Assembly (NCBI GenBank): GCA_009829735.1
Contig: CM020620.1
Coordinates: forward strand, 20,558,020 to 20,622,019
Direction: 5' to 3'
Length of the DNA stretch: 64,000 nt
DNA from: Pyropia yezoensis
Lineage: Eukaryota; Rhodophyta; Bangiophyceae; Bangiales; Bangiaceae
Shown here one piece after another: positions 1-64,000 of the stretch. The translations under genes and the position numbers were made by a program. The number at the start of each line of letters is the position of its first letter. The first letter of the stretch is position 1. The notes beneath the pieces are model-generated. The model worked only from the letters and a program-made list of their open reading frames with translations. It ran no database searches and was not told where the DNA came from.

Positions 1-63
1 TCGGACTCGTCGTCTTCCTCCCCGCCCTCAGATTCGGACGCCAAGTCGGCGGGAAACGAATGA
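1..63 (+). CDS. family A gag, C-terminal end (partial)
   Basis: The window opens inside the last 20 codons of the family A gag. The frame reads an acidic Ser/Asp-rich tail ending in GNE and stops at TGA 61-63. The same tail is found at the end of the A- gag (10823-10761). The TGA overlaps the pol start codon in an ATGA arrangement (ATG 60-62), so pol is in the -1 frame. The rest of this gag lies before the window. Confidence 0.7.
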   Translation, partial: SDSSSSSPPSDSDAKSAGNE

Positions 64-3000
64 CCGTTGGGGCTGGTCGTCCGAAGCTCACAACGGCAGC
101 CTCGGCCAAGTGGGCCAAGAGGACGGACCAACCGTGCCGGATACTGCGGCGACCCAAGGGAGTCCGCCCACCTCCGGTAGGACTCCCCAAGAACGTAAAC
201 CCACGTCGGGTCATCGCGGTGCTGACGGGTGAGAACTTCCAGGTGGCTGGACGGGTGCAACTTGCCCCCGGCCGCGCCTGTTGTGCCCGTATCGTACTTG
301 ATACCGGGTCAGGAGCCTCCTTGATACGCAAGTCGCTATTACCAAAGGAGGTGAAGCTCCAACGCTGGAGGTCCAAAGCTGACCATATGATTGACATCAA
401 TGGTGGGGTACTTCCCATCGTTGGTGCCGTGACCCTACCAACTAGGTTGGGGACCCATGAGGTCGACGTGACCTATGGTGTAGTTGAGAATATATCGGTA
501 CCCCTGCTTCTGGGTACCCCTTATGTTGTTACACAAGTGCCTTTGATTTGTGGCCCTGAGTACTGGGTCAAGTTGATGAATGGGGAGACTATCCCCATCC
601 TTGGTAAGGGAAAGTCTGTGGCTCCTGTGACAGTCTCACAGTCGAAGCCTGTTTGCTCTGTGAGGGAAGGGTTTACTGCTACCCTGCGTTTAGCCCGTAA
701 AGTCACGTTGCCCCCCAACTCGGTGGCGCACGTTGACGTTGTAACTGATTATACGGGGAACGGGTTGGTGCACCCTTACCCCCGTCTTGCTCGCAAGCAC
801 CAAGTGCATGTTGCCCTTGGCACGATCGAATCCAAAGCCGGAGTCCCGTGGAGGATACAGGTGATGAACCTGAGCTCGTCGCCCCAGTACTTCAAGTCGG
901 GAGCCAAGTTCGGCTATATCGACCAACACGAGGGACCGGTAGTAGCGGTCACCCTCAACGCGGGCGCAAGTAGCGACCCGAAGTCCGGAAAGGAGAAGCA
1001 TCAAGCCAAGTCGGCCGCCTCTCCTCGGCCCCATGTGAACATGGAGGGTGTTCCCCCCAGGTTGAGGGTTCAAGTTGAACGCCTCTTGGACCAATATCAC
1101 AAGTTGTGGGATGGTCAATTGGGACTCATGAGAGCTACCCAACACCGGATCGAGTTGAAGCCCGGTGCACCCCCTATACGCCAACAACCGTATAGGGGAG
1201 GACCTCGTTCAAGGGCCCTCGTTAAGGAGCAAGTTGCTCGCATGGAGGCCCTCGATGTGATCGAGGCCAGCAACGCCGAGTGGGCGAGTCCAGTGGTTAT
1301 CGTCCCCAAAGTTGATGGGACCTTCCGGTTCTGTATCGACTACCGTAAGCTCACCGAGAGCACGGTGAAAGACAGTTATCCCTTACCTAGGATGGACGAT
1401 TGTCTGGACTCTCTGGGGGAGGCAAACGTGTTCTCTACCCTGGACTGGAACGCGGGGTACTGGCAAATTCCCATTGTCCCGGAGGACAGGCATAAAACTA
1501 CCTTTACCTGTCACTGTGGTACCTACCAGTGCAAGCGTCTACCGTTTGGTCTGTGTAACGCGCCGGCAACTTTCCAGCGCGCTATGGACATGATTCTGGC
1601 CGGAGTACGGTGGCAGATCTGTCTTGTGTACCTAGACGATATCATTGTGTTCTCCCGAAGTCCGGAGGAACACATTGGCCATCTTGGCCAGGTGTTCAAG
1701 CTACTTGCTGACGCCGGTGTGTCACTGAAGGCGAGTAAGTGCCACCTCTTCACTCAAGAGGTGGAGTACTTGGGACATGTTGTCCGTCCGGGGCGTCTCA
1801 GTGTTAACGAGAAGAACTTGAGGGCCATCCGCAAGGCTCAGTACCCCCGGACCCAGACCCAGATGAGGAGCTTCCTCGGGATGTGTAACGTGTACCGACG
1901 TTTCACCAAGGGCTTCGCCAAGGTGGCGAAGCCGTTGAGTGAGTTCGTGAGCTCAACGCTCCTGAAGAACCTGCCTCCCCCAAGTCGGGTGGAGCAGGAA
2001 TCCTTTGAGACTCTTCGGGACCTTCTGCTGAAGCCCCCTATCCTGGCTATTCCCAAGTTGGGAGGCCCCTACATCCTAGATGTGCACGCTACCTACGACC
2101 AACTTGGTTGTGTGTTGCTTCAGCAGCAGCCGGACAAGGAGTACTTGCCGGTGGGATACTTCAGCAAGGGGCTGAACTCGGCCGAGAAGAACTACGGAGT
2201 CACCGAGTTGGAAGGACTCGCAGTGGTGTGGGCGGTGACGTCACTTCGTCACTACCTGGAGGGTGAGAAGTTCCTCATCCGCTGTGACCACCGCGCGTTG
2301 CAGTTCATCTTTAAGACGGACTGTACGAACACTCGTCTCAACCGGTGGAGGGTGCGACTGGCACCCTTCAAGTTTGATATTGAGTACCGACCTGGCAGGC
2401 AACATGCCCTTGCCGACGGCCTCTCTCGGGTACCTCCCGAGGGGCTGGACACTAACTCAGTCGATGAGGACATCCCCATCGTGGGGGTAGTCACGCGCTC
2501 GGGTCAGGCGTTGAGCCGCGAGGCGCCAGGGAACAAGAAGTACTTGCCCCTGTCCCTGGACGAGGTGGTGAAGGCCCAGGCCGAGGATCCCTTCTGCAAG
2601 TCGCAGAGGGATACACTGGATACAGTGGTGGAGACGCGTTTCTTTCTGGGAGACGATGGCCTCCTCATGAGGAGGGGGGTATTCCAAGGGGCTGAACAAC
2701 TTGTCGTCCCCGCATCCCTCAAGGACAGTATCCTTGAGAGGGAGCACAACGCTCCCACGGGTGGACACCTGGGGTCTAGTAAACTGTACCAGACCCTGAG
2801 GACCAGGTACTACTGGCCGTCCATGGTGGTGGACATCTACAGTTGGGTGGCTGCCTGCACAAGTTGTGCACAGAACCGTCTGATGGAACGGCGGCCTAGT
2901 ACGGCTATGCTATTGTTCCCGGCCAAGGAGCCCTTCGCCGCGTTGGCGATGGACATCCTTGGGCCACTGCCAGTGACCGAGGAGGGCAACGAGTACCTCC

Positions 3001-4043
3001 TGGTCATCTGTGACCGCTTCACGAAACTTACGCGAGCGATCCCACTGGCAGAGATCACGGCCATGTCGGTCGTGTCAGCCTTCCTAGATCACTGGGTTGC
3101 CGCGTATGGCATCCCAGATAGTACACTATCGGAAAATGGACCGCAATTTGCGTCTGTACTGTTTCAGGGAGTGCTGGATATGTTGGGGGTTAAGGCAAAC
3201 TATGCCACCCCCTACCACCCACAAACTAATGGGCAGGTGGAGCGCTTCAACAAAACTATTGTTAGGCAGCTGCGCCACTATATGAGTGAGCACGTGAAGA
3301 CGTGGGACCAATACATTTCTATTCTTACTACCGCCTACAATTCGCAGGTTCACTCATCTACCGGGGAAGTACCCCTCGCTTTTGTGACCCCCCGTCGCGT
3401 GCGGTCTATTGCCGTGCGGTGGCCGCTCCCAAATAGGGAGGATGGTGGCAGGACGCCTACTCCTACTGAGAGTAAGGCGGAGTTCGCTGCTAGGCTTGAA
3501 AACCTCATCCCTAAAGTCAGGGCTGAGATGGACAAAGCACAAAAGCGCTACAAGCGTACCTTTGACAAAAAGGTGCGCAACGCCAAGCATGTTCCCGAGC
3601 AGGGTGACTGGGTGCTGGTACACTCACACACCCCAACTGGGGGTAAGTTGGTATTCCAGACGAAGGGGCCGTACCAGGTCCTTCGTACTGATGGGCGGCG
3701 CTTCACCATCGAAAGTGACGATGGGGTCCGCACAGTGAACGGACAGGACGTGGTCAAAGTTGCACCACCGCCTGCAGGCGACCCAGCTTGGGCGCGTGCT
3801 TTGGAAGCGTGGCGCCTCCCCTCACTGCCTGCGGCCAAACAGGGCCCGCAGGAGTACGTGTTCGATAAGTTCATCGACCACGGATGGGATGAAGACACTG
3901 ACCGCCTCATGTTGAGGGTGCGTTGGTTTGGCTACAAAGCCAAGGACGATACGTGGGAGTTTGTGGAGGACCTTCCCGCTGAGAAGGTCCGGGCGTACTG
4001 TGCCCGGAATGAGATAGACCCTAGCAGCCCTCCCTCAACGTGA
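60..4043 (+). CDS. pol: Ty3/gypsy Pol polyprotein, family A copy A+
   Basis: A 1327-residue polyprotein that would copy the element RNA and insert the DNA. In order: retropepsin with LDTGSG near residue 80; reverse transcriptase with YLDD at about 524-527; RNase H with Asp/Glu/Asp near 674, 715 and 742; integrase with an HHCC zinc-binding module (His near 896, CTSC near 933) and the DDE core with first Asp near 964 and Glu near 1060; a GPY motif near 1203; and a chromodomain-like C-terminus around 1264-1314 (WFGYKAKDDTWEF). This is the domain order of chromodomain-bearing Ty3/gypsy elements. The expected second catalytic Asp of the integrase is Glu here (LSENGPQF, residue 1025). Start chosen at the ATG that overlaps the gag stop. 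It differs from A- at about eight residues and no indels. Reading frame intact. Confidence 0.95.
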   Translation: MTVGAGRPKLTTAASAKWAKRTDQPCRILRRPKGVRPPPVGLPKNVNPRRVIAVLTGENFQVAGRVQLAPGRACCARIVLDTGSGASLIRKSLLPKEVKLQRWRSKADHMIDINGGVLPIVGAVTLPTRLGTHEVDVTYGVVENISVPLLLGTPYVVTQVPLICGPEYWVKLMNGETIPILGKGKSVAPVTVSQSKPVCSVREGFTATLRLARKVTLPPNSVAHVDVVTDYTGNGLVHPYPRLARKHQVHVALGTIESKAGVPWRIQVMNLSSSPQYFKSGAKFGYIDQHEGPVVAVTLNAGASSDPKSGKEKHQAKSAASPRPHVNMEGVPPRLRVQVERLLDQYHKLWDGQLGLMRATQHRIELKPGAPPIRQQPYRGGPRSRALVKEQVARMEALDVIEASNAEWASPVVIVPKVDGTFRFCIDYRKLTESTVKDSYPLPRMDDCLDSLGEANVFSTLDWNAGYWQIPIVPEDRHKTTFTCHCGTYQCKRLPFGLCNAPATFQRAMDMILAGVRWQICLVYLDDIIVFSRSPEEHIGHLGQVFKLLADAGVSLKASKCHLFTQEVEYLGHVVRPGRLSVNEKNLRAIRKAQYPRTQTQMRSFLGMCNVYRRFTKGFAKVAKPLSEFVSSTLLKNLPPPSRVEQESFETLRDLLLKPPILAIPKLGGPYILDVHATYDQLGCVLLQQQPDKEYLPVGYFSKGLNSAEKNYGVTELEGLAVVWAVTSLRHYLEGEKFLIRCDHRALQFIFKTDCTNTRLNRWRVRLAPFKFDIEYRPGRQHALADGLSRVPPEGLDTNSVDEDIPIVGVVTRSGQALSREAPGNKKYLPLSLDEVVKAQAEDPFCKSQRDTLDTVVETRFFLGDDGLLMRRGVFQGAEQLVVPASLKDSILEREHNAPTGGHLGSSKLYQTLRTRYYWPSMVVDIYSWVAACTSCAQNRLMERRPSTAMLLFPAKEPFAALAMDILGPLPVTEEGNEYLLVICDRFTKLTRAIPLAEITAMSVVSAFLDHWVAAYGIPDSTLSENGPQFASVLFQGVLDMLGVKANYATPYHPQTNGQVERFNKTIVRQLRHYMSEHVKTWDQYISILTTAYNSQVHSSTGEVPLAFVTPRRVRSIAVRWPLPNREDGGRTPTPTESKAEFAARLENLIPKVRAEMDKAQKRYKRTFDKKVRNAKHVPEQGDWVLVHSHTPTGGKLVFQTKGPYQVLRTDGRRFTIESDDGVRTVNGQDVVKVAPPPAGDPAWARALEAWRLPSLPAAKQGPQEYVFDKFIDHGWDEDTDRLMLRVRWFGYKAKDDTWEFVEDLPAEKVRAYCARNEIDPSSPPST

Positions 4044-4154
4044 GGGAAGGCCGAGTAACAGTGCCAAGAGAGCGCTTCAAGTCGAAGGGGTACGCAGAGT
4101 GGCTTTTAACTACAGCCCTAACCCTCACACTCTCACAACAAAGGCAGCTGCCAA

Positions 4155-4320
4155 CTAGGCACGCATGCTAGACTCTCCCACTCCACGGCCCTCGCCCTCA
4201 CGTACAGGCGAGCGGCGAGACCCACGGCGATAACGCTCCCCACCCGTAGGAGGGGGCGGCGGCTCCAAGTCAGACCCGTCGCGCCCCTCACGGTCGCGCA
4301 AGTGGCGACGACCGCGGCTA
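4155..4320 (-). pseudogene. 3' end of family A antisense ORF (A+ copy)
   Basis: On the minus strand this stretch reads an Arg/Ser/Asp-rich tail (RDREGRDGSDLEPPP, then GRGVGESSMRA) and a TAG at 4157-4155. It matches the tail of the antisense frame next to A- pol (6500-6675), at clearly lower identity than the pol arms. Upstream of about 4320 the two copies part company, so only the tail of the gene survives on the A+ side. Confidence 0.55.
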
Positions 4321-5129
4321 CCTGTGGCAAAAACCACATGCACACACGGCACCCAAGTTGGGGCGGTGTGCAAGGGCTGCCTTCCGTTTCGGGGGAACCG
4401 GAAGAAGTGCAAGTCGCACACACTCTGTCCCTGTTGTGGGGCAAACACCCCACGGACAAACAAGAGGATGGTGTGTGGTCCAACAGTTTCTTGGTCGGGA
4501 CGGGGACGCAGGGCCAAGCCCCGCTGTCCCTCCCCTTATCCCCCCAGGGTCCCCTCAGAATCTCGCCACTCAGAATCTCCCACCCCAGCACCTGCCCACC
4601 GGGCCACACGAAAATTCAAGACGATAAATGCAGAAAACCCTCAAATCCAAGTTGGATTTACTACTAAGCTAACTATCCCAAACTTAGGGAATATGGACCC
4701 AAATGCAGGGGGAGGAACGGATCAGGCTAGTGGCCAGCCGCCCCTTGCATGGCACGTGTTGCCCCCCTACCTGGGGGTCAATACTGCCACACTCCCCTCT
4801 CCTCACTTCCGACCGACCCGGTCGGCCCTGTGAGGGGGTGCGTAAACGCACGTCTCGGCGTTGGGGGCGCGACTTGCTGTCCCCCATCGAGTACGTAACA
4901 CGGATGTGGAGGCGGTCACGTTGGCCGCCCCTCTCCTCAAGCTTGCCCACTCGGCAGCTTGCTCTCCTCAGTTCACACTTCACCATCACCACCACCTCCC
5001 CTTCACCTTCCACTGGGCCGCCCCACGCTGGGGAGGCCACCCGCCTACCCACGATCCGAGTCCCCCTCAACTCGAGGCGCGTCTCGTGCCGCTGCAGCCA
5101 GGGCGTCTCTCCACAACTTGGGGAGAGCC
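4321..5129. other. spacer between family A arms, no intact gene
   Basis: No convincing gene. A cysteine-rich patch in the plus frame at about 4336-4440 (CKGC, then CKSHTLCPCCG) looks like a zinc-binding fragment but has no ATG or recognisable family. A 17-bp near-palindrome with the core CAAGTTG lies at 4642-4658, and a GTGCGT/ACGCAC hairpin near 4840. By position this should hold the 3' LTR of the A- element, but I could not find its ends because no second A LTR is in the window to compare with. Confidence 0.4.
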
Positions 5130-6675
5130 ATGGCGACCCCGGGAGTGGAGACGGACTCTCTTGACGAGCGTATGGAGGACCCCACCTACGGTGCAGCACC
5201 CGCCGGGACTTCCGGCGGGGGCTGCGCGATCGCTCCGGGGGACGGGACTCCCGCGTCACCCGGCTTTGGGTTGACGGCGGGATCTCCCCCGGAGGCGGGA
5301 CAAGTTGTCCCGCGTGAGGCCTTGGGGCGGTGGTTTTACCCCGCTTGGCCTCTCTATGAGGAGGGGTTGACTGTTCTTCGCTGTGGCCGACTTGGCGCAG
5401 CGATGGGTCGGGTATGGGACCGCCTACGGGAGAAGTATCACCGTAGAATCGGGTTTCCTGCCGGCTTCAGGACGGACCAGTTTGCCTTCCTGGACGACGA
5501 AGAGGTCGAAGATGTACAGCGTGCCAAGGCCATGGTGGACCGCGGGGGAACTATCCCGGGTGCCGGCGACTTGCCGACCTTTACTTGGGACGCGGTGGCA
5601 ACACGCCCCCCGTACCTTCACGAGGCCGATCCGCACACTCATCACTTTGATGTGCGGATGGAGAAAGACTTCCCGCGAGGTCCCTACTTGGTGACCTCGG
5701 CTCAACTTTAGTTTCCTCAACAGTCTGCTGCCAGCAAGGAGCAGTACTATCCGAAGAAGCCCGAGTGGTGGCCTCAAGTTGAGGTCCCCTACGGGTTCCC
5801 GGCGTTGCTGCCACGGTTGCTTGACCACGGGAGTGAATCGCCACACTGCGCCACCCCCGGACAAGCCCATAGTTATGGCTGTGCCCTCATATGATGACCA
5901 TATGACTCAACCTACTGCGGGGGCCGCAAGTCGGGGTCGCAGTTATACCCGGGTACCGCCACCTCGGCGTGCCCCTCCGCTTCCTCCTGTTCCTTTCCAG
6001 CCTCACGGGGACATCCCGACTAGCGTGGCCGTGGAGTCTTCCACCCCGGTTTCCCCCAACTTGGGGGCCACCCTCCTGACGGTATACCCCAAGTTGGTGT
6101 TACCGCCCACGCCTCTAACCTCAGAGATGATGATCACCACGTTGGTGCGCACCATTTCCTGGTTGGCCGCGTCGACCGCAACCCTCCAAAGTTCCGAGAC
6201 TCCTCAACTTGAGGAGCGCGTTCGTACTGCAGTGGCGACCGTGAGTTGCGAGTCGGTGGCGGAGTTTATGACAGCCGAGTTGGCTCGCATTGGGGCTATT
6301 TTTCCCCAGCCAGCCCCACTTGGGCGTGGCAAACGTCGCGCGAGCCGGGCATACTCGCCTCCTCGTCGTCGTCGCCGACACTCTCGGCGCTCTCCCTCCG
6401 TGTCGGAAGACTAGTTGTCTTACTCCGTTTCGGAGAGCTCTACCCCGTCGGAGACGGAGTCTGTCCAGCGTCTGCGTCGCAAACTTGCGCGCAAGACCAG
6501 GCAGAAGAGTAGTCACGGTCGGCGCCACTTGCGCGACCGTGAAGGGCGCGACGGTTCCGACTTGGAGCCGCCGCCCCTTCCAACGAGTGGAGACCGTTAT
6601 CGGCGTGGGTCTCGCCGCTCGCCTCCACGTGAGGGCGAGGGCCGTGGAGTGGGAGAGTCTAGCATGCGTGCCTAG
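5130..6675 (+). pseudogene. family A antisense ORF (reverse to A- pol), broken
   Basis: Reads toward the A- pol and ends 105 bases from its stop, so the two are tail-to-tail. From ATG 5130 the frame has an acidic N-terminus and a globular-looking middle (GRVWDRLREKYHRR). It meets TAG at 5709-5711, continues coding-like in the same frame to TGA near 5894, then moves by one frame at about 5880. From there a Pro-rich region, a helical stretch (TAELARIGAIF) and an Arg/Ser-rich tail run to TAG 6673-6675, with another TAG at 6412-6414. I do not recognise the protein. The first TAG sits where a CTCAACTTGAG palindrome would be expected, so one G-to-T change would explain it. Family B has an antisense ORF in the same place. 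Confidence 0.5.
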
Positions 6676-9600
6676 TTGGCAGCTGCCTTTGTTGTGAGAG
6701 TGTGAGGGTTAGGGCTGTAGTTAAAAGCCACTCTGCGTACCACTTCGACTTGAAGCACTCTTTTGTTGCTCGACCTTCCCTCACGTTGAGGAAGGGCTGT
6801 TAGGGTCTATATCATTCCGGGCACAGTACGCCCGGACCTTCTCAGCGGGAAGGTCCTTCACAAACTCCCACGTATCGTCCTTGGCTTTGTAGCCAAACCA
6901 ACGCACCCTCAACATGAGGCGTTCAGTGTCTTCATCCCATCCGTGGTCGATGAACTTATCGAACACGTACTCCTGCGGGCCCTGTTTGGCCGCAGGCAGT
7001 GAGGGGAGGCGCCACGCTTCCAAAGCACGCGCCCAAGCTGGGTCGCCTGCAGGCGGTGGTGCAACTTTGACCACGTCCTGTCCGTTCACTGTGCGGACCC
7101 CATCGTCACTTTCGATGGTGAAGCGCCGCCCATCAGTACGAAGGACCTGGTACGGCCCCTTCGTCTGGAATACCAACTTACCCCCAGTTGGGGTGTGTGA
7201 GTGTACCAGCACCCAGTCACCCTGCTCGGGAACATGCTTGGCGTTGCGCACCTTTTTGTCAAAGGTACGCTTGTAGCGCTTTTGTGCTTTGTCCATCTCA
7301 GCCCTGACTTTAGGGATGAGGTTTTCAAGCCTAGCAGCGAACTCCGCCTTACTCTCAGTAGGAGTAGGCGTCCTGCCACCATCCTCCCTATTTGGGAGCG
7401 GCCACCGCACGGCAATAGACCGCACGCGACGGGGGGTCACAAAAGCGAGGGGTACTTCCCCGGTAGATGAGTGAACCTGCGAATTGTAGGCGGTAGTAAG
7501 AATAGAAATGTATTGGTCCCACGTCTTCACGTGCTCACTCATATAGTGGCGCAGCTGCCTAACAATAGTTTTGTTGAAGCGCTCCACCTGCCCATTAGTT
7601 TGTGGGTGGTAGGGGGTGGCATAGTTTGCCTTAACCCCCAACATATCCAGCACTCCCTGAAACAGTACAGACGCAAATTGCGGTCCATTTTCCGATAGTG
7701 TACTATCTGGGATGCCATACGCGGCAACCCAGTGATCTAGGAAGGCTGACACGACCGACATGGCCGTGATCTCTGCCAGTGGGATCGCTCGCGTAAGTTT
7801 CGTGAAGCGGTCACAGATGACCAGGAGGTACTCGTTGCCCTCCTCGGTCACTGGCAGTGGCCCAAGGATGTCCATCGCCAACGCGGCGAAGGGCTCCTTG
7901 GCCGGGAACAATAGCATAGCCGTACTAGGCCGCCGTTCCATCAGACGGTTCTGTGCACAACTTGTGCAGGCAGCCACCCAACTGTAGATGTCCACCACCA
8001 TGGACGGCCAGTAGTACCTGGTCCTCAGGGTCTGGTACAGTTTACTAGACCCCAGGTGTCCACCCGTGGGAGCGTTGTGCTCCCTCTCAAGGATACTGTC
8101 CTTGAGGGATGCGGGGACGACAAGTTGTTCAGCCCCTTGGAATACCCCCCTCCTCATGAGGAGGCCATCGTCTCCCAGAAAGAAACGCGTCTCCACCACT
8201 GTATCCAGTGTATCCCTCTGCGACTTGCAGAAGGGATCCTCGGCCTGGGCCTTCACCACCTCGTCCAGGGACAGGGGCAAGTACTTCTTGTTCCCTGGCG
8301 CCTCGCGGCTCAACGCCTGACCCGAGCGCGTGACTACCCCCACGATGGGGATGTCCTCATCGACTGAGTTAGTGTCCAGCCCCTCGGGAGGTACCCGAGA
8401 GAGGCCGTCGGCAAGGGCATGTTGCCTGCCAGGTCGGTACTCAATATCAAACTTGAAGGGTGCCAGTCGCACCCTCCACCGGTTGAGACGAGTGTTCGTA
8501 CAGTCCGTCTTAAAGATGAACTGCAACGCGCGGTGGTCACAGCGGATGAGGAACTTCTCACCCTCCAGGTAGTGACGAAGTGACGTCACCGCCCACACCA
8601 CTGCGAGTCCTTCCAACTCGGTGACTCCGTAGTTCTTCTCGGCCGAGTTCAGCCCCTTGCTGAAGTATCCCACCGGCAAGTACTCCTTGTCCGGCTGCTG
8701 CTGAAGCAACACACAACCAAGTTGGTCGTAGGTAGCGTGCACATCTAGGATGTAGGGGCCTCCCAACTTGGGAATAGCCAGGATAGGGGGCTTCAGCAGA
8801 AGGTCCCGAAGAGTCTCAAAGGATTCCTGCTCCACCCGACTTGGGGGAGGCAGGTTCTTCAGGAGCGTTGAGCTCACGAACTCACTCAACGGCTTCGCCA
8901 CCTTGGCGAAGCCCTTGGTGAAACGTCGGTACACGTTACACATCCCGAGGAAGCTCCTCATCTGGGTCTGGGTCCGGGGGTACTGAGCCTTGCGGATGGC
9001 CCTCAAGTTCTTCTCGTTAACACTGAGACGCCCCGGACGGACAACATGTCCCAAGTACTCCACCTCTTGAGTGAAGAGGTGGCACTTACTCGCCTTCAGT
9101 GACACACCGGCGTCAGCAAGTAGCTTGAACACCTGGCCAAGATGGCCAATGTGTTCCTCCGGACTTCGGGAGAACACAATGATATCGTCTAGGTACACAA
9201 GACAGATCTGCCACCGTACTCCGGCCAGAATCATGTCCATAGCGCGCTGGAAAGTTGCCGGCGCGTTACACAGACCAAGCGGTAGGCGCTTGCACTGGTA
9301 GGTACCACAGTGACAGGTAAAGGTAGTTTTATGCCTGTCCTCCCTGACAATGGGAATTTGCCAGTACCCCGCGTTCCAGTCCAGGGTAGAGAACACGTTT
9401 GCCTCCCCCAGAGAGTCCAGACAGTCGTCCATCCTAGGTAAGGGATAACTGTCTTTCACCGTGCTCTCGGTGAGCTTACGGTAGTCGATACAGAACCGGA
9501 AGGTCCCATCAACTTTGGGGACGATAACCACTGGACTCGCCCACTCGGCGTTGCTGGCCTCGATCACATCGAGGGCCTCCATGCGAGCAACTTGCTCCTT

Positions 9601-10823
9601 AACGAGGGCCCTTGAATGAGGTCCTCCCCTATACGGTTGTTGGCGTATAGGGGGTGCACCGGGCTTCAACTCGATCCGGTGTTGGGTAGCTCTCATGAGT
9701 CCCAATTGACCATCCCACAACTTGTGATATTGGTCCAAGAGGCGTTCAACTTGAACCCTCAACCTGGGGGGAACACCCTCCATGTTCACATGGGGCCGAG
9801 GAGAGGCGGCCGACTTGGCTTGATGCTTCTCCTTTCCGGACTTCGGGTCGCTACTTGCGCCCGCGTTGAGGGTGACCGCTACTACCGGTCCCTCGTGTTG
9901 GTCGATATAGCCGAACTTGGCTCCCGACTTGAAGTACTGGGGCGACGAGCTCAGGTTCATCACCTGTATCCTCCACGGGACTCCGGCTTTGGATTCGATC
10001 GTGCCAAGGGCAACATGCACTTGGTGCTTGCGAGCAAGACGGGGGTAAGGGTGCACCAACCCGTTCCCCGTATAATCAGTTACAACGTCAACGTGCGCCA
10101 CCGAGTTGGGGGGCAACGTGACTTTACGGGCTAAACGCAGGGTAGCAGTAAACCCTTCCCTCACAGAGCAAACAGGCTTCGACTGTGAGACTGTCACAGG
10201 AGCCACAGACTTTCCCTTACCAAGGATGGGGATAGTCTCCCCATTCATCAACTTGACCCAGTACTCAGGGCCACAAATCAAAGGCACTTGTGTAACAACA
10301 TAAGGGGTACCCAGAAGCAGGGGTACCGATATATTCTCAACTACACCATAGGTCACGTCGACCTCATGGGTCCCCAACCTAGTTGGTAGGGTCACGGCAC
10401 CAACGATGGGAAGTACCCCAGCATTGATGTCAATCATATGGTCAGCTTTGGACCTCCAGCGTTGGAGCTTCACCTCCTTTGGTAATAGCGACTTGCGTAT
10501 CAAGGAGGCTCCTGACCCGGTATCAAGTACGATACGGGCACAACAGGCGCGGCCGGGGGCAAGTTGCACCCGTCCAGCCACCTGGAAGTTCTCACCCGTC
10601 AGCACCGCGATGACCCGACGTGGGTTTACGTTCTTGGGGAGTCCTACCGGAGGTGGGCGGACTCCCTTGGGTCGCCGCAGTATCCGGCACGGTTGGTCCG
10701 TCCTCTTGGCCCACTTGGCCGAGGCTGCCGTTGTGAGCTTCGGACGACCAGCCCCAACGGTCATTCGTTTCCCGCCGACTTGGCGTCCGAATCTGAGGGC
10801 GGGGAGGAAGACGACGAGTCCGA
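6500..10823 (-). repeat. right arm of the family A inverted repeat
   Basis: Reverse complement of 1-4320, near-identical over pol and more diverged over the 3' flank (6500-6780). It continues past 10823 into gag, beyond what the left side of the window shows, so the true arm may be longer. Confidence 0.9.
6781..10764 (-). CDS. pol: Ty3/gypsy Pol polyprotein, family A copy A-
   Basis: Same 1327-residue polyprotein as A+: retropepsin, reverse transcriptase, RNase H, zinc-binding integrase, GPY motif and chromodomain-like tail. Differences from A+ include Gly to Ala near residue 115, Pro to Arg in the IVREDRH segment, and Phe to Leu in the conserved reverse transcriptase motif (LPLGLCNAPATFQ, where A+ and most Ty3/gypsy enzymes have LPFGL). 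That last change may weaken the enzyme. The integrase Asp-to-Glu change (LSENGPQF) is shared with A+, so it predates the duplication. Frame intact. Start chosen at the ATG overlapping the gag TGA (10763-10761). Confidence 0.95.
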   Translation of the reverse strand: MTVGAGRPKLTTAASAKWAKRTDQPCRILRRPKGVRPPPVGLPKNVNPRRVIAVLTGENFQVAGRVQLAPGRACCARIVLDTGSGASLIRKSLLPKEVKLQRWRSKADHMIDINAGVLPIVGAVTLPTRLGTHEVDVTYGVVENISVPLLLGTPYVVTQVPLICGPEYWVKLMNGETIPILGKGKSVAPVTVSQSKPVCSVREGFTATLRLARKVTLPPNSVAHVDVVTDYTGNGLVHPYPRLARKHQVHVALGTIESKAGVPWRIQVMNLSSSPQYFKSGAKFGYIDQHEGPVVAVTLNAGASSDPKSGKEKHQAKSAASPRPHVNMEGVPPRLRVQVERLLDQYHKLWDGQLGLMRATQHRIELKPGAPPIRQQPYRGGPHSRALVKEQVARMEALDVIEASNAEWASPVVIVPKVDGTFRFCIDYRKLTESTVKDSYPLPRMDDCLDSLGEANVFSTLDWNAGYWQIPIVREDRHKTTFTCHCGTYQCKRLPLGLCNAPATFQRAMDMILAGVRWQICLVYLDDIIVFSRSPEEHIGHLGQVFKLLADAGVSLKASKCHLFTQEVEYLGHVVRPGRLSVNEKNLRAIRKAQYPRTQTQMRSFLGMCNVYRRFTKGFAKVAKPLSEFVSSTLLKNLPPPSRVEQESFETLRDLLLKPPILAIPKLGGPYILDVHATYDQLGCVLLQQQPDKEYLPVGYFSKGLNSAEKNYGVTELEGLAVVWAVTSLRHYLEGEKFLIRCDHRALQFIFKTDCTNTRLNRWRVRLAPFKFDIEYRPGRQHALADGLSRVPPEGLDTNSVDEDIPIVGVVTRSGQALSREAPGNKKYLPLSLDEVVKAQAEDPFCKSQRDTLDTVVETRFFLGDDGLLMRRGVFQGAEQLVVPASLKDSILEREHNAPTGGHLGSSKLYQTLRTRYYWPSMVVDIYSWVAACTSCAQNRLMERRPSTAMLLFPAKEPFAALAMDILGPLPVTEEGNEYLLVICDRFTKLTRAIPLAEITAMSVVSAFLDHWVAAYGIPDSTLSENGPQFASVLFQGVLDMLGVKANYATPYHPQTNGQVERFNKTIVRQLRHYMSEHVKTWDQYISILTTAYNSQVHSSTGEVPLAFVTPRRVRSIAVRWPLPNREDGGRTPTPTESKAEFAARLENLIPKVRAEMDKAQKRYKRTFDKKVRNAKHVPEQGDWVLVHSHTPTGGKLVFQTKGPYQVLRTDGRRFTIESDDGVRTVNGQDVVKVAPPPAGDPAWARALEAWRLPSLPAAKQGPQEYVFDKFIDHGWDEDTERLMLRVRWFGYKAKDDTWEFVKDLPAEKVRAYCARNDIDPNSPSST

Positions 10824-11208
10824 AGACGACGTGTCTGCCTCCTCCGCCGAGGGTGTGGCGACCGCGACGACCGGTCGAGACCCACCCTCGCGGCGTGAAC
10901 GTACTTCGTTCGTAGCCGACTTCTTACTCGCATTCCTAACAAGTTGTTGGATGCGTTTACTCAACTTGGGGCAATCATATGCCCAGTGTCCATCGGAGTT
11001 GCAGTTCCAACACCGATGGTCTGTTCCGGGAGGGGTCTTCCCAACTGGGGAAGACGAAGGGAAAGATACCCTGGGAAGTTCCCACGGCAGCTACCACCCT
11101 CTCCTTGCGGATTCGGCGTGCCTCTCTCAACTCTCTGGCCTGGCGCGCCTCCTCTCGTTCCTTGGCCAACTCGGCCTGACGCTCCTGGCGTTGGTCCTCC
11201 CGCAACTT
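10761..11208 (-). pseudogene. gag: family A gag, 3' part, interrupted by element B+
   Basis: Minus-strand gag remnant. The upstream part (about 11205-11080) encodes a charged helix (REDQRQERQAELAKE). A CCHC zinc knuckle, CWNCNSDGHWAYDC, lies near 11012-10965 in a different frame, so a frameshift occurs between about 11080 and 11015. The tail is Ser/Asp-rich and stops at TGA 10763-10761, overlapping pol ATG. The gene is cut at 11208/11209 by the 5' LTR of B+. The rest of the gag is not seen beyond B (27798 onward is unrelated). Confidence 0.75.
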
Positions 11209-11571
11209 TGTAGCAATATGGTTGTCCGTATTGTGACCCTAATACTAGGGGGGCTACTTCTAATCCTTAACTTTCAATTTGAGAGTCCGTACTGGTCACG
11301 GTACCTATAAGTTACGTATGACCAGAGGGACTTGCATCTTGGGGTGGAGGGTAGTTAGTAGTGTCTCCGAGGGTTTATAACGAGGGGGCCGGTGGCGAAT
11401 CCACCGCCGGCCAAGGTAGAACAACAAACCCCTCCCATTTGGGCTCCCATCTTGGTCCCGTGGCTTGCGCTCCAAGGACAGCAACCTTGGCCTCCCGGTG
11501 ACGTTGGTGCCGATCCCCCTTGGTGAGTGTTCCCTGAGAGTGGACGTGCGACGGATTCCTATTGTGCTACA
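11209..11571 (+). repeat. family B 5' LTR (B+)
   Basis: A 363-bp LTR opening TGTAGCAATATGG and closing GTGCTACA, i.e. TG...CA ends. The same sequence is found reversed at 27797-27436 (362 bp) and, truncated by the gap, at 17363-17144. It is followed after one base by a TGG that starts the primer site. Its left end lies directly in family A gag (preceding bases CAACTT). Confidence 0.9.
11374..11380 (+). promoter_or_regulatory. TATA-like box in family B LTR
   Basis: TTTATAA lies mid-LTR, followed by a GC-rich stem-loop (GGCCGGTGG with CCACCGCCGGCC) at about 11388-11413. This is where the U3/R boundary promoter of an LTR would be expected. Position and sequence only. Confidence 0.45.
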
Positions 11572-11572
11572 T

Positions 11573-11589
11573 TGGTGGAGCAGCAGGGG
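11573..11589 (+). promoter_or_regulatory. putative primer binding site, family B
   Basis: TGGTGGAGCAGCAGGGG starts one base after the LTR end, as expected for a site pairing with the CCA 3' end of a tRNA. I could not match it to a particular tRNA. The same site is at 27434-27418 in B-. Confidence 0.6.
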
Positions 11590-11795
11590 ACGGGTTTCCG
11601 TCACCCTTGTGGTGACGCCGTCTTCGGCCCTGGCACACGGATAGGGATCCGGTCCTTTTCTTGTACTCGTGGTGTTGCGACCTGATCGATTGTGTTGAGC
11701 TTTTACCTGTGACTGTGATCTACTGTACTCTCCCCAATCTACCCCCTCGCTCTCTTGTTCGTGGTGATTGATACGTCGGTTGACTGATTGTGACC
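11590..11795 (+). other. 5' leader of element B+
   Basis: Untranslated leader between primer site and gag ATG, repeated in B- at 27417-27211. No gene seen. Confidence 0.6.
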
Positions 11796-13979
11796 ATGTC
11801 TACCCAAGAGACGGGGAACGTTCAAGATGACGGATCGGCGTCGACGCCGACCCCGGAGGTGACTGCGGGAACCGGGATCGGGAACCCGATCGATAACATT
11901 GAGACGCCAATGCTTTCCGGTGCCGGATCGACGTTTGGCACGGCTCGGACGGCAGGAGGCGGGGGCCCGCCTCAACTGTCGTCGACCGACCTCACTCCGC
12001 CGCCTCCTTCACCAGGGGATTCCCTGATGGCATCATTGGCCCGCATCGAGGCCCGGTTTTCCGGGCTCGACGCCCGTCAAGATCGGACGGAGGACGCAAT
12101 GGCAGTGTTGATGTCAACACGGCACACGACGGGACCCCGTCGTGTTCCTCCCACACCGGTACGGTTCGAACCGGCCGGACTACTTTCGGAGTCCACCAGG
12201 GTCAACCCCGGTGTTGCTACTCCTGGACAACCCCCGGACACAAGGGGATATGGGTCCGACTCGTCGGCAGAGTTGGAACGGAGTCACACGGAGCGATACG
12301 CTCGGAGCACCCGAAGCGGACTCCGCGGACACGACCCGGCGGATACGTACGCCGGGGAAGAGTCGGTTATTGGGGGAGGGGGAACCCTCTCGCAGTACCC
12401 CCACGACGAAGGAGGCCCGGCAACTCGGGTTCCCGAGGTGCCGACGCCTGAAGTACCATCTTCAGTGGTGGAAGCTATGACCGCGCAGGTAACTGCGAGC
12501 CTACTGAAGCGGATGGAGTCCGATGAGTTCGCTCATCAACTGGCTAAGCGACTGGATATCCAGGACGCTGACACGGAGATCGTCAACGAGGTCTTCCGGT
12601 CGGTTCTTACTCCGGAACGTTATCGTTTGGAGGACCGCTCTACCACCGTATCGGAATCGATGCGTAATACGTCGCATCGGGCGATCCGCTCTATGCAGAC
12701 CCTTATGAAGGGAGTCCCCATGTTCGGGGGGCCGAACGGACGCCCGTTGGCAGTCATCGGCTTCTTGACTAGCTTCAAGGCAGCCGCAGACAAGGCGCTC
12801 GTTAACGAGGGGCTGGCCCTGGAGATCCTCCCGTTCTTTGTTGATGAACGGGTGCGAGGCATTCTTCGCCAGGCATCCCCGATGCCGGGAATGAGGGTCG
12901 CGGCCACCCCCATGGATTACCGTGGGATATTGAAGGAGCTGCTGAGCAGCTACCTCAGTGAGGACAAGTGCGAGGACCACTATCGGGCCCTTCGCACTGC
13001 CACCGCCCAGTCCTGGGAGGATGAGGAGATGTTTGGACGCCGGATCCAAGAGCTCGACTACGAGCTGGGGAAGCTCCTCGGAGAAGGGGAGCTACGGGCC
13101 ATCCTGTTCGCAGGAGTACCCAACTACGTGCGGATATCCGCACGGGGCGCCAACACGGCACGGACGAACTTCAGTCGACTGATGCATATGTGCAAGTCCC
13201 TAGGGGACGCCTACCGGGTTCTACACCCGGAGTGTGCCTTGGCCCCGAAGCCCAAGGGTGAGGGAGGAAAGCCCAGTCTTACCCCGGTACCGAGGCAAGA
13301 GAAGGTGGAACGTAAGGCCGCACCAGTACTGGTTGCGACCGAACATACCCCGATTGGTGAGGGTGACCCTCGAGTCGACCAACAGGGCCACCTGTTGCTA
13401 CCGGCGACGCCGGTAGTTGATGAACATGGTACGGTAGCGTACATCGCCCCGGCTGGAACCCAGTTCCAGGTCAACGAAGGAACGGGACGGCGCGTCCCGT
13501 ATGTGCGGACTACGGGGTACTCCCCGGTGACGGGTAACCCTCACCAACCCTTGCCAACATGGGCGGTGCGCACGGAGGCACCCCCGCAGATTGCGGGCCG
13601 ACCCAACCGGTTGGGGGAGTCCATGTTCCGGTTGACCCAAGGACCCAAGGCCTACCAGGGAGCAGGCACTCGGGCGCCCGAGGGAGGCAACCGTAGCTAC
13701 GGGGCTACCCCGATGCGACCTCAAGGGGGGACCGGCACGTCCGGGTGTATGTTGTGTGGGGATCCCCAGCACTGGGTGTCTTCCTGCCCACTCATCCCCG
13801 AGGAGTCTCGGCGGGCAGCGGCGCAACGCAAGGCATCCACCGGGGGGTATCCCGCCCGAGCACCCGGACCCGCACCGGATAGGCAGCCAGCTCCAGGTGG
13901 AGTATTGGCCGTCGAGGGGGCACCTCCTCAGCCGGATGTCCCGGCGGACAGCACCCTACCAAGGGCGGGAAACGAGTAA
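11796..13979 (+). CDS. gag: family B Gag (B+)
   Basis: About 727 residues, intact. Gag would package the element RNA. The N-terminal third is Thr/Gly/Pro-rich and disordered. The middle (about residues 220-480) is helical and capsid-like, with QKVERKA-type charged linkers after it. One CCHC zinc knuckle, CMLCGDPQHWVSSC, lies near residue 650. The first ATG of the frame is at 11796. TAA at 13977-13979 comes 8 bases before pol ATG (13988), which is in the -1 frame. The B- copy is nearly identical but has a nonsense codon. Confidence 0.88.
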   Translation: MSTQETGNVQDDGSASTPTPEVTAGTGIGNPIDNIETPMLSGAGSTFGTARTAGGGGPPQLSSTDLTPPPPSPGDSLMASLARIEARFSGLDARQDRTEDAMAVLMSTRHTTGPRRVPPTPVRFEPAGLLSESTRVNPGVATPGQPPDTRGYGSDSSAELERSHTERYARSTRSGLRGHDPADTYAGEESVIGGGGTLSQYPHDEGGPATRVPEVPTPEVPSSVVEAMTAQVTASLLKRMESDEFAHQLAKRLDIQDADTEIVNEVFRSVLTPERYRLEDRSTTVSESMRNTSHRAIRSMQTLMKGVPMFGGPNGRPLAVIGFLTSFKAAADKALVNEGLALEILPFFVDERVRGILRQASPMPGMRVAATPMDYRGILKELLSSYLSEDKCEDHYRALRTATAQSWEDEEMFGRRIQELDYELGKLLGEGELRAILFAGVPNYVRISARGANTARTNFSRLMHMCKSLGDAYRVLHPECALAPKPKGEGGKPSLTPVPRQEKVERKAAPVLVATEHTPIGEGDPRVDQQGHLLLPATPVVDEHGTVAYIAPAGTQFQVNEGTGRRVPYVRTTGYSPVTGNPHQPLPTWAVRTEAPPQIAGRPNRLGESMFRLTQGPKAYQGAGTRAPEGGNRSYGATPMRPQGGTGTSGCMLCGDPQHWVSSCPLIPEESRRAAAQRKASTGGYPARAPGPAPDRQPAPGGVLAVEGAPPQPDVPADSTLPRAGNE

Positions 13980-13987
13980 GAGGAAGA

Positions 13988-16643
13988 ATGACCGGGGGGC
14001 GCTGGGGTCACCCAAGCAAGCCACCCCGGAGTACCGCGGGGAAAGCCCCACGGAGAGCGCGGTTGAGCCGACGCCGCATCAACCCCCGGGTACACCTTCC
14101 GGCCCCGACGACACGGCGTCAGGGGATTGATGACCAACCTCCAAGGTTGGGAGGAGAGGACGGGAAGCCCCGTCACGTTGAACCAGACAAGGGCCCTGTT
14201 CAGGATGCCCGAGCTACACCGGATATCGGTGTAGGACATGTGTTGTTTACCTTGGAGAACTTCAAGGTATCAGCCACACTGGGGGTTGACCCCCAGTCGA
14301 CACGATCGTACTACCCTGTACTGGGACACAGGGGCTGGACCCAACCTTATCCGGAAGGATACCCTCCCGGACAAGTGGCTTCCACGAGTCAGAGTGACTC
14401 GGGGACCCACCATCAAGGACGCGAATGGTCGACTCATTCGTACGACCGCAGCGATGTCGCTGCAGGTTACCATCGGGGATCTCACCACGGAAGTTGACTT
14501 CCTGGTATGTGAAACGCTATCGGTGCCCTGCATACTGGGGTGCACCTTCATCAACGTTCACGTTGATGCAATCCGGCCAGGCCGGAGGACCGTCGAGCTT
14601 CAAGAAGCCGACGGGACGAAGCGAGGACACACGGCTATCGTCAGGGACCTGACGCTACAAGGAAGCCACGTTAACGTGGCTGAGGTGTACGCAAGCGTCG
14701 AGCCGAAGACACTTCGGTTGGCCAAGCGAACTCGCTTTGAGCCGTTGTCAGAGACAGTCCTCCCGGTTACCTGCGACCTCGCAGGCATCTGCAGAGTCCA
14801 GTCCAACCTACGGACGTACAAGCGCCATGGATTGACCATGGCCAACGGTCTCATAGACCTCCCAGCAGGAGGGTCGCCCCTCCTAGTGATGGCGAACTAT
14901 CGCCGTAAGGCAGTCACCCTCCCGAAGGGAACTATCCTCGGGATTGCCGAACTCTACGAAGGAGATATCCTTACCCCTGATAACGAAGGTCAAGTGGAAC
15001 CACTTGAAGTACTGGCGGTCGCCGAGACCACCGAGCGACAGCAACCCGATGACGGGAAGCCTAACCCATCGGCGGCTCCGGCGGACCTGCCGCCAAAGGA
15101 CCAAGAGGCCTTGAAGGCACTGGCCGAGGCTGACCTCGACCACCTTCCCCCTTCGGTAGCCGAAGGGGTACGACGGATGCTAAGAAAGCATGACGTTATG
15201 TGGACAGGCGGGGCCTTGGGGACCATTGGGGCAACCCAACATCGTATAGACCTGGTACCAGGCGCACGACCCGCCCGCTCACAACCGCACCGAGCGGGAC
15301 CTATGCAACGAGAGATCGTTGATGGAGAAGTGAAGAGGATGAGTGAAGCTAAGGTGATCCGACCTTCGATGTCGGAATGGGGTGCCCCAGTCGTTATTGT
15401 GCCGAAGAAGGATCAAACCCCTCGGTTTTGCATCGATTATCGACGCCTCAACTTGGTTACCAAGAAGGACTCATACCCTTTACCAAGGATGGATGAATGC
15501 ATCGACTCCCTGGGGGAGGCTACGGTGTTTACCACCATCGACTGCAATGCCGGATACTGGCAGATCCCGGTGGCGGACGAGGATATCCCCAAGACGGCAT
15601 TCGTCTGTCACAGTGGAGTGTACGAGTTCCTAAGGGTGCCCTTCGGATTGTCCAACGCCCCCGCTACATTCCAGCGGGCTATCGACATCATACTGTCGGG
15701 GGTGAAGTGGCGTAACTGCCTAGTGTACCTCGATGACGTCATCGTCTTCTCGCGTAACATGGGATGACCATGTACAACATGTTGACGAGGTACTCACCCT
15801 CTTGAGGAACGCCGGGGTAACCCTGCGTCTGAAGAAGTGCGCCTTCTTCCAACAGACGGTCGAATATCTGGGGCCACCAGATAACCCCTGGTAAACTAGG
15901 GGTACTCGGAAGCCAATACCCGGGCACTCCGGGATGCCCGGTTCCTAACACCCAGACACAGCTCAAGAGCTTCCTGGGAATGTGCAATGTATACCGACGT
16001 TTCGTCAAGGACTTCGCTCGGATAGCTAAACCGTTAACGGTTCTTACGAGCAGTACCTTACCCAAGGTACTCCAACCCCCTTCGCCTAGCGAAGAGGAGG
16101 CATTCGAGTCGCTGAAGCGAGCCCTACTAGCCCACCCCGTCCTTGCGTTACCGCATAGACGGGGTACCTTCGTCATCGATGTCGATGCGTGTGATACACA
16201 AGTGGGATGCACCCTGTTACAGGGAGAGACGTTGATCGGTACCGATAACGTTATCCCGGGACCTACGTCGGTAGGGTACTTCAGCCGGACACTCAACCCG
16301 GCTGAGCGGAACTATAGTGCCACCGAGCGTGAATGCCTCGGAGTTATATGGGCAGTGGCAACTGCTCCGTCCATACCTGGAGGGCTCCAGGTTCATCGTG
16401 AGGTCCGACCACGAACCCCTACGATGGCTCCTCAACCTTGGTGACAAGGATTCCGATAGCCATGGGAGGCTAGCCCGATGGAGGCTGAAGATGGCCGAGC
16501 ACGACTACCGCACGGTGTATAAGGCTGGGTCACCCACCACCTCGGAGACGCGTTGTCTCGACTCGACACCCCGAGCGGGGATACCCGCCCGGTGGACGAG
16601 GACATCCCGGTAGTACCGGTGTGCATGGTGGGTTAATGCTACC
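13988..16643 (+). pseudogene. pol: family B pol (B+), frameshifted and cut by the gap
   Basis: Corresponds to the first part of the intact B- Pol: N-terminal linker, retropepsin, reverse transcriptase (YLDDVIVFS near 15727) and RNase H, ending before the integrase. One-base differences from B- break it: an extra G at about 14325 (just at the protease active site), an extra G at about 15762 (GTAACATGGG against CATGG), and several more at about 15870, 15909, 15950, 16260, 16356 and 16630. Most are duplications of a base in a short run and cluster next to the gap, which looks like unpolished sequence rather than natural decay. Confidence 0.8.
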
Positions 16644-17143
16644 NNNNNNNNNNNNNNNNNNNNNNNNNNNNNNNNNNNNNNNNNNNNNNNNNNNNNNNNN
16701 NNNNNNNNNNNNNNNNNNNNNNNNNNNNNNNNNNNNNNNNNNNNNNNNNNNNNNNNNNNNNNNNNNNNNNNNNNNNNNNNNNNNNNNNNNNNNNNNNNNN
16801 NNNNNNNNNNNNNNNNNNNNNNNNNNNNNNNNNNNNNNNNNNNNNNNNNNNNNNNNNNNNNNNNNNNNNNNNNNNNNNNNNNNNNNNNNNNNNNNNNNNN
16901 NNNNNNNNNNNNNNNNNNNNNNNNNNNNNNNNNNNNNNNNNNNNNNNNNNNNNNNNNNNNNNNNNNNNNNNNNNNNNNNNNNNNNNNNNNNNNNNNNNNN
17001 NNNNNNNNNNNNNNNNNNNNNNNNNNNNNNNNNNNNNNNNNNNNNNNNNNNNNNNNNNNNNNNNNNNNNNNNNNNNNNNNNNNNNNNNNNNNNNNNNNNN
17101 NNNNNNNNNNNNNNNNNNNNNNNNNNNNNNNNNNNNNNNNNNN
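16644..17143. other. assembly gap, 500 N
   Basis: A run of exactly 500 N, a usual placeholder for a gap of unknown size. It hides the 3' part of B+ and the outer end of the B- 3' LTR. Confidence 0.99.
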
Positions 17144-17363
17144 TTTGTTGTTCTACCTTGGCCGGCGGTGGATTCGCCACCGGCCCCCTCGTTATAAACC
17201 CTCGGGAGACACTACTAACTACCCTCCACCCCAAGATGCAAGTCCCTCTGGTCATACGTAACTTATAGATACCGTGACCAGCTCGGACTCTCAAATTGAA
17301 GTTAAGGATTAGAAGTAGCCCCCCTGATATTAGGGTCACAATACGGACAACCATATTGCTACA
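17144..17363 (-). repeat. family B 3' LTR (B-), truncated by the gap
   Basis: Minus-strand LTR beginning TGTAGC at 17363, 220 bp visible. It matches the first part of the 27797 LTR. It carries one extra G near 17205 relative to the other copies, again close to the gap. Confidence 0.88.
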
Positions 17364-17378
17364 TATCCCCCCCTTAGA
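17364..17378 (-). promoter_or_regulatory. polypurine tract of B-
   Basis: On the minus strand AAGGGGGGGATA directly precedes the TGTAGC of the 3' LTR. This is the expected primer for plus-strand DNA synthesis and confirms that the LTR at 17363 is the 3' one of B-. Confidence 0.7.
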
Positions 17379-17948
17379 TTCGGCCCGTCCTCGGGTCGAG
17401 TTGCATTCGGGTTACCGAATGTAAGTGGGTCGCGTGACTGTTTACCCGTCGGGTGGGGCTTTGCGCCCCGTCGCGACAGACACCCCTTTTCGAGGTTGTC
17501 CGAGGGGGGTGCCCCACTTTGTGTGGTACACACACGATCCGTTTTCCGGACCGTTAATTTCCCGATGCGGGTTTTTGTTCACGGACCCCCCTTTCCGAGG
17601 GGTGGTGCAAGCGGATCCGCCACCAGGTGCCTGGTGGTAGGGGGTCCCTCTCGTGTGGACGATTGAGTGGGGGGCGAGGGCTGCCCGCGTTGCGTGGGGG
17701 CGGTTGGGGGTGACCCCCCTTGCTTACCCCATGTGTGGGGGTGGCCCCGTCCCGCCCAGGTGCCTGGGTGGGGCGCGTTCGTAGCCCCGTGCGGCGTGGG
17801 TCGACCCGCGTGTTTGCGGCGCTGCTCGTGGCCGTTTGTGGTCATAAGCGCGGGTGCCTGCGCTTCCCTGGCTCGTCCCGGTTATCCCACCGTACCGGGT
17901 CGTAGCCGTCGACGGCTTGTGGGCGCGGGGGACTCTGCACCCGTTATC
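17379..17948. other. region between 3' LTR and antisense gene of B-
   Basis: About 570 bases without a clear gene. Rich in short hairpins, for example CCACCAGG and CCTGGTGG at 17620-17637 and CCCAGG/CCTGGG near 17757. If the antisense gene is transcribed, its promoter would be expected here or in the LTR. Confidence 0.4.
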
Positions 17949-20397
17949 ATGTCCTATCCCCAGGTGCTTGGAGAGGAGGAAGACCTCCTGATCGGGGAGG
18001 AGATGGAGGACGACGCGCCTGTCGGTCCCGACGCCGCACGTTACGGGGTGAGCTCGTCTGACGACGACGGGCCTGCGGTGTCCGTCCGTCTGTCGGCCGG
18101 AGGACTGTCGTCCGTGTGCAGCGGCACGACGGTGCCGTCGGCCGGCGGGTCAACCCGGCGGTCAACCGCGCGTGGCGGCTTCTACCCCCTCTCTGCCGGC
18201 TGCCCGGATGGAGCCTGGTGCCGGTGCCGGCTCACCGCAGCTACCTCAAGATGGTCCGCCCTGCGGCGGAGGTGGCGACCCGCAGCCGACTCCGGCTGGT
18301 CATGGTGGTCCGGGTGTCCGGGCGGTGACTCCTCGAGGCGGTCCCGACGTTGACGCGGGTGGTGGTGGCGGTGCGACACCCGGTGTGGCGGGTCAAGACG
18401 GTGCGGGTGTCCGCACGGCCGGGGCTCCGGCTCCGGAGGCTGTCCAAGTGCCTTCCCCTTCCGAGGCGGGGGCTACGCCGACGGGTGGTGCCGGCGCCGG
18501 TACCATACCTGCGGTGCCGCGGGTGTCGAGCGGTCAAGACGCTCCTTCTCCCATGGCGGTTGACACCGGGAGTTACTCCGGGCGGGCGCCCGCCCTTCTT
18601 CTTCCTCCTCGGCCTCGTCCATCTCCGACGTCGGCCCCTCTGCCGGTGGTGCGTCCCCCGGCGCCCCCGATTCTTCCTGGTCCTGCCCGGGTTGCCCCGT
18701 TGGGTGGCGGCGTCGCCGTGGCGGCGGGTCAACCCGCCATGTCGGTGTCCGACTTGGTGGCTCGGGTTCGAGGCCTCACGGTGCAAGAGTCGATGGAGTC
18801 CGATGGGCGTATGCGGGTGGACTCTCACCTGGTGCATCCCCGTGGAGAGTCCTCCCGCCGCGTTAAGGTGGACCCGAGCTGGGAGCGGGAGTTGGTGCGG
18901 CTGGTCAACCAGCCGAACGCGGTCCGGGTGGAACATCATTGGATCCTGAGTCAGCCGGACGACCGGCATGCGCAGCTCTGGCGCACCCGGGTGGGACGGG
19001 GTGAGGTCTACCTCGACCCCAACTTCGGGGTCTGCGACCTGATTGCCCCCGCGTTGCCGCGGGAGATTGACTACCCGGCTAGTGCTCGGGGGATTGCGGC
19101 GGCGGCGGAGCCGGTTGCGTTTGGGGAGACGGTGGGCAGTACCGGTCGGTATCCCGACTTTGACTACTACCCGGGGGTACCCCCGTATCTGTCGTTGACG
19201 GCTCCCTACCCGCCCATGGCGGGGTTGAAGTCGGCGTCGAGTTGGCGACGTAACCATGGTGTCATGGCGGATGCGTTCCGCACGGATATAACGTGTGCGT
19301 TGCAGACCGGCAACGGTCGTGCTCCGGTATACACTCCCGTGCGCCCGCCGCTATGGCAGGAGGGGTGGGAACCCGCCCCTGCTTTCCGGTTTGACACCGG
19401 CTCCTGTCTTCGCTACTTCGGGAGTGTGTTGGCCTCGCGACCGGTCCACCCGTTGCAGGGTACCTTCACCCTTGAGGTTACCCTCGGGCAGGCTTCATTC
19501 TTCTTGCTGTCCGTCCGCCGGCAAGGTCGTCTGTTTCATCTTCCGACGGGTGTCCGTCGGCACATCGCGCAGTTGGGCGTGGATCTGATAGCCGCCAAGA
19601 CCGGGTTGGCCCGGGAGTTCGAAGCCCTGCTGGCTGTTCACGATGCCGTGAACTGGGCTGGGGTGTTGGCCCTTCCCCCGTACCGGGACCCGCAGGCTGG
19701 GGCTTCCCCCTTGCCTCGTCACTCGTTGCGTGTCCGGCGTACTCAGCCGGGTGAGCCCAGTTGCCATGGGTGGACATCCACCGAGGCTGTTGCTGACCTG
19801 GATATTCCCATGGTTATCCATGACCCTCTTCAGGTCCTTGCTCCGTGGTTCGGTAACCCGATGCCGGCGGCGGTTGGCCGTCGTCCCCGAGAGTGGGGCT
19901 CTGTGGGTGGGGAGCGTGAGGTGTCCCGTCGTCGGGCGGAGTACCGCCGTGGTTACGGTGGAGCCCCTTCGGTAGGGTCCTACCGGGCCTCGTATCAGGT
20001 GCCACCGGCTCCGGTGGTAGCCGTGTCGGCTCCTGTGGCTCCTCTGGCTGCGCCAGTGTCACCTCCCGCCCCTGTCCTACATGACGGGGGTCCCCGTCTC
20101 TGGTATGAGGGCGTTGACGCCCTTGTTACCCGCGCAATGCGTGGGGGTCTCTCTGTTAGCTGGGGGGATATCCCCCCAGGTGCTGCGCTGGTTGGGTCAG
20201 CGCGTTGCTTCGGTGGCGTGCTGGACCGCCTCCAGAAAGCTCTGGAAGACGTGGAGGCTGGCCGCAGCACCCTCGTCCAGCTATGCACCGAGGTAACTCG
20301 GGTGGTCGACCGTCGTGACGTTGCCGACCGGTGGAGCACGGAGGTCTACGCGCTTACGCGTGAGTGGCCTCCCTCGGGCAGTGGGTCTACCCACTGA
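17949..20397 (+). CDS. family B antisense ORF, function unknown
   Basis: Lies between pol and the 3' LTR of B- on the opposite strand, tail-to-tail with pol (455 bases between stops). The best start is ATG 17949, giving an acidic N-terminus (MSYPQVLGEEEDLLIGEEME). The coding pattern then moves one frame at about 18170 and runs on to the stop at 20397. Without the shift, the first ATG of the long frame is 18208 (about 729 codons). The protein has a long Gly/Pro/Ala-rich region, then a globular-looking part (about 18750-19850) with many aromatic residues, an Arg-rich linker and a helical C-terminus (LDRLQKALEDVEAGRSTL). I do not recognise a family. Not a reverse complement artefact of pol, since it lies outside pol. 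Confidence 0.6.
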
Positions 20398-20851
20398 GGA
20401 GTGCTATTGTTTGTGCGGGAGAGGGCCCCGGCAACCCTTATGGTAGCCGGGTAGTAGTGAGTATAAACTCATCCCCTTTGGGGGCATTGCTTGCCTCTGT
20501 TTGCTGCCCTGGGGAGTACCCCTTCTGGCTCAGTGGTGCCTTGCCTCCCGTCCAACTTCTTCCGGTAGGTTCATGCTTGGGGAGGTCATCCTCCCTCACT
20601 TGGTGTCTTGGCTTGGGGAGGTCGTCCTCCCGTGTAAGCTCCCTAGTTACTTCGATATTGTCGGAGTTAGCCTTTACCTTTAAGTTAACTTATTAAGGTT
20701 CAGGTTTTACTTAGTTACCTAAGCTTGGTTCGACTTAGAAACCTAAGTCTGATTTGACTTAGAAACCTAAGTCTGCCGTAACCACGTCACACCCTACTTA
20801 GTAGGTATAAGCCTCACCCCCCAACAGCCAAAGTCGGTGTCGGTTGGGTTG
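20398..20851. other. spacer between convergent antisense ORF and pol of B-
   Basis: No gene. Holds GGGGAGGTC(A/G)TCCTCCC hairpins at about 20578 and 20617 and the tandem hairpins at 20710-20773 (separate entry). Confidence 0.6.
20710..20773. terminator. three tandem hairpins between convergent ORFs
   Basis: GACTTAGAAACCTAAGTC occurs twice (20732-20749 and 20756-20773, 24-base period), preceded by a related CTTAG-TTAC-CTAAG at 20710-20723. Each has 5-7 bp arms and an AAAC or TTAC loop. Placed between tail-to-tail ORFs, they could act as bidirectional 3'-end or transcript-stop signals. That role is inference. Confidence 0.3.
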
Positions 20852-23800
20852 TTACAGTAGGCGTCGTCGCCTCATGTACGGCATGAGGAGTTGGCGGGGT
20901 ATATTTGCCGCCTGTTCCCAGGTGGGTGAGTCGCATCCGACCCACATAACCTTGACGTACCAGGGTCCTGGTAGGTCCGGGTCGGCGTGTCCGACCACGC
21001 TCTCTACTTGGTATGGAATCCCATCCGGTCCCACCGGGTCATCTGACCGGTGGGTTGTAAGAGCTTCATGTAGCAACCCAGCCGGTACCGGCTGAGGCTG
21101 TTCCGGCATCGGAGCAGGTGTGACGTCATTCATGCTGATGCGTTGAATCTCGGTATCGGAGTGTAAGATAACAGAGTGGTCATCTCTGTGGAGGATCTGG
21201 TACGGTCCCTTGACCGGTTGCATAAGCTTGTTCCCTCGGAACTTCTGGTGTCTGATATAGACCCAGCCACCTGTTACCAGGGTTGCGTTGCGCACCCGTA
21301 GTCGGGCGTTGAAGTTCTTCTCATACCGAAGTTGTGTTCTGTCAAGGGCACCCTTGAGCTTAGGAATCATCCACGATAGCTTGGCCAACCAAGCTAGGTG
21401 GATGCGTTCGGCGGGTCGGCCCTTCGGTGTATCATACCGAGTGCACCTGCCGGGTGGCAGCGTCAAGTTACCGACGCCTAGTGGCATGACCCACTCCAGC
21501 GGAGCAATGTTTGTGCTCCGATGTGGCCTGGCATTGTATGCCAGGGTGAGTACGGACAGAAGCCTGTCCCAAGTGTTCGTGTGCTCGGCCACGTAGCACT
21601 GTAGCATCTTTACGATGGTGCGGTTGAACCGCTCCACCTGCCCGTTGGACTGCGGGTGGTAGTCGGATGCCCGACGTGGTTCGATACCGAACATGCCCAG
21701 GACCTTAGTGCAGAATGCCGACGTAAGGTTTGCTCCTTTATCGGAGAGGAGTTGCTTCATGACTCCGTATGCACTGATCCAGTGGTCAACCACTGCGTTC
21801 ATGATCGTGTATGCCGTATCATTCGGGATGGCTGCCGCTCTTGACAGCTTAGTGAAGCGGTCAGACATGACCAGGATGTACCTGTTCCCTTCTTCCGTTA
21901 TCGGAAGTGGCCCGAGTATGTCGATAGCGACTTGCTCGTTGGGCCCATCAGGTGGGAATAGCTTCATGGCAGACGCCCGCCTATGTAGACCAATGCGGTT
22001 ACGTGCACAGGGGTGGCATCCCCTTACGTGGTCGATCACGTCGACGGCCATTGCTGGCCAGTAGAAGAACCTTCGCATTGCTGCGAACATACGTGAACCC
22101 CCCGGGTGTCCGGCTGTAGGGTTCTCATGTTCTCGTTTCATGACGGCTTGCCGTAAGGACACGGGAACCACGACTTGATGTCGTCCATCGGCGGGTGCCC
22201 GCCGGTATATGAGTCCGTCTTCGTTCTCGGAGAAGATGCCGGCCGTACCGGCCAGGAGGTTAGCACGATGACGTCTACAGTCATCGTCGTTGGCCTGTGC
22301 CTCGCGGAAGTCCGCGAGGGTCAATGGGCACGCAAGGTGTGCCATGGTATGGTCAGCCATACCCTGGGTAGCATTACCCACCATGCACACCGGTACTACC
22401 GGGATGTCCTCGTCCACCGGGCGGGTATCCCCGCTCGGGGTGTCGAGTCGAGACAATGCGTCTCCGAGGTGGTGGGTTGACCCAGCCTTATACACCGTGC
22501 GGTAGTCGTGCTCGGCCATCTTCAGCCTCCATCGGGCTAGCCTCCCATGGCTATCGGAATCCTTGTCACCAAGGTTGAGGAGCCATCGTAGGGGTTCGTG
22601 GTCGGACCCCACGATGAACCTGGAGCCCTCCAGGTATGGACGGAGCAGTTGCACTGCCCATATAACTCCGAGGCATTCACGCTCGGTGGCACTATAGTTC
22701 CGCTCAGCCGGGTTGAGTGTCCGGCTGAAGTACCCTACCGGACGTAGGTCCGGGATAACGTTGTCGGTACCTATCAACGTCTCTCCCTGTAACAGGGTGC
22801 ATCCCACTTGTGTATCACACGCATCGACATCGATGACGAAGGTACCCCGTCTATGCGGTAACGCAAGGACGGGTGGGGCTAGTAGGGCTCGCTTCAGCCA
22901 CTCGAATGCCTCCTCTTCGCTAGGCGAAGGGGGTTGGAGTACCTTGGGTAAGGTACTGCTCGTAAGAACCGTTAACGGTTTAGCTATCCGAGCGAAGTCC
23001 TTGACGAACCGTCGGTATACATTGCACATTCCCAGGAAGCTCTTGAGCTGCGTCTTGGTGTTAGGGAACCGGGCATCCCGGAGTGCCCGGGTATTGGCTT
23101 CGAGTACCCCTAGTTTACCAGGGGTTATCTGGTGGCCCAGATACTCGACCGTCTGTTGGAAGAAGGCGCACTTCTTCAGACGCAGGGTTACCCCGGCGTT
23201 CCTCAAGAGGGTGAGTACCTCGTCAACATGTTGTACATGGTCATCCATGTTACGCGAGAAGACGATGACGTCATCGAGGTACACTAGGCAGTTACGCCAC
23301 TTCACCCCCGACAGTATGATGTCGATAGCCCGCTGGAATGTAGCGGGGGCGTTGGACAATCCGAAGGGCATCCTTAGGAACTCGTACACTCCACTGTGAC
23401 AGACGAATGCCGTCTTGGGGATATCCTCGTCCGCCACCGGGATCTGCCAGTATCCGGCATTGCAGTCGATGGTGGTAAACACCGTAGCCTCCCCCAGGGA
23501 GTCGATGCATTCATCCATCCTTGGTAAAGGGTATGAGTCCTTCTTGGTAACCAAGTTGAGGCGTCGATAATCGATGCAAAACCGAGGGGTTTGATCCTTC
23601 TTCGGCACAATAACGACTGGGGCACCCCATTCCGACATCGAAGGTCGGATCACCTTAGCTTCACTCATCCTCTTCACTTCTCCATCAACGATCTCTCGTT
23701 GCATAGGTCCCGCTCGGTGCGGTTGTGAGCGGGCGGGTCGTGCGCCTGGTACCAGGTCTATACGATGTTGGGTTGCCCCAATGGTCCCCAAGGCCCCGCC

Positions 23801-25018
23801 TGTCCACATAACGTCATGCTTTCTTAGCATCCGTCGTACCCCTTCGGCTACCGAAGGGGGAAGGTGGTCGAGGTCAGCCTCGGCCAGTGCCTTCAAGGCC
23901 TCTTGGTCCTTTGGCGGCAGGTCCGCCGGAGCCGCCGATGGGTTAGGCTTCCCGTCATCGGGTTGCTGTCGCTCGGTGGTCTCGGCGACCGCCAGTACTT
24001 CAAGTGGTTCCACTTGACCTTCCTTATCAGGGGTAAGGATATCTCCTTCGTAGAGTTCGGCAATCCCGAGGATAGTTCCCTTCGGGAGGGTGACTGCCTT
24101 ACGGCGATAGTTCGCCATCACTAGGAGGGACGACCCTCCTGCTGGGAGGTCTATGAGACCGTTGGCCATGGTCAACCCATGGCGCTTGTACGTCCGTAGG
24201 TTGGACTGGACTCTGCAGATGCCTGCGAGGTCGCAGTTAACCGGGAGGACTGTCTCTGACAACGGCTCAAAGCGAGTTCGCTTGGCCAACCGAAGTGTCT
24301 TCGGCTCGACGCTTGCGTACACCTCAGCCACGTTAACGTGGCTTCCTTGTAGCGTCAGGTCCCTGACGATAGCCGTGTGTCCTCGCTTCGTCCCGTCGGC
24401 TTCTTGAAGCTCGACGGTCCTCCGGCCTGGCCGGATTGCATCAACGTGAACGTTGATGAAGGTGCACCCCAGTATGCAGGGCACCGATAGCGTTTCACAT
24501 ACCAGGAAGTCAACTTCCGTGGTGAGATCCCCGATGGTAACCTGCAGCGACATCGCTGCGGTCGTACGAATGAGTCGACCATTTGCGTCCTTGATGGTGG
24601 GTCCCCGAGTCACTCTGACTCGTGGAAGCCACTTGTCCGGGAGGGTATCCTTCCGGATAAGGTTGGGTCCAGCCCCTGTGTCCAGTACAGGGTAGTACGA
24701 TCGTGTCGACTGGGGGTCAACCCCCAGTGTGGCTGATACCTTGAAGTTCTCCAAGGTAAACAACACATGTCCTACACCGATATCCGGTGTAGCTCGGGCA
24801 TCCTGAATAGGGCCCTTGTCTGGTTCAACGTGACGGGGCTTCCCGTCCTCTCCTCCCAACCTTGGAGGTTGGTCATCAATCCCCTGACGCCGTGTCGTCG
24901 GGGCCGGAAGGTGTACCCGGGGGTTGATGCGGCGTCGGCTCAACCGCGCTCTCCGTGGGGCTTTCCCCGCGGTACTCCGGGGTGGCTTGCTTGGGTAACC
25001 CCAGCGCCCCCCGGTCAT
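20852..25018 (-). CDS. pol: Ty3/gypsy Pol polyprotein, family B (B-)
   Basis: Intact 1388-residue polyprotein. A basic N-terminal linker; retropepsin (LDTGAG near residue 115); reverse transcriptase (YLDDVIVFS near 580); RNase H (DVDACD near 727 and GSDHEPLRWLL); integrase zinc module (His in HENPTAGHPG near 966, CHPC near 1002); DDE core with Asp in AIDILGPLP near 1033, Asp in LLSDKGANLTS near 1090 and Glu in NGQVERFNR near 1122; a KGPYQIL motif; and a chromodomain-like C-terminus (VMWVGCDSPTWEQAANIP). Unlike family A, the second catalytic Asp is present. Start ATG is 8 bases after the gag stop in the -1 frame. It diverges strongly from family A but keeps the same architecture. Confidence 0.95.
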   Translation of the reverse strand: MTGGRWGYPSKPPRSTAGKAPRRARLSRRRINPRVHLPAPTTRRQGIDDQPPRLGGEDGKPRHVEPDKGPIQDARATPDIGVGHVLFTLENFKVSATLGVDPQSTRSYYPVLDTGAGPNLIRKDTLPDKWLPRVRVTRGPTIKDANGRLIRTTAAMSLQVTIGDLTTEVDFLVCETLSVPCILGCTFINVHVDAIRPGRRTVELQEADGTKRGHTAIVRDLTLQGSHVNVAEVYASVEPKTLRLAKRTRFEPLSETVLPVNCDLAGICRVQSNLRTYKRHGLTMANGLIDLPAGGSSLLVMANYRRKAVTLPKGTILGIAELYEGDILTPDKEGQVEPLEVLAVAETTERQQPDDGKPNPSAAPADLPPKDQEALKALAEADLDHLPPSVAEGVRRMLRKHDVMWTGGALGTIGATQHRIDLVPGARPARSQPHRAGPMQREIVDGEVKRMSEAKVIRPSMSEWGAPVVIVPKKDQTPRFCIDYRRLNLVTKKDSYPLPRMDECIDSLGEATVFTTIDCNAGYWQIPVADEDIPKTAFVCHSGVYEFLRMPFGLSNAPATFQRAIDIILSGVKWRNCLVYLDDVIVFSRNMDDHVQHVDEVLTLLRNAGVTLRLKKCAFFQQTVEYLGHQITPGKLGVLEANTRALRDARFPNTKTQLKSFLGMCNVYRRFVKDFARIAKPLTVLTSSTLPKVLQPPSPSEEEAFEWLKRALLAPPVLALPHRRGTFVIDVDACDTQVGCTLLQGETLIGTDNVIPDLRPVGYFSRTLNPAERNYSATERECLGVIWAVQLLRPYLEGSRFIVGSDHEPLRWLLNLGDKDSDSHGRLARWRLKMAEHDYRTVYKAGSTHHLGDALSRLDTPSGDTRPVDEDIPVVPVCMVGNATQGMADHTMAHLACPLTLADFREAQANDDDCRRHRANLLAGTAGIFSENEDGLIYRRAPADGRHQVVVPVSLRQAVMKREHENPTAGHPGGSRMFAAMRRFFYWPAMAVDVIDHVRGCHPCARNRIGLHRRASAMKLFPPDGPNEQVAIDILGPLPITEEGNRYILVMSDRFTKLSRAAAIPNDTAYTIMNAVVDHWISAYGVMKQLLSDKGANLTSAFCTKVLGMFGIEPRRASDYHPQSNGQVERFNRTIVKMLQCYVAEHTNTWDRLLSVLTLAYNARPHRSTNIAPLEWVMPLGVGNLTLPPGRCTRYDTPKGRPAERIHLAWLAKLSWMIPKLKGALDRTQLRYEKNFNARLRVRNATLVTGGWVYIRHQKFRGNKLMQPVKGPYQILHRDDHSVILHSDTEIQRISMNDVTPAPMPEQPQPVPAGLLHEALTTHRSDDPVGPDGIPYQVESVVGHADPDLPGPWYVKVMWVGCDSPTWEQAANIPRQLLMPYMRRRRLL

Positions 25019-25026
25019 CCTTCCTC

Positions 25027-27210
25027 TTACTCGTTTCCCGCCCTTGGTAGGGTGCTGTCCGCCGGGACATCCGGCTGAGGAGGTGCCCCCTCGATGGCCA
25101 GTACTCCACCTGGAGCTGGCTGCCTACCCGGTGCGGGTCCGGGTGCTCGGGCGGGATACCCCCCGGTGGATGCCTTGCGTTGCGCCGCTGCCCGCCGAGA
25201 CTCCTCGGGGATGAGTGGGCAGGAAGACACCCAGTGCTGGGGATCCCCACACAACATACACCCGGACGTGCCGGTCCCCCCTTGAGTTCGCATAGGGGTA
25301 GCCCCGTAGCTACGGTTGCCTCCCTCGGGCGCCCGAGTGCCTGCTCCCTGGTAGGCCTTGGGTCCTTGGGTCAACCGGAACATGGACTCCCCCAACCGGT
25401 TGGGTCGGCCCGCAATCTGCGGGGGTGCCTCCGTGCGCACCGCTCATGTTGGCAAGGGTTGGTGAGGGTTACCCGTCACCGGGGAGTACCCCGTAGTCCG
25501 CACATACGGGACGCGCCGTCCCGTTCCTTCGTTGACCTGGAACTGGGTTCCAGCCGGGGCGATGTACGCTACCGTACCATGTTCATCAATCACCGGCGTC
25601 GCCGGTAGCAACAGGTGGCCCTGTTGGTCGACTAGAGGGTCATCCTCACCAATAGGGGTATGTTCGGTCGCCACCAGTACTGGTGCGGCCTTACGTTCCA
25701 CCTTCTCTTGCCTCGGTACCGGGGTAAGACTGGGCTTGCCTCCCTCACCCTTGGGCTTCGGGGCCAAGGCACACTCCGGGTGTAGAACCCGGTAGGCGTC
25801 CCCTAGGGACTTGCACATATGCATCAGTCGACTGAAGTTCGTCCGTACCGTGTTGGCGCCCCGTGCGGATATCCGCACGTAGTTGGGTACTCCTGCGAAC
25901 AGGATGGCCCGTAGCTCCCCTTCTCCGAGGAGCTTCCCCAGCTCGTAGTCGAGCTCTTGGATCCGGCGTCCAAACATCTCCTCATCCTCCCAGGACTGGG
26001 CGGTGGCAGTGCGAAGGGCCCGATAGTGGTCCTCGCACTTGTCCTCACTGAGGTAGCTGCTCAGCAGCTCCTTCAATATCCCACGGTAATCCATGGGGGT
26101 GGCCGCGACCCTCATTCCCCGCATCGGGGATGCCTGGCGAAGAATGCCTCGCACCCGTTCATCAACAAAGAACGGGAGGATCTCCAGGGCCAGCCCCTCG
26201 TTAACGAGCGCCTTGTCTGCGGCTGCCTTGAAGCTAGTCAAGAAGCCGATGACTGCCAACGGGCGTCCGTTCGGCCCCCCGAACATAGGGACTCCCTTCA
26301 TAAGGGTCTGCATAGAGCGGATCGCCCGATGCGACGTATTACGCATCGATTCCGATACGGTGGTAGAGCGGTCCTCCAAACGATAACGTTCCGGAGTAAG
26401 AACCGACCGGAAGACCTCGTTGACGATCTCCGTGTCTTCGTCCTGGATATCCAGTCGCTTAGCCAGTTGATGAGCGAACTCATCGGACTCCATCCGCTTC
26501 AGTAGGCTCGCAGTTACCTGCGCGGTCATAGCTTCCACCACTGAAGATGGTACTTCAGGCGTCGGCACCTCGGGAACCCGAGTTGCCTGGCCTCCTTCGT
26601 CGGGGGGGTACTGCGAGAGGGTACCCCCTCCCCCAATAACCGACTCTCCCCCGGCGTACGTATCCGCCGGGTCGTGTCCGCGGAGTCCGCTTCGGGTGCT
26701 CCGAGCGTATCGCTCCGTGTGACTCCGTTCCAACTCTGCCGACGAGTCGGACCCATACCCCATTGTGTCCGGGGGTTGTCCAGGAGTAGCAACCCCGGGA
26801 TTGACCCTGGTGGACTCCGAAAGTAGTCCGGCCGGTTCGAACCGTACCGGTGTGGGAGGAACACGACGGGGTCCCGTCGTGTGCCGTGTTGACATCAACA
26901 CTGCCATTGCGTCCTCCGTCCGATCTTGACGGGCGTCGAGCCCGGAAAACCGGGCCTCGATGCGGGCCAATGATGCCATCAGGGAATCCCCTGGTGAAGG
27001 AGGCGGCGGAGTGAGGTCGGTCGACGACAGTTGAGGCGGGCCCCCGCCTCCTGCCGTCCGAGCCGTGCCAAACGTCGATCCGGCACCGGAAAGCATTGGG
27101 GTCTCAATGTTATCGATCGGGTTCCCGATCCCTGTTCCCGTAGTCACCTCCGGAGTCGGCGTCGACGCCGATCCGTCATCTTGAACGTTCCCCGTCTCTT
27201 GGGTAGACAT
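25027..27210 (-). pseudogene. gag: family B gag (B-), nonsense codon
   Basis: Same protein as the B+ gag, with the CCHC knuckle near 25270-25230, but codon TGG of B+ is TGA here (25443-25441), cutting the product about 138 codons early and before the zinc knuckle. The frame is otherwise open to TAA 25029-25027. Start ATG at 27210. A handful of other substitutions separate it from B+, so the two are distinct copies or alleles. Confidence 0.85.
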
Positions 27211-27435
27211 AGTCACAATCAGTCCACCGACGCAACGATCACCACGAATAAGAGAGCGAGGGGGTAGATTGGGGAGAGTAACAGTATGTCACAGTCACAG
27301 GTAAAAGCTCAACACAATCGATCAGGTCGCAACACCACGAGTACAAGAAAAGGACCGGATCCCTATCCGTGTGCCAGGGCCGAAGACGGCGTCACCACAA
27401 GGGTGACGGAAACCCGTCCCCTGCTGCTCCACCAA
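27211..27435 (-). other. 5' leader and primer site of B-
   Basis: Mirrors 11572-11795. Contains the reverse complement of the primer site at 27434-27418. No gene seen. Confidence 0.7.
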
Positions 27436-27797
27436 TGTAGCACAATAGGAATCCGTCGCACGTCCACTCTCAGGGAACACTCACCAAGGGGGATCGGCAC
27501 CAACGTCACCGGGAGGCCAAGGTTGCTGTCCTTGGAGCGCAAGCCACGGGACCAAGATGGGAGCCCAAATGGGAGGGGTTTGTTGTTCTACCTTGGCCGG
27601 CGGTGGATTCGCCACCGGCCCCCTCGTTATAAACCCTCGGAGACACTACTAACTACCCTCCACCCCAAGATGCAAGTCCCTCTGGTCATACGTAACTTAT
27701 AGATACCGTGACCAGCTCGGACTCTCAAATTGAAGTTAAGGATTAGAAGTAGCCCCCCTGATATTAGGGTCACAATACGGACAACCATATTGCTACA
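27436..27797 (-). repeat. family B 5' LTR (B-)
   Basis: 362 bp, opening TGTAGC at 27797 and closing with CTACA at 27436. One base shorter than the B+ LTR. The outer flank (GGGTG...) does not match the flank of B+ (CAACTT). Confidence 0.9.
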
Positions 27798-29232
27798 GGG
27801 TGATGCAGAAGGGTCGAGGGGGGGGGGGAGCGAGTGGGGGAGGGGGAGAGCGAGGGCATGAAGAGGGCGGGTTGCCGGTTGAAGTAGAGGTCCGAGGGGA
27901 CGGGGGGGGCGGAGGTATCGGCAGGAGGCCAAGGCACAGGGCCTGCACGACGCGTCAATGGGCGCCCCACAGAATGCGGGCGAGGACGCGGGGTGGTGGT
28001 AGTGTGCACCCTCAATTTAGCCGCAGGCAGCCAGCCGGGGCCCAGGTGCGTCGCAGCTAATCCTCCTGGTGATTGGATGAGGGCTCGTTCATGTCGCGCG
28101 TGCCACCGATCTGGACGATGATTGGTAAAGAAAAGCGCGCGCTTTTCCTCGACTCAAAGGAGCGCGACCCCCCAGTGAATGCGCGCCCTTGGCGGGGGGC
28201 CCCCGCAGGGGATCAGCTGGGGAAGGGGACACCCCGTCCGCCAGGGCGGAAGAGGCGGGCACTCTGCCCATGCCGAGTCCGAGTGCCACGAATGCGACCC
28301 CCCCCCCACCCAGCGACGCATTGGCTGGTACCGTGTTCCTCGCGGTGACGCCCCTTCGTCGCCTATGGCTCTCTCTCTCGCCCGTCCCTTCCTTCCTCCC
28401 CCGTTTCCATCGCCATCTCCATGGTCCCTCCCCCTTCCCTCCCCTCACATCCCCCGGCACTCCCACTCCCCTCCTTTACTGCTTGCCTCCCACTGACTTG
28501 TGCTAGCTTCCTGGCCCTGCCCCCCCATCTGGCCCTATGCTAGTCTTTTGTCTGACTGGGGCAGGACTGCTTCGTGCGCGAGATGGTCTCACATCCGTTA
28601 TCGTCGCTGCCTTTGCTGCTATGGGATAGGGGGGGGGGAGGTGCTTGGGCACTGGCGGGGCTTGCTGCGGCTGCGGACTGGGTGAGTAGAGGGGTGTAGG
28701 GCGGTGAGACACTGACCGAGGTTGTTGAGGAGATGGATCCGCAGGGGTGTAGTGCATGCCACAGATCAAGGTGGAGTTTTAGCAGGGGGAAGACAAGGGG
28801 AATTCCAATGCTGCCCCCTTTTGCATGCGGCATGGGAGAGGGGAGGGGTAAGTGGGGGGAGGGAAAAGCGGGCAGCGTCATCGAGCTATAGCGTACATGG
28901 AAGGGGGGGACAGAAGATGACAGGGGAGGGATGAAGGCTTGATACCTGGGAGGGTCAAGATGAACGCAAAATCAGCCGTACTAGTGTAGCAGTACGTGTT
29001 CTCTAGTGTCTAGCAATACAAGTGTCGCAAGTACCTACTCCGCACCACGAGGAATGAGTTGGAGTTCCTTGAGGCTACTGTCAGATGGGCTGACCGGGGG
29101 CAGCCTAGCCCGATGGGCGAACTCATTCCTTCAGACGGGTCTGTGACGCGCGGTATCAGAGTTCGCCCCCCGAGGGGCGAACAGCGATTCCACCAACGCA
29201 ATCGAAAAGCAAACTCAAACTCGTTTAATCAT
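27798..29232. other. no gene seen
   Basis: Mixed purine-rich and pyrimidine-rich tracts with only short, low-complexity open frames on both strands. A hairpin with 9-bp arms (GTTCGCCCC/GGGGCGAAC) is at about 29160-29181. Confidence 0.5.
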
Positions 29233-30506
29233 GTATCCGTCTGACACCAGTTTTTCACAACTCGCATGTGAGAGAAGGTTCCCAGGCTGCGTTTTTCTCG
29301 AAAAACATATCAGCGGACTGGGCAGCAGCTCAGGAGTCCGACCGTCTTGTCCGTTTCTGCGGGCGATGCCTGGTTGCTGAGGAAAAAATCCACCCTCGTT
29401 TGGGGGGGTACACCAGTGTTTCACAACTCTCGTTTACATATCGGGGCAGCCATCTGGGGCACTTCTTACAGAGGTACAGCAGAAAAAACTTGATTGTATT
29501 CGTCGTCGTGGAGCATCTTTTCACGTCCGTCAACCAATGAGAGCTGAAGCAGCAGGGCCCCTTCGCGATCGTGACGTTCGGCATCACAGCCCGTGCGCTC
29601 CGAAAAGCATCCTCCCCTCCTCCGGGGTGGTTACGTCCCCCCCCCCGCCCCCCAAGAACGACAGAGCTCGCTGGTACTTCCGGCTGGTAGAGATGCTCGC
29701 CTGCTCCACGGGTAGCGCTTTGCGTCTAAACGAACGCGGGAGCAGATGCTCTTTTCGCACTTGAATGAGCCTGATGATAGCTCCTCCCTCGCCCCTCGCT
29801 GACTGCGACGCGTCCGTGAGGGGGGAGGGACGTGCTGGGGAAAGTGTGGGGCAGACTATTGTTGTGCAGCGGTGTGGGGTGCGCCTGCTGGCTCCCGCCA
29901 GCACCCTATCGAGAACAGCCGGGGGGGTTTATGGTAGGAAGGTGGGGTGGGTGAGGGCACGCGGGAAGAGACGCTTGCGCCACCGTCAGCCCACTGCAGC
30001 AAAGAGAGAGGTACTGATAGGCCGGGACAGGCTCACAGACGTGATCTGCTCTTCTGGTGACTCTGCCAAAGTGCTCAAACCCGGGATAGGAGGAGGAAGA
30101 GGGCAGCGGGGCACAGGTGGGGCGAGCGGACGCACGGATGCGTTGCGAAGCAGTCGGATTCGGTCCAACAATCAGTCAGATGAGCGTTCCGGGGTGGTAA
30201 TTAGAGCCAATTCGACCTCTAGGAGCGCTCTCTTTTCCGCCCGTGAGGCTACGGTCGCGCACCTGTGCACCTATTTTTTCTTGTTTTATATCGTTGAAGA
30301 GCCTGTGAGCTGGCGCACCCAACAGTGCGACTCACGAACACCCCCTCGCACTGAATCATACTTTAGTACGAGTTGCCTTGCGGCTGCCGCCGACTTCTGC
30401 GGCCGTTCGGAAGGGGTTCTCGTATGTGAACACTGTGGGATTTTTATGTAAGCGGAAGTTGTGAAAAACTGGTGTCACTTGTGAAAAACTGGTGTCAGAC
30501 GGATAC
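29233..30506. mobile_element. TIR-bounded insertion, 1274 bp, likely nonautonomous
   Basis: A perfect 28-bp terminal inverted repeat: 29233-29260 on the plus strand equals the reverse complement of 30479-30506 (ends GTATCCGTCTGACACC). A second partial copy of the right repeat lies just inside at 30459-30477, and a diverged copy of the left repeat near 29412-29430. Inside, only one longer frame (29765-30451, no recognised family) is open. No target duplication is obvious. The superfamily is not assignable from the ends alone. Confidence 0.65.
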
Positions 30507-32563
30507 GCCGCCCGCTCGGCCGCTGCAGGAGACCGCAAACGGCAGCACCGCCCATCAACGTTCGCACTGGTCCCGCACGAAAGCTGATCAGGAACAGGGA
30601 GCGATTCTCTGGGGGCTCCTCCGACATCATTGCTGCACACGGACCGACTCTTGCCAGCAAGGGCGCGAGGATCCCAACCGATCCCCCGACAGAACCACGC
30701 TTAAAACCATATATATCATATTTGGACGTTGAAATCCAGAGTATACACCGGACTCTAACGACCGAACTCCATGGCATGGACCAAACACAAACAGATGGAC
30801 ACTGTATTTGTAATAAAGTTTAATGCGCCCGAATCCCCCCAACCCCCCCCAATGAACCCCCTGCTGCCCAGTAAACCCCTCTTGACTGGATGCTCCCTCT
30901 CAGTCAAGGCTCCTATTTTCTCGGCTCCGGTGGGAGCGGTGGGGACCCACCGCGGCCGCCATCGCCGCCGCCGGCTGGCTATCGCCCTCCCGCAACCACC
31001 ACCGCCGCCGTCGGCTGGCCGCCACCCTCGCCGCCGCCAGCCGGCCGCTGCCCCCCCGGCGTTCCCGCCGCCGCCGCCGCCGCCGCCCGCTGGCCGCCAC
31101 ACCCGCCGCCGCCGGCCGGCCGCTGCCCCCCCGCCGCGGCTGCCGCCGCCGCCGCCGGCTGCTCATCGCCCTCCCGTCGCGGCCACCGCGGCCGCCGGCT
31201 CTCTGGTGGCCCCTCCGGCGCCCGCTGTCCGCTTCTCTCCCTCATCTGCCGCTGCCGCTTACGCCGCCGTCTGGCCGCCCCCGCCGCCGCTACCGCCAGC
31301 TGGTCGCTGCCCCCCCTGCCACCGCCAGCTGGCGGCCACCCCCGCCACTACCGGCTGGCCGCCGCCCTCGCCGCCGCCGGCTGGCCGCCGCCTACGCCGC
31401 CGCCAGCAGGCTACCCTTCCCCCCATTCCGCCGCCACCGCCACTGGCGCTGCCGCCTGGTCATCGCCCTCTCGCTACGGCCACCGCCGCTGCCGACGCCG
31501 CCGCCGCCGCCGCCGTCATTGTTCTCCCCCCCCCCCGAAGGAGTCGCGGCAGCCGCCGCCGTGGCCGCCGCCATCCCCCCCCCCCCCCCTAAAACCGTCG
31601 TTGCCGCCGCCACCGCCGTCACCGTCGTCGGCTCCACCGCCGCCGTCGCCGACACCGCCGCCGCCGTCGCCGCCATCCTACCCCCCTCTCTCCCTAAACA
31701 TGTTGCAGCAGCCGCCGCCGTCGCCGCTGCCATCGTTCCCGCCCCCCCCGAAACCGTCGTCGCGGCCGCCACAGCAGCCGCCGCCGCCGCCGGGCACGGC
31801 AGAAGTGTGGCAGGCCTTGTGGCGGAGCAGGGCCTGGCATGTAAGCGGCGATTGGGATCTTGGACGAGGTGTTCAGCCTGGGGGCTCTCGCCTCGACGTC
31901 TTGAGTGTGCGGGCTGGGCGGCGCTATGCGCAGCCGCACTTGCACAGCGGACATGGTCTGTTGTGGGTTGTGTACGCGGCCAGCCCTGCGGCCCCACTCG
32001 TCAAATGTATCCACCTCTTGTCTGGATGAGAGAGCTGCATCTGGCATCGTTAAAGGAGCCCCGCCTATCCCCATTTAACGAGCGGCAGGTGCGTGGCCAG
32101 TGGCAGCGACGTCCGCCGCGGCCTGCGCACGCGACGGCGCTCCTGGCGCGTGTGCCGCTGAGCAAATTTGGCACGTGTCGTGGTTTGTCCCAGCTATGGT
32201 GCTATCCAGGCCGATGCCCACACCAACCACAGCCGTGTAGGCATGCCATGCAGCCTCCCCCACACAAGAACCGGACAACAAGCAAGAACACCTCCCGCGA
32301 GGCCGTAGAGGACGAGGTACTTGGCCGCATAAACGGCTGACTCGCCCCTCTTCGCCACGCAAGCTGCCACTGACGTCCCGCCCGCGACTGCAACCGCGCG
32401 CATCACCGCCGTGCGGCGAGCCAGGGGCACCACTGTCGCCAGCGACCGCTACGTCACAGCCAGGGGTAGGTGAGCGCGAGAAGAAGCGGGGATGTGACCC
32501 CCCCACATCTAATAGCCACCTTTGATGGCAGAGCCGCGTGGCATGGGGCGGCCTGCGACCCGT
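30507..32563. other. CCG/GCC low-complexity block, no supported gene
   Basis: From about 30950 to 31800 the sequence is imperfect (CCG)n/(GCC)n repeat. All frames give Pro-, Ala- or Arg-rich strings, so long open frames here mean little. 31800-32560 is more complex but has no recognisable gene. Confidence 0.55.
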
Positions 32564-35209
32564 TCATCCAAGCTTTCCCGCACGACGAGCCTGGCGCTTA
32601 CGCTTCGAGCGCTTGCGTCTTGTGCGACCAAGAGTTGACGGCGACGCAGATGCGGCCATCGTTGACGGGTCGCTCGTTGATGGCATCACTGCTCGTGGCG
32701 ACGCGGCCGTCGCGGAAGTCCCATCCGTTGGAAGCAGGAGGTAGAGAGCACGTGCCAAGCAGTACATTGTGTGTCCAAGCAACACGTACAGATCGCTCCC
32801 ATCGAGCACAAACGCGTTGGCCGCTAAAGGATGGTTCACAGCTCTCACAGACACTTTGCGCAAGCCCGCATACACAAAAATGGACCGTCGACCCCAGTCG
32901 CCATAGCCCTGCGGACCGCCGTAGAACTGCATTGCAGCTGCGTCCTTGCCGACCCACCCCATGTTTTCCAGCGACTTCTTCACATCGCTCGCGCTCAAGA
33001 CGGTCGCAGCCGAAGGCTTGGAGTGTTTCTCCTGACACCATTCCGCATCAAGCTCGCCACGGGAGACGACTCCTGGAACGTCGTTCAGAGCACGGCGAAA
33101 GCCAACGCCATCAACAGCAGAAGCAGAATGGGGCAGTTTAAACATGGATTGGCACATGATGTTCTCGGAAACCTTACCGCCGAGCAGGTCGTTAATCGTC
33201 CACCCACCTGTAGATGCGCCTGCTCCTGCCAAGTAGATCACACCGGTACGCTCCACGGTAGCGTCTACGCGGACGTCGGACAGCAGCTGGCTGATGCCGT
33301 CTGGACGTATGACGAGGCTTTCCTCAAGCACTTCGACCGGCAGCAGCGTAGCAGCAAGCACGTTGTCGCGAAAAACAGAGTTGCGGTGCTCCCAGAATGA
33401 CGAGTACGAGAGGTCGTCATCCATGGAGTCTGTCACCAGCCGGCTGTCCACTGCCATCAGCACCTTGACCAGGTTGGCTTTGGGAGCAACCAGTAGCTTC
33501 TCGACAAAGAGCTCCACGGAGCGCCAGAGCATGCCACCCAAAAGCGCGTTCACCTCGGCCACGTAGAAGCGCTCGATGGAGATCTTGGTCCCAGTGTCCA
33601 CTTGCAGCCGCCACATGGCCTTGTTCGCAGCTGGAGATACTCCGGTTGCTTCTCCGGCACCCGCGCACATGGCGTCGAGAAGACGAATCTTCTGCGTGAT
33701 CAGGTCACCTGGCGGGAGTGCCATGAGTGGTTCGGCTGCCCGCCCAGATGCCGAGCGCTCGGAAAGCATCAGCGAGGACTCCATGACTACAAAGTACGCC
33801 ACGCCTAGCCCCGACCCGGCCTCTACGATTGAGCAAGCCTCCGAGCGAGTGGGAAACCGCAGGTCCAAGACCTTGTCCGAACAGATCTGGCCGCCGATGC
33901 CAGTCCGCAGCTTGCCAATTTCGTCAACTAGGAAAGCAACGACGTCATTGTCACTTCCGCGACCAGCCCGTGACTCCACCAGCGCCTTCACCTCCTCACA
34001 GACATCCTCTAAGGTGAACTGTTTCTCCCTGTGGTCTCCATAGAAGTTCTTAAGGAAGTCCGTGAAAAGGTCTGACGGCGACGTGCGAGGGTCAGACAGG
34101 TCGACCAGCTCGTTGAAAAGGACGCACACGTACAGCAACAGGTAGCACTTGAACTCTGCCCCATCCTCTCGGCTACTCAGCCCAATCCGCTCCAGTAGGC
34201 TCACGCGGTACGAGACGTTAAAGTTCGCCGCCTGAACAACCACTCCTCGGCCAGAAACTGTGCCACTGGGCTGGGCCAGAACCACCGCCTCAGGGTCGTC
34301 AGCGTCCGTTGCGCCGCCCACCTGCTTCGTCACGGGCACCGAGGGCTCACCATCGGTAAACTTGTACAGGTAGCGGGCTGCCTCACGAAGCGCAAGTGTC
34401 TTGCCCAGCCCAAACGACGACACCATGCAAAGCAAAGGTAGACGTCCAGGAGAAATCCAGGGATGCTGTGCGTCCTTGGGAACGGCGCTGCAAGCCTCCT
34501 CCACGACACCCACCAGGTCCACCCAAAAGCCAGGCACAGATAGAAGCCTCACCTCTGGTCGGTACGGGAATGGCTGAACGACACGATCAAAGTCCGGAGG
34601 GCTACGACCTCGCTCCTCATGCGGATAGCGCAGCGCCTTCATCCGAGCCAGCACCCGCCGCACAGGGCCCCTTGAACGAGCCACAATGAGAGCCGTTGAC
34701 AAATCTTGCTCGCGCGCCTTCGAATCTTCAATCAGCCGTATCAGCTGCGCTCGCAGCACTGCGTCAGAGCCACCCAGAGCACCAATATGCTCCGTGAGCT
34801 GCTGCCTGCTCAACTTGGCCGCCTCCAACTGCTTCTCAAGCCCATCAGCATCAGCAGCAGCACCGTCTAGAGATGCTTTCTGCGCAATTGCCCGAGACCG
34901 TCTGCTAATCTCCTCCGGGGTGTCGCCATCGCCCGACAATTTAGTACCAGCGGGACCGCACCGCACAAGAAGCGCAGGTTGAAGCTTGCCGATAGACACA
35001 GAGGTGAGGTGTGTACCAGAAAATGTTGAATGCTGAGGCCGGAAGCTCTTCAGAACAAGCCCCGGCTCGCGCGGAAGGAGACACTGGGAGCCATGGTTGC
35101 TATGAAAGAACTGAATAGGACGGTTGGTGGAAGTGCACAACGGTTCAAGAAAGGCCGCAGTTGAGACTCTGCCCGGTGCCGCAGGCACAATGACGAAAGC
35201 CGCCTTCCG
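32564..35209 (-). CDS. P-loop NTPase, Crinkler/RHS-like (tentative)
   Basis: Open minus-strand frame of about 880 codons between stops. A coiled-coil-like segment (LEKQLEAAKLSRQQLTEH) comes first, then a Walker A-like SSFGLGKT near 34415 and a Walker B-like VVAFLVDEIGKL near 33925, then a long alpha/beta region and a very basic C-terminal tail (RTRRKRSKRKRQARR), possibly a nuclear signal. The layout, an ATPase with an unusual GLGKT loop and a long C-terminal region, recalls the NTPases of Crinkler/RHS-type proteins; this assignment is inference. The first in-frame ATG comes only after about 185 codons (near MKALRYPHEE), past the coiled coil, so the true start is probably in an upstream exon or lost. 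Codon use and length strongly suggest a real gene. Confidence 0.55.
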   Translation of the reverse strand, partial: RKAAFVIVPAAPGRVSTAAFLEPLCTSTNRPIQFFHSNHGSQCLLPREPGLVLKSFRPQHSTFSGTHLTSVSIGKLQPALLVRCGPAGTKLSGDGDTPEEISRRSRAIAQKASLDGAAADADGLEKQLEAAKLSRQQLTEHIGALGGSDAVLRAQLIRLIEDSKAREQDLSTALIVARSRGPVRRVLARMKALRYPHEERGRSPPDFDRVVQPFPYRPEVRLLSVPGFWVDLVGVVEEACSAVPKDAQHPWISPGRLPLLCMVSSFGLGKTLALREAARYLYKFTDGEPSVPVTKQVGGATDADDPEAVVLAQPSGTVSGRGVVVQAANFNVSYRVSLLERIGLSSREDGAEFKCYLLLYVCVLFNELVDLSDPRTSPSDLFTDFLKNFYGDHREKQFTLEDVCEEVKALVESRAGRGSDNDVVAFLVDEIGKLRTGIGGQICSDKVLDLRFPTRSEACSIVEAGSGLGVAYFVVMESSLMLSERSASGRAAEPLMALPPGDLITQKIRLLDAMCAGAGEATGVSPAANKAMWRLQVDTGTKISIERFYVAEVNALLGGMLWRSVELFVEKLLVAPKANLVKVLMAVDSRLVTDSMDDDLSYSSFWEHRNSVFRDNVLAATLLPVEVLEESLVIRPDGISQLLSDVRVDATVERTGVIYLAGAGASTGGWTINDLLGGKVSENIMCQSMFKLPHSASAVDGVGFRRALNDVPGVVSRGELDAEWCQEKHSKPSAATVLSASDVKKSLENMGWVGKDAAAMQFYGGPQGYGDWGRRSIFVYAGLRKVSVRAVNHPLAANAFVLDGSDLYVLLGHTMYCLARALYLLLPTDGTSATAASPRAVMPSTSDPSTMAASASPSTLGRTRRKRSKRKRQARRAGKLG

Positions 35210-35220
35210 CTAGCGGAAGG
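35203..35220. repeat. 18-bp perfect palindrome
   Basis: CCTTCCGCTAGCGGAAGG is its own reverse complement. It sits at the upstream end of the NTPase frame and contains the stop that closes it. Confidence 0.7.
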
Positions 35221-36299
35221 CCCGCACGACCAAAGCCCCCATCCGCAATCGGAAGGCCCGCGGTGATGCCCTGCCAGCGGCGGCGGACGGCCCACGGCGG
35301 CGGCCAGCCCGCGACGACCGACGGCCTGCGGCGGGAGACGGCCCGCAGCAGCGGCCAGCCCGCAGCAGCAGACGGCCCGAGGCGGCAAACGCCTTGCGGC
35401 GGCAGACGGTCCGCGGCGGCAGACGGCCCGCGGCGGCAGACCGTCAGGCGGGGAAAGCAGCGAGAGCGGATCAGAAGAGCACCCTGCGGCGCCAGCAGCC
35501 GTCAGCGGCGACGGGGAGGCCACGGGACGACGGAGCAGCTGCCCGAAGCGCGTTGTCGCCCGAAGCGCGTTGTCGCTTGCGGCGCAGGGCGTGGAGGGCA
35601 GCTGATGGCCGGATGAGAAGTGTCTGTTGGTTGTGGAGGGGAGAGCGATGTGCAGCTTCGCAGAGGAACGTCTTGAGTCAGTTGGCACACGTGTCACTGG
35701 CCTCCTGGCACTGCAACAGACGCCAAAACATGCGGAGACGGCCTGGAAACGCACATCACAGGACAACGCGAAATCCTGTGGCGACCTGGAAAGCCCTCTT
35801 GAAATCGACCAGGGCCTCATCAGGTATGTACGCTCCGCCATGCCCTTCGCCACGCCCATCACTCAATGCCACGGGGACCCGCTTGCACCCTGGAGCGCAG
35901 CTCCTGCCCAAACCGTCTCCTGCCCACTCCCCCACCCCCCTCACGTACCTGACTTCTATGCTACTCACCCCCACCTCGGCTCTCCTGACCACCCCCCCAC
36001 TTCCTCGCTTGCCGGACTACCATGTGCACCTCCCCCGCCTTGGCTCTTTCGCTGTGTCTCGTACCAGCCGCACCCCTTCTGTCCACCGCACCTTACTTGG
36101 GAGCCCCACCCCCTCTGTCTACTCCACCCTTCGCTTTTCCAGAGTTTCTTCTGGCTGACCTGTTCTTCTGTGCGAAGGTGAGTGACGAGTGCGTCTTGAT
36201 GAGGACCGAGGTCGCGGGGAGAGTGGCCAAGCGGGAGCTGCCGTCGAGAGATCCAGTGGGGAGGTTGGAGGGCGGCGTGGTGGCATGAGGGGTGGAGGA
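35210..36299. other. no supported gene; short GC repeats at 35260-35460
   Basis: 35260-35460 is an imperfect tandem repeat of about 18 bases (GCGGCAGACGGCCCGCG-like). A plus frame at 35627-35880 (EERLESVGTRVTGLLALQQ) has protein-like composition but no recognised family and runs into Pro-rich sequence. Confidence 0.4.
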
Positions 36300-36705
36300 G
36301 CTGCCGAGGGGAGAATAAGTGTGAATAGTGGGGAGCAGTGGCATCGCCATCACGCTGTGACCCACCAACTCACGCGCACGGTCCGTGACCGGTGGGCTTC
36401 ACGATGCGGTACGGCTGCACGTACTCTGTTTACCCTTCCCTTCCTCTTTTGGTCCCCTTCTGTCTGATCCCCTATGCCCAGTGATTGACGAGCGTGGCTG
36501 GGGGAGCACTTGGGTCGGGGGCAGGGGTGTGAGGGAAAGCTGCCGAGGGGAGACCCAGCGTGCTTGGGGGGGGTGAGGCGCCGTTGCTCCGCATGGGAGC
36601 TGGGGCTGAGCGGCTGCCGAGGGGAGAGCAAGTGTGAGGGGGGGGGGGCGGTGGCACCGCACTCACACTATGTCCCATGAACTCACACGCACGGTACAGG
36701 GGACT
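36300..36705 (+). repeat. imperfect direct repeat, period about 308 bp
   Basis: A block with GCTGCCGAGGGGAGA followed by a segment ending ACTCACGCGCACGGT (36300-36392) recurs at 36610-36700 (ACTCACACGCACGGT). GCTGCCGAGGGGAGA also occurs alone near 36540. No coding potential seen. Confidence 0.45.
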
Positions 36706-37267
36706 TTGCTACGTGACAGGAGTGATTGACTGGACTGGACAGGAGGGGTTGGGTGGATGCGAGTGGAGAGGCAAGCGATGAAGACGTGGGTGGGCGGAGA
36801 AGAGGGAGCAGGGTAGCAACAATCGAAGAAGTTGTGTATGTATGACCTGCTTACAATCGATGAACCCAGCCAAGAGGAGCCGTCGCGTCAAAGCTGAACC
36901 CGGACGGTTGGGACAAGCTCTGGTGTGCTCGGCTCGTAGGGCCCCTCCACACCCCTTCCCCGCGAGGTGCCAGGCGAGGACGGGCCACGTGGGGTGGGGA
37001 TGTGGACGCACCCCCCCCCCGCAACACCACCGCAGAGACGGTCCGGCCGAGCGAACGGTCCGCGTGAGGCGGCGGTAGCGAGGAGAGGAATTCCATATAC
37101 CCAAATGGTTGCACAATTAGGCGTAAAACGTGGCGAGCCAGGTGGCGTACTGCGTTGCTTGAATCCGAGAGCGCATTACAATATTGGCAACAATATTTAC
37201 ATGCTTTCCAAACTGATTCGCATCTGGGGGCACTCCTGGAGAATCAGCCGCGCCATGCGCCGCATCT
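36706..37267. other. no gene seen
   Basis: Unremarkable sequence with short frames on both strands and a poly-C run near 37010. Confidence 0.45.
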
Positions 37268-37269
37268 GA

Positions 37270-37350
37270 GAGCACAGCTAACCACGTCCATCTCAACGCC
37301 CCAAATATTCATTCTAGGATGCCACGTATGGCACGTGGCGGCCTGTGAGT
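37270..37350 (+). mobile_element. Harbinger-like left terminus, second copy (relict)
   Basis: GAGCACAGCTAACCACGTC at 37270 followed by GGATGCCACGT and ACGTGGCGGCC near 37317-37342 parallels the left end of the 41734 Harbinger element (GAGCACGTCTAACGACGT, then GGATGCCACGT and ACGTGGCCGCC). Order and spacing of the blocks are alike, so this looks like the end of a related, older element. No matching right end was found. Confidence 0.4.
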
Positions 37351-39241
37351 GGAGTGCCCATTTACAAATCTGGTGCCCCAATCGATTCGGATGGACTTGT
37401 GTAGAACGGCGTCAACGGGCGGTATACGATTGGGCACCGACACACATAGCGACGTTCCACTGTTTTCCATTTTTTAAAAATGTAAAACTTGGCTGCCTGG
37501 CGTGTTGTGTGTATCGAGTGCACGCTGTCAATCGACCGGCTTTCGAAGCGCAATCGTCGCTCGGTGCATGGCTGTATGGCGCGACACGTCGGTGATCACG
37601 CGCGATCCTAGCCGGTCATGGGCGATCATGGGCGATCGAGAAGCGGTCGTCGCTGGTCAATTTTCATAAAACGGAGCCCTCGGCGTGCCACGACGCAGCC
37701 GTGTCGGGCCACGTCCCCATGTTGGTGTGCGTTTGAATCCCAACCTCAGCGATGGCAGCCCGCCGAGGCCTGCCATTGGTGGCGCGTGGCCGAGCATGGT
37801 CCTCCAAGCCCCCCCAGTCCCTGGATTATTTTTCGTGATCGTTTCTAGCAGGCGTTGAAGCGTGCGTGTGTGGCGCACAGGCTCGTCTCCTGCGCGGCTG
37901 CCGGCCAGTGGCGACCAAAGCGCCGCGCTGTCAACGCCCCCGCACTCCTATCGTGTGTGCTCCGCGCACCCACAGGGGTGCATAGAGCTCACCCACTGGC
38001 CAGCTGTGTGGCGCGACGCGGGAGTGGCGGCGTACGCCCTCGCTTGGGCGCCTCCCAAAGGCACCTGGACGCTTTCCCGGGAGTGTCTGGCGCCGCCGGG
38101 TCGTCGAACTGAGGGGGGGGGGGGGGGGGGCGAAGGGAAGGGGGGGCTGGCTCCCGCGAAATCGGCCCCACGCAGGCCTACAGCGCCTGAGCGGGGTGTG
38201 TCGCGCCCCCCACGCCACAAAAACCGCCGTCCGCGGCCAGCGGGAGGGTGGCCGGCTTCGAGGGAGTCGTTGCTGAGCGCTGGCGCGCAGAAGAATCTTT
38301 TGGCGGCCTCCCCCTTTCGTGCGTGGTGGTGGGGGGGGGTTGGGCGATCCGCCCGCCTGATTGGCAGGACCAGGGGGCATCGGATTGGCGAGTGGGCGGG
38401 GTGAGGGCTGGGGCGGGAGCTCCTGGGGGGGGGGTGTGTGCTGGATGGTGGACCGGGCTGTGCCCCCCCCCCCCCTGAAGTGTGCAGGAGGCGTGGGGAG
38501 CGGCCTCCCCCGCCCAGCGCTTGGTTCGAGGGGGGGAGGACACTCGGCGGGACGAGGGGGCGCCGGACTGGCGGGAGGGCACCGAATTGCCGGGGGGGCG
38601 GGGGGGGTGCGCGGGAGGGCACTCCAGGGGGGGGGGGTCCGTAGGTTAGATTGTGTGTCGCGTTGTGCCTCGCCCCCCTGAACAGGGCAGGTGACGTGGG
38701 GTGCGGCTCCCCCCCCGCCCAACGCTTGATTTTGAGGGGGGGGGACACCCCGCGGGACGATGGGGCGGCCGATTGGCGGGAGAGCGGGGGGGGTGGCGCG
38801 AGAGAGCGCTTCTGGGGGACGGGGTGCGTGGGTTGCAACGTGGGTCGCGCTGTGCCCCCCCCCCCTGAATAGGGCAGGGGGGATGGGGGGTGCCCCCCCA
38901 CCCACACGGACCTGAGAGGAGGGGCACCCCCCTGGATCGCGTTCTGGGGGGGGGGGGGGGGGGGGTGGCGCTTGCACCAGGCGCGCCCCCCCCGTGCAAC
39001 ACGGTCAGAGGGGGGGGGGTGCCGCCCCCCGATTTAAGTGGGGGGGTGGCACGCCGTCCTGCACGGCAAGCCCGACCCGTTTCCCGTCGCTGTGGTCACC
39101 GTCCCCTTCCCGCCGGCGCCAACCTGCCCGCGCACTCATTTCTCTCTCGCGTGCGGCCCCTGCCTGGCTTCGCCGGGTGCGGGGCTCGCCGCCCTCTCCC
39201 GCGCGCCGTCACTCACGCACACCACCATTACCTACCCTTCC
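37351..39241. other. G/C homopolymer-rich region, no gene
   Basis: From about 38110 to 39050 the plus strand has repeated long G runs and C runs. Pro- or Gly-rich open frames on both strands follow from these and are not credible genes. Confidence 0.5.
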
Positions 39242-39870
39242 CGCCCGCCATAAGCCACCGTTACGACGACGGCGGTTCGTACGCTGCGAGCGGCAAGCGA
39301 CCGCCGCGAGACCCCCGCGGCCCCTACGTGGATGACTGGGGCCGTTGGGGTGGCCCCCGGACCCCGCCCTCCCCCGGTTGCTCCTGCCATAGCCACATGG
39401 GCTATGTGTTCCCCTGCCAGACGTTGGCGCGCCCGCTGTGGCCTTCTTCAGGGGCGAGACCCGCCGATCCCCCCCGCTCACCACCGCCTCATCGTCGCAG
39501 CCCTCGTCCTTACCCCGCAACTTCGTGCGCGCCGGCGCGCCGCCCTCTTTGGGATCTCGACCGCTGTCGGGGAGGCTCCGACCGCCCCCCCCCGCCCCCT
39601 CCGCATCGCTACTACGAGGACGCTGACGACGAGACCGGTAGGCCGCCCCCGCCACCCCCTCCCAACGACACGTACCTGCGGCCGCCGCAGCGGCAGCGCA
39701 CCCACGACGGCTGGTCGCCGAACTACCGACCTGCAGGGGGACAAAAAAGCTTGGGCTCGCCCGCCGGCCGTCGCGCTTCCCGTCCGCCGCCGCCGCAGCG
39801 GTTCGTTGGCCGCCAAGACGACGGACGCGGCTACCACCCGCGCTACCACGCGCATCAGGGGGCGGCCTAG
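39242..39870 (+). CDS. Pro/Arg-rich fragment resembling a transposon ORF1 N-terminus
   Basis: The plus frame reads a disordered, charged protein (HRYDDGGSYAASGKRPPRD, later HRYYEDADDETGR, RQDDGRGYHPRY) to TAG at 39870. Composition and style resemble the N-terminal part of the Harbinger Myb-like gene at 44520-45437, and it lies downstream of the relict Harbinger end at 37270. No conserved domain follows, so at most a fragment. The start is uncertain. Confidence 0.3.
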
Positions 39871-40013
39871 CCGCCGCCGCCGCCGCTGCCGCCCACGCCG
39901 CCGCTACCACCGCGTGGCCTGCCTCCGCCGCCCAACTCCCGCAGGGGCGACGCTGAGGACAGCCCTCGCCGCACTGACGGGCGACACCCGCGGCCCCCGC
40001 CGCGCTACTAATA

Positions 40014-40450
40014 CCCATTACCTGCTCCACAAGCGCAACGGCGGTGCACACGTGCACCGGCGGCAGCACTGGCTTTGCCGCCGCCCCCAGCCGCACCCCC
40101 AGCGTCACGGAGCTCAACCGGTGCAGCAGCGGCGCCAGCTCCGCCACCAGCGCCACGCCCATTACCTGCTGCACCACCGTCACGGCGGCGCACCCGTGCA
40201 CCGGCGGCGGCACTGGCTGCGGCGTCGCCCCCAGCCGCACCTCCAGCGTCACGGTGGTCAACCGGGGCAGCAGCGGAGCCAGGTCCGCCACAAGCGCGAC
40301 GGCGGTCAGACGCGGCCACTTGGCACAAGACTCTACACCAGCACCAGGGAAAAGCCCCGCTGTGCGGTCACCCCCAGCCGCACCGTCAGAGTCACGTCGG
40401 TCAACCGGTGCAGCAGTGTTGCCACCCGCTCTGCGGTCGCAACCAGACTC
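40014..40450 (-). repeat. 144-bp tandem repeat, 48-codon unit on minus strand
   Basis: CCCATTACCTGCT at 40014 recurs at 40158 with similar following sequence, and a diverged third unit lies at about 40310-40450. The 144-bp period is a multiple of three. On the minus strand two units stay in frame and give similar 48-residue repeats (APLLPRLTTVTLEVRLGA and APLLHRLSSVTLGVRLGA). The third unit is interrupted by stops. This could be part of a spliced, repeat-containing gene, but no start, end or family is evident. Confidence 0.45.
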
Positions 40451-41300
40451 ACTGCCCCACCGGGTAGACCGCCAGTGCCCCTACTGCTTGCAGCTTCTGC
40501 TCCAGCGGCGACACCAGCCTGTCACTTCGACGCCAGGCACTCCTTCCAACACTGCTACAACTACCAGCGCACGCAAAAACTCCCCACAGACGCAACCTGC
40601 CGGCGGCTGGCAGCGCGCGCCAGACACCACCGCCGCGAACACGCCGCCGATGACAGCTGCCTGTCGCGACTACCAGAGCTGAGCCCAGCCCCGACAGTGA
40701 ATCGGCAGTCACCACCAGCACCATCTCGCTGGCTGCCGCCCACGGCTGCTGGAGACCGCCAGCACCGCCTTGCCACGTCCACCGCCAGCGCAACAGAGGT
40801 CTCCACGACCGCTTAAAGTGAGCTCATCCAGCTCCATATTGCGAGCATGAGCGAGCTGCCCTCAGCGGCGCCTAATGCTTGCACGGGTGACGAGGATGGC
40901 GACGGGCGTGGTGGCGAAGCGTGTGTGCCTGGCGCCCAGCGCGGAGTCTTTTTCCTGCAAGCGCACCCGCGGCCTGTCTCGAAGCTGCGCATCACACACA
41001 CGAGACGCGCCTCGCCGACATTTCGTGAGCCACGTCGCGCAATCATATCGGCCCACGTTTCAGAGCGATGCTTGTGTTTCCACTGGCCAATTAGACGCAC
41101 GACACGTTGTCCCCGCTTTGCGGGATCCCACACAACACGGCTCAAACCGGGCTCGGAGGCCGCAAACCGGCCTGGATGTACTCGCCTCGTTTCAGGGAAC
41201 AGGGCGGGTCGAGTGGGGAAATTCACTGAACTAACAACCCGGTCAGCCTGAGGGGAGGTGAGGGCACAAAGTTAACAAAGCTGCTGGTGGTTTATTGTGT
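40451..41300. other. no supported gene
   Basis: Short frames on both strands without recognisable domains. 40990-41170 has several CCACGT-like words resembling Harbinger subterminal sequence, too weak to call. Confidence 0.4.
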
Positions 41301-41399
41301 GTCCCGCAAAAAGTGGACGTGCACGGGTCGTGCAGTGATTGGTCCAGTGGCTGATATTTGACATGATCACGACACGAGCACGTCCACTTTTTACGGGAC
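41301..41399. mobile_element. 99-bp foldback/MITE-like element
   Basis: Inverted repeats of 22 bp (21 of 22 matching) at 41301-41322 and 41378-41399, ends GTCCCG...CGGGAC, with a 55-base loop. Small size and near-perfect ends fit a foldback or MITE element. No target duplication seen. It lies about 330 bp outside the Harbinger element. Confidence 0.55.
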
Positions 41400-41733
41400 G
41401 CACTATAACAACGCGGGGTGGAAGCGTGGCCTCCATTTCACCAGTCCACCTGAGCCCAGGGCAAAGCTCGGCACCGTCTGCCCACGGGGCCACAGATGGG
41501 TCTGATTTCGCCAGTGCTTCGGGCAAGACAGCCGCAACCCGCAAAACAAAGCTGGGTAGAGACCCTGGTCAAGAGTCCTCCCGACGCGCAACAGGCTTGA
41601 ATGGACCCGTACAGGGCCTCTGCGGGTTTCGACCAGGGTTGCGGTTTGCGCCGGTGCGCGCCGGGATGGCCATTTTTCGGAAAAGCACTCTAACGGAAAG
41701 AGTCAGTCTGTGAAAAGGAAAGTAAGAGGCTAA

Positions 41734-41751
41734 GAGCACGTCTAACGACGT
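41734..41751 (+). repeat. Harbinger left TIR
   Basis: GAGCACGTCTAACGACGT, preceded by target duplication TAA. Confidence 0.9.
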
Positions 41752-44519
41752 CGCCCCAGAGCTCTGAATTGGCCATTTCAGGATGCCACGTAGGACAACG
41801 TGGCCGCCTGCGGTTGGCGGACGGGGTCGAGCCATCCGTGAGCCATACTCAAAGACAGCGACGATTGTGCTTGATGCGGGGACAGGGGCTACATGCTTAA
41901 AACAGGTCCACCTGGACATATTGGGAGTCGGTATTGGCGATCGCGTGTGTTTTCGCGGCCGCGACGGCCGCTGCCGCTCGTCGTCCACAGCCCCACCGTT
42001 GAACCACGGACAGCGCCGAAGTACCCCAAACTGTGCCCAAAGGTACGTGGCTTCGTCTAGAATGCTGCGATACTAGCCACATCCGTTAAATGTTTTGCAT
42101 ATTGTGCAGACACGTTGCAAGATTACGATGGGCTAAGCAGTGAACCATGGATTTAGGGTGCCACGTGGCAGAAACGTGGCGGGCAATCACGCGCGGTACA
42201 CTTGGCGACAGGATGTGCTCGTCCCTGGAGAGGGATGCTCAGAAGCTTGTGCGGTGATCCGCCGCCGACAGATCGATTGCTCGCTGGCGCCGGCGCACAC
42301 GTCACCGGGTTCGACGTATGCGTGGCCCTGGCGGCGGCGTGCAGGAGCGCCTCGGGTGGTCGCCACTCGTGATTTCGAAAAGTGCAGCCACGCAGCATCT
42401 GTATTATTTGGGTCGGGGGCCCTTTGGAGGGCCCTTGGAGGGCCTCGGCACTGTCTGAGGAACAACCTGCCATGGAGAATACTTTGCCCAGTACATCGGC
42501 GAGTTTTGCGGTGACTAGCGCTAGTCTAGTCACCCACGCTGACCTAAATCATGAAATTCTCTTGCCCGGGCGGCTTCGACAGGAAACCCCGTGGAGGGAA
42601 CGAGTGGTGAGCAGCGCCCCGCCGTGTGCAACCGCCGTGTGCAACGGTCCACGTGGGCCTTCCTCGAGAAGCGCTCACAGAACGGAGGAACTCTGTCGCG
42701 CACGCTAGCCCCGCCTCGCGCAGTGTGTACGGCCGCCCACCGCTGGTGCGCCTGCATGAGCACATCGAGGGCCCCTCGAGGCTCGTCCCCGAGCCGAGAA
42801 TTGTATGGACCGGGGTGTGCGGAGAGACACGTCCGTGGTCCCACGCGAGAGAGTAGCCAATAAAATTTCGCGGCAGGTGCAATCAGCGGGGGCGGCGGAG
42901 CAGGTGGTACTGTCGAGGCGGGGCAGCCAATCCCACAACACTCGTTTCTGTCCATCCCCGAGGGTGATGATGCAAGGAAGAGAGGCACAAAGGCTACGCC
43001 GACTGAGCACGATGCAGGGGGACAGCACCCTCGGCAACGACTGTGACGTATGGCGGCAGATGCTACCATCCTTGCCCGGAGATTTTGTGAAGGGCAAAAA
43101 GAAAAAAAGAAAAGAGACCGACCCCTCTGGGGGGGTCGTTTTTCCAGTGTCGGGCTTCTCCACGGCAATATCAGGTGGCAGGCAAGTGGGGCGCTACACG
43201 GGCCCACTCTTGGGGGGAAGCGGGAAATTGGGGAGGAGCGGCGGCGAGCTCAGGGGCTCCTTACGCGCCATAGACAGCGCTTGCGCAGCGCACCCACGAG
43301 TCGCCGCCAAGTGGATGCCCCACAGCGTCTGCCAACATCTAGGGCGCAGATGCCATGGGAAGAGGGGGGGGAACGGTGAGATGCAGGCAGGGGGGGGGGA
43401 AAGGCGACTGTTTCGTCATGGACCCCGCTTGAGGGCCCCTCGCTGTCCACCGTCGTCGCGGGCGCGTGCACGGTGTGGGGGGGAATGGAGAGAGGCGGGG
43501 CGGGCGGTTGGGCGTAGGCGACTGTCTCGCATTGGGCGCCGCGAGCGGGCCCCCCGCGGTCCTCCGACGCAGGGGGGGCTCGCGTGGTGTGGGGGGAATA
43601 GGAGAGAGGAGGGGGGGGGGCTGGGTAGGACGGCGGCTCTCTCAGGGGCTCCCCAGGCGCCCCGCAGAGCTCACGTGCAAATCGCACTGGAGGCGTTGCC
43701 AATTGGCAGCCTCTTTTCGGGGCTCCGCGGGGTGGCCAGGCGGGATTGCATCGCACGCGGCCCTGCTCCGCATTGCCGCCAGGTGGACTCCGCATGCCGT
43801 CCAACGACGTCGCCAGCGCCTCAGCGGAGGAGGCGCGGGGCGGAACGACTGTCTCGCGCCGTGCGCTGTGGGCGCGCTTGCGAGGAGTCGCCACGTGCGT
43901 GCCCGACTCCACCGGCGCAATTTTGAGGAGGGTGGGGATGGGGCCTGCGCGGGGGAAGGGGGTGGGCGCACGTCGGCAGCCACCACGCCCGGCGCGTGCA
44001 TGTGCGGTGCGCTTTCGCCGTTTCTCGCGCAGCCACAGGGTTGGGCGCCCCACTCAGTCCACCAACGTGGTGGGGTGGAGCAACGATTTTTTTCAGTCAA
44101 CCCGGCGGCAAGTCTTCACCTGGCTGCAGCACCTCTTCTCCCCGGAACCGACGGTGGCTGTGCTCCATTACCGTGCTGCACATGCCCCCTTCCGCATATT
44201 CTTCTACCCCACCCCTCTCGTGGTTCCCTTTGGCGCCCCGAGCGCACCGACGCCCTCCTCCCACACCCTGACGCAGAGTCGCGCACTCTTTGCCGTGCTC
44301 TGCCCAGACGCGACAGTGTACCGCTGTGGCTTGCGGTTCCTGCTCCCCCCCGCCACCCTCTCCGCTACGTCCCCTCCTACCCTACCCCGCCCCTGTGGCG
44401 GAAGACCGTGGTGGGGCCTGCGTGGGGTAGTGCGTCCTGCCCAGTATTCGTACGGCGGCCGCGGCGTCGAGGCGGCCGGCGACGACCCCCACTCCCGACG
44501 ACTATTTTAGGGGGGCGCG
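41752..44519. other. noncoding left part of the Harbinger element
   Basis: No supported gene in 2.8 kb. Contains subterminal GCCACGT/ACGTGGC repeats and an imperfect tandem repeat of period about 114 bp at 43400-43620 (each unit with GGCGACTGT and GGTGTGGGGGGAAT), with a further diverged unit near 43846. Long open frames follow from its GC bias. Confidence 0.5.
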
Positions 44520-47093
44520 ATGGGGCGACGACGCCGGCGTTCCCCTCCCTCATCCTCATCGCCACCTACCACACCCCCCCCTCCCTCACCTTGCTACTCT
44601 GAGGTGGAGGTCGAAGGTCGACCACGTCGCCTGCGGCGTCGCCGCTCGCCGACGCGACACGGGCAGGGCGCGCTGCTTCAACTCCGGGCGCGTCCCCCCC
44701 CCTTCAACGCACATCCGCACGGCAACGACGGCGGCCTGGCTGGGCCTCCCTCCTCTGTACTTTCGAGACAGAACTTTGGGCGGCGACAGGGGCTTGGAAG
44801 CCGCCCTGGCCCGCCGCCGACCTCTCCACGCGGCTCAAGACGGATTCCCACCCCCCCTCCCCCGACCTCACCCTGGGGTCGGGGGACGGACACGTCGCCG
44901 AGGCCGCGGGCGCCCCCGGAGGGGCCGTCGCCCCCTCGTCGCCCCCAAGAGCCGTTGACGGCAAGGCTGGACTGGGATCGGGACCGGGCAAGGGGCTTGG
45001 GAACCCGACCCGGCCAACCGCCGCAGGCGCCGTGGGAGCCGCGAGAACGACCGCCTCTGTAGAGGCCACCCCCACCGCCTCTGTGCTATTCCCCACCGCG
45101 GGGGGAGCGCGGGGCGGGGTGGCGACAGGAGCGGGAGAACTACTGGGAGCAGAACCGGCCATCGCGGGACGGCTTCCTGAGGCAGGGCGCGGGTCCCCCG
45201 GGTCGGCCGCGATCACCACCCCGCTGGACGGGACCTCCACCGGGGGGTCGCGGACACGCCCCCGCGGCGCCGCGCGACCCCGCCGGCCAGGGGTTCCCCC
45301 CCGAGTTTGGCGCGTGGCGGAGCGAACGTGACGGTACGGGGTTTGCGCCGCCGAGGCAGTCGCCGCCGCCGCCGCACGAGAGAGGGCGCGAGCGCTGGAA
45401 GCAGAACGAGCCGAGGGCGCAGTGGCAGCGTCCTGCGATGCCGCCGACGCAGACTCAGCGGGCAAGTCCTGGGCGGCTGACGCGGAGGAGGACGCCTTCA
45501 CCGGCCGCAGGGCGCTGGACGGGGCAGCCTCCGCAACAATCCGCGGCGCTGACGCGCCCACAGACAGCACCGACACCACTTCTGGCGATAGCGACGGACC
45601 TGGCGGCACCTAGTGGAATCGCCTCGGCACCTCCCCCTGCGGCAACGCAAGCTGCACCACTGGCGACGACAACGCCGTGGCCGCCCTTTCCGGCATTTCC
45701 AGCGGCGGGGCCGCTAGCACTAGCGAGCTCTCGTGGGCGTCGGCGGACGGCGCCCGCTGTGGAGCGCAAGAAGCGGGGCAGCCACCCCGGGCGCGGTAAG
45801 GGGTGGACCCGTGGCGAGCGGGTGGCCCTCTGTCGCGCTGTCCGGGAGGCGACACTGAACGGCATCCTCGCAGCTGACCAGCAGAAGGAGGAGTACTGGG
45901 GCCAGATGCTTGTGGCAGTGGCCGAGCAGACGCCTGACAACCTGTCGGCCAACCAGATGGCGGAGCGGTGGGGGCAGTGCACCTGGGGCGCCCTGATGGT
46001 GGAGGTTACACGCAACATCAGCCCCTGCTGCCAACGGTTTGCGCACTTCTACCATGTCGCATCGACGACAGCGACGGGGAATATGAACGAGGATGGTATT
46101 CTTAGCTCGGCGCGGTCGCTGTACTCCGCGGCGGCTATGTACGCAGCCGAGCACACGGATGCTGTGAAGGACGCCAAGCGCAAGAAGAGTGGAAGGGCGG
46201 TGCCTGTACGGCGGTCCCGCTTTGTGCCCCAGAACTGGGAGCCGTGCTGGCAGGAACTACGCACGCTGGACAAGTACAGCGGCGCCGCCGCCAACCCAGA
46301 CATTGAGCGCTCATTTCTGGAGGGTCCTCTCAGCGACGAGGACTCTGATGACACCGACGAGGACGAGGAGGGGGACACGATGGACGGAGCGGCTGCTGCC
46401 GGAGGCGAGGACCCGCGGGCCCGACCTGTGCGCGTTCCGGCTCTGATGGATCGACCCGCAATTGGACGCAAGGCCCTGAAGCGGCGCCTGGCAGACGACA
46501 ACGCCGAAGTTGCGTCGCTCGCCGCCTGCGACAAGTCTATGCGGGTGGTTGCAGAGTCACTCACTCGCCGTAACGCTCTCGGGGAGGAGGCACAGAAGCT
46601 GGAGAAGCAGCGGATGGCCATGGACTTATTCAACAGGCCTGAGAACGAGCATACCCCCGAGGGGGTGGCATTCCAGGCCCGAATGATGGCCACGATGGCG
46701 ACCTTTGGCGGCGAGCCCGCGGTTGTGCCCGGTGCGCGCGTTGCCGCAGCAGCGGCCAGCGCAAGCGCTGGGGCGGCGTCTCACAACGACGACGGTGAGG
46801 ACGACGCGGGCGACGACGGCGTTGTGGTCGTGCGGCTGGCGCCAGCGCCGGGCACCCCCCCCTCCACGTCGGCCAACAAGGCGCGCGGCACCAAGTCCAT
46901 GGCGACCAAGGTGGCGCTCGCAGGCGCGGCGCTGCGCGCCGCGGCAACCATTGACCTCAGCCTCCCCCCCCACGTGGGCGGCCCCACGCGCGGCCCTGTT
47001 GCAGGGGCTGCCGCAGGTGTCCATGCCCCACTAGCTAACGAAGGCGATGCGCCCGACAATGACGAAGACGATGAACGCGAGGGCGTCCATTAG
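44520..47093 (+). CDS. Harbinger ORF1, Myb/SANT-like DNA-binding protein (in-frame TAG)
   Basis: PIF/Harbinger elements encode a Myb/SANT-like partner that binds the element and assists the transposase. The core is at about 45790-46070 (GKGWTRGERVALCRAVRE, then SANQMAERWGQC), with tryptophan spacing like a trihelix/SANT fold, followed by an acidic stretch (DEDSDDTDEDEEGD) and a helical C-terminal part (AQKLEKQRMAMDLFN). The safe ORF starts at ATG 45438 (551 codons). The same frame is open further upstream to ATG 44520, with similar Pro/Arg-rich composition on both sides, broken only by TAG 45060-45062. So the N-terminus is uncertain: either translation starts after the TAG or this copy carries one nonsense codon. 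Confidence 0.75.
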
Positions 47094-48338
47094 CGCCAAG
47101 GCACCCTGCGCCGAGACCACAAGAAGCTGATCTGGGGCATATGCGCCGGCGCCCCGTCCACTGTACTGGCCGACGGGGCCACGACCAACAACCTCACACA
47201 TGCCTGCTTATCTTTTTTGTATCTCTTGCTTTGTTTGTTTGTACTCGTTATTGTAGGTAGACCGACCCGCGGACGCATGTGCACCTGCTGCAGATGGACT
47301 CGCGCATGCTCGTGTACCTGTTGCAGATGGAGCCGCGCACGCTTGTGCACAACGCCAGCAAAGGATTTTTTTTTCCCGAGTTGGCCGCGGGTTTTTTTTT
47401 TCCTTCTGGACAACCTCGTCTCTGTGCCGCCCCCCGCCCAATGCTCTCTCTCTCCCCGCCTCCTCCCTCAAGCAGTTCTTCCCACCCATCCCACAGAGCC
47501 CGGGCGCGGCCGTCCCTCCCAGCCTGTGCGCATGCAGCCCCACCCGGCATGGACGTGACGGCGACTGTTCACCGAAGCACTCTCTCTCGGAGCGGATCGT
47601 CCCCACCCCCCCCCCCGCCTCCCACGAACACCGTCACCCAGCCCCCCCCCCCACACTTCAAGCCAGCCCGCGTCCGGGTCGACGGCAACCCAGTTGGTGC
47701 CAGCGACGACAGCAAAATTCCCCCCCCCCTCACACCCCCCCCTCACACCCAGACGCCCCCCCCCCCGGCGGAGCGACACCCGCGACACGGCCGTCAGCGG
47801 AGTGAAGAGGCGCACCTGGTGGCCGCCGGCGCGGAGGGCGGCGGCAGGGAAAACGGCTGCCTCTGCCCGACGGCGTCGGGGGCGGTGGGGGTGGCGCCAG
47901 ACGCGCACCTGCCGCCGCCGCCGCGGACAACGCCTCCCATGCCATCATGTGGCGGCCGATTTGATGATTTTTTTTACTGTACCGGATCGGTCAGGGGAGC
48001 TCCCCCCCTCCCTCCGTCCTCCCTCCTACGCCCCACAGCTTGGACTTGCACAAGCGACCCTGCACATGGCACGCTCGCCTATCAGTCAGATCTCTGCCAG
48101 CGTCGGATGAAACGGAGGCGTGCAGAGGGCGTTGGGCAATCGGAGTGCAGGGAGGTTGCGCAGACGTGCGGATTGCCGGCGTGGGCCGGCTATGCAAGCC
48201 ACAGGTGATAAAGGGAGTGGCAGCCTTGTCCTGGCGCCGGAGAGACAGGGTTGCACAATAGCGTTCGTGTCAGGCGAGCTATGCTTGCCACTCTGGTGAG
48301 GAGATTGGTCCACAAAGATATCAAGCAAGATGCATCAT
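47094..48338. other. spacer between convergent Harbinger genes
   Basis: No supported gene. A related pair of about 30-base units (GCACCTGCTGCAGATGGACTC and GTACCTGTTGCAGATGGAGCC) at 47281-47336, T- and C-runs, and poly-C tracts at 47600-47770. Confidence 0.45.
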
Positions 48339-50204
48339 TCACACAGAGTCCACCTCCAACTCGTGGCGCTGCGCCCACACGTGCGCCGTGAGGGCCTGAC
48401 GGAGGCGTACGTGCCCAACGGGGTTGGTTGCACGGGCCCAAGCCACAATGGCTCTCATCATGCCCGCTTGAAGGGCGTTCGGGGGCACAGGAGGTGCCGC
48501 CACGCCACCCACAGCCGGCTCACCCACGCCACCCCCGGCAGCAGCCCCACCGTCAAGACCCCCCCCCTCCCCTCCCTCACCCATACCACCGACGCCACCA
48601 TCACGCCCGCCGCCAGCCTCTCCCGCCTCGCCGCCACCATCATCACCGCCTCCGCCATCGCCGTCGCCACCATTCGACATGTCACCGACTCCATCGTCGG
48701 CTCCACCACGGCCGCCATCTCCATTATAGCCTGCACTGCTTCCGCCGTCGCCAGCGCCCGCGCCGTCGCCACTGTCGCTGCCACCGCTGCCGCCGCCACT
48801 ACCGTCGTCCACGCCATCTCCTTCACCGTTGCCGCCCTTCCCAGCGTCGCCGGCGTCTTCGCGTCCCCCGACACTGCCGCCACCACCACCACCAACTCCA
48901 CCAACCCCGCCGCCGTCTCCACGGCCTCCACCGCCTCCACCGCCTCCACCGCCTCCACCGCCTCCACCGCCGCCGCCGCCGCCGCCGCTGCCGCCGCCTC
49001 CAACCCCCAGTGCCATGCCCTCACCCCCTTCCTCACCACATCCGGGTAGTAAGCGAGAGACGTACCCATCTCGGCGCAGCTCGGTCACCATGTTGTGTAA
49101 TATGGTGATGGCTTTGGCAGTAACGATGAGCGTTGACACAGAGTAGGCGCGAGCGGGGTGCAAAGCAACGTGAAAGCGCGCGGTTAGTACTGCATAAAGA
49201 CGTTCCACGTCCTTGCGCATCGCCTCTTGCAGCCTGTTGAACGCCCTCTCCTGAGGCGTTTGCGGCATGGCGTGAGGGGCCACAAAAATGGAGTAGCGTG
49301 GGTAGATGCCATCCACAAGATGATACGGCAGAGTCATCTCCTCCCCATTCACAGTGTACGTCAACCCCGGCGGGGGCCACTCCCCCTTGGTGATCTGCAC
49401 CATAAGGGGGCTGTGCGAAAGCACGTTCACGTCGTTGTTACTGCCAGGACAGCCGGCAAACAGGTGCCACACCCACATGTCCTCATCGCAGATGGTCTCC
49501 AGCACAATGTTGGGGTTCTTGTGGCGGCCCTTGTACATCCGCGCGTTGGCAGAAGGGCAGTTGGTCCACGCCCAGTGGCTGCAATCCAGGCTCCCGGCAG
49601 TCCGCGCTCGGCGTTGCGCGCCAGGATGCGCTTCAGGTCCTCGATGGTGGGGGCGCGCAGGTACACGGCCTGGTTTTTTGTGCAGAATGAATGCCACTAG
49701 TCGCCTGACGGCTTCGTGCACCGTCGACTTGGAGAGGCGCACGTACTCGTCCACTCGGTCGGGGGACTCCCCATACCCGAGGACGCGGAAGGCGGCCACA
49801 AGCTTCTTGACGGGGTGTGCCTGCAGCCAGCCCGTGGCGTTGGGGCGCTGCGCCCACCAGGTCAGGTCCTTGATGTCATAGTTGATGCGCAAGAAGAGGG
49901 TACGCGGCACGCGGAAGCGGCGCTCGAAGTCCACCTCATCATAGATGGGCGGCGCGCCGCCGACACCAAAGTTGTCGCTCCTGATCATAGCAACGCCGAG
50001 GGCGAAGTTGCGCTTCTTGTTGGGCATGCAGCCCTGCACAGAACCACGGCGCCGCGCCGGGTCCTTTCGGCCACGGCGGCGGCGCCGCAGGCGTAGGAGC
50101 GTGAGCCGGTGCTGCAGCAACAGCACCAGGGCTGCGTCGTCGTCAAACTCAGCGTCGCCGCCGATGTTTTGAGGCCCTCCGAGCTGTTCCATGCCTCCTT
50201 TCAT
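48339..50204 (-). CDS. PIF/Harbinger DDE transposase
   Basis: Nuclease that cuts at the TIRs and TAA target. Catalytic signature: SLDCSHW (first Asp near 49582), GSNNDVNVL (second Asp near 49435), RKDVERLYAVLTARF (Glu near 49205), and LADGIYP-like VDGIYPRYSIF between them. Upstream are a helix-turn-helix-like RLSKSTVHEAVRRLV and a basic segment. Between about 49590 and 49675 the reading jumps frame and back: the in-family segment (DLKRILARNAERGLPG) is in another frame, so two compensating one-base shifts exist, one at the T-run 49672-49677. A poly-Gly/Asp spacer of about 170 residues precedes a conserved helical C-terminus. The frame opens at 50411, but MKGGMEQL at 50204 is the more natural start. 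Confidence 0.85.
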   Translation of the reverse strand: MKGGMEQLGGPQNIGGDAEFDDDAALVLLLQHRLTLLRLRRRRRGRKDPARRRGSVQGCMPNKKRNFALGVAMIRSDNFGVGGAPPIYDEVDFERRFRVPRTLFLRINYDIKDLTWWAQRPNATGWLQAHPVKKLVAAFRVLGYGESPDRVDEYVRLSKSTVHEAVRRLVAFILHKKPGRVPARPHHRGPEAHPGAQRRARTAGSLDCSHWAWTNCPSANARMYKGRHKNPNIVLETICDEDMWVWHLFAGCPGSNNDVNVLSHSPLMVQITKGEWPPPGLTYTVNGEEMTLPYHLVDGIYPRYSIFVAPHAMPQTPQERAFNRLQEAMRKDVERLYAVLTARFHVALHPARAYSVSTLIVTAKAITILHNMVTELRRDGYVSRLLPGCGEEGGEGMALGVGGGGSGGGGGGGGGGGGGGGGGGGGGRGDGGGVGGVGGGGGGSVGGREDAGDAGKGGNGEGDGVDDGSGGGSGGSDSGDGAGAGDGGSSAGYNGDGGRGGADDGVGDMSNGGDGDGGGGDDGGGEAGEAGGGRDGGVGGMGEGGEGGGLDGGAAAGGGVGEPAVGGVAAPPVPPNALQAGMMRAIVAWARATNPVGHVRLRQALTAHVWAQRHELEVDSV

Positions 50205-51831
50205 TGGGTTGGTGGGCAAGTGGGGAGGGAGCGGACAGGGGGAGCACAAAATAAATACGATCAAAAGCAGAACATGAAAACCCACCGTCCCGTGTGGCTC
50301 GCATGTCAGTCCACCGCTTCCACGGCGCTCCAGTCCTCCCCCGACGATCCCACGACCTCCCATCCTTCGCAATGTACAGCCACACCACCCCCGACACAGA
50401 GGGAACAACATACCAGATGTGGCGTGCGGGCGTCATTCAGTGCGCCCTCCCCAACAGGCGCACTGGGTGCAATGCCGCGGCGCTTGCCAGCGCGCCGCGG
50501 ACGTCGTCAAAGTGGACGTTGGCGTGAATGAGCGTCTCAAGAAGAATCGGACAACATTACTGGACATGGGAGGATGCAAAAGGTGGGGCGGGGGTGGAGG
50601 GAGAAACACATAAAAGAAGCACCATGGGGCAAAGAAAAACAACGGGGCAGAGCGTCCACGCGAAAAAGAACAGAACGTCAGAGGCCACACCGTCTCGAAC
50701 ACAGTGCACACACGCGGACGCCCATGCGGGCGCGCGCAGAATCGCGTGACTGCCGCGCGCATGGAGTGGGGCGAGCGGGCGGCGACGGAGACGCCGGCGG
50801 CGACAGTGGCGACGATGGTAGCGGTGACGACCACGATGGCAGCGACGACGTACAGCATATCTGCGCTCCCCTGCAACCCCCCCCTCCACACTGAACGTAC
50901 AGTACGTCTGGTTGGACGGCGCAGCTCACAGCTGCCGTGTGCCGGTGTGGCCGTGTCCGACACCTCCCCCGTCACTCCAGGGCCCCGGTTGGGCCCCCAA
51001 ATGAATGCGCGCAGCGATCCTGGCCGCCGTCCTTCTCCCCGCGCAGGCCCCCTCGACCCCGGTCCCCCAATAGGAGGCGTTCTCCGCCCCCCCCCCCCCC
51101 ACCCCCCACCCCAGGCACCCGCCGCGCATTGGGCCTCCCGCGCCCCCCCCCCCCCCCCACCGCACCGCCCCGCTGCCTGGCCGGTCGGATGGAGGGCCTG
51201 CACAGATGCGCAGGATACGTGCCCAGTATTGTCGGGGCTCGCCCCTATCCCACCCTTCTCTCGAACACGCCGGATCGTGCCGCGGTTGGACAACCCGCAC
51301 TCGCGCGCCAAATTGCTCCTCCCGAGCGGCGCCACGTGCCGCCCGCGCCGCCCGTCGCTCTTCCCTTCAGGTGAAGCAGCATCGTTTCGTGGGTCAATGT
51401 CGGCGCAACACATCTAGCGGAACTGCAACCCCAAGTTAGGGAGAATATTCACGCAAGCACATCTTTTGGCACCGAAGAGATTTTGACGGTGCAGCGAAAA
51501 CCCTGTGCCACGTTGGCGTGCAACGTGGGACGCGCACAGCCAATCATCTGCCAGGTCTCTGGCTCCCTGGTATGGCTCGTGCCATGCGGCGAGCCAAACC
51601 CACTGAGATTGGTCGACGGTATGGCTCAAGCCATCGCAAAGGCCCCTTTATCCGCCAATATTCGTCTTTATCCGTTTTTTATCCGCCGTATTGATTCGTA
51701 ACTCCATTACCCAAATTAGAGACGATGAGGCCCGTTTGAGCCCGTTTGGCTCCCGTGACGTTGCTGCGGTGACCCTTCTGCAGCCATCCGGCCCCCGATC
51801 TGCAACGTGGCACGAATATGGGCGAATACTC
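50205..51831. other. noncoding right part of the Harbinger element
   Basis: Upstream region of the transposase and right subterminal DNA. Long C runs at 51090-51160. GCCACGTTGGCGTGCAACGTGG near 51508 and GTATGGCTC-type words near 51571 and 51616 echo the left end (41790-41850). No supported gene. Confidence 0.5.
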
Positions 51832-51849
51832 ACGTCGTTAGACGTGCTC
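51832..51849 (-). repeat. Harbinger right TIR
   Basis: Exact reverse complement of the left TIR, followed by target duplication TAA. Confidence 0.9.
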
Positions 51850-51852
51850 TAA

Positions 51853-52266
51853 AGGGCTTTAAGACGTATTCGCGAACGCGCATTCAGAACACATCGTACT
51901 TGCAGGGTGGCCTGTGGGCCTACCTCGTCACGAAAGCCTTTTCTCCGTGTCTCGCGAGCCCCGTACCCGATCCTGCTCCAGACTTTGCTTTCCGCCGGTC
52001 ACTCAGTTGGTTGGGTAGCGGCGCCAACGGGGACCCATGATCTGTGGATACCAGGCCGCCGAAGCCTGGCATGCTCGCTGTGGGATCAGAGAGTTGCACC
52101 ATCGGTGGGGGGGCGCGGGGCTGGCCTCGCTGCTGGCATCGTCTGCAACCTCCCTAGAAGAGTGGCAGCCTTGCCATCTGAGGTCGAAGGGGTCTTCCTG
52201 GGCCTCTCTCCCCCCGCCACCGTAGCGACCCCACGCCGCATCTGGCCCCGCTCCCCCGCTCATCGT
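51853..52266. other. no gene seen
   Basis: About 410 bases between the Harbinger right end and the next TIR element. Only short frames. Confidence 0.5.
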
Positions 52267-53431
52267 GCGCAGTGCCCGTTGTTGCGGGATCCACCGCAAG
52301 CGCGGTTTGACCCCGGAACCGTTGTCGAGACCTTTTTTTTAAGTAGCCCTCTACACCCCCCTTCACACCCCCGTACAGGCCGGCCGAATATGATTTTCGC
52401 CTTTGACCTTTGCTGGATGCATCTATACGTTTCTGGAACATGGGTTTCGTCGTACGACGAGACGGCCCTCGGCGGTGCGTACCAGAAGATGTAAAAAAAG
52501 ATAGAGGACGTACCCACCCCGAAGAATTAACAAGGTTTTACAAGCGTTCAGCAAGCCCTTTGCCGTCACAGGAGCGTCTGCATTAGGGCGTCTAGACCTC
52601 TACTAAGGGGAAGTCCAGCAAGCATGGCCCGGAAGACGGGTCCCTAAATGCGCTTTCACGAGCTGACTGAGCATATTTTTGCGGGCATCAGGAGTTGGCA
52701 GCCTCGCTCATAGTCAGCTTTCAGGCCGCGATATGGAGTGGGCAAGGAATGTCGGAGGCAACTCCCATACAAGGCTCAACGCGAGGAAGAACTCCAGCAC
52801 CCTCGCATCCCACCCCGCGGCCAGCAACGACCATTGCGATCGCCGCCAAGTCATGAGGAACGCCGGCAGCCGCCCACTCGCGCTGCTGAGGTGTGCTGGT
52901 GGTTGAGCTGGCAGCGGCATCCCCCCCCCCAAGATCTCTCCCACCGCGCCCACCGCGGCCGCCGGTACTCCACGCGCCACCCTTGCCGCCGCCGCGCCGA
53001 CCGCGCCCAGCCCCCGCCGCCGCCGGCCACCAGCGTGAGCCAGATGGACCAAGTGATGCGCGCAGTGACGCAGCCATGATATGCACGCGGTGGGGGGTTC
53101 GCCACGGGTGTGGGCGCCTCTGCGACAAGCCAACGGCGGCGCGTTGTTCTTCCCGATGAGCGTTTCCTCTGGGACGTCTGGACCCAGCAGTAGTACTTCT
53201 GAGTGCTTCAGTACTACTTCCGGCGCTCCTAATAGCGAGCCTACCCCTCTAATAGTACGCACTTTGTTGGAATTCTTTGTCATTAAGTTCGATATTAGGC
53301 CCAGGTTTGGGGTTGTTTCACCTGGGCGAGACGGCGCGGCGGCGCCCCTCCACAAGCTTTGACAATGTCTCAACAACAGTTCCGGCGTCAAAACGCTCTT
53401 GCGGTGGATCCTGCAACAACGGGCACTGCGC
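52267..53431. mobile_element. TIR-bounded insertion, 1165 bp, nonautonomous
   Basis: Terminal inverted repeats of about 65 bp with six mismatches: 52267-52331 against 53431-53367, both starting GCGCAGTGCCCGTTGTTGC. The interior has no convincing gene and is partly A/T-richer than its surroundings. No matching target duplication in the immediate flanks. Long TIRs without a transposase point to a nonautonomous DNA transposon; the superfamily is not assigned. Confidence 0.65.
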
Positions 53432-54717
53432 AGGTGCTACCCTGGCCCATAGCCTATAATGGCGTTAGCGGTTCTTGCACGTCCGCAGACCTGCCCGCTC
53501 GTGGGACTGAAGGGCCAGCACGCGGGCCTCGTCAACGTGATGGAGGGCCCTCGGCGGCGGCGCTTCCCCCGGTGCCGGCGTGCGGGGTGGGGGTGCGGTC
53601 CGCCGCCCCCCGCAAGTGGCCCGCCGCCGGCCGCAACCGCCGCCGCACCGCCGCCGCTGCCGCCACCAGCCGCCGGCGACTCGGCATTGTCGACGGGTCG
53701 ATGTGATCACGGGTTCGGCCGGACACTGGTGCTGGGTGGGCTGGGGGGCGGCGCCCCACCACCCGGCCATTGGGGGGTTAAGGGGGTGGTGGGGGGTGGC
53801 TGGGTAGCACGCGCCTGCCCTGACGGTGAGCGCCCGCAAAGCGCCGCTTCCCCCTGCCCCCCCTTTTCTCCCCCCTGACCTGCGTGTCCCCTCGCAGTAG
53901 CCTCGTGGCCGCAGGTTGGGGACGCGCCGGCCCGCGGATGGTCGTCGCCGTGGCCGTCGTGAGCCGTGCTGGTGGCTGGCGGCCTCGGTGACGGGACGAA
54001 TGGGATGGACATTGGTTGGGCGGAAGGCGGGGGGGGGGGCGGAGGCGAGAGGGGGGGAGCAGTTGGAAGAACTTGTCAGGGAGGTCTTGCAGTCGGCGAC
54101 CTCCCCCCCCCCCGCCGTTCCCTCCTCCTGTGGGCCGTGGCCGTCGTGACCAGGGTCTGTGGCTGGCAGGCTCGGGTGGATGACAGTGTGAATGGCATCT
54201 GCAAGGGCTGTGGACGTGGCTGGGGGGGGGAGCGTGACCACCACGTGGGTGGGGGGAGGAGAGTGACCACCACGCGGGAGGGCGGCTGCAGAGGTCAAGG
54301 CGTGTGCTGTGCTTCCACCCCCCCCCCCCACACTGATCTCTCGCTAGCAGCAGCAGGGGCTGGTGGCGGCGGTTGGGCTGGCGATGATCCCCTGAGGCAC
54401 GCGTCGACGTGTTGGGGAAGGGCATCTGAGGGGGGAGGCGCGTGTGTGTTGCGGTGGGCCGGGCGGGTTGTGCGTCGGCCTGCGGGGTGCACTGGGGGGA
54501 GGCGGCGCCGCCATCCCGCGGCAGCCGTCGCGAGCTGGCTGCCCATCAACCTGGGCATATCAGCCGGGGCCACCTCTGCCGACGCACCTCACAGTCTGCT
54601 CCGTGGCACGTGCAGTCTGCACGCTCCTTTCTCCTGTCCCCCCCCCCTTCCCCCGATAGCAAGAGACAGGCCCTTGCTACCTCATCCCCCTTCCCCACCC
54701 ACCGCCTTGCCTCTAAC
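53432..54717. other. no supported gene upstream of the fasciclin gene
   Basis: A frame at 53459-53878 (MALAVLARPQTCPLVG start) is open but mostly low complexity. Segments at about 53945 and 54125 (GCCGTGGCCGTCGTGA then GTGGCTGGC) form a diverged direct repeat. 54600-54717 is C/T-rich, as expected for a promoter/leader. Confidence 0.4.
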
Positions 54718-56469
54718 ATGGGCCCCCGTCTGATGCGCCGGCTCGCCGCGGCCGTCACGGTTGCGGCGGCGGTGGCGGCCGCCACCGCCGGCAGCGGCGC
54801 GGCCACCCCCGCAGCCGTCGCTGCAGCGGCTGCCGCCGTCCCGTTGACGGGGCGGCAAGCAGCGACGGACAGCCTGCCGACCATTTCGGAGATTGTCGCA
54901 GGCAGCGACGACTTCAACCTACTCGAGGCGGCCCTCAAGGCCGCCGACCTGTTTGACACCCTCGACGACGCGGCCGCCTCGTTCACCGTCTTTGCACCAA
55001 ACGATGATGCGTTTGTGACGCTGGCCGCCGTGTTTGGCTATGACGGTACCGACGAGGGGGAGGCGCTTGCGGCCGTCCTGGCCGAGCTCACGACCATTGG
55101 CGGCGGCGCCGACCCGGCGCCGCTGCTCGCGACCATTCTCAAGTACCACGTGACGGCAGGGGCGGTGGGCGCCGAGAAGCTGCTCGCCGCGGGGGGGTAC
55201 ACGCCCCTTGAGGGCGCCTTTGTGAAGATTGGCGCGGACAACAAGACGATCATTGACGGGGCGCCGTCCATTGATGACGCGATGCTCGTGGCAACGGACA
55301 TCCCCGCAAGCAATGGTGTTGTGCACGTCATTTCGGGAGTCCTGCTGCCGGCCGAGCTGTTCAAGGAGGACGGGACGATGGGCGCACCCATGGAGACGGC
55401 CGCTCCCGTGGCAACGGCCGCTCCGGTGGCAACGGCCACTCCCAAAGCAAAGGCTGCCGAGGAAGTGGCCCCTGCCAAGGCGAAGGCCGCCGAGGCAAAG
55501 GCCGCTGCGAAGGCAAAGGCCGCCGAGGCAAAGGCCGCTGCGAAGGCGATGGCCGCCGAGGCCGCTGCGATGGCAAAGGCCACCCCCAAAGCGAGGGCCG
55601 CTCCCACGGTCGTTGCCATTGTGGCCACCCCCAAAGCGACGGCCTCTCCGGCGGTCGCTGTTAAGGCGACGCCCTCTCCAAAGCTCGTCGTCGAGGTGAC
55701 CGCCCCCGTAGTCACGGCCGCTCCCAAGACAGTGGCCGTCCCCGTGGGCAAGACCATTGCCGAGCTAGCCGTCGCTACTCAGGACCTGTCCCTCCTTGTC
55801 AAGGCCTTGACCGCCGCCGGCCTGGTCGACGTGGTGGCGGAAGCCAAGACGTCGCTCACCGTCTTTGCGCCTACCAACAAGGCGTTCTTGGCGCTGGCGC
55901 ACACCCTCGGCTATGTCGGCGTGGACGCGGACGCGGCGTTTGCCTTTATCGTCAAGGAGCTGACCACCCTGGGCAAGGGCGACCCGCTGCCGCTGCTCAA
56001 GGACATCCTCACCTACCACGTGCTTCCAACCAAGTTGGGGTCGGCCAGCCTCCTCGGGACGGGCCCCAAGACGACCGTCCAGGGCGGGAAGCTGTCGGTG
56101 ACCAAGGACGGGGAGGTGGTGGACCTGGCGCCCGCGGTTATCAATGGCAAGATTGTTACGGCCGACGTGGCGGCGTCGAATGGTGTGGTCCACCTGGTCA
56201 GCCGGGTGCTGCTGCCACTGGCCATCTGCCCGTCGACGACCGCGACCTACTGCGCGCATTTGGGGGCGGTGTTTGACGCCCAGACGTGCCTCTGCGTGAT
56301 TGCACCCCGCGTCGAGCAGCACGGTACCGTTGTGATCCATGGTAGCTCTGTGGTCCATGGTACCCCTGTGGTCCATGGGAGTCCTGTGTTCCACGGCGGA
56401 CGCGGTCATGGTAGCTATGCTCCTCGCCACGGCACTCACGGTGGGAATGTGGTGTACGTGCTAAATTAA
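54718..56469 (+). CDS. secreted protein with two fasciclin (FAS1) domains
   Basis: 583 residues. FAS1 proteins are extracellular adhesion or cell-wall proteins. ATG 54718 gives a signal peptide-like N-terminus (basic MGPRLMRRL, then an Ala/Val core). FAS1 domain 1 spans about residues 55-213 (SFTVFAPNDDAF, ILKYHVTAG, SNGVVHVISGVLLP), domain 2 about 345-501 (SLTVFAPTNKAF, ILTYHVLPT, SNGVVHLVSRVLLP). Between them is a 110-residue Ala/Lys/Pro linker built from AKAAE/AATP-type repeats. After domain 2 comes a Cys-containing segment (four Cys, about 503-525) and a His/Gly/Val tail of VVHG repeats. No C-terminal hydrophobic anchor, so probably secreted and wall-associated. Single exon. Confidence 0.93.
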   Translation: MGPRLMRRLAAAVTVAAAVAAATAGSGAATPAAVAAAAAAVPLTGRQAATDSLPTISEIVAGSDDFNLLEAALKAADLFDTLDDAAASFTVFAPNDDAFVTLAAVFGYDGTDEGEALAAVLAELTTIGGGADPAPLLATILKYHVTAGAVGAEKLLAAGGYTPLEGAFVKIGADNKTIIDGAPSIDDAMLVATDIPASNGVVHVISGVLLPAELFKEDGTMGAPMETAAPVATAAPVATATPKAKAAEEVAPAKAKAAEAKAAAKAKAAEAKAAAKAMAAEAAAMAKATPKARAAPTVVAIVATPKATASPAVAVKATPSPKLVVEVTAPVVTAAPKTVAVPVGKTIAELAVATQDLSLLVKALTAAGLVDVVAEAKTSLTVFAPTNKAFLALAHTLGYVGVDADAAFAFIVKELTTLGKGDPLPLLKDILTYHVLPTKLGSASLLGTGPKTTVQGGKLSVTKDGEVVDLAPAVINGKIVTADVAASNGVVHLVSRVLLPLAICPSTTATYCAHLGAVFDAQTCLCVIAPRVEQHGTVVIHGSSVVHGTPVVHGSPVFHGGRGHGSYAPRHGTHGGNVVYVLN

Positions 56470-57838
56470 CTGGTGGTTGGGACGGGGAGGACGGGGCCCT
56501 TATAGGTCAAGTGGGGCGGAGCGGGCAGCGAGCAGAACAAGATAGACGCCCGTCAAAGAGTCGGAATCATAAGCTTATGTATCATCTCGCGTCAACCCCC
56601 CCCGGTGCACTGTTTGGCGCAGACAGGTCCATGCAGGGCGCGTCGAGAAAGGAATGTCGTGTAGCGTGGCCAAGCTCGCACGGAGCGGTGGTCGGGCACA
56701 TCCACCCCCCCCCCCCTGTCGACCTGCTGGCGGATGCGACCGTGAGGCGGCCGCCCCTATCGTTGGGGGCCTGCAGCCGCATCGCGGCAGCAGCTGCGCC
56801 TGCTTCTCCCCGTTCACACTGGCCACGCCGCGGGTGTGCGCGGCAGGCACAGCAGGCGCCGCAGCGCATCCACCCCGCCTGTCCATTCCACGACGGGGGG
56901 CGGGAAAAGCAGGTGCCCCCCCCGAACTCCACCCGCGACCGCCCGCCCGTCGCCGTGGATACGCAATCATCTCCTGCGGCGGCGTGTGCCCACCCCAATG
57001 GGGATGGTTGCAGGGGTGAGGACCTCCCCCGCCTGGGGACAAGGCCCCCCCGGCCCCCCCCCCCTCCCCCCCCCCCTTCCCCTCCCCCAGCACCAGCCAA
57101 CGGGCACAACAACGTCTCCGGCAGAGATGCCGCCGCTGACAACGTCCCCGCCGCCACAGCGGCCGGCCACGCCATTGACAGGGACGGACGACCGCGGCAG
57201 GGCGTCGGGGGGGACGGGGGACGTCCGGCCAGCCACGCAGCGGCGAGTGCGCGGCCCACCGTCCCCACCCCCCCCCCCCCCCAATCCTTGCTCGCGGCGC
57301 GTGGGGAATGGTACGGTTGGCGCTCTAGTGGGCGCCCGCCGTCGGCTGCCGCTGCTGCCCCTTCCAGCAGACCGGGTTGTCACCTGGCTGCACGCGAGCG
57401 GGGGGGAGGGGGGGGGGGAGGGCAAGGGAGTGGGATGGGCCCGCCAGGCGGCAGCTCAGCTTGGCGTCCCCGTGTCGCAGTCTCTCGGCCATCCAGTGCG
57501 GGTGGCGGCGGCGCGTCGGCGGGTGCGCCCGCCAGGGGCGATAACAATGGGTGGGCACACGTACGGCGACAACGTCCCACCATACACCCCGACCATAGAC
57601 ATACATCCACGCTCCCTTCCAGGCGTGCCGTTGGGTGGATGCCCACTGTCACTCCAGCGCGTGCCTGCCCCCGCCACCGCCCCCAACCCCCCCCCCCCCC
57701 CATAACTTGCCAGAGCAGCTGCGTCTGCTGCGCTCGTGGGGACACAGCCCACCCTACACACCAGAGCATCCAAACCGGCACCACCCCGTACAAACTCCCA
57801 CCCCCAACACCCCCCCCCCCCCCCGCTCCCTCCCCACG
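56470..57838. other. intergenic region, no supported gene
   Basis: GC-rich with C runs (57050-57080, 57690-57710, 57810-57825). Long frames on both strands are Pro/Gly/Arg strings without domains. Contains both 3' regions of the convergent fasciclin and methyltransferase genes. Confidence 0.45.
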
Positions 57839-58779
57839 TCAGTCGTCTACGCGCAGCCGCCGCACGCCCGGCAGATCCACGTCGGCGTAGAGCGCAAAGT
57901 TCCGCCACTTGTTGGCCTTGATGTGGCCGTAGGACAGCGGAAAGGCGGTGCGCCGCAGGCCGGGAAAGGCCGGCCGCAGGGCTGCCAGCAGCGGCGGCGC
58001 CTCGCGGCGGAGGTACCCAATGAGGAGCTTACTGCGGCCGCCGCCGTCGCCGCCGCCGCCACTGCCGCCGCCGCTGGGGCGGCTGCCGCTGCCGCCGCCG
58101 CCGTCGCCGCCGCCGTCGCCCCCGCCGGCGTGACTGCCGCCACCAACTCCGCCGCCGCCGCCGCCGTCGACGCCCGTCAGGTGGAGGATGGACGCGACCA
58201 GCTGCGGGATAGAGACGGTGAAGAAGGGGGGATCACAGACGAGCACCCGGCAGTGGCCGCCGCCGGCGTCACTGCCCAAGCCACCACCACCCCTGTCGGC
58301 GGCGGCGGCGCCGTCGGCTCCTCCGAGCCCCGCAACGCCGTCCTTGCCGCCGTCCGTGCCGCCACCAGGTGCACCCCGCGGCGGCAGCGGGGCGGTCATA
58401 TCCCAGTAGCGGTAGCCCGGGAGGTAGGCAAACCGCCGGTCCACATCCCACAGCGGCACCACCCGGCGGGCGGCTCCCGGCGGCGGGTCGTACCACGCCG
58501 CCGCCAGCGTCGGGGCGGCGAGGCAGGCGGGGGTGGCCCCCCCGGTGGGGGCCGCGGCCGCCACCAGCCGGGCCACCGTGTCGGCCGTCCACCAGTACTG
58601 TTCAAGGTCGCGGCGTTCGCGAAAGGGGTGGGTGGTGGTGGTGACCGCGCGCCCGCCGTGGGGGGGCGACGCCGCCCCGCCGTCGGGGGGGGGGGGGGGG
58701 GGGGGCGGGGGCGGCGGGCGGCCCGGTGGCGGCCCGCCGGCTGGTGCCGCCGCGGCCGCTGGAGGCCTCGACTGACCAT
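57839..58779 (-). CDS. eEF1A lysine methyltransferase 1-like (N6AMT2/EFM5 family)
   Basis: Family members transfer methyl from SAM to a lysine of elongation factor eEF1A in the cytoplasm. Matching motifs in order: RDLEQYWWTADTVARL (family QFWYS-type start), YLPGYRYWDMTAPLP, the catalytic-type DPPF in RVLVCDPPFFTV, KLLIGYLRREAP and a final HIKANKWRNFALYADVD. These fit the small N6-adenine-MTase-like fold. Gly-rich insertions split the domain twice (about 58330-58240 and 58165-58030), unusual for the family. The 5' end is unclear: the main frame has no ATG before the domain. ATG 58779 (MVSRGLQRP) in another frame would join it if the 20-base G run at about 58686-58706 were off by one or two bases, or if a 5' exon exists. 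Confidence 0.7.
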
Positions 58780-60063
58780 GGGGACGGCCGCCTGGGGACG
58801 GTGCCTTGACCGGGAGGAGGGGGAGCCGGGGAGTCGGGGGGGGGGGGGGGGGAGGGAAGCAGGAGGAACCAGCAAACACAACCGCAGCGGGTTTTCCCCC
58901 CTTGACAGGTCACTAACCTCGCAGCGCCCCCCACGGCATACGCCGCCGCAGCGTCGCGGAGAAGACACACACAACGGGTCCGTTTCCAGGCGGGCACACC
59001 CAATGTAGACAGACCGGCACCGCTACCGAAGGCACCGCCCTGTCGCGGGACGGGCCTTTGGCTTTTTGTAGGGGCGGCAGCACCATCGTGGCGGAGACTG
59101 CAGCGGCGGCCACCCCCGTCGCGGGTGGGGGAAGGGGCGGCCGCCGCAGCAGCCTGCGGCGGCAACGGGAGAGGCTGACATCCCAGTGACCCTGTGGGTG
59201 GCCGTAGGCACAGCTCCGCAGCAGCGGGGGTACGCACACCACGACCCCGGAGGAAGGAGTGACTCCCAGCTGCCCGCGGCCGGGGTGGGGACGAGACGCT
59301 CGTCAGCCAGCGCGACCACCGTAGGCGGCACTGTCCTATCCTCGTGCAACCCAGCAAAACCCAAGGCCCTCTGCAGTGGCTAGGCAGGAATGTGCGGTAC
59401 TGACTGGATGCACTTACCCTGATCCATGTAACAGAGAGGAAATCTTTCATGAGCTTGTTCTCCCACAAGATATTCTGGGTCAAGAATTCGTTGGCAGAGG
59501 TCTACCTTTCCAAGGCTCAACTGAGCGCCGCTGGTGTCTGATTCGTGCCGAGTATCTGCGTGGGGGAACCGGACAAGCCCGGATCCCGACAACCCTCTAC
59601 TACAGTCTGTACAGTCTTTCTCCATTGTTGGGCACCCTTTGTGGCGACCGTAAGCCCAAGGATCGTAACTTGATTCCGCCCTCTGATTGGTCGGTGACAA
59701 CGATCGAACGCTGACACATGCGTTGATCGCACCGTAGAGGTCGGACGACCTGCATTGGTTACTAGACACCGTGCCCAAGAAAGGATGTCACAGCAATGGA
59801 GAAAGACTGTATTGGGTATTGTCTGACTGGATATTGTCACGTCCGTGACAATACTCAGTCACAATCGATCGTAAAGACTTACAGCTGGTCAGCTCGACAA
59901 TCCGCCCGACTGTATGACGACTGTACAGTGCTGTATGTGCATACATACAGTGTAGTGTATGTACGCTGGGCCCCTCTCAAACTGCTGTTGTGCCCTCATG
60001 CAGTCGCCGTCGACCCTCTCACGACGCTGCACAGCGTTGCATGTTGCCGGCGACCGCGTCGTC
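58780..60063. other. intergenic region upstream of two divergent genes
   Basis: No supported gene. 59380-59960 is markedly less GC-rich than its surroundings and holds the inverted repeat of 59611-59810 and a 20-bp palindrome (ATTGTCACG/CGTGACAAT) at about 59835-59854. Confidence 0.45.
59611..59810. repeat. 200-bp inverted-repeat structure
   Basis: ACAGTCTTTCTCCATTG at 59611-59627 is the exact reverse complement of 59794-59810, and TTGGGCAC follows inside both arms at slightly different distance. Small size fits a foldback element; no duplication found. Confidence 0.45.
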
Positions 60064-61848
60064 ATGGACAGCAACCTCCCCGCCCCTCGTGACCCCTCCC
60101 CCAACAGCCCCAGCCCCGGCTGCCTGCGTACGCCCCGTCGCCGAGGCACCTCCCTGGCCGAGGCGACCGCCCCCGGCGGCCGGCTACCTTCTCCCGCGGA
60201 GGCCGCTTCATCTGTGGCGGAGGCCGCTTTTTCAAGCTCAGCTCCTGAGCTTGCTCAAGCAAGCCCAGGCGCTGTCCGGCACGCTGCTCGTGCGGCTGCG
60301 TTGGCTGTGGAGGTTGTGCGAGGAGAATCCAGTGGGCCGGCTGCTCCAGTGCCCGAGATCCGGCCCCATCCTCGTGGCCGGCGCCCGCTTCGGTCTCGAG
60401 CCCAGTTGTCTTCCCGCGCCCCCCGCCATCCCATCACTTTAGGCGTCAAGCTGAAGGTCATCGAGGCCCGTGAGGGCGGCCGGGGCTTCGGCAACATCAA
60501 GGCTACGGTCGCCCCGCTTGCGTCTGTGGACGCTTTGCGCAAGATATGGCAGCGGCGGGTGCAGTACAAGATGCTGGCGGCGCGGGGCACGCGCATGGAC
60601 CGGACAAACGGGCGCGCCTCCGCGTACGCCGCCATCGACGAACACCTGTACGATTGGTTCCTCTTGATTTCCATACGGGGGCGCAAGCGAGTCCCTTTTA
60701 CAATCGCCCTCTTGCAGGATAAGGCCAGGAAGCTGGCCGACGAGCTCGGGGTGACCAACTTTGGGGCTTTACGGGGGTTCGTGCAGGGGTGGGCGAGGCG
60801 CCATAATGTGGGAAGTGTGGTTCTACACGGGTCAGGAGGTTCTGTCGACGCGCCCGAGTCGGAGCAGCGAATGGCCGCGATACGGGAACAATTGCAGGAC
60901 TTCGATGCGGAAAACATATTCAACATGGACGAGACTGGACTTTTTTATCGCTGTTTGCCCAACCGGTCCTACCTCCCCGCCGAGCAACGCCGGGCGGCGC
61001 GGGGCACGAAGGCCATGAAGGCAAAGGAGCGCGTCACGCTGGTGCTGGCCTGCAACACGACAGGTTCTCGGAAGGTACCAATTGCGGTCATCGGCAAGTC
61101 TGCTCGGCCCTTGTGCTTCCGCCCAGCCGGGTGCGAGTCGCCCCTACCCTACTTCAACCTGCGCAACAGCTGGATGGACGGTGCGGTATTTAAGCTGTGG
61201 ATTGAGGACGTCTTCCTGCCATACGTGCGGTCCTGCACAACGGAAACAGTAGCGCTCATCGTCGACAATCTCGCCTCACACACGGACATTGTAGACGATC
61301 AACTGCTGTTTATTGCGCTGCCTCCCAACACGACGGCTGTTTTTCAACCTTTAGACGCAGGCATCATCCAGGCGTTGAAGATGCGGTACAAGCGGCGGTA
61401 TTTATCCTCCATGGTGGCCTATCTGGACAACCTGAATGAGCAGCAAGAGACAACGCGAGTGACGGCAGCTCTGAACAATTCTGGGAGAGTGTCGCTGCTG
61501 GACGTGGCGCACATCATCTCTGAAGAGTGGGCGGGCACTACGGCGGAGTCCATTGCGCGATGTTGGATCAAGGCCAAGTGCCTCCCGGCGCCCATGGAGG
61601 CCGCCATCACCAGCATATATGCGGATTATCATCGGACAGACACCCCGCAGGTGTCCAACCAGTCAGAGGAAATCACACATATGCTGCGACAGGCGACGCT
61701 CACTGATGGGCTCTTCCCAGATTCTTCGACAGGGGACGTCGAGTCTGGTGTCTCTGCCTGGCTGAACGCAGAGGCAGACGCAGAGATTCTCAGCGATACG
61801 ATTGACATGGTGCAGGAGGGGGGGGAGAGTAAAGGAGAAGAGGACTAG
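60064..61848 (+). CDS. pogo/Tigger-type transposase (Tc1/mariner superfamily)
   Basis: About 594 residues from ATG 60064 (an upstream in-frame ATG is at 59959). Cuts and pastes its own element at TA. After a Pro/Ala-rich N-terminus comes a psq-type helix-turn-helix (about residues 125-165: ITLGVKLKVIEAREGG), then a CENP-B-like DNA-binding part (FTIALLQDKARKLADELG, about 210-255), then DDE catalysis: NMDETGLFY (Asp near 290), VALIVDNLASHT (Asp near 399) and PNTTAVFQPLDAGIIQALK (Asp near 428). The C-terminus is acidic. All catalytic residues are present and the frame is intact, so it may be active or domesticated. I found no TIR pair around it. Confidence 0.92.
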   Translation: MDSNLPAPRDPSPNSPSPGCLRTPRRRGTSLAEATAPGGRLPSPAEAASSVAEAAFSSSAPELAQASPGAVRHAARAAALAVEVVRGESSGPAAPVPEIRPHPRGRRPLRSRAQLSSRAPRHPITLGVKLKVIEAREGGRGFGNIKATVAPLASVDALRKIWQRRVQYKMLAARGTRMDRTNGRASAYAAIDEHLYDWFLLISIRGRKRVPFTIALLQDKARKLADELGVTNFGALRGFVQGWARRHNVGSVVLHGSGGSVDAPESEQRMAAIREQLQDFDAENIFNMDETGLFYRCLPNRSYLPAEQRRAARGTKAMKAKERVTLVLACNTTGSRKVPIAVIGKSARPLCFRPAGCESPLPYFNLRNSWMDGAVFKLWIEDVFLPYVRSCTTETVALIVDNLASHTDIVDDQLLFIALPPNTTAVFQPLDAGIIQALKMRYKRRYLSSMVAYLDNLNEQQETTRVTAALNNSGRVSLLDVAHIISEEWAGTTAESIARCWIKAKCLPAPMEAAITSIYADYHRTDTPQVSNQSEEITHMLRQATLTDGLFPDSSTGDVESGVSAWLNAEADAEILSDTIDMVQEGGESKGEED

Positions 61849-62068
61849 AAAGACTACATAAAGCGTGTCTGGATGCATGTGGCGGTCCATGTCGGCACGG
61901 TGTCACTCACATTTGCAAAAGTGCTCTCAGTACATACCCTCATCATCTCACCAAGTCAAAGAAGCGCAACACCCCCAGAACTCATTCTCCCCACCAAGCA
62001 AAAGCCTCTCAACCCCCCCCCCCCACACACGCCTGCCCATGGCCACGCTACCTCCCCACACGTATAGA
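61849..62068. other. short intergenic between convergent genes
   Basis: Less GC-rich, with a C run near 62020. No gene. Confidence 0.5.
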
Positions 62069-62345
62069 TGACCGCACCCCGCTACACCGACCATACGTTC
62101 TCACGCTGCCCCGCCCACCGGTCCGCCACTTCGATGATCCTCCATCGGCTGAGCTTGTGGCGCTCCATACAGGCCACGCGCAGCTCGCCGCCATAGTTGC
62201 CGTGGGGGGCGGTGGGGGGGGAGGGGAGGGAAGGGTGTGTGCCGAGATCATCGGCGGCTTGTCAGTCAGCACTTCGTGGGCATCGCGCCGTTGGTGTAGC
62301 ACGAGGAAGAGAGGCCGCAGCTTGCGGCCAGTCCCTGTACCGACA
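62069..62345 (-). CDS. C-terminal part of an unidentified gene, probably spliced
   Basis: On the minus strand two stretches look strongly coding: GRKLRPLFLVLHQRRDAHE (about 62332-62275) and LRVACMERHKLSRWRIIEV followed by a Trp-containing end and TAG at 62071-62069. They are in different frames, separated by a pyrimidine-rich run (CCCTTCCCTCCCCTCCCCCCCC). This could be a short intron (GT near 62275, AG before CTGCGCGTGGCC) or a one-base error in the C run. An AG acceptor-like site (GTACAG) lies just before the first stretch, so further exons are expected upstream. Family not recognised. Confidence 0.4.
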
Positions 62346-62830
62346 CAGGCTCGACAGACGTGGGGCAAAGCAATCACCAGGCATGCAGACACTGGGCGAG
62401 ACACATCCGCTACCGTGTGACAAGGGTAACAACACACTGACGACGCGGAGTGGAGGGGAGGGGAGGGCGGGGGGCGGGGGGGACGAGGGTGGGGGCAACA
62501 GCTGGGTGGAGGACGGGGCAGCACTGGTGGGAGTTGAACGCCACGGGTGGTTGGGTGACCTGCGCCCCGGCGGCCACGTCGTGGAGCGCGGCGAGTCGAT
62601 CGACTGCCGCGACTGACTGTCCGCAGAAGGCATGGGCTCACGCAATTGGTCGAGTGCTGGTCTGATTCGACCGTTTCCGAGTTCAATCGCTGTCAGGACG
62701 GGCATTTCCGGGCCTTGCACCGCTGTGTGGGAGGAAAAAAACTCTAGAAACGGCGGCCATCCCGCGTGACAGCACCCATTACGGACTGTACGCGAACAGA
62801 GCGCCGTCCACTAACCGGAGTTAGCACCCG
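62346..62830. other. no supported gene
   Basis: G-rich tract at 62450-62500, then ordinary sequence. A tRNA-like stretch at 62636-62700 does not fold properly (see rejected items). Confidence 0.45.
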
Positions 62831-64000
62831 TCAATACTGAACACCCGGCAAACACCCGCAAGTGGCTTGTCGGGGAGGAGAGGTTGGCAGTTGCAGCCAG
62901 CCGGGGGCACACGCGGGACATGAGATGCGCGGTGTTGGACCGTCCCATGTGGTTGGTGTCTCCTGGCCGCTACCAGCTGCCGCCGGTCCCCCACCCCGCC
63001 GCGCCCCCGGCTTTGGCACGCGCAGCCAGCCGTAAAATGGAAAGCAGCTGCGCTGCCGCATCTGCTGGATGAACTTCCACCCCATGTTCATCGCCGCGTT
63101 GGTGTCCCGGTTGACCAGACCTTGCTTCTCGCACGACCGCACCTCCCACAGCCCAGAGCGCGAACGGTCGCGGTAGACGGGCAGAGGGGGGGGGGTCCTT
63201 GGCCAACGCCGTCGCCGCCTTTTTCGCCGCCTCGGCCCGACCCGCCGCGCTTCGGCGCCCGCACCGCCGTCGGGTGGTGCGTATCCAAGAGCCACGGATA
63301 GAGGCTGCCGGGTGGCCACGCCGCCCCGCCGTGACGCGTCGGCGCCCGCAATTCTGGGAGCCGCGGGGAACCCTTGGCGCGGCCGCCGCCGTCGGAAGCA
63401 CAATCGCCAGCTTCTCGTGGCAACGGCCGCACGCCTGGCTCAAGTTGTGCTCGGGCATGTCCACAAACCAGCACAGCTGGCGGAGGTGCTTGCGGAGCCA
63501 GGTGGCGCCCCCGCGCGTCGCCGCGTCGCCCGTAACAACCACCATCGCCGTCCCGCGGATGACGCGGCGCAGGTACCCACAGGTCAGTTCGCGGGCCACG
63601 GTAGCAGCCATCGAGTGCCGCTGAATAACGTGATGAACTCGCGCCTTGCGCGTCCCCGCCGTCGCCTGGGACCCCCACACCGCATGATACAGCGCCTGCC
63701 GCCGAGAGCGCATCCACTGGTGGGTGGCCACCAGAACCACTACCGTGTCTCCCGACCGAACCGATTCGTGCGCGGCAACTGCCTCGGGGTGATGGCCGCG
63801 GGTCCTGCAGACGCCACCAACCCGCTCTACGCGGCAAGTCAAATCTGCTGTACCGCCGCCGCCCGGTGTGCCACAGCCGCCCGCCGTACCCTGTCACCGC
63901 CGCCCATTTCGTGGTACCGGCCACGGGAGAGCGTGTATGTAATACCGGCAGGCGGGGGGGACTTGCGGCCCCGCGTGGCGGTGGCATAGGCAGACACCTC
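62831..64000 (-). pseudogene. Fanzor/TnpB-like (IS605 OrfB-type) nuclease remnant, partial
   Basis: TnpB and its eukaryotic relatives (Fanzor) are RNA-guided RuvC nucleases carried by transposons. On the minus strand motifs appear in the family order: a YTLSRGRYHEM segment (about 63935-63900), a helical region (TGDAATRGG near 63540), the pre-zinc stretch with LRKHLRQLCWFVDMPEHNL and the first Cys pair CGRC (about 63480-63425), and the terminal VNRDTNAAMNM (about 63117-63084), corresponding to the third RuvC Asp (NRD.NAA.N). The first and last motifs share one frame while the middle is in another, with stops between, so two frameshifts break it. The second Cys pair keeps a single Cys (VRSCEKQG). 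The N-terminal half lies outside the window. Assigned by motif order only. Confidence 0.55.

Follow-up and report, generated by a model that had tools for sequence, protein, structure and literature searches.

Ordered RNA structure on a genome scale is a known phenomenon, and the packaging sites of RNA viruses are stem-loops with a common loop feature. Multiple RNA packaging sites dispersed over the genome promote assembly in RNA viruses, as outlined in PMC6281560. The mitochondrial genes of Nematomorpha carry coding palindromes with arms of up to 284 bp and, like here, perfect inverted repeats lie in conserved coding sequence at positions that are dynamic between relatives, as outlined in PMC6649704. 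Template switching at quasi-palindromes has a further likeness to the present case in that it would yield perfect inverted repeats that are short and have small loops, on the accounts given in PMC8604942 and PMC8794818. In the open-licence literature, taken by titles and the beginnings of abstracts, no such hairpin saturation was found described for LTR retrotransposons, and nothing was found that brings Pyropia, retrotransposons and inverted repeats together.

The window analysed here, a stretch of 64,000 nucleotides from Pyropia yezoensis, carries copies of two retrotransposon families, A and B, with the following features:

60..4043, plus strand: family A copy 1 (A1), pol ORF of 1327 amino acids with reverse transcriptase (RT), RNase H and integrase (Pfam)
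1742..1764, plus strand: example of an A hairpin, stem 9, 5-nt loop CACTC
4322..6700, strand not assigned: family A sequence outside pol, probably belonging to the 3' portion of A2
6781..10764, minus strand: family A copy 2 (A2), pol ORF of 1327 amino acids, an inverted near-identical copy of A1
11209..16643, plus strand: family B copy 1 (B1), LTR start TGTAGC, gag 11790-13979, end of the pol frame at 15767
14278..14297, plus strand: example of a B hairpin, with TTGA as physical tetraloop and G..C as closing pair (as sequence, arm 9, loop 2)
17144..27797, minus strand: family B copy 2 (B2), as present in the window
18172..20397, plus strand: ORF of 741 amino acids antisense to B2
20852..25018, minus strand: B2 pol ORF of 1388 amino acids (Pfam)
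25444..27216, minus strand: B2 gag ORF of 590 amino acids

The inverted arms of A1 and A2 extend over 1-4060 and 6764-10823, and the 3' side of B1 enters an assembly gap. B2 runs from its 5' LTR (27797-27435) through gag (27216-25444), pol (25018-20852) and the antisense ORF to the start of the 3' LTR. Since A1 and A2, and likewise B1 and B2, are near-identical, the window amounts to two independent samples and not four. The order RT, RNase H, integrase is present in the pol of A and B2, and also in that of a further family, D (Pfam). B has LTRs of the form TGTAGC...GCTACA and 5-bp target-site duplications (TSDs) in five of eight copies, judged by eye from end pairs, with no match in one and two unreadable. 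A, B and D are Ty3/gypsy LTR retrotransposons by their domain order, and B additionally by its LTRs and TSDs; hairpin saturation and a large antisense ORF past pol are the differences from Ty3/gypsy elements generally. A Pfam search with the 741-residue antisense product yielded no family above the cut-off, and Rfam gave 0 matches above the gathering score in positions 1-28000.

The earlier note had described both families as dense in inverted repeats within coding sequence, and this was borne out: all 13 quoted repeats were found in place, their arms perfect and 7-10 long and their loops 0-8, and those at 18580-20396 sit in the antisense ORF of the B2 element. The figure of 0.14 per kb that it gave for chance is approximately correct. 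When inverted repeats were counted against codon- and dinucleotide-shuffled controls, A and B lay far above the controls and host ORFs did not. For arms of at least 8 and loops of at most 8, observed numbers against dinucleotide shuffles were 6 against 0.6 in the A ORF, 19 against 1.6 in B at 11790-20397 and 13 against 0.3 in B2 pol. For arms of at least 7 against codon-preserving shuffles they were 33 against 2.6 in B2 pol, 14 against 1.9 in B2 gag, 11 against 2.3 in A pol and 11 against 1.8 in ORF 18172-20397. At arms of at least 7, the window's remaining nine ORFs (32.5-61.8 kb) showed no clear excess (0-5 against 0.8-4.7 codon-shuffled); the stretch 27798-64000 as a whole, which is rich in direct repeats, is mildly raised (16 against 8.5, arms of at least 8).

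Hairpins with stems of at least 5 gave 55 against 21.4 codon-shuffled in A1 pol, 36 against 12.9 in B2 gag, 41 against 14.8 in the antisense ORF 18172..20397 and, as the strongest signal, 91 against 24.9 in B2 pol. The excess over codon-preserving shuffles is thus about 2- to 13-fold, varying with family and stem length, and these shuffles rule out the repeats as a by-product of codon usage or GC content. The whole B2 element holds 202 hairpins (stem at least 5, loop 3-8) where 58.8 are expected, covering 3251 of its 10654 nt. B is far richer than A: loads are similar in A, D and a family E (44-55 per 3.5-4 kb) and reach 91 in 4.2 kb in B. Spacing of B hairpins is weakly even (CV 0.69 against 0.81+-0.07 under random placement). 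The inverted excess is local: it extends to loops of about 12-20 nt and has vanished past 20-40. For direct 6-mer repeats, B2 at 20852-27734 shows no increase, but numbers are patchily raised in A (at spacing 0, for example, 5 against 0.9), in its tail and at 17400-20840.

The unit is a short hairpin of 4-7 perfect pairs with a loop size specific to the family: 4 nt in B, 5 in A, 5-6 in D and 3-4 in E. Tetraloops of B are closed by G..C in 94 of 119 cases, and loop position 2 of A is A in 26 of 31. Conditional pairing in B is 0.71 for the pair leaving a 4-nt loop, 0.37 for that leaving 2 and 0.26 for that leaving 0, while in A it is 0.56 at a 5-nt loop and 0.30 at 3; pairing being near chance inside the loop, the hairpins are folded single strands and not duplex palindromes. 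In B, stem extension returns to chance past about 7 pairs. Stem sequences are arbitrary, and the hairpins of a family have nothing in common but the size of the loop and the bases that flank it, so that palindromic units spreading inside the element, another cause that had been suggested, are rejected.

The arrays resemble dispersed viral packaging sites in their many stem-loops with a shared loop feature and a free stem, and differ in their strand-symmetric loops, the disuse of G.U as a pair in standing stems and their number, 202 in 10.65 kb, with binding by a coat protein putative. With genome-scale ordered structure they share, in the ORFs tested, a folding energy well below that of codon shuffles; unlike that varied structure, they are uniform short hairpins and not clearly sense-specific. 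Long arms of the nematomorph type (tens to hundreds of bp) are absent from A, B and D, where the longest perfect arm is 10 in A and B and 11 in D. In contrast to the long repeats outlined in PMC6649704, stems of 4-11 bp here carry a fixed family-specific loop, the setting is LTR retrotransposons of the nucleus, and the evidence points to selection and not to conversion.

With families grouped by BLAST identity, hairpins occur in at least five related Ty3/gypsy families, A, B, D, E and F. Against codon shuffles, z is about 5-14 (stem at least 5) for A, A', B pol, gag and antisense ORF, D and the subgroups E1-E3, and F gave 51 against 18.1 for dinucleotide shuffles. Four distant gypsy loci, three of family C and one, L013, presumed to be distant, were not clearly raised (z 0.7-2.4), and two copia loci (z 0.8 and 0.9) and six host ORFs (z -0.2 to 1.8) showed no clear excess. 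Among those sampled, the trait belongs to one gypsy family group and not to retrotransposons generally. Conservation of hairpin positions between families was rejected, five of six family pairs deviating from a rotation null by no more than 1.6 SD; the exception is A-E, with 8 of 24 shared against 2.6.

Selection was tested in one family, E, with an E1 sample of seven copies (L040 and L100 partial) and with 71 deep-branch sites that the outgroup did not resolve dropped from the polarisation. Among 139 E1 singletons, which represent unfiltered mutations, losses of hairpins with stems of at least 4 were as expected (44 against 42.7). Among 350 changes on replicative branches losses numbered 82 against 115.1, a figure as low being reached in 0 of 300 null draws, and among 119 deep-branch changes 19 against 39.2 (5 against 17.3 for stems of at least 5); second hits mask part of the old losses, by a rough estimate 10-20%. 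Polarised gains on the replicative branches were not in excess (35 against 36.0; 10 against 15.2). Control losses for the 350 changes were 128 against 123.9 for long-loop complements and 89 against 89.0 for mirror repeats, and on the deep branch 36 against 43.5 and 32 against 29.2, respectively. The controls were not flat throughout: besides the deep-branch value for long-loop complements just given, mirror-repeat losses among the 139 singletons lay below random (23 against 35.8, P 0.033) and mirror-repeat gains were up on the deep branch (48 against 30.9). With unfiltered mutations random, breaks avoided on replicating branches, gains not in excess and controls on those branches without avoidance, the evidence favours selection over template switching in family E. 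Sorted by the mismatch that the broken pair becomes, changes on replicative branches are depleted for those leaving A.C (26 against 50.1, ratio 0.52), weakly for those leaving G.U (30 against 36.7, 0.82) and not at all for those leaving other mismatches (38 against 39.0, 0.98), a pattern that departs from simple pairing selection.

In eight B copies, variable sites did not avoid repeat arms (21 in arms of at least 7, against 17.5), and B singletons are probably filtered, since they are biased to third positions (55 of 89). Pooled over A, B, D and E, hairpin codons were not less conserved than others (p 0.81); those of B alone were (0.37 against 0.43, significance having been computed for the pooled families only). 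Left and right arms are conserved alike (p 0.70), and one-directional arm copying was rejected on this ground. Between A and A', in unpolarised comparisons, repeat changes lay below random (24 against 39.2+-9.2 for arms of at least 6; 4 against 18.2+-6.3 for arms of at least 7), with 16 hairpin losses against 21.8 (P 0.15).

Template-switch repair had been proposed as one cause. In its most developed form, which we judge unlikely, the element's own RT would make the stems by foldback (snap-back) switching: the nascent cDNA end folds on a nucleus of 3-4 bp, uses its own arm as template over a few bases and then goes back, so that perfect stems arise during synthesis of either strand and family loops reflect RT preferences. 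This would account for stems of Watson-Crick pairs only, the minimum loop, strand symmetry, arbitrary stems, the bias at the loop-adjacent pair and the restriction to some RTs, and quasi-palindrome switching is established in other systems, as outlined in PMC8604942. Unpolarised E comparisons gave 14 gained repeats against 7.2, and gains of arms of at least 6 numbered 14 against 8.9 on the E2 and E3 branches (P 0.10) and 17 against 13.5 on all replicative branches (P 0.20). Against it stand the polarised gains and depleted losses given above, B singletons with 7 gains against 6.4, and B2 noncoding sequence that is not richer than coding (stem at least 6: noncoding 15 against 3.8, 3.9x; coding 89 against 13.1, 6.8x). 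Gained repeats with at least two changes in one arm are mixed, at 3 against 1.0, 4 against 1.0, 3 against 1.5 and 1 against 1.5 in four directions and 1 against 1.2 and 1 against 1.5 in the two from E1. Pairing resumes modestly past the first mismatch in B (0.29-0.37 against about 0.25) and D (up to 0.34 against 0.23) and is at or below shuffled values in most classes of E. Template-switch repair is therefore not favoured, the polarised gains not being in excess and pairing past the mismatch being modest; relative to quasi-palindrome switching as sketched in the sources cited, the family-specific loops are a further difference.

Selection for RNA structure, the remaining cause suggested, fared better in its first half than in its second, in that selection is supported in E and RNA as the structure is not. 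An ordinary selected structure of the genomic RNA, whether ordered on a genome scale or made of packaging hairpins and confined to the sense strand, would explain the minimum loop, the defined stem, the stronger depletion of A.C than of G.U and the folding energies of A pol, B pol and B gag, which are lower than those of codon shuffles by 14-21%. Folding gains in sense and antisense are 13/9% in D, 10/4% in E1 and 11/5% in E3, better in sense, but 19/18% in A, 21/19% in B pol, 14/16% in B gag and 7/11% in the antisense ORF. Standing G.U pairs are no more enriched than other mismatches (1.27x against 1.30x; Watson-Crick 5.6x) and loop profiles are strand-symmetric (p 0.17-0.79), both of which fit RNA folding poorly. 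RNA as the folding strand is not supported because G.U is unused as a pair in standing stems and A and B fold about equally in both senses, and we consider this explanation improbable. A relic of a past process, now in neutral decay, is more improbable still: the eight B copies show losses over gains (21 against 9) at random rates, and the shared and unshared E repeats of the unpolarised data fit decay of a richer ancestor, for which reason those data are no proof of equilibrium, but deep E losses are half of random while the controls are not, and loads are similar in A, D and E and higher in B. Palindromes acting as duplex in chromosomal DNA, as dimer binding sites, integration targets or cruciforms, are almost certainly not the answer. 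The loop profile is strand-symmetric, the motif CAAGTTG/CAACTTG recurs in A (17 occurrences in 1-6700, and at the centre of four of seven inverted repeats with arms of at least 7 in the non-pol stretch 4061-6700), and B1 lies within a CAACTTG-centred palindrome of A. Complementarity nevertheless ends at the loop, short of the axis, and stems are arbitrary; a loop length equal to the TSD was rejected, B having loops of 4 and readable TSDs of 5 bp.

We put at about even the prospect that the dense hairpins of at least five related P. yezoensis Ty3/gypsy families are selected, those of each family probably being bound by its own protein. In A, B, D, E and F the dense array runs through most of the element, whichever strand is coding. 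On the selected-hairpin reading, weak purifying selection would maintain it during the single-stranded phase of the element, as genomic RNA and/or cDNA; density would matter and location hardly. The likeliest cause of the family-specific loop would be binding by the element's own nucleic-acid-binding protein, candidates being Gag/nucleocapsid or the antisense-ORF product, by analogy with the dispersed packaging or assembly sites of some RNA viruses. A narrower version, which we think doubtful, is a hairpin code for each family, in which hundreds of near-interchangeable hairpins, set by codon choice, would be read by its own protein as particles assemble or during reverse transcription; families in one cell could then tell their own nucleic acid apart. 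A point against the selected-hairpin reading is that strand-symmetric loops are odd for a protein that reads one RNA strand.

The system bears on how retroelements distinguish their own genome from other RNA and on whether dense short hairpins across coding sequence are selected, and it would extend ideas of dispersed signals from RNA viruses to LTR retrotransposons; were foldback switching the cause, a reverse transcriptase would be rewriting its own genome into hairpins. One host offers several related families with differing loops, distant gypsy and copia elements as built-in negative controls and many near-identical A and B copies, and selection and mutation are for that reason separable.

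Beyond this host, 19 of 20 gypsy contigs from other organisms were tested, L085 being omitted as a near duplicate of L084, and a scan of viral contigs confirmed no relative. The closest relative from another organism, L080, showed no hairpin excess, and most of the tested contigs had z between -2.2 and 1.7 in every class. Hairpins were more weakly raised in L092, L089 (stem at least 5) and L087 (stem at least 6 and at least 7), and raised in L093 (20 against 7.1) and L090 (28 against 15.5).

The Pyropia yezoensis genome, as outlined in PMC7423979, has a GC content of 65% and three scaffolds of 43.6, 34.3 and 29.4 Mb. Positions 1-27797 of the window carry two LTR retrotransposon families, A and B, assigned to Ty3/gypsy from the order of their domains and each present as two inverted copies. 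At least 148 further copies of A occur at 98% RT identity (150 matches were scored, two being the window's own), and there are at least 34 pol copies of B, the window's included. B copy 2 occupies the stretch between 27797 and an assembly gap of 500 N (16644-17143), located between the inverted B copies and within the B2 3' LTR, and their inverted arrangement could reflect an assembly join at this gap. A further ORF accompanies B2:

18172-20397, opposite to B2: 741-aa ORF beyond pol, no Pfam family above cut-off

A protein search with this ORF, where scoring was limited to the 7988 candidates having most words in common, yielded seven matches, five from Pyropia vietnamensis (42-53% identity) and two others at 95% and 80%, which suggests that its product is probably a conserved element protein.

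An earlier note, made from the sequence alone, held that both families are saturated with short perfect inverted repeats, and all 13 repeats that it quoted were recovered in place. The density was borne out for arms of at least 7 and loops of at most 8: B2 pol contains 33 repeats compared with 2.6±1.6 in 60 codon-preserving shuffles, B2 gag 14 (1.9 codon-shuffled), A pol 11 (2.3) and the antisense ORF 11 (1.8). The contrast that it drew with host genes also held, the nine other window ORFs showing no clear excess over such shuffles. The excess is local and inverted: inverted 6-mer pairs are over-represented at loops of 0-12, an effect that has vanished at 20-40. Direct repeats stay at background in B2 20852-27734, and in other parts of the elements their increase is confined to patches. 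In B, 202 hairpins (stem ≥5; 58.8 expected) span 3251 of 10654 nt. Hairpin saturation is a real, strong and unexpected feature.

Hairpin shape was examined through the probability that the next inner position pairs, given four paired positions outside. For B on even axes, this was 0.50, 0.65 and 0.71 when leaving loops of 8, 6 and 4, dropping to 0.37 at a loop of 2 and 0.26 at 0 (shuffled 0.22-0.31). For A, it was 0.52 and 0.56 for loops of 7 and 5 and fell to 0.30 and 0.33 further in; even axes showed no clear effect in this family. Inner pairing stops at loops of 5-6 in D and 3-4 in E, two further hairpin-rich gypsy families, and the profile of host sequence is nearly flat. Since pairing falls off at a loop size set by the family, the repeats are hairpins, their loops being of a size that lets one strand fold back on itself. 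B carries 119 tetraloop hairpins (13.8 expected), 94 of them closed by G..C, and is resembled by another such family, F, which also prefers tetraloops (17 of 24 closed by G..C); A has 31 five-nt loops (6.8 expected), 26 with an A at loop position 2. Outward in B, the probability of a further pair, counted from the fourth, declines through 0.63, 0.59, 0.51, 0.39 and 0.29, indicating stems of defined length. Past the first mismatch, B pairs modestly more often than shuffled sequence (0.29-0.37 versus about 0.25), as do A and D, and most classes of E lie at or below shuffled. Within B2 pol 3499-3525, six third-position differences in 22 nt (3504-3525) separate L045-L047 from the other B copies and accompany a perfect 7-bp hairpin, found in five copies and missing from three; a single-event hairpin gain or loss is possible.

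Against codon shuffles (stem ≥5), z is about 5 to 14 for A, its relative A', B (three ORFs), D and the three E subfamilies, 0.7 to 2.4 for more distant gypsy loci (L012, L018 and L009 of family C, and L013, counted here without an identity check), 0.8 and 0.9 for two copia loci and -0.2 to 1.8 for six host ORFs. In 29 of 30 loci from an RT search, repeats of arm ≥7 numbered 0-3, where about 1.5 were expected from dinucleotide shuffles; the exception, L010, had six, the first being A's own. A GC-poorer group of these loci reached about twice expectation at arm ≥6 (mostly 11-13 versus 5-7) and L012 gave z 3.2 at stem ≥6, so that family C is not entirely without the excess. Identity to A over RT-RNase H is about 55% for D, E and B and 37% for C. 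F (L101), with 64% DNA identity to E, has 51 hairpins (18.1 expected), the results for D and for F each coming from one locus. L080, the closest outside relative found (a contig binned as Moorena; best segment 49% identity), shows no excess (25 versus 24.1). Hairpin saturation is thus characteristic of this set of related families in this host and not of every relative, relatedness being judged by BLAST identity.

Gypsy polyprotein relatives are also encoded on 20 contigs from bacterial or archaeal bins (L079-L098), contigs that are most likely eukaryotic contaminants. Two gypsy-like contigs from such bins, L093 (2541-4100; 20 versus 7.1 hairpins of stem ≥5) and L090 (2-3049; 28 versus 15.5), are possibly unrelated cases of the same phenomenon. 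In D pol (L039 1-4001, L073), two similarities fall below cut-off: a weak one to a chromodomain (E 0.0015) and, over a C-terminal stretch, a weak one to a Dam adenine methyltransferase (PF05869, E 4e-4).

An unpolarised comparison of the E subfamilies, with 31 to 31 repeats versus 16.5 in the null, resembles strong maintenance. A richer ancestor losing its repeats neutrally would give the same picture, and changes were therefore polarised, using seven E1 copies (two partial), E2 and E3 with F as outgroup; 71 deep-branch sites lacking polarity were left out, and second hits may mask some old losses (10-20%, our estimate and not a calculation). By codon position the 139 singletons divide 45/39/55, a sign of little filtering; they broke 44 hairpins (stem ≥4; 42.7 expected) and created 12 (14.6). 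Replicative branches carry 350 changes, of which 265 fall at third positions; losses here numbered 82 versus 115.1 expected, with none of 300 null draws as low, and gains 35 versus 36.0; at stem ≥5 the values were 31 versus 50.0 and 10 versus 15.2. The 119 deep changes included 19 losses (39.2 expected). With the same pipeline, replicative losses of long-loop complements (128 versus 123.9) and mirror repeats (89 versus 89.0) were near expectation, and deep losses were 36 versus 43.5 and 32 versus 29.2, respectively. The controls were not flat throughout, mirror-repeat losses being low among singletons (23 versus 35.8, P 0.033) and gains high on the deep branch (48 versus 30.9).

Losses are avoided and gains not promoted, and the E pattern is therefore the mark of purifying selection, not of a generating process. 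Of the causes that the earlier note had offered, template switching during reverse transcription is a possible but not a favoured source of the hairpins, since replicative gains are not in excess and losses are depleted; selection for structure is the favoured one. Among eight B copies, variable sites do not avoid arms (21 versus 17.5), repeats are gained and lost at random rates and no compensatory pair occurs among the changes listed. Hairpins were broken once by 30 shared B variants (4.2 expected, P 0.06) and nine times by 89 singletons (13.2, P 0.14), and A versus A', unpolarised, shows 16 losses (21.8, P 0.15); these deficits have the same direction as in E and are not significant.

The results on strand conflict. 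In stems of B, A, D and E3 taken together (five positions), enrichment is 5.6-fold when all positions pair, compared with 1.61-fold for stems with one A.C, 1.30-fold with one mismatch of another kind and 1.27-fold with one G.U; G.U is not used as a pair in standing stems. In A and B the two strands are about equally foldable, D and E fold better in sense, and the loop profiles of B and A match their own reverse complements within error (p 0.17-0.79). Replicative changes leaving A.C (26 versus 50.1 expected) are depleted more than those leaving G.U (30 versus 36.7), as predicted for sense RNA; those leaving other mismatches show no depletion (38 versus 39.0), a result that simple pairing models do not foresee. 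The folding molecule may accordingly be either RNA or cDNA.

For function, the best clue is the family-specific loop, because thermodynamics common to the whole host, or a mutational process of the host, would affect all families alike. The simplest putative reader of the hairpins would be a protein encoded by each family, for which packaging signals dispersed over a genome, as outlined in PMC6281560, may be the nearest working analogy.

B copy 1 (from window 11209) sits inside A copy 2 at CCGCAACTT. In A1, which lacks the insertion, the site reads CCGCAACTTGCGG, a palindrome centred on CAACTTG. Another B copy (L065/L066) is flanked, by eye, by A pol, at a site that is not a palindrome. CAAGTTG/CAACTTG forms the centre of several A hairpins and occurs 17 times in window 1-6700 (11 and 6 by orientation) and 33 times over the whole window, where 6.7 are expected.
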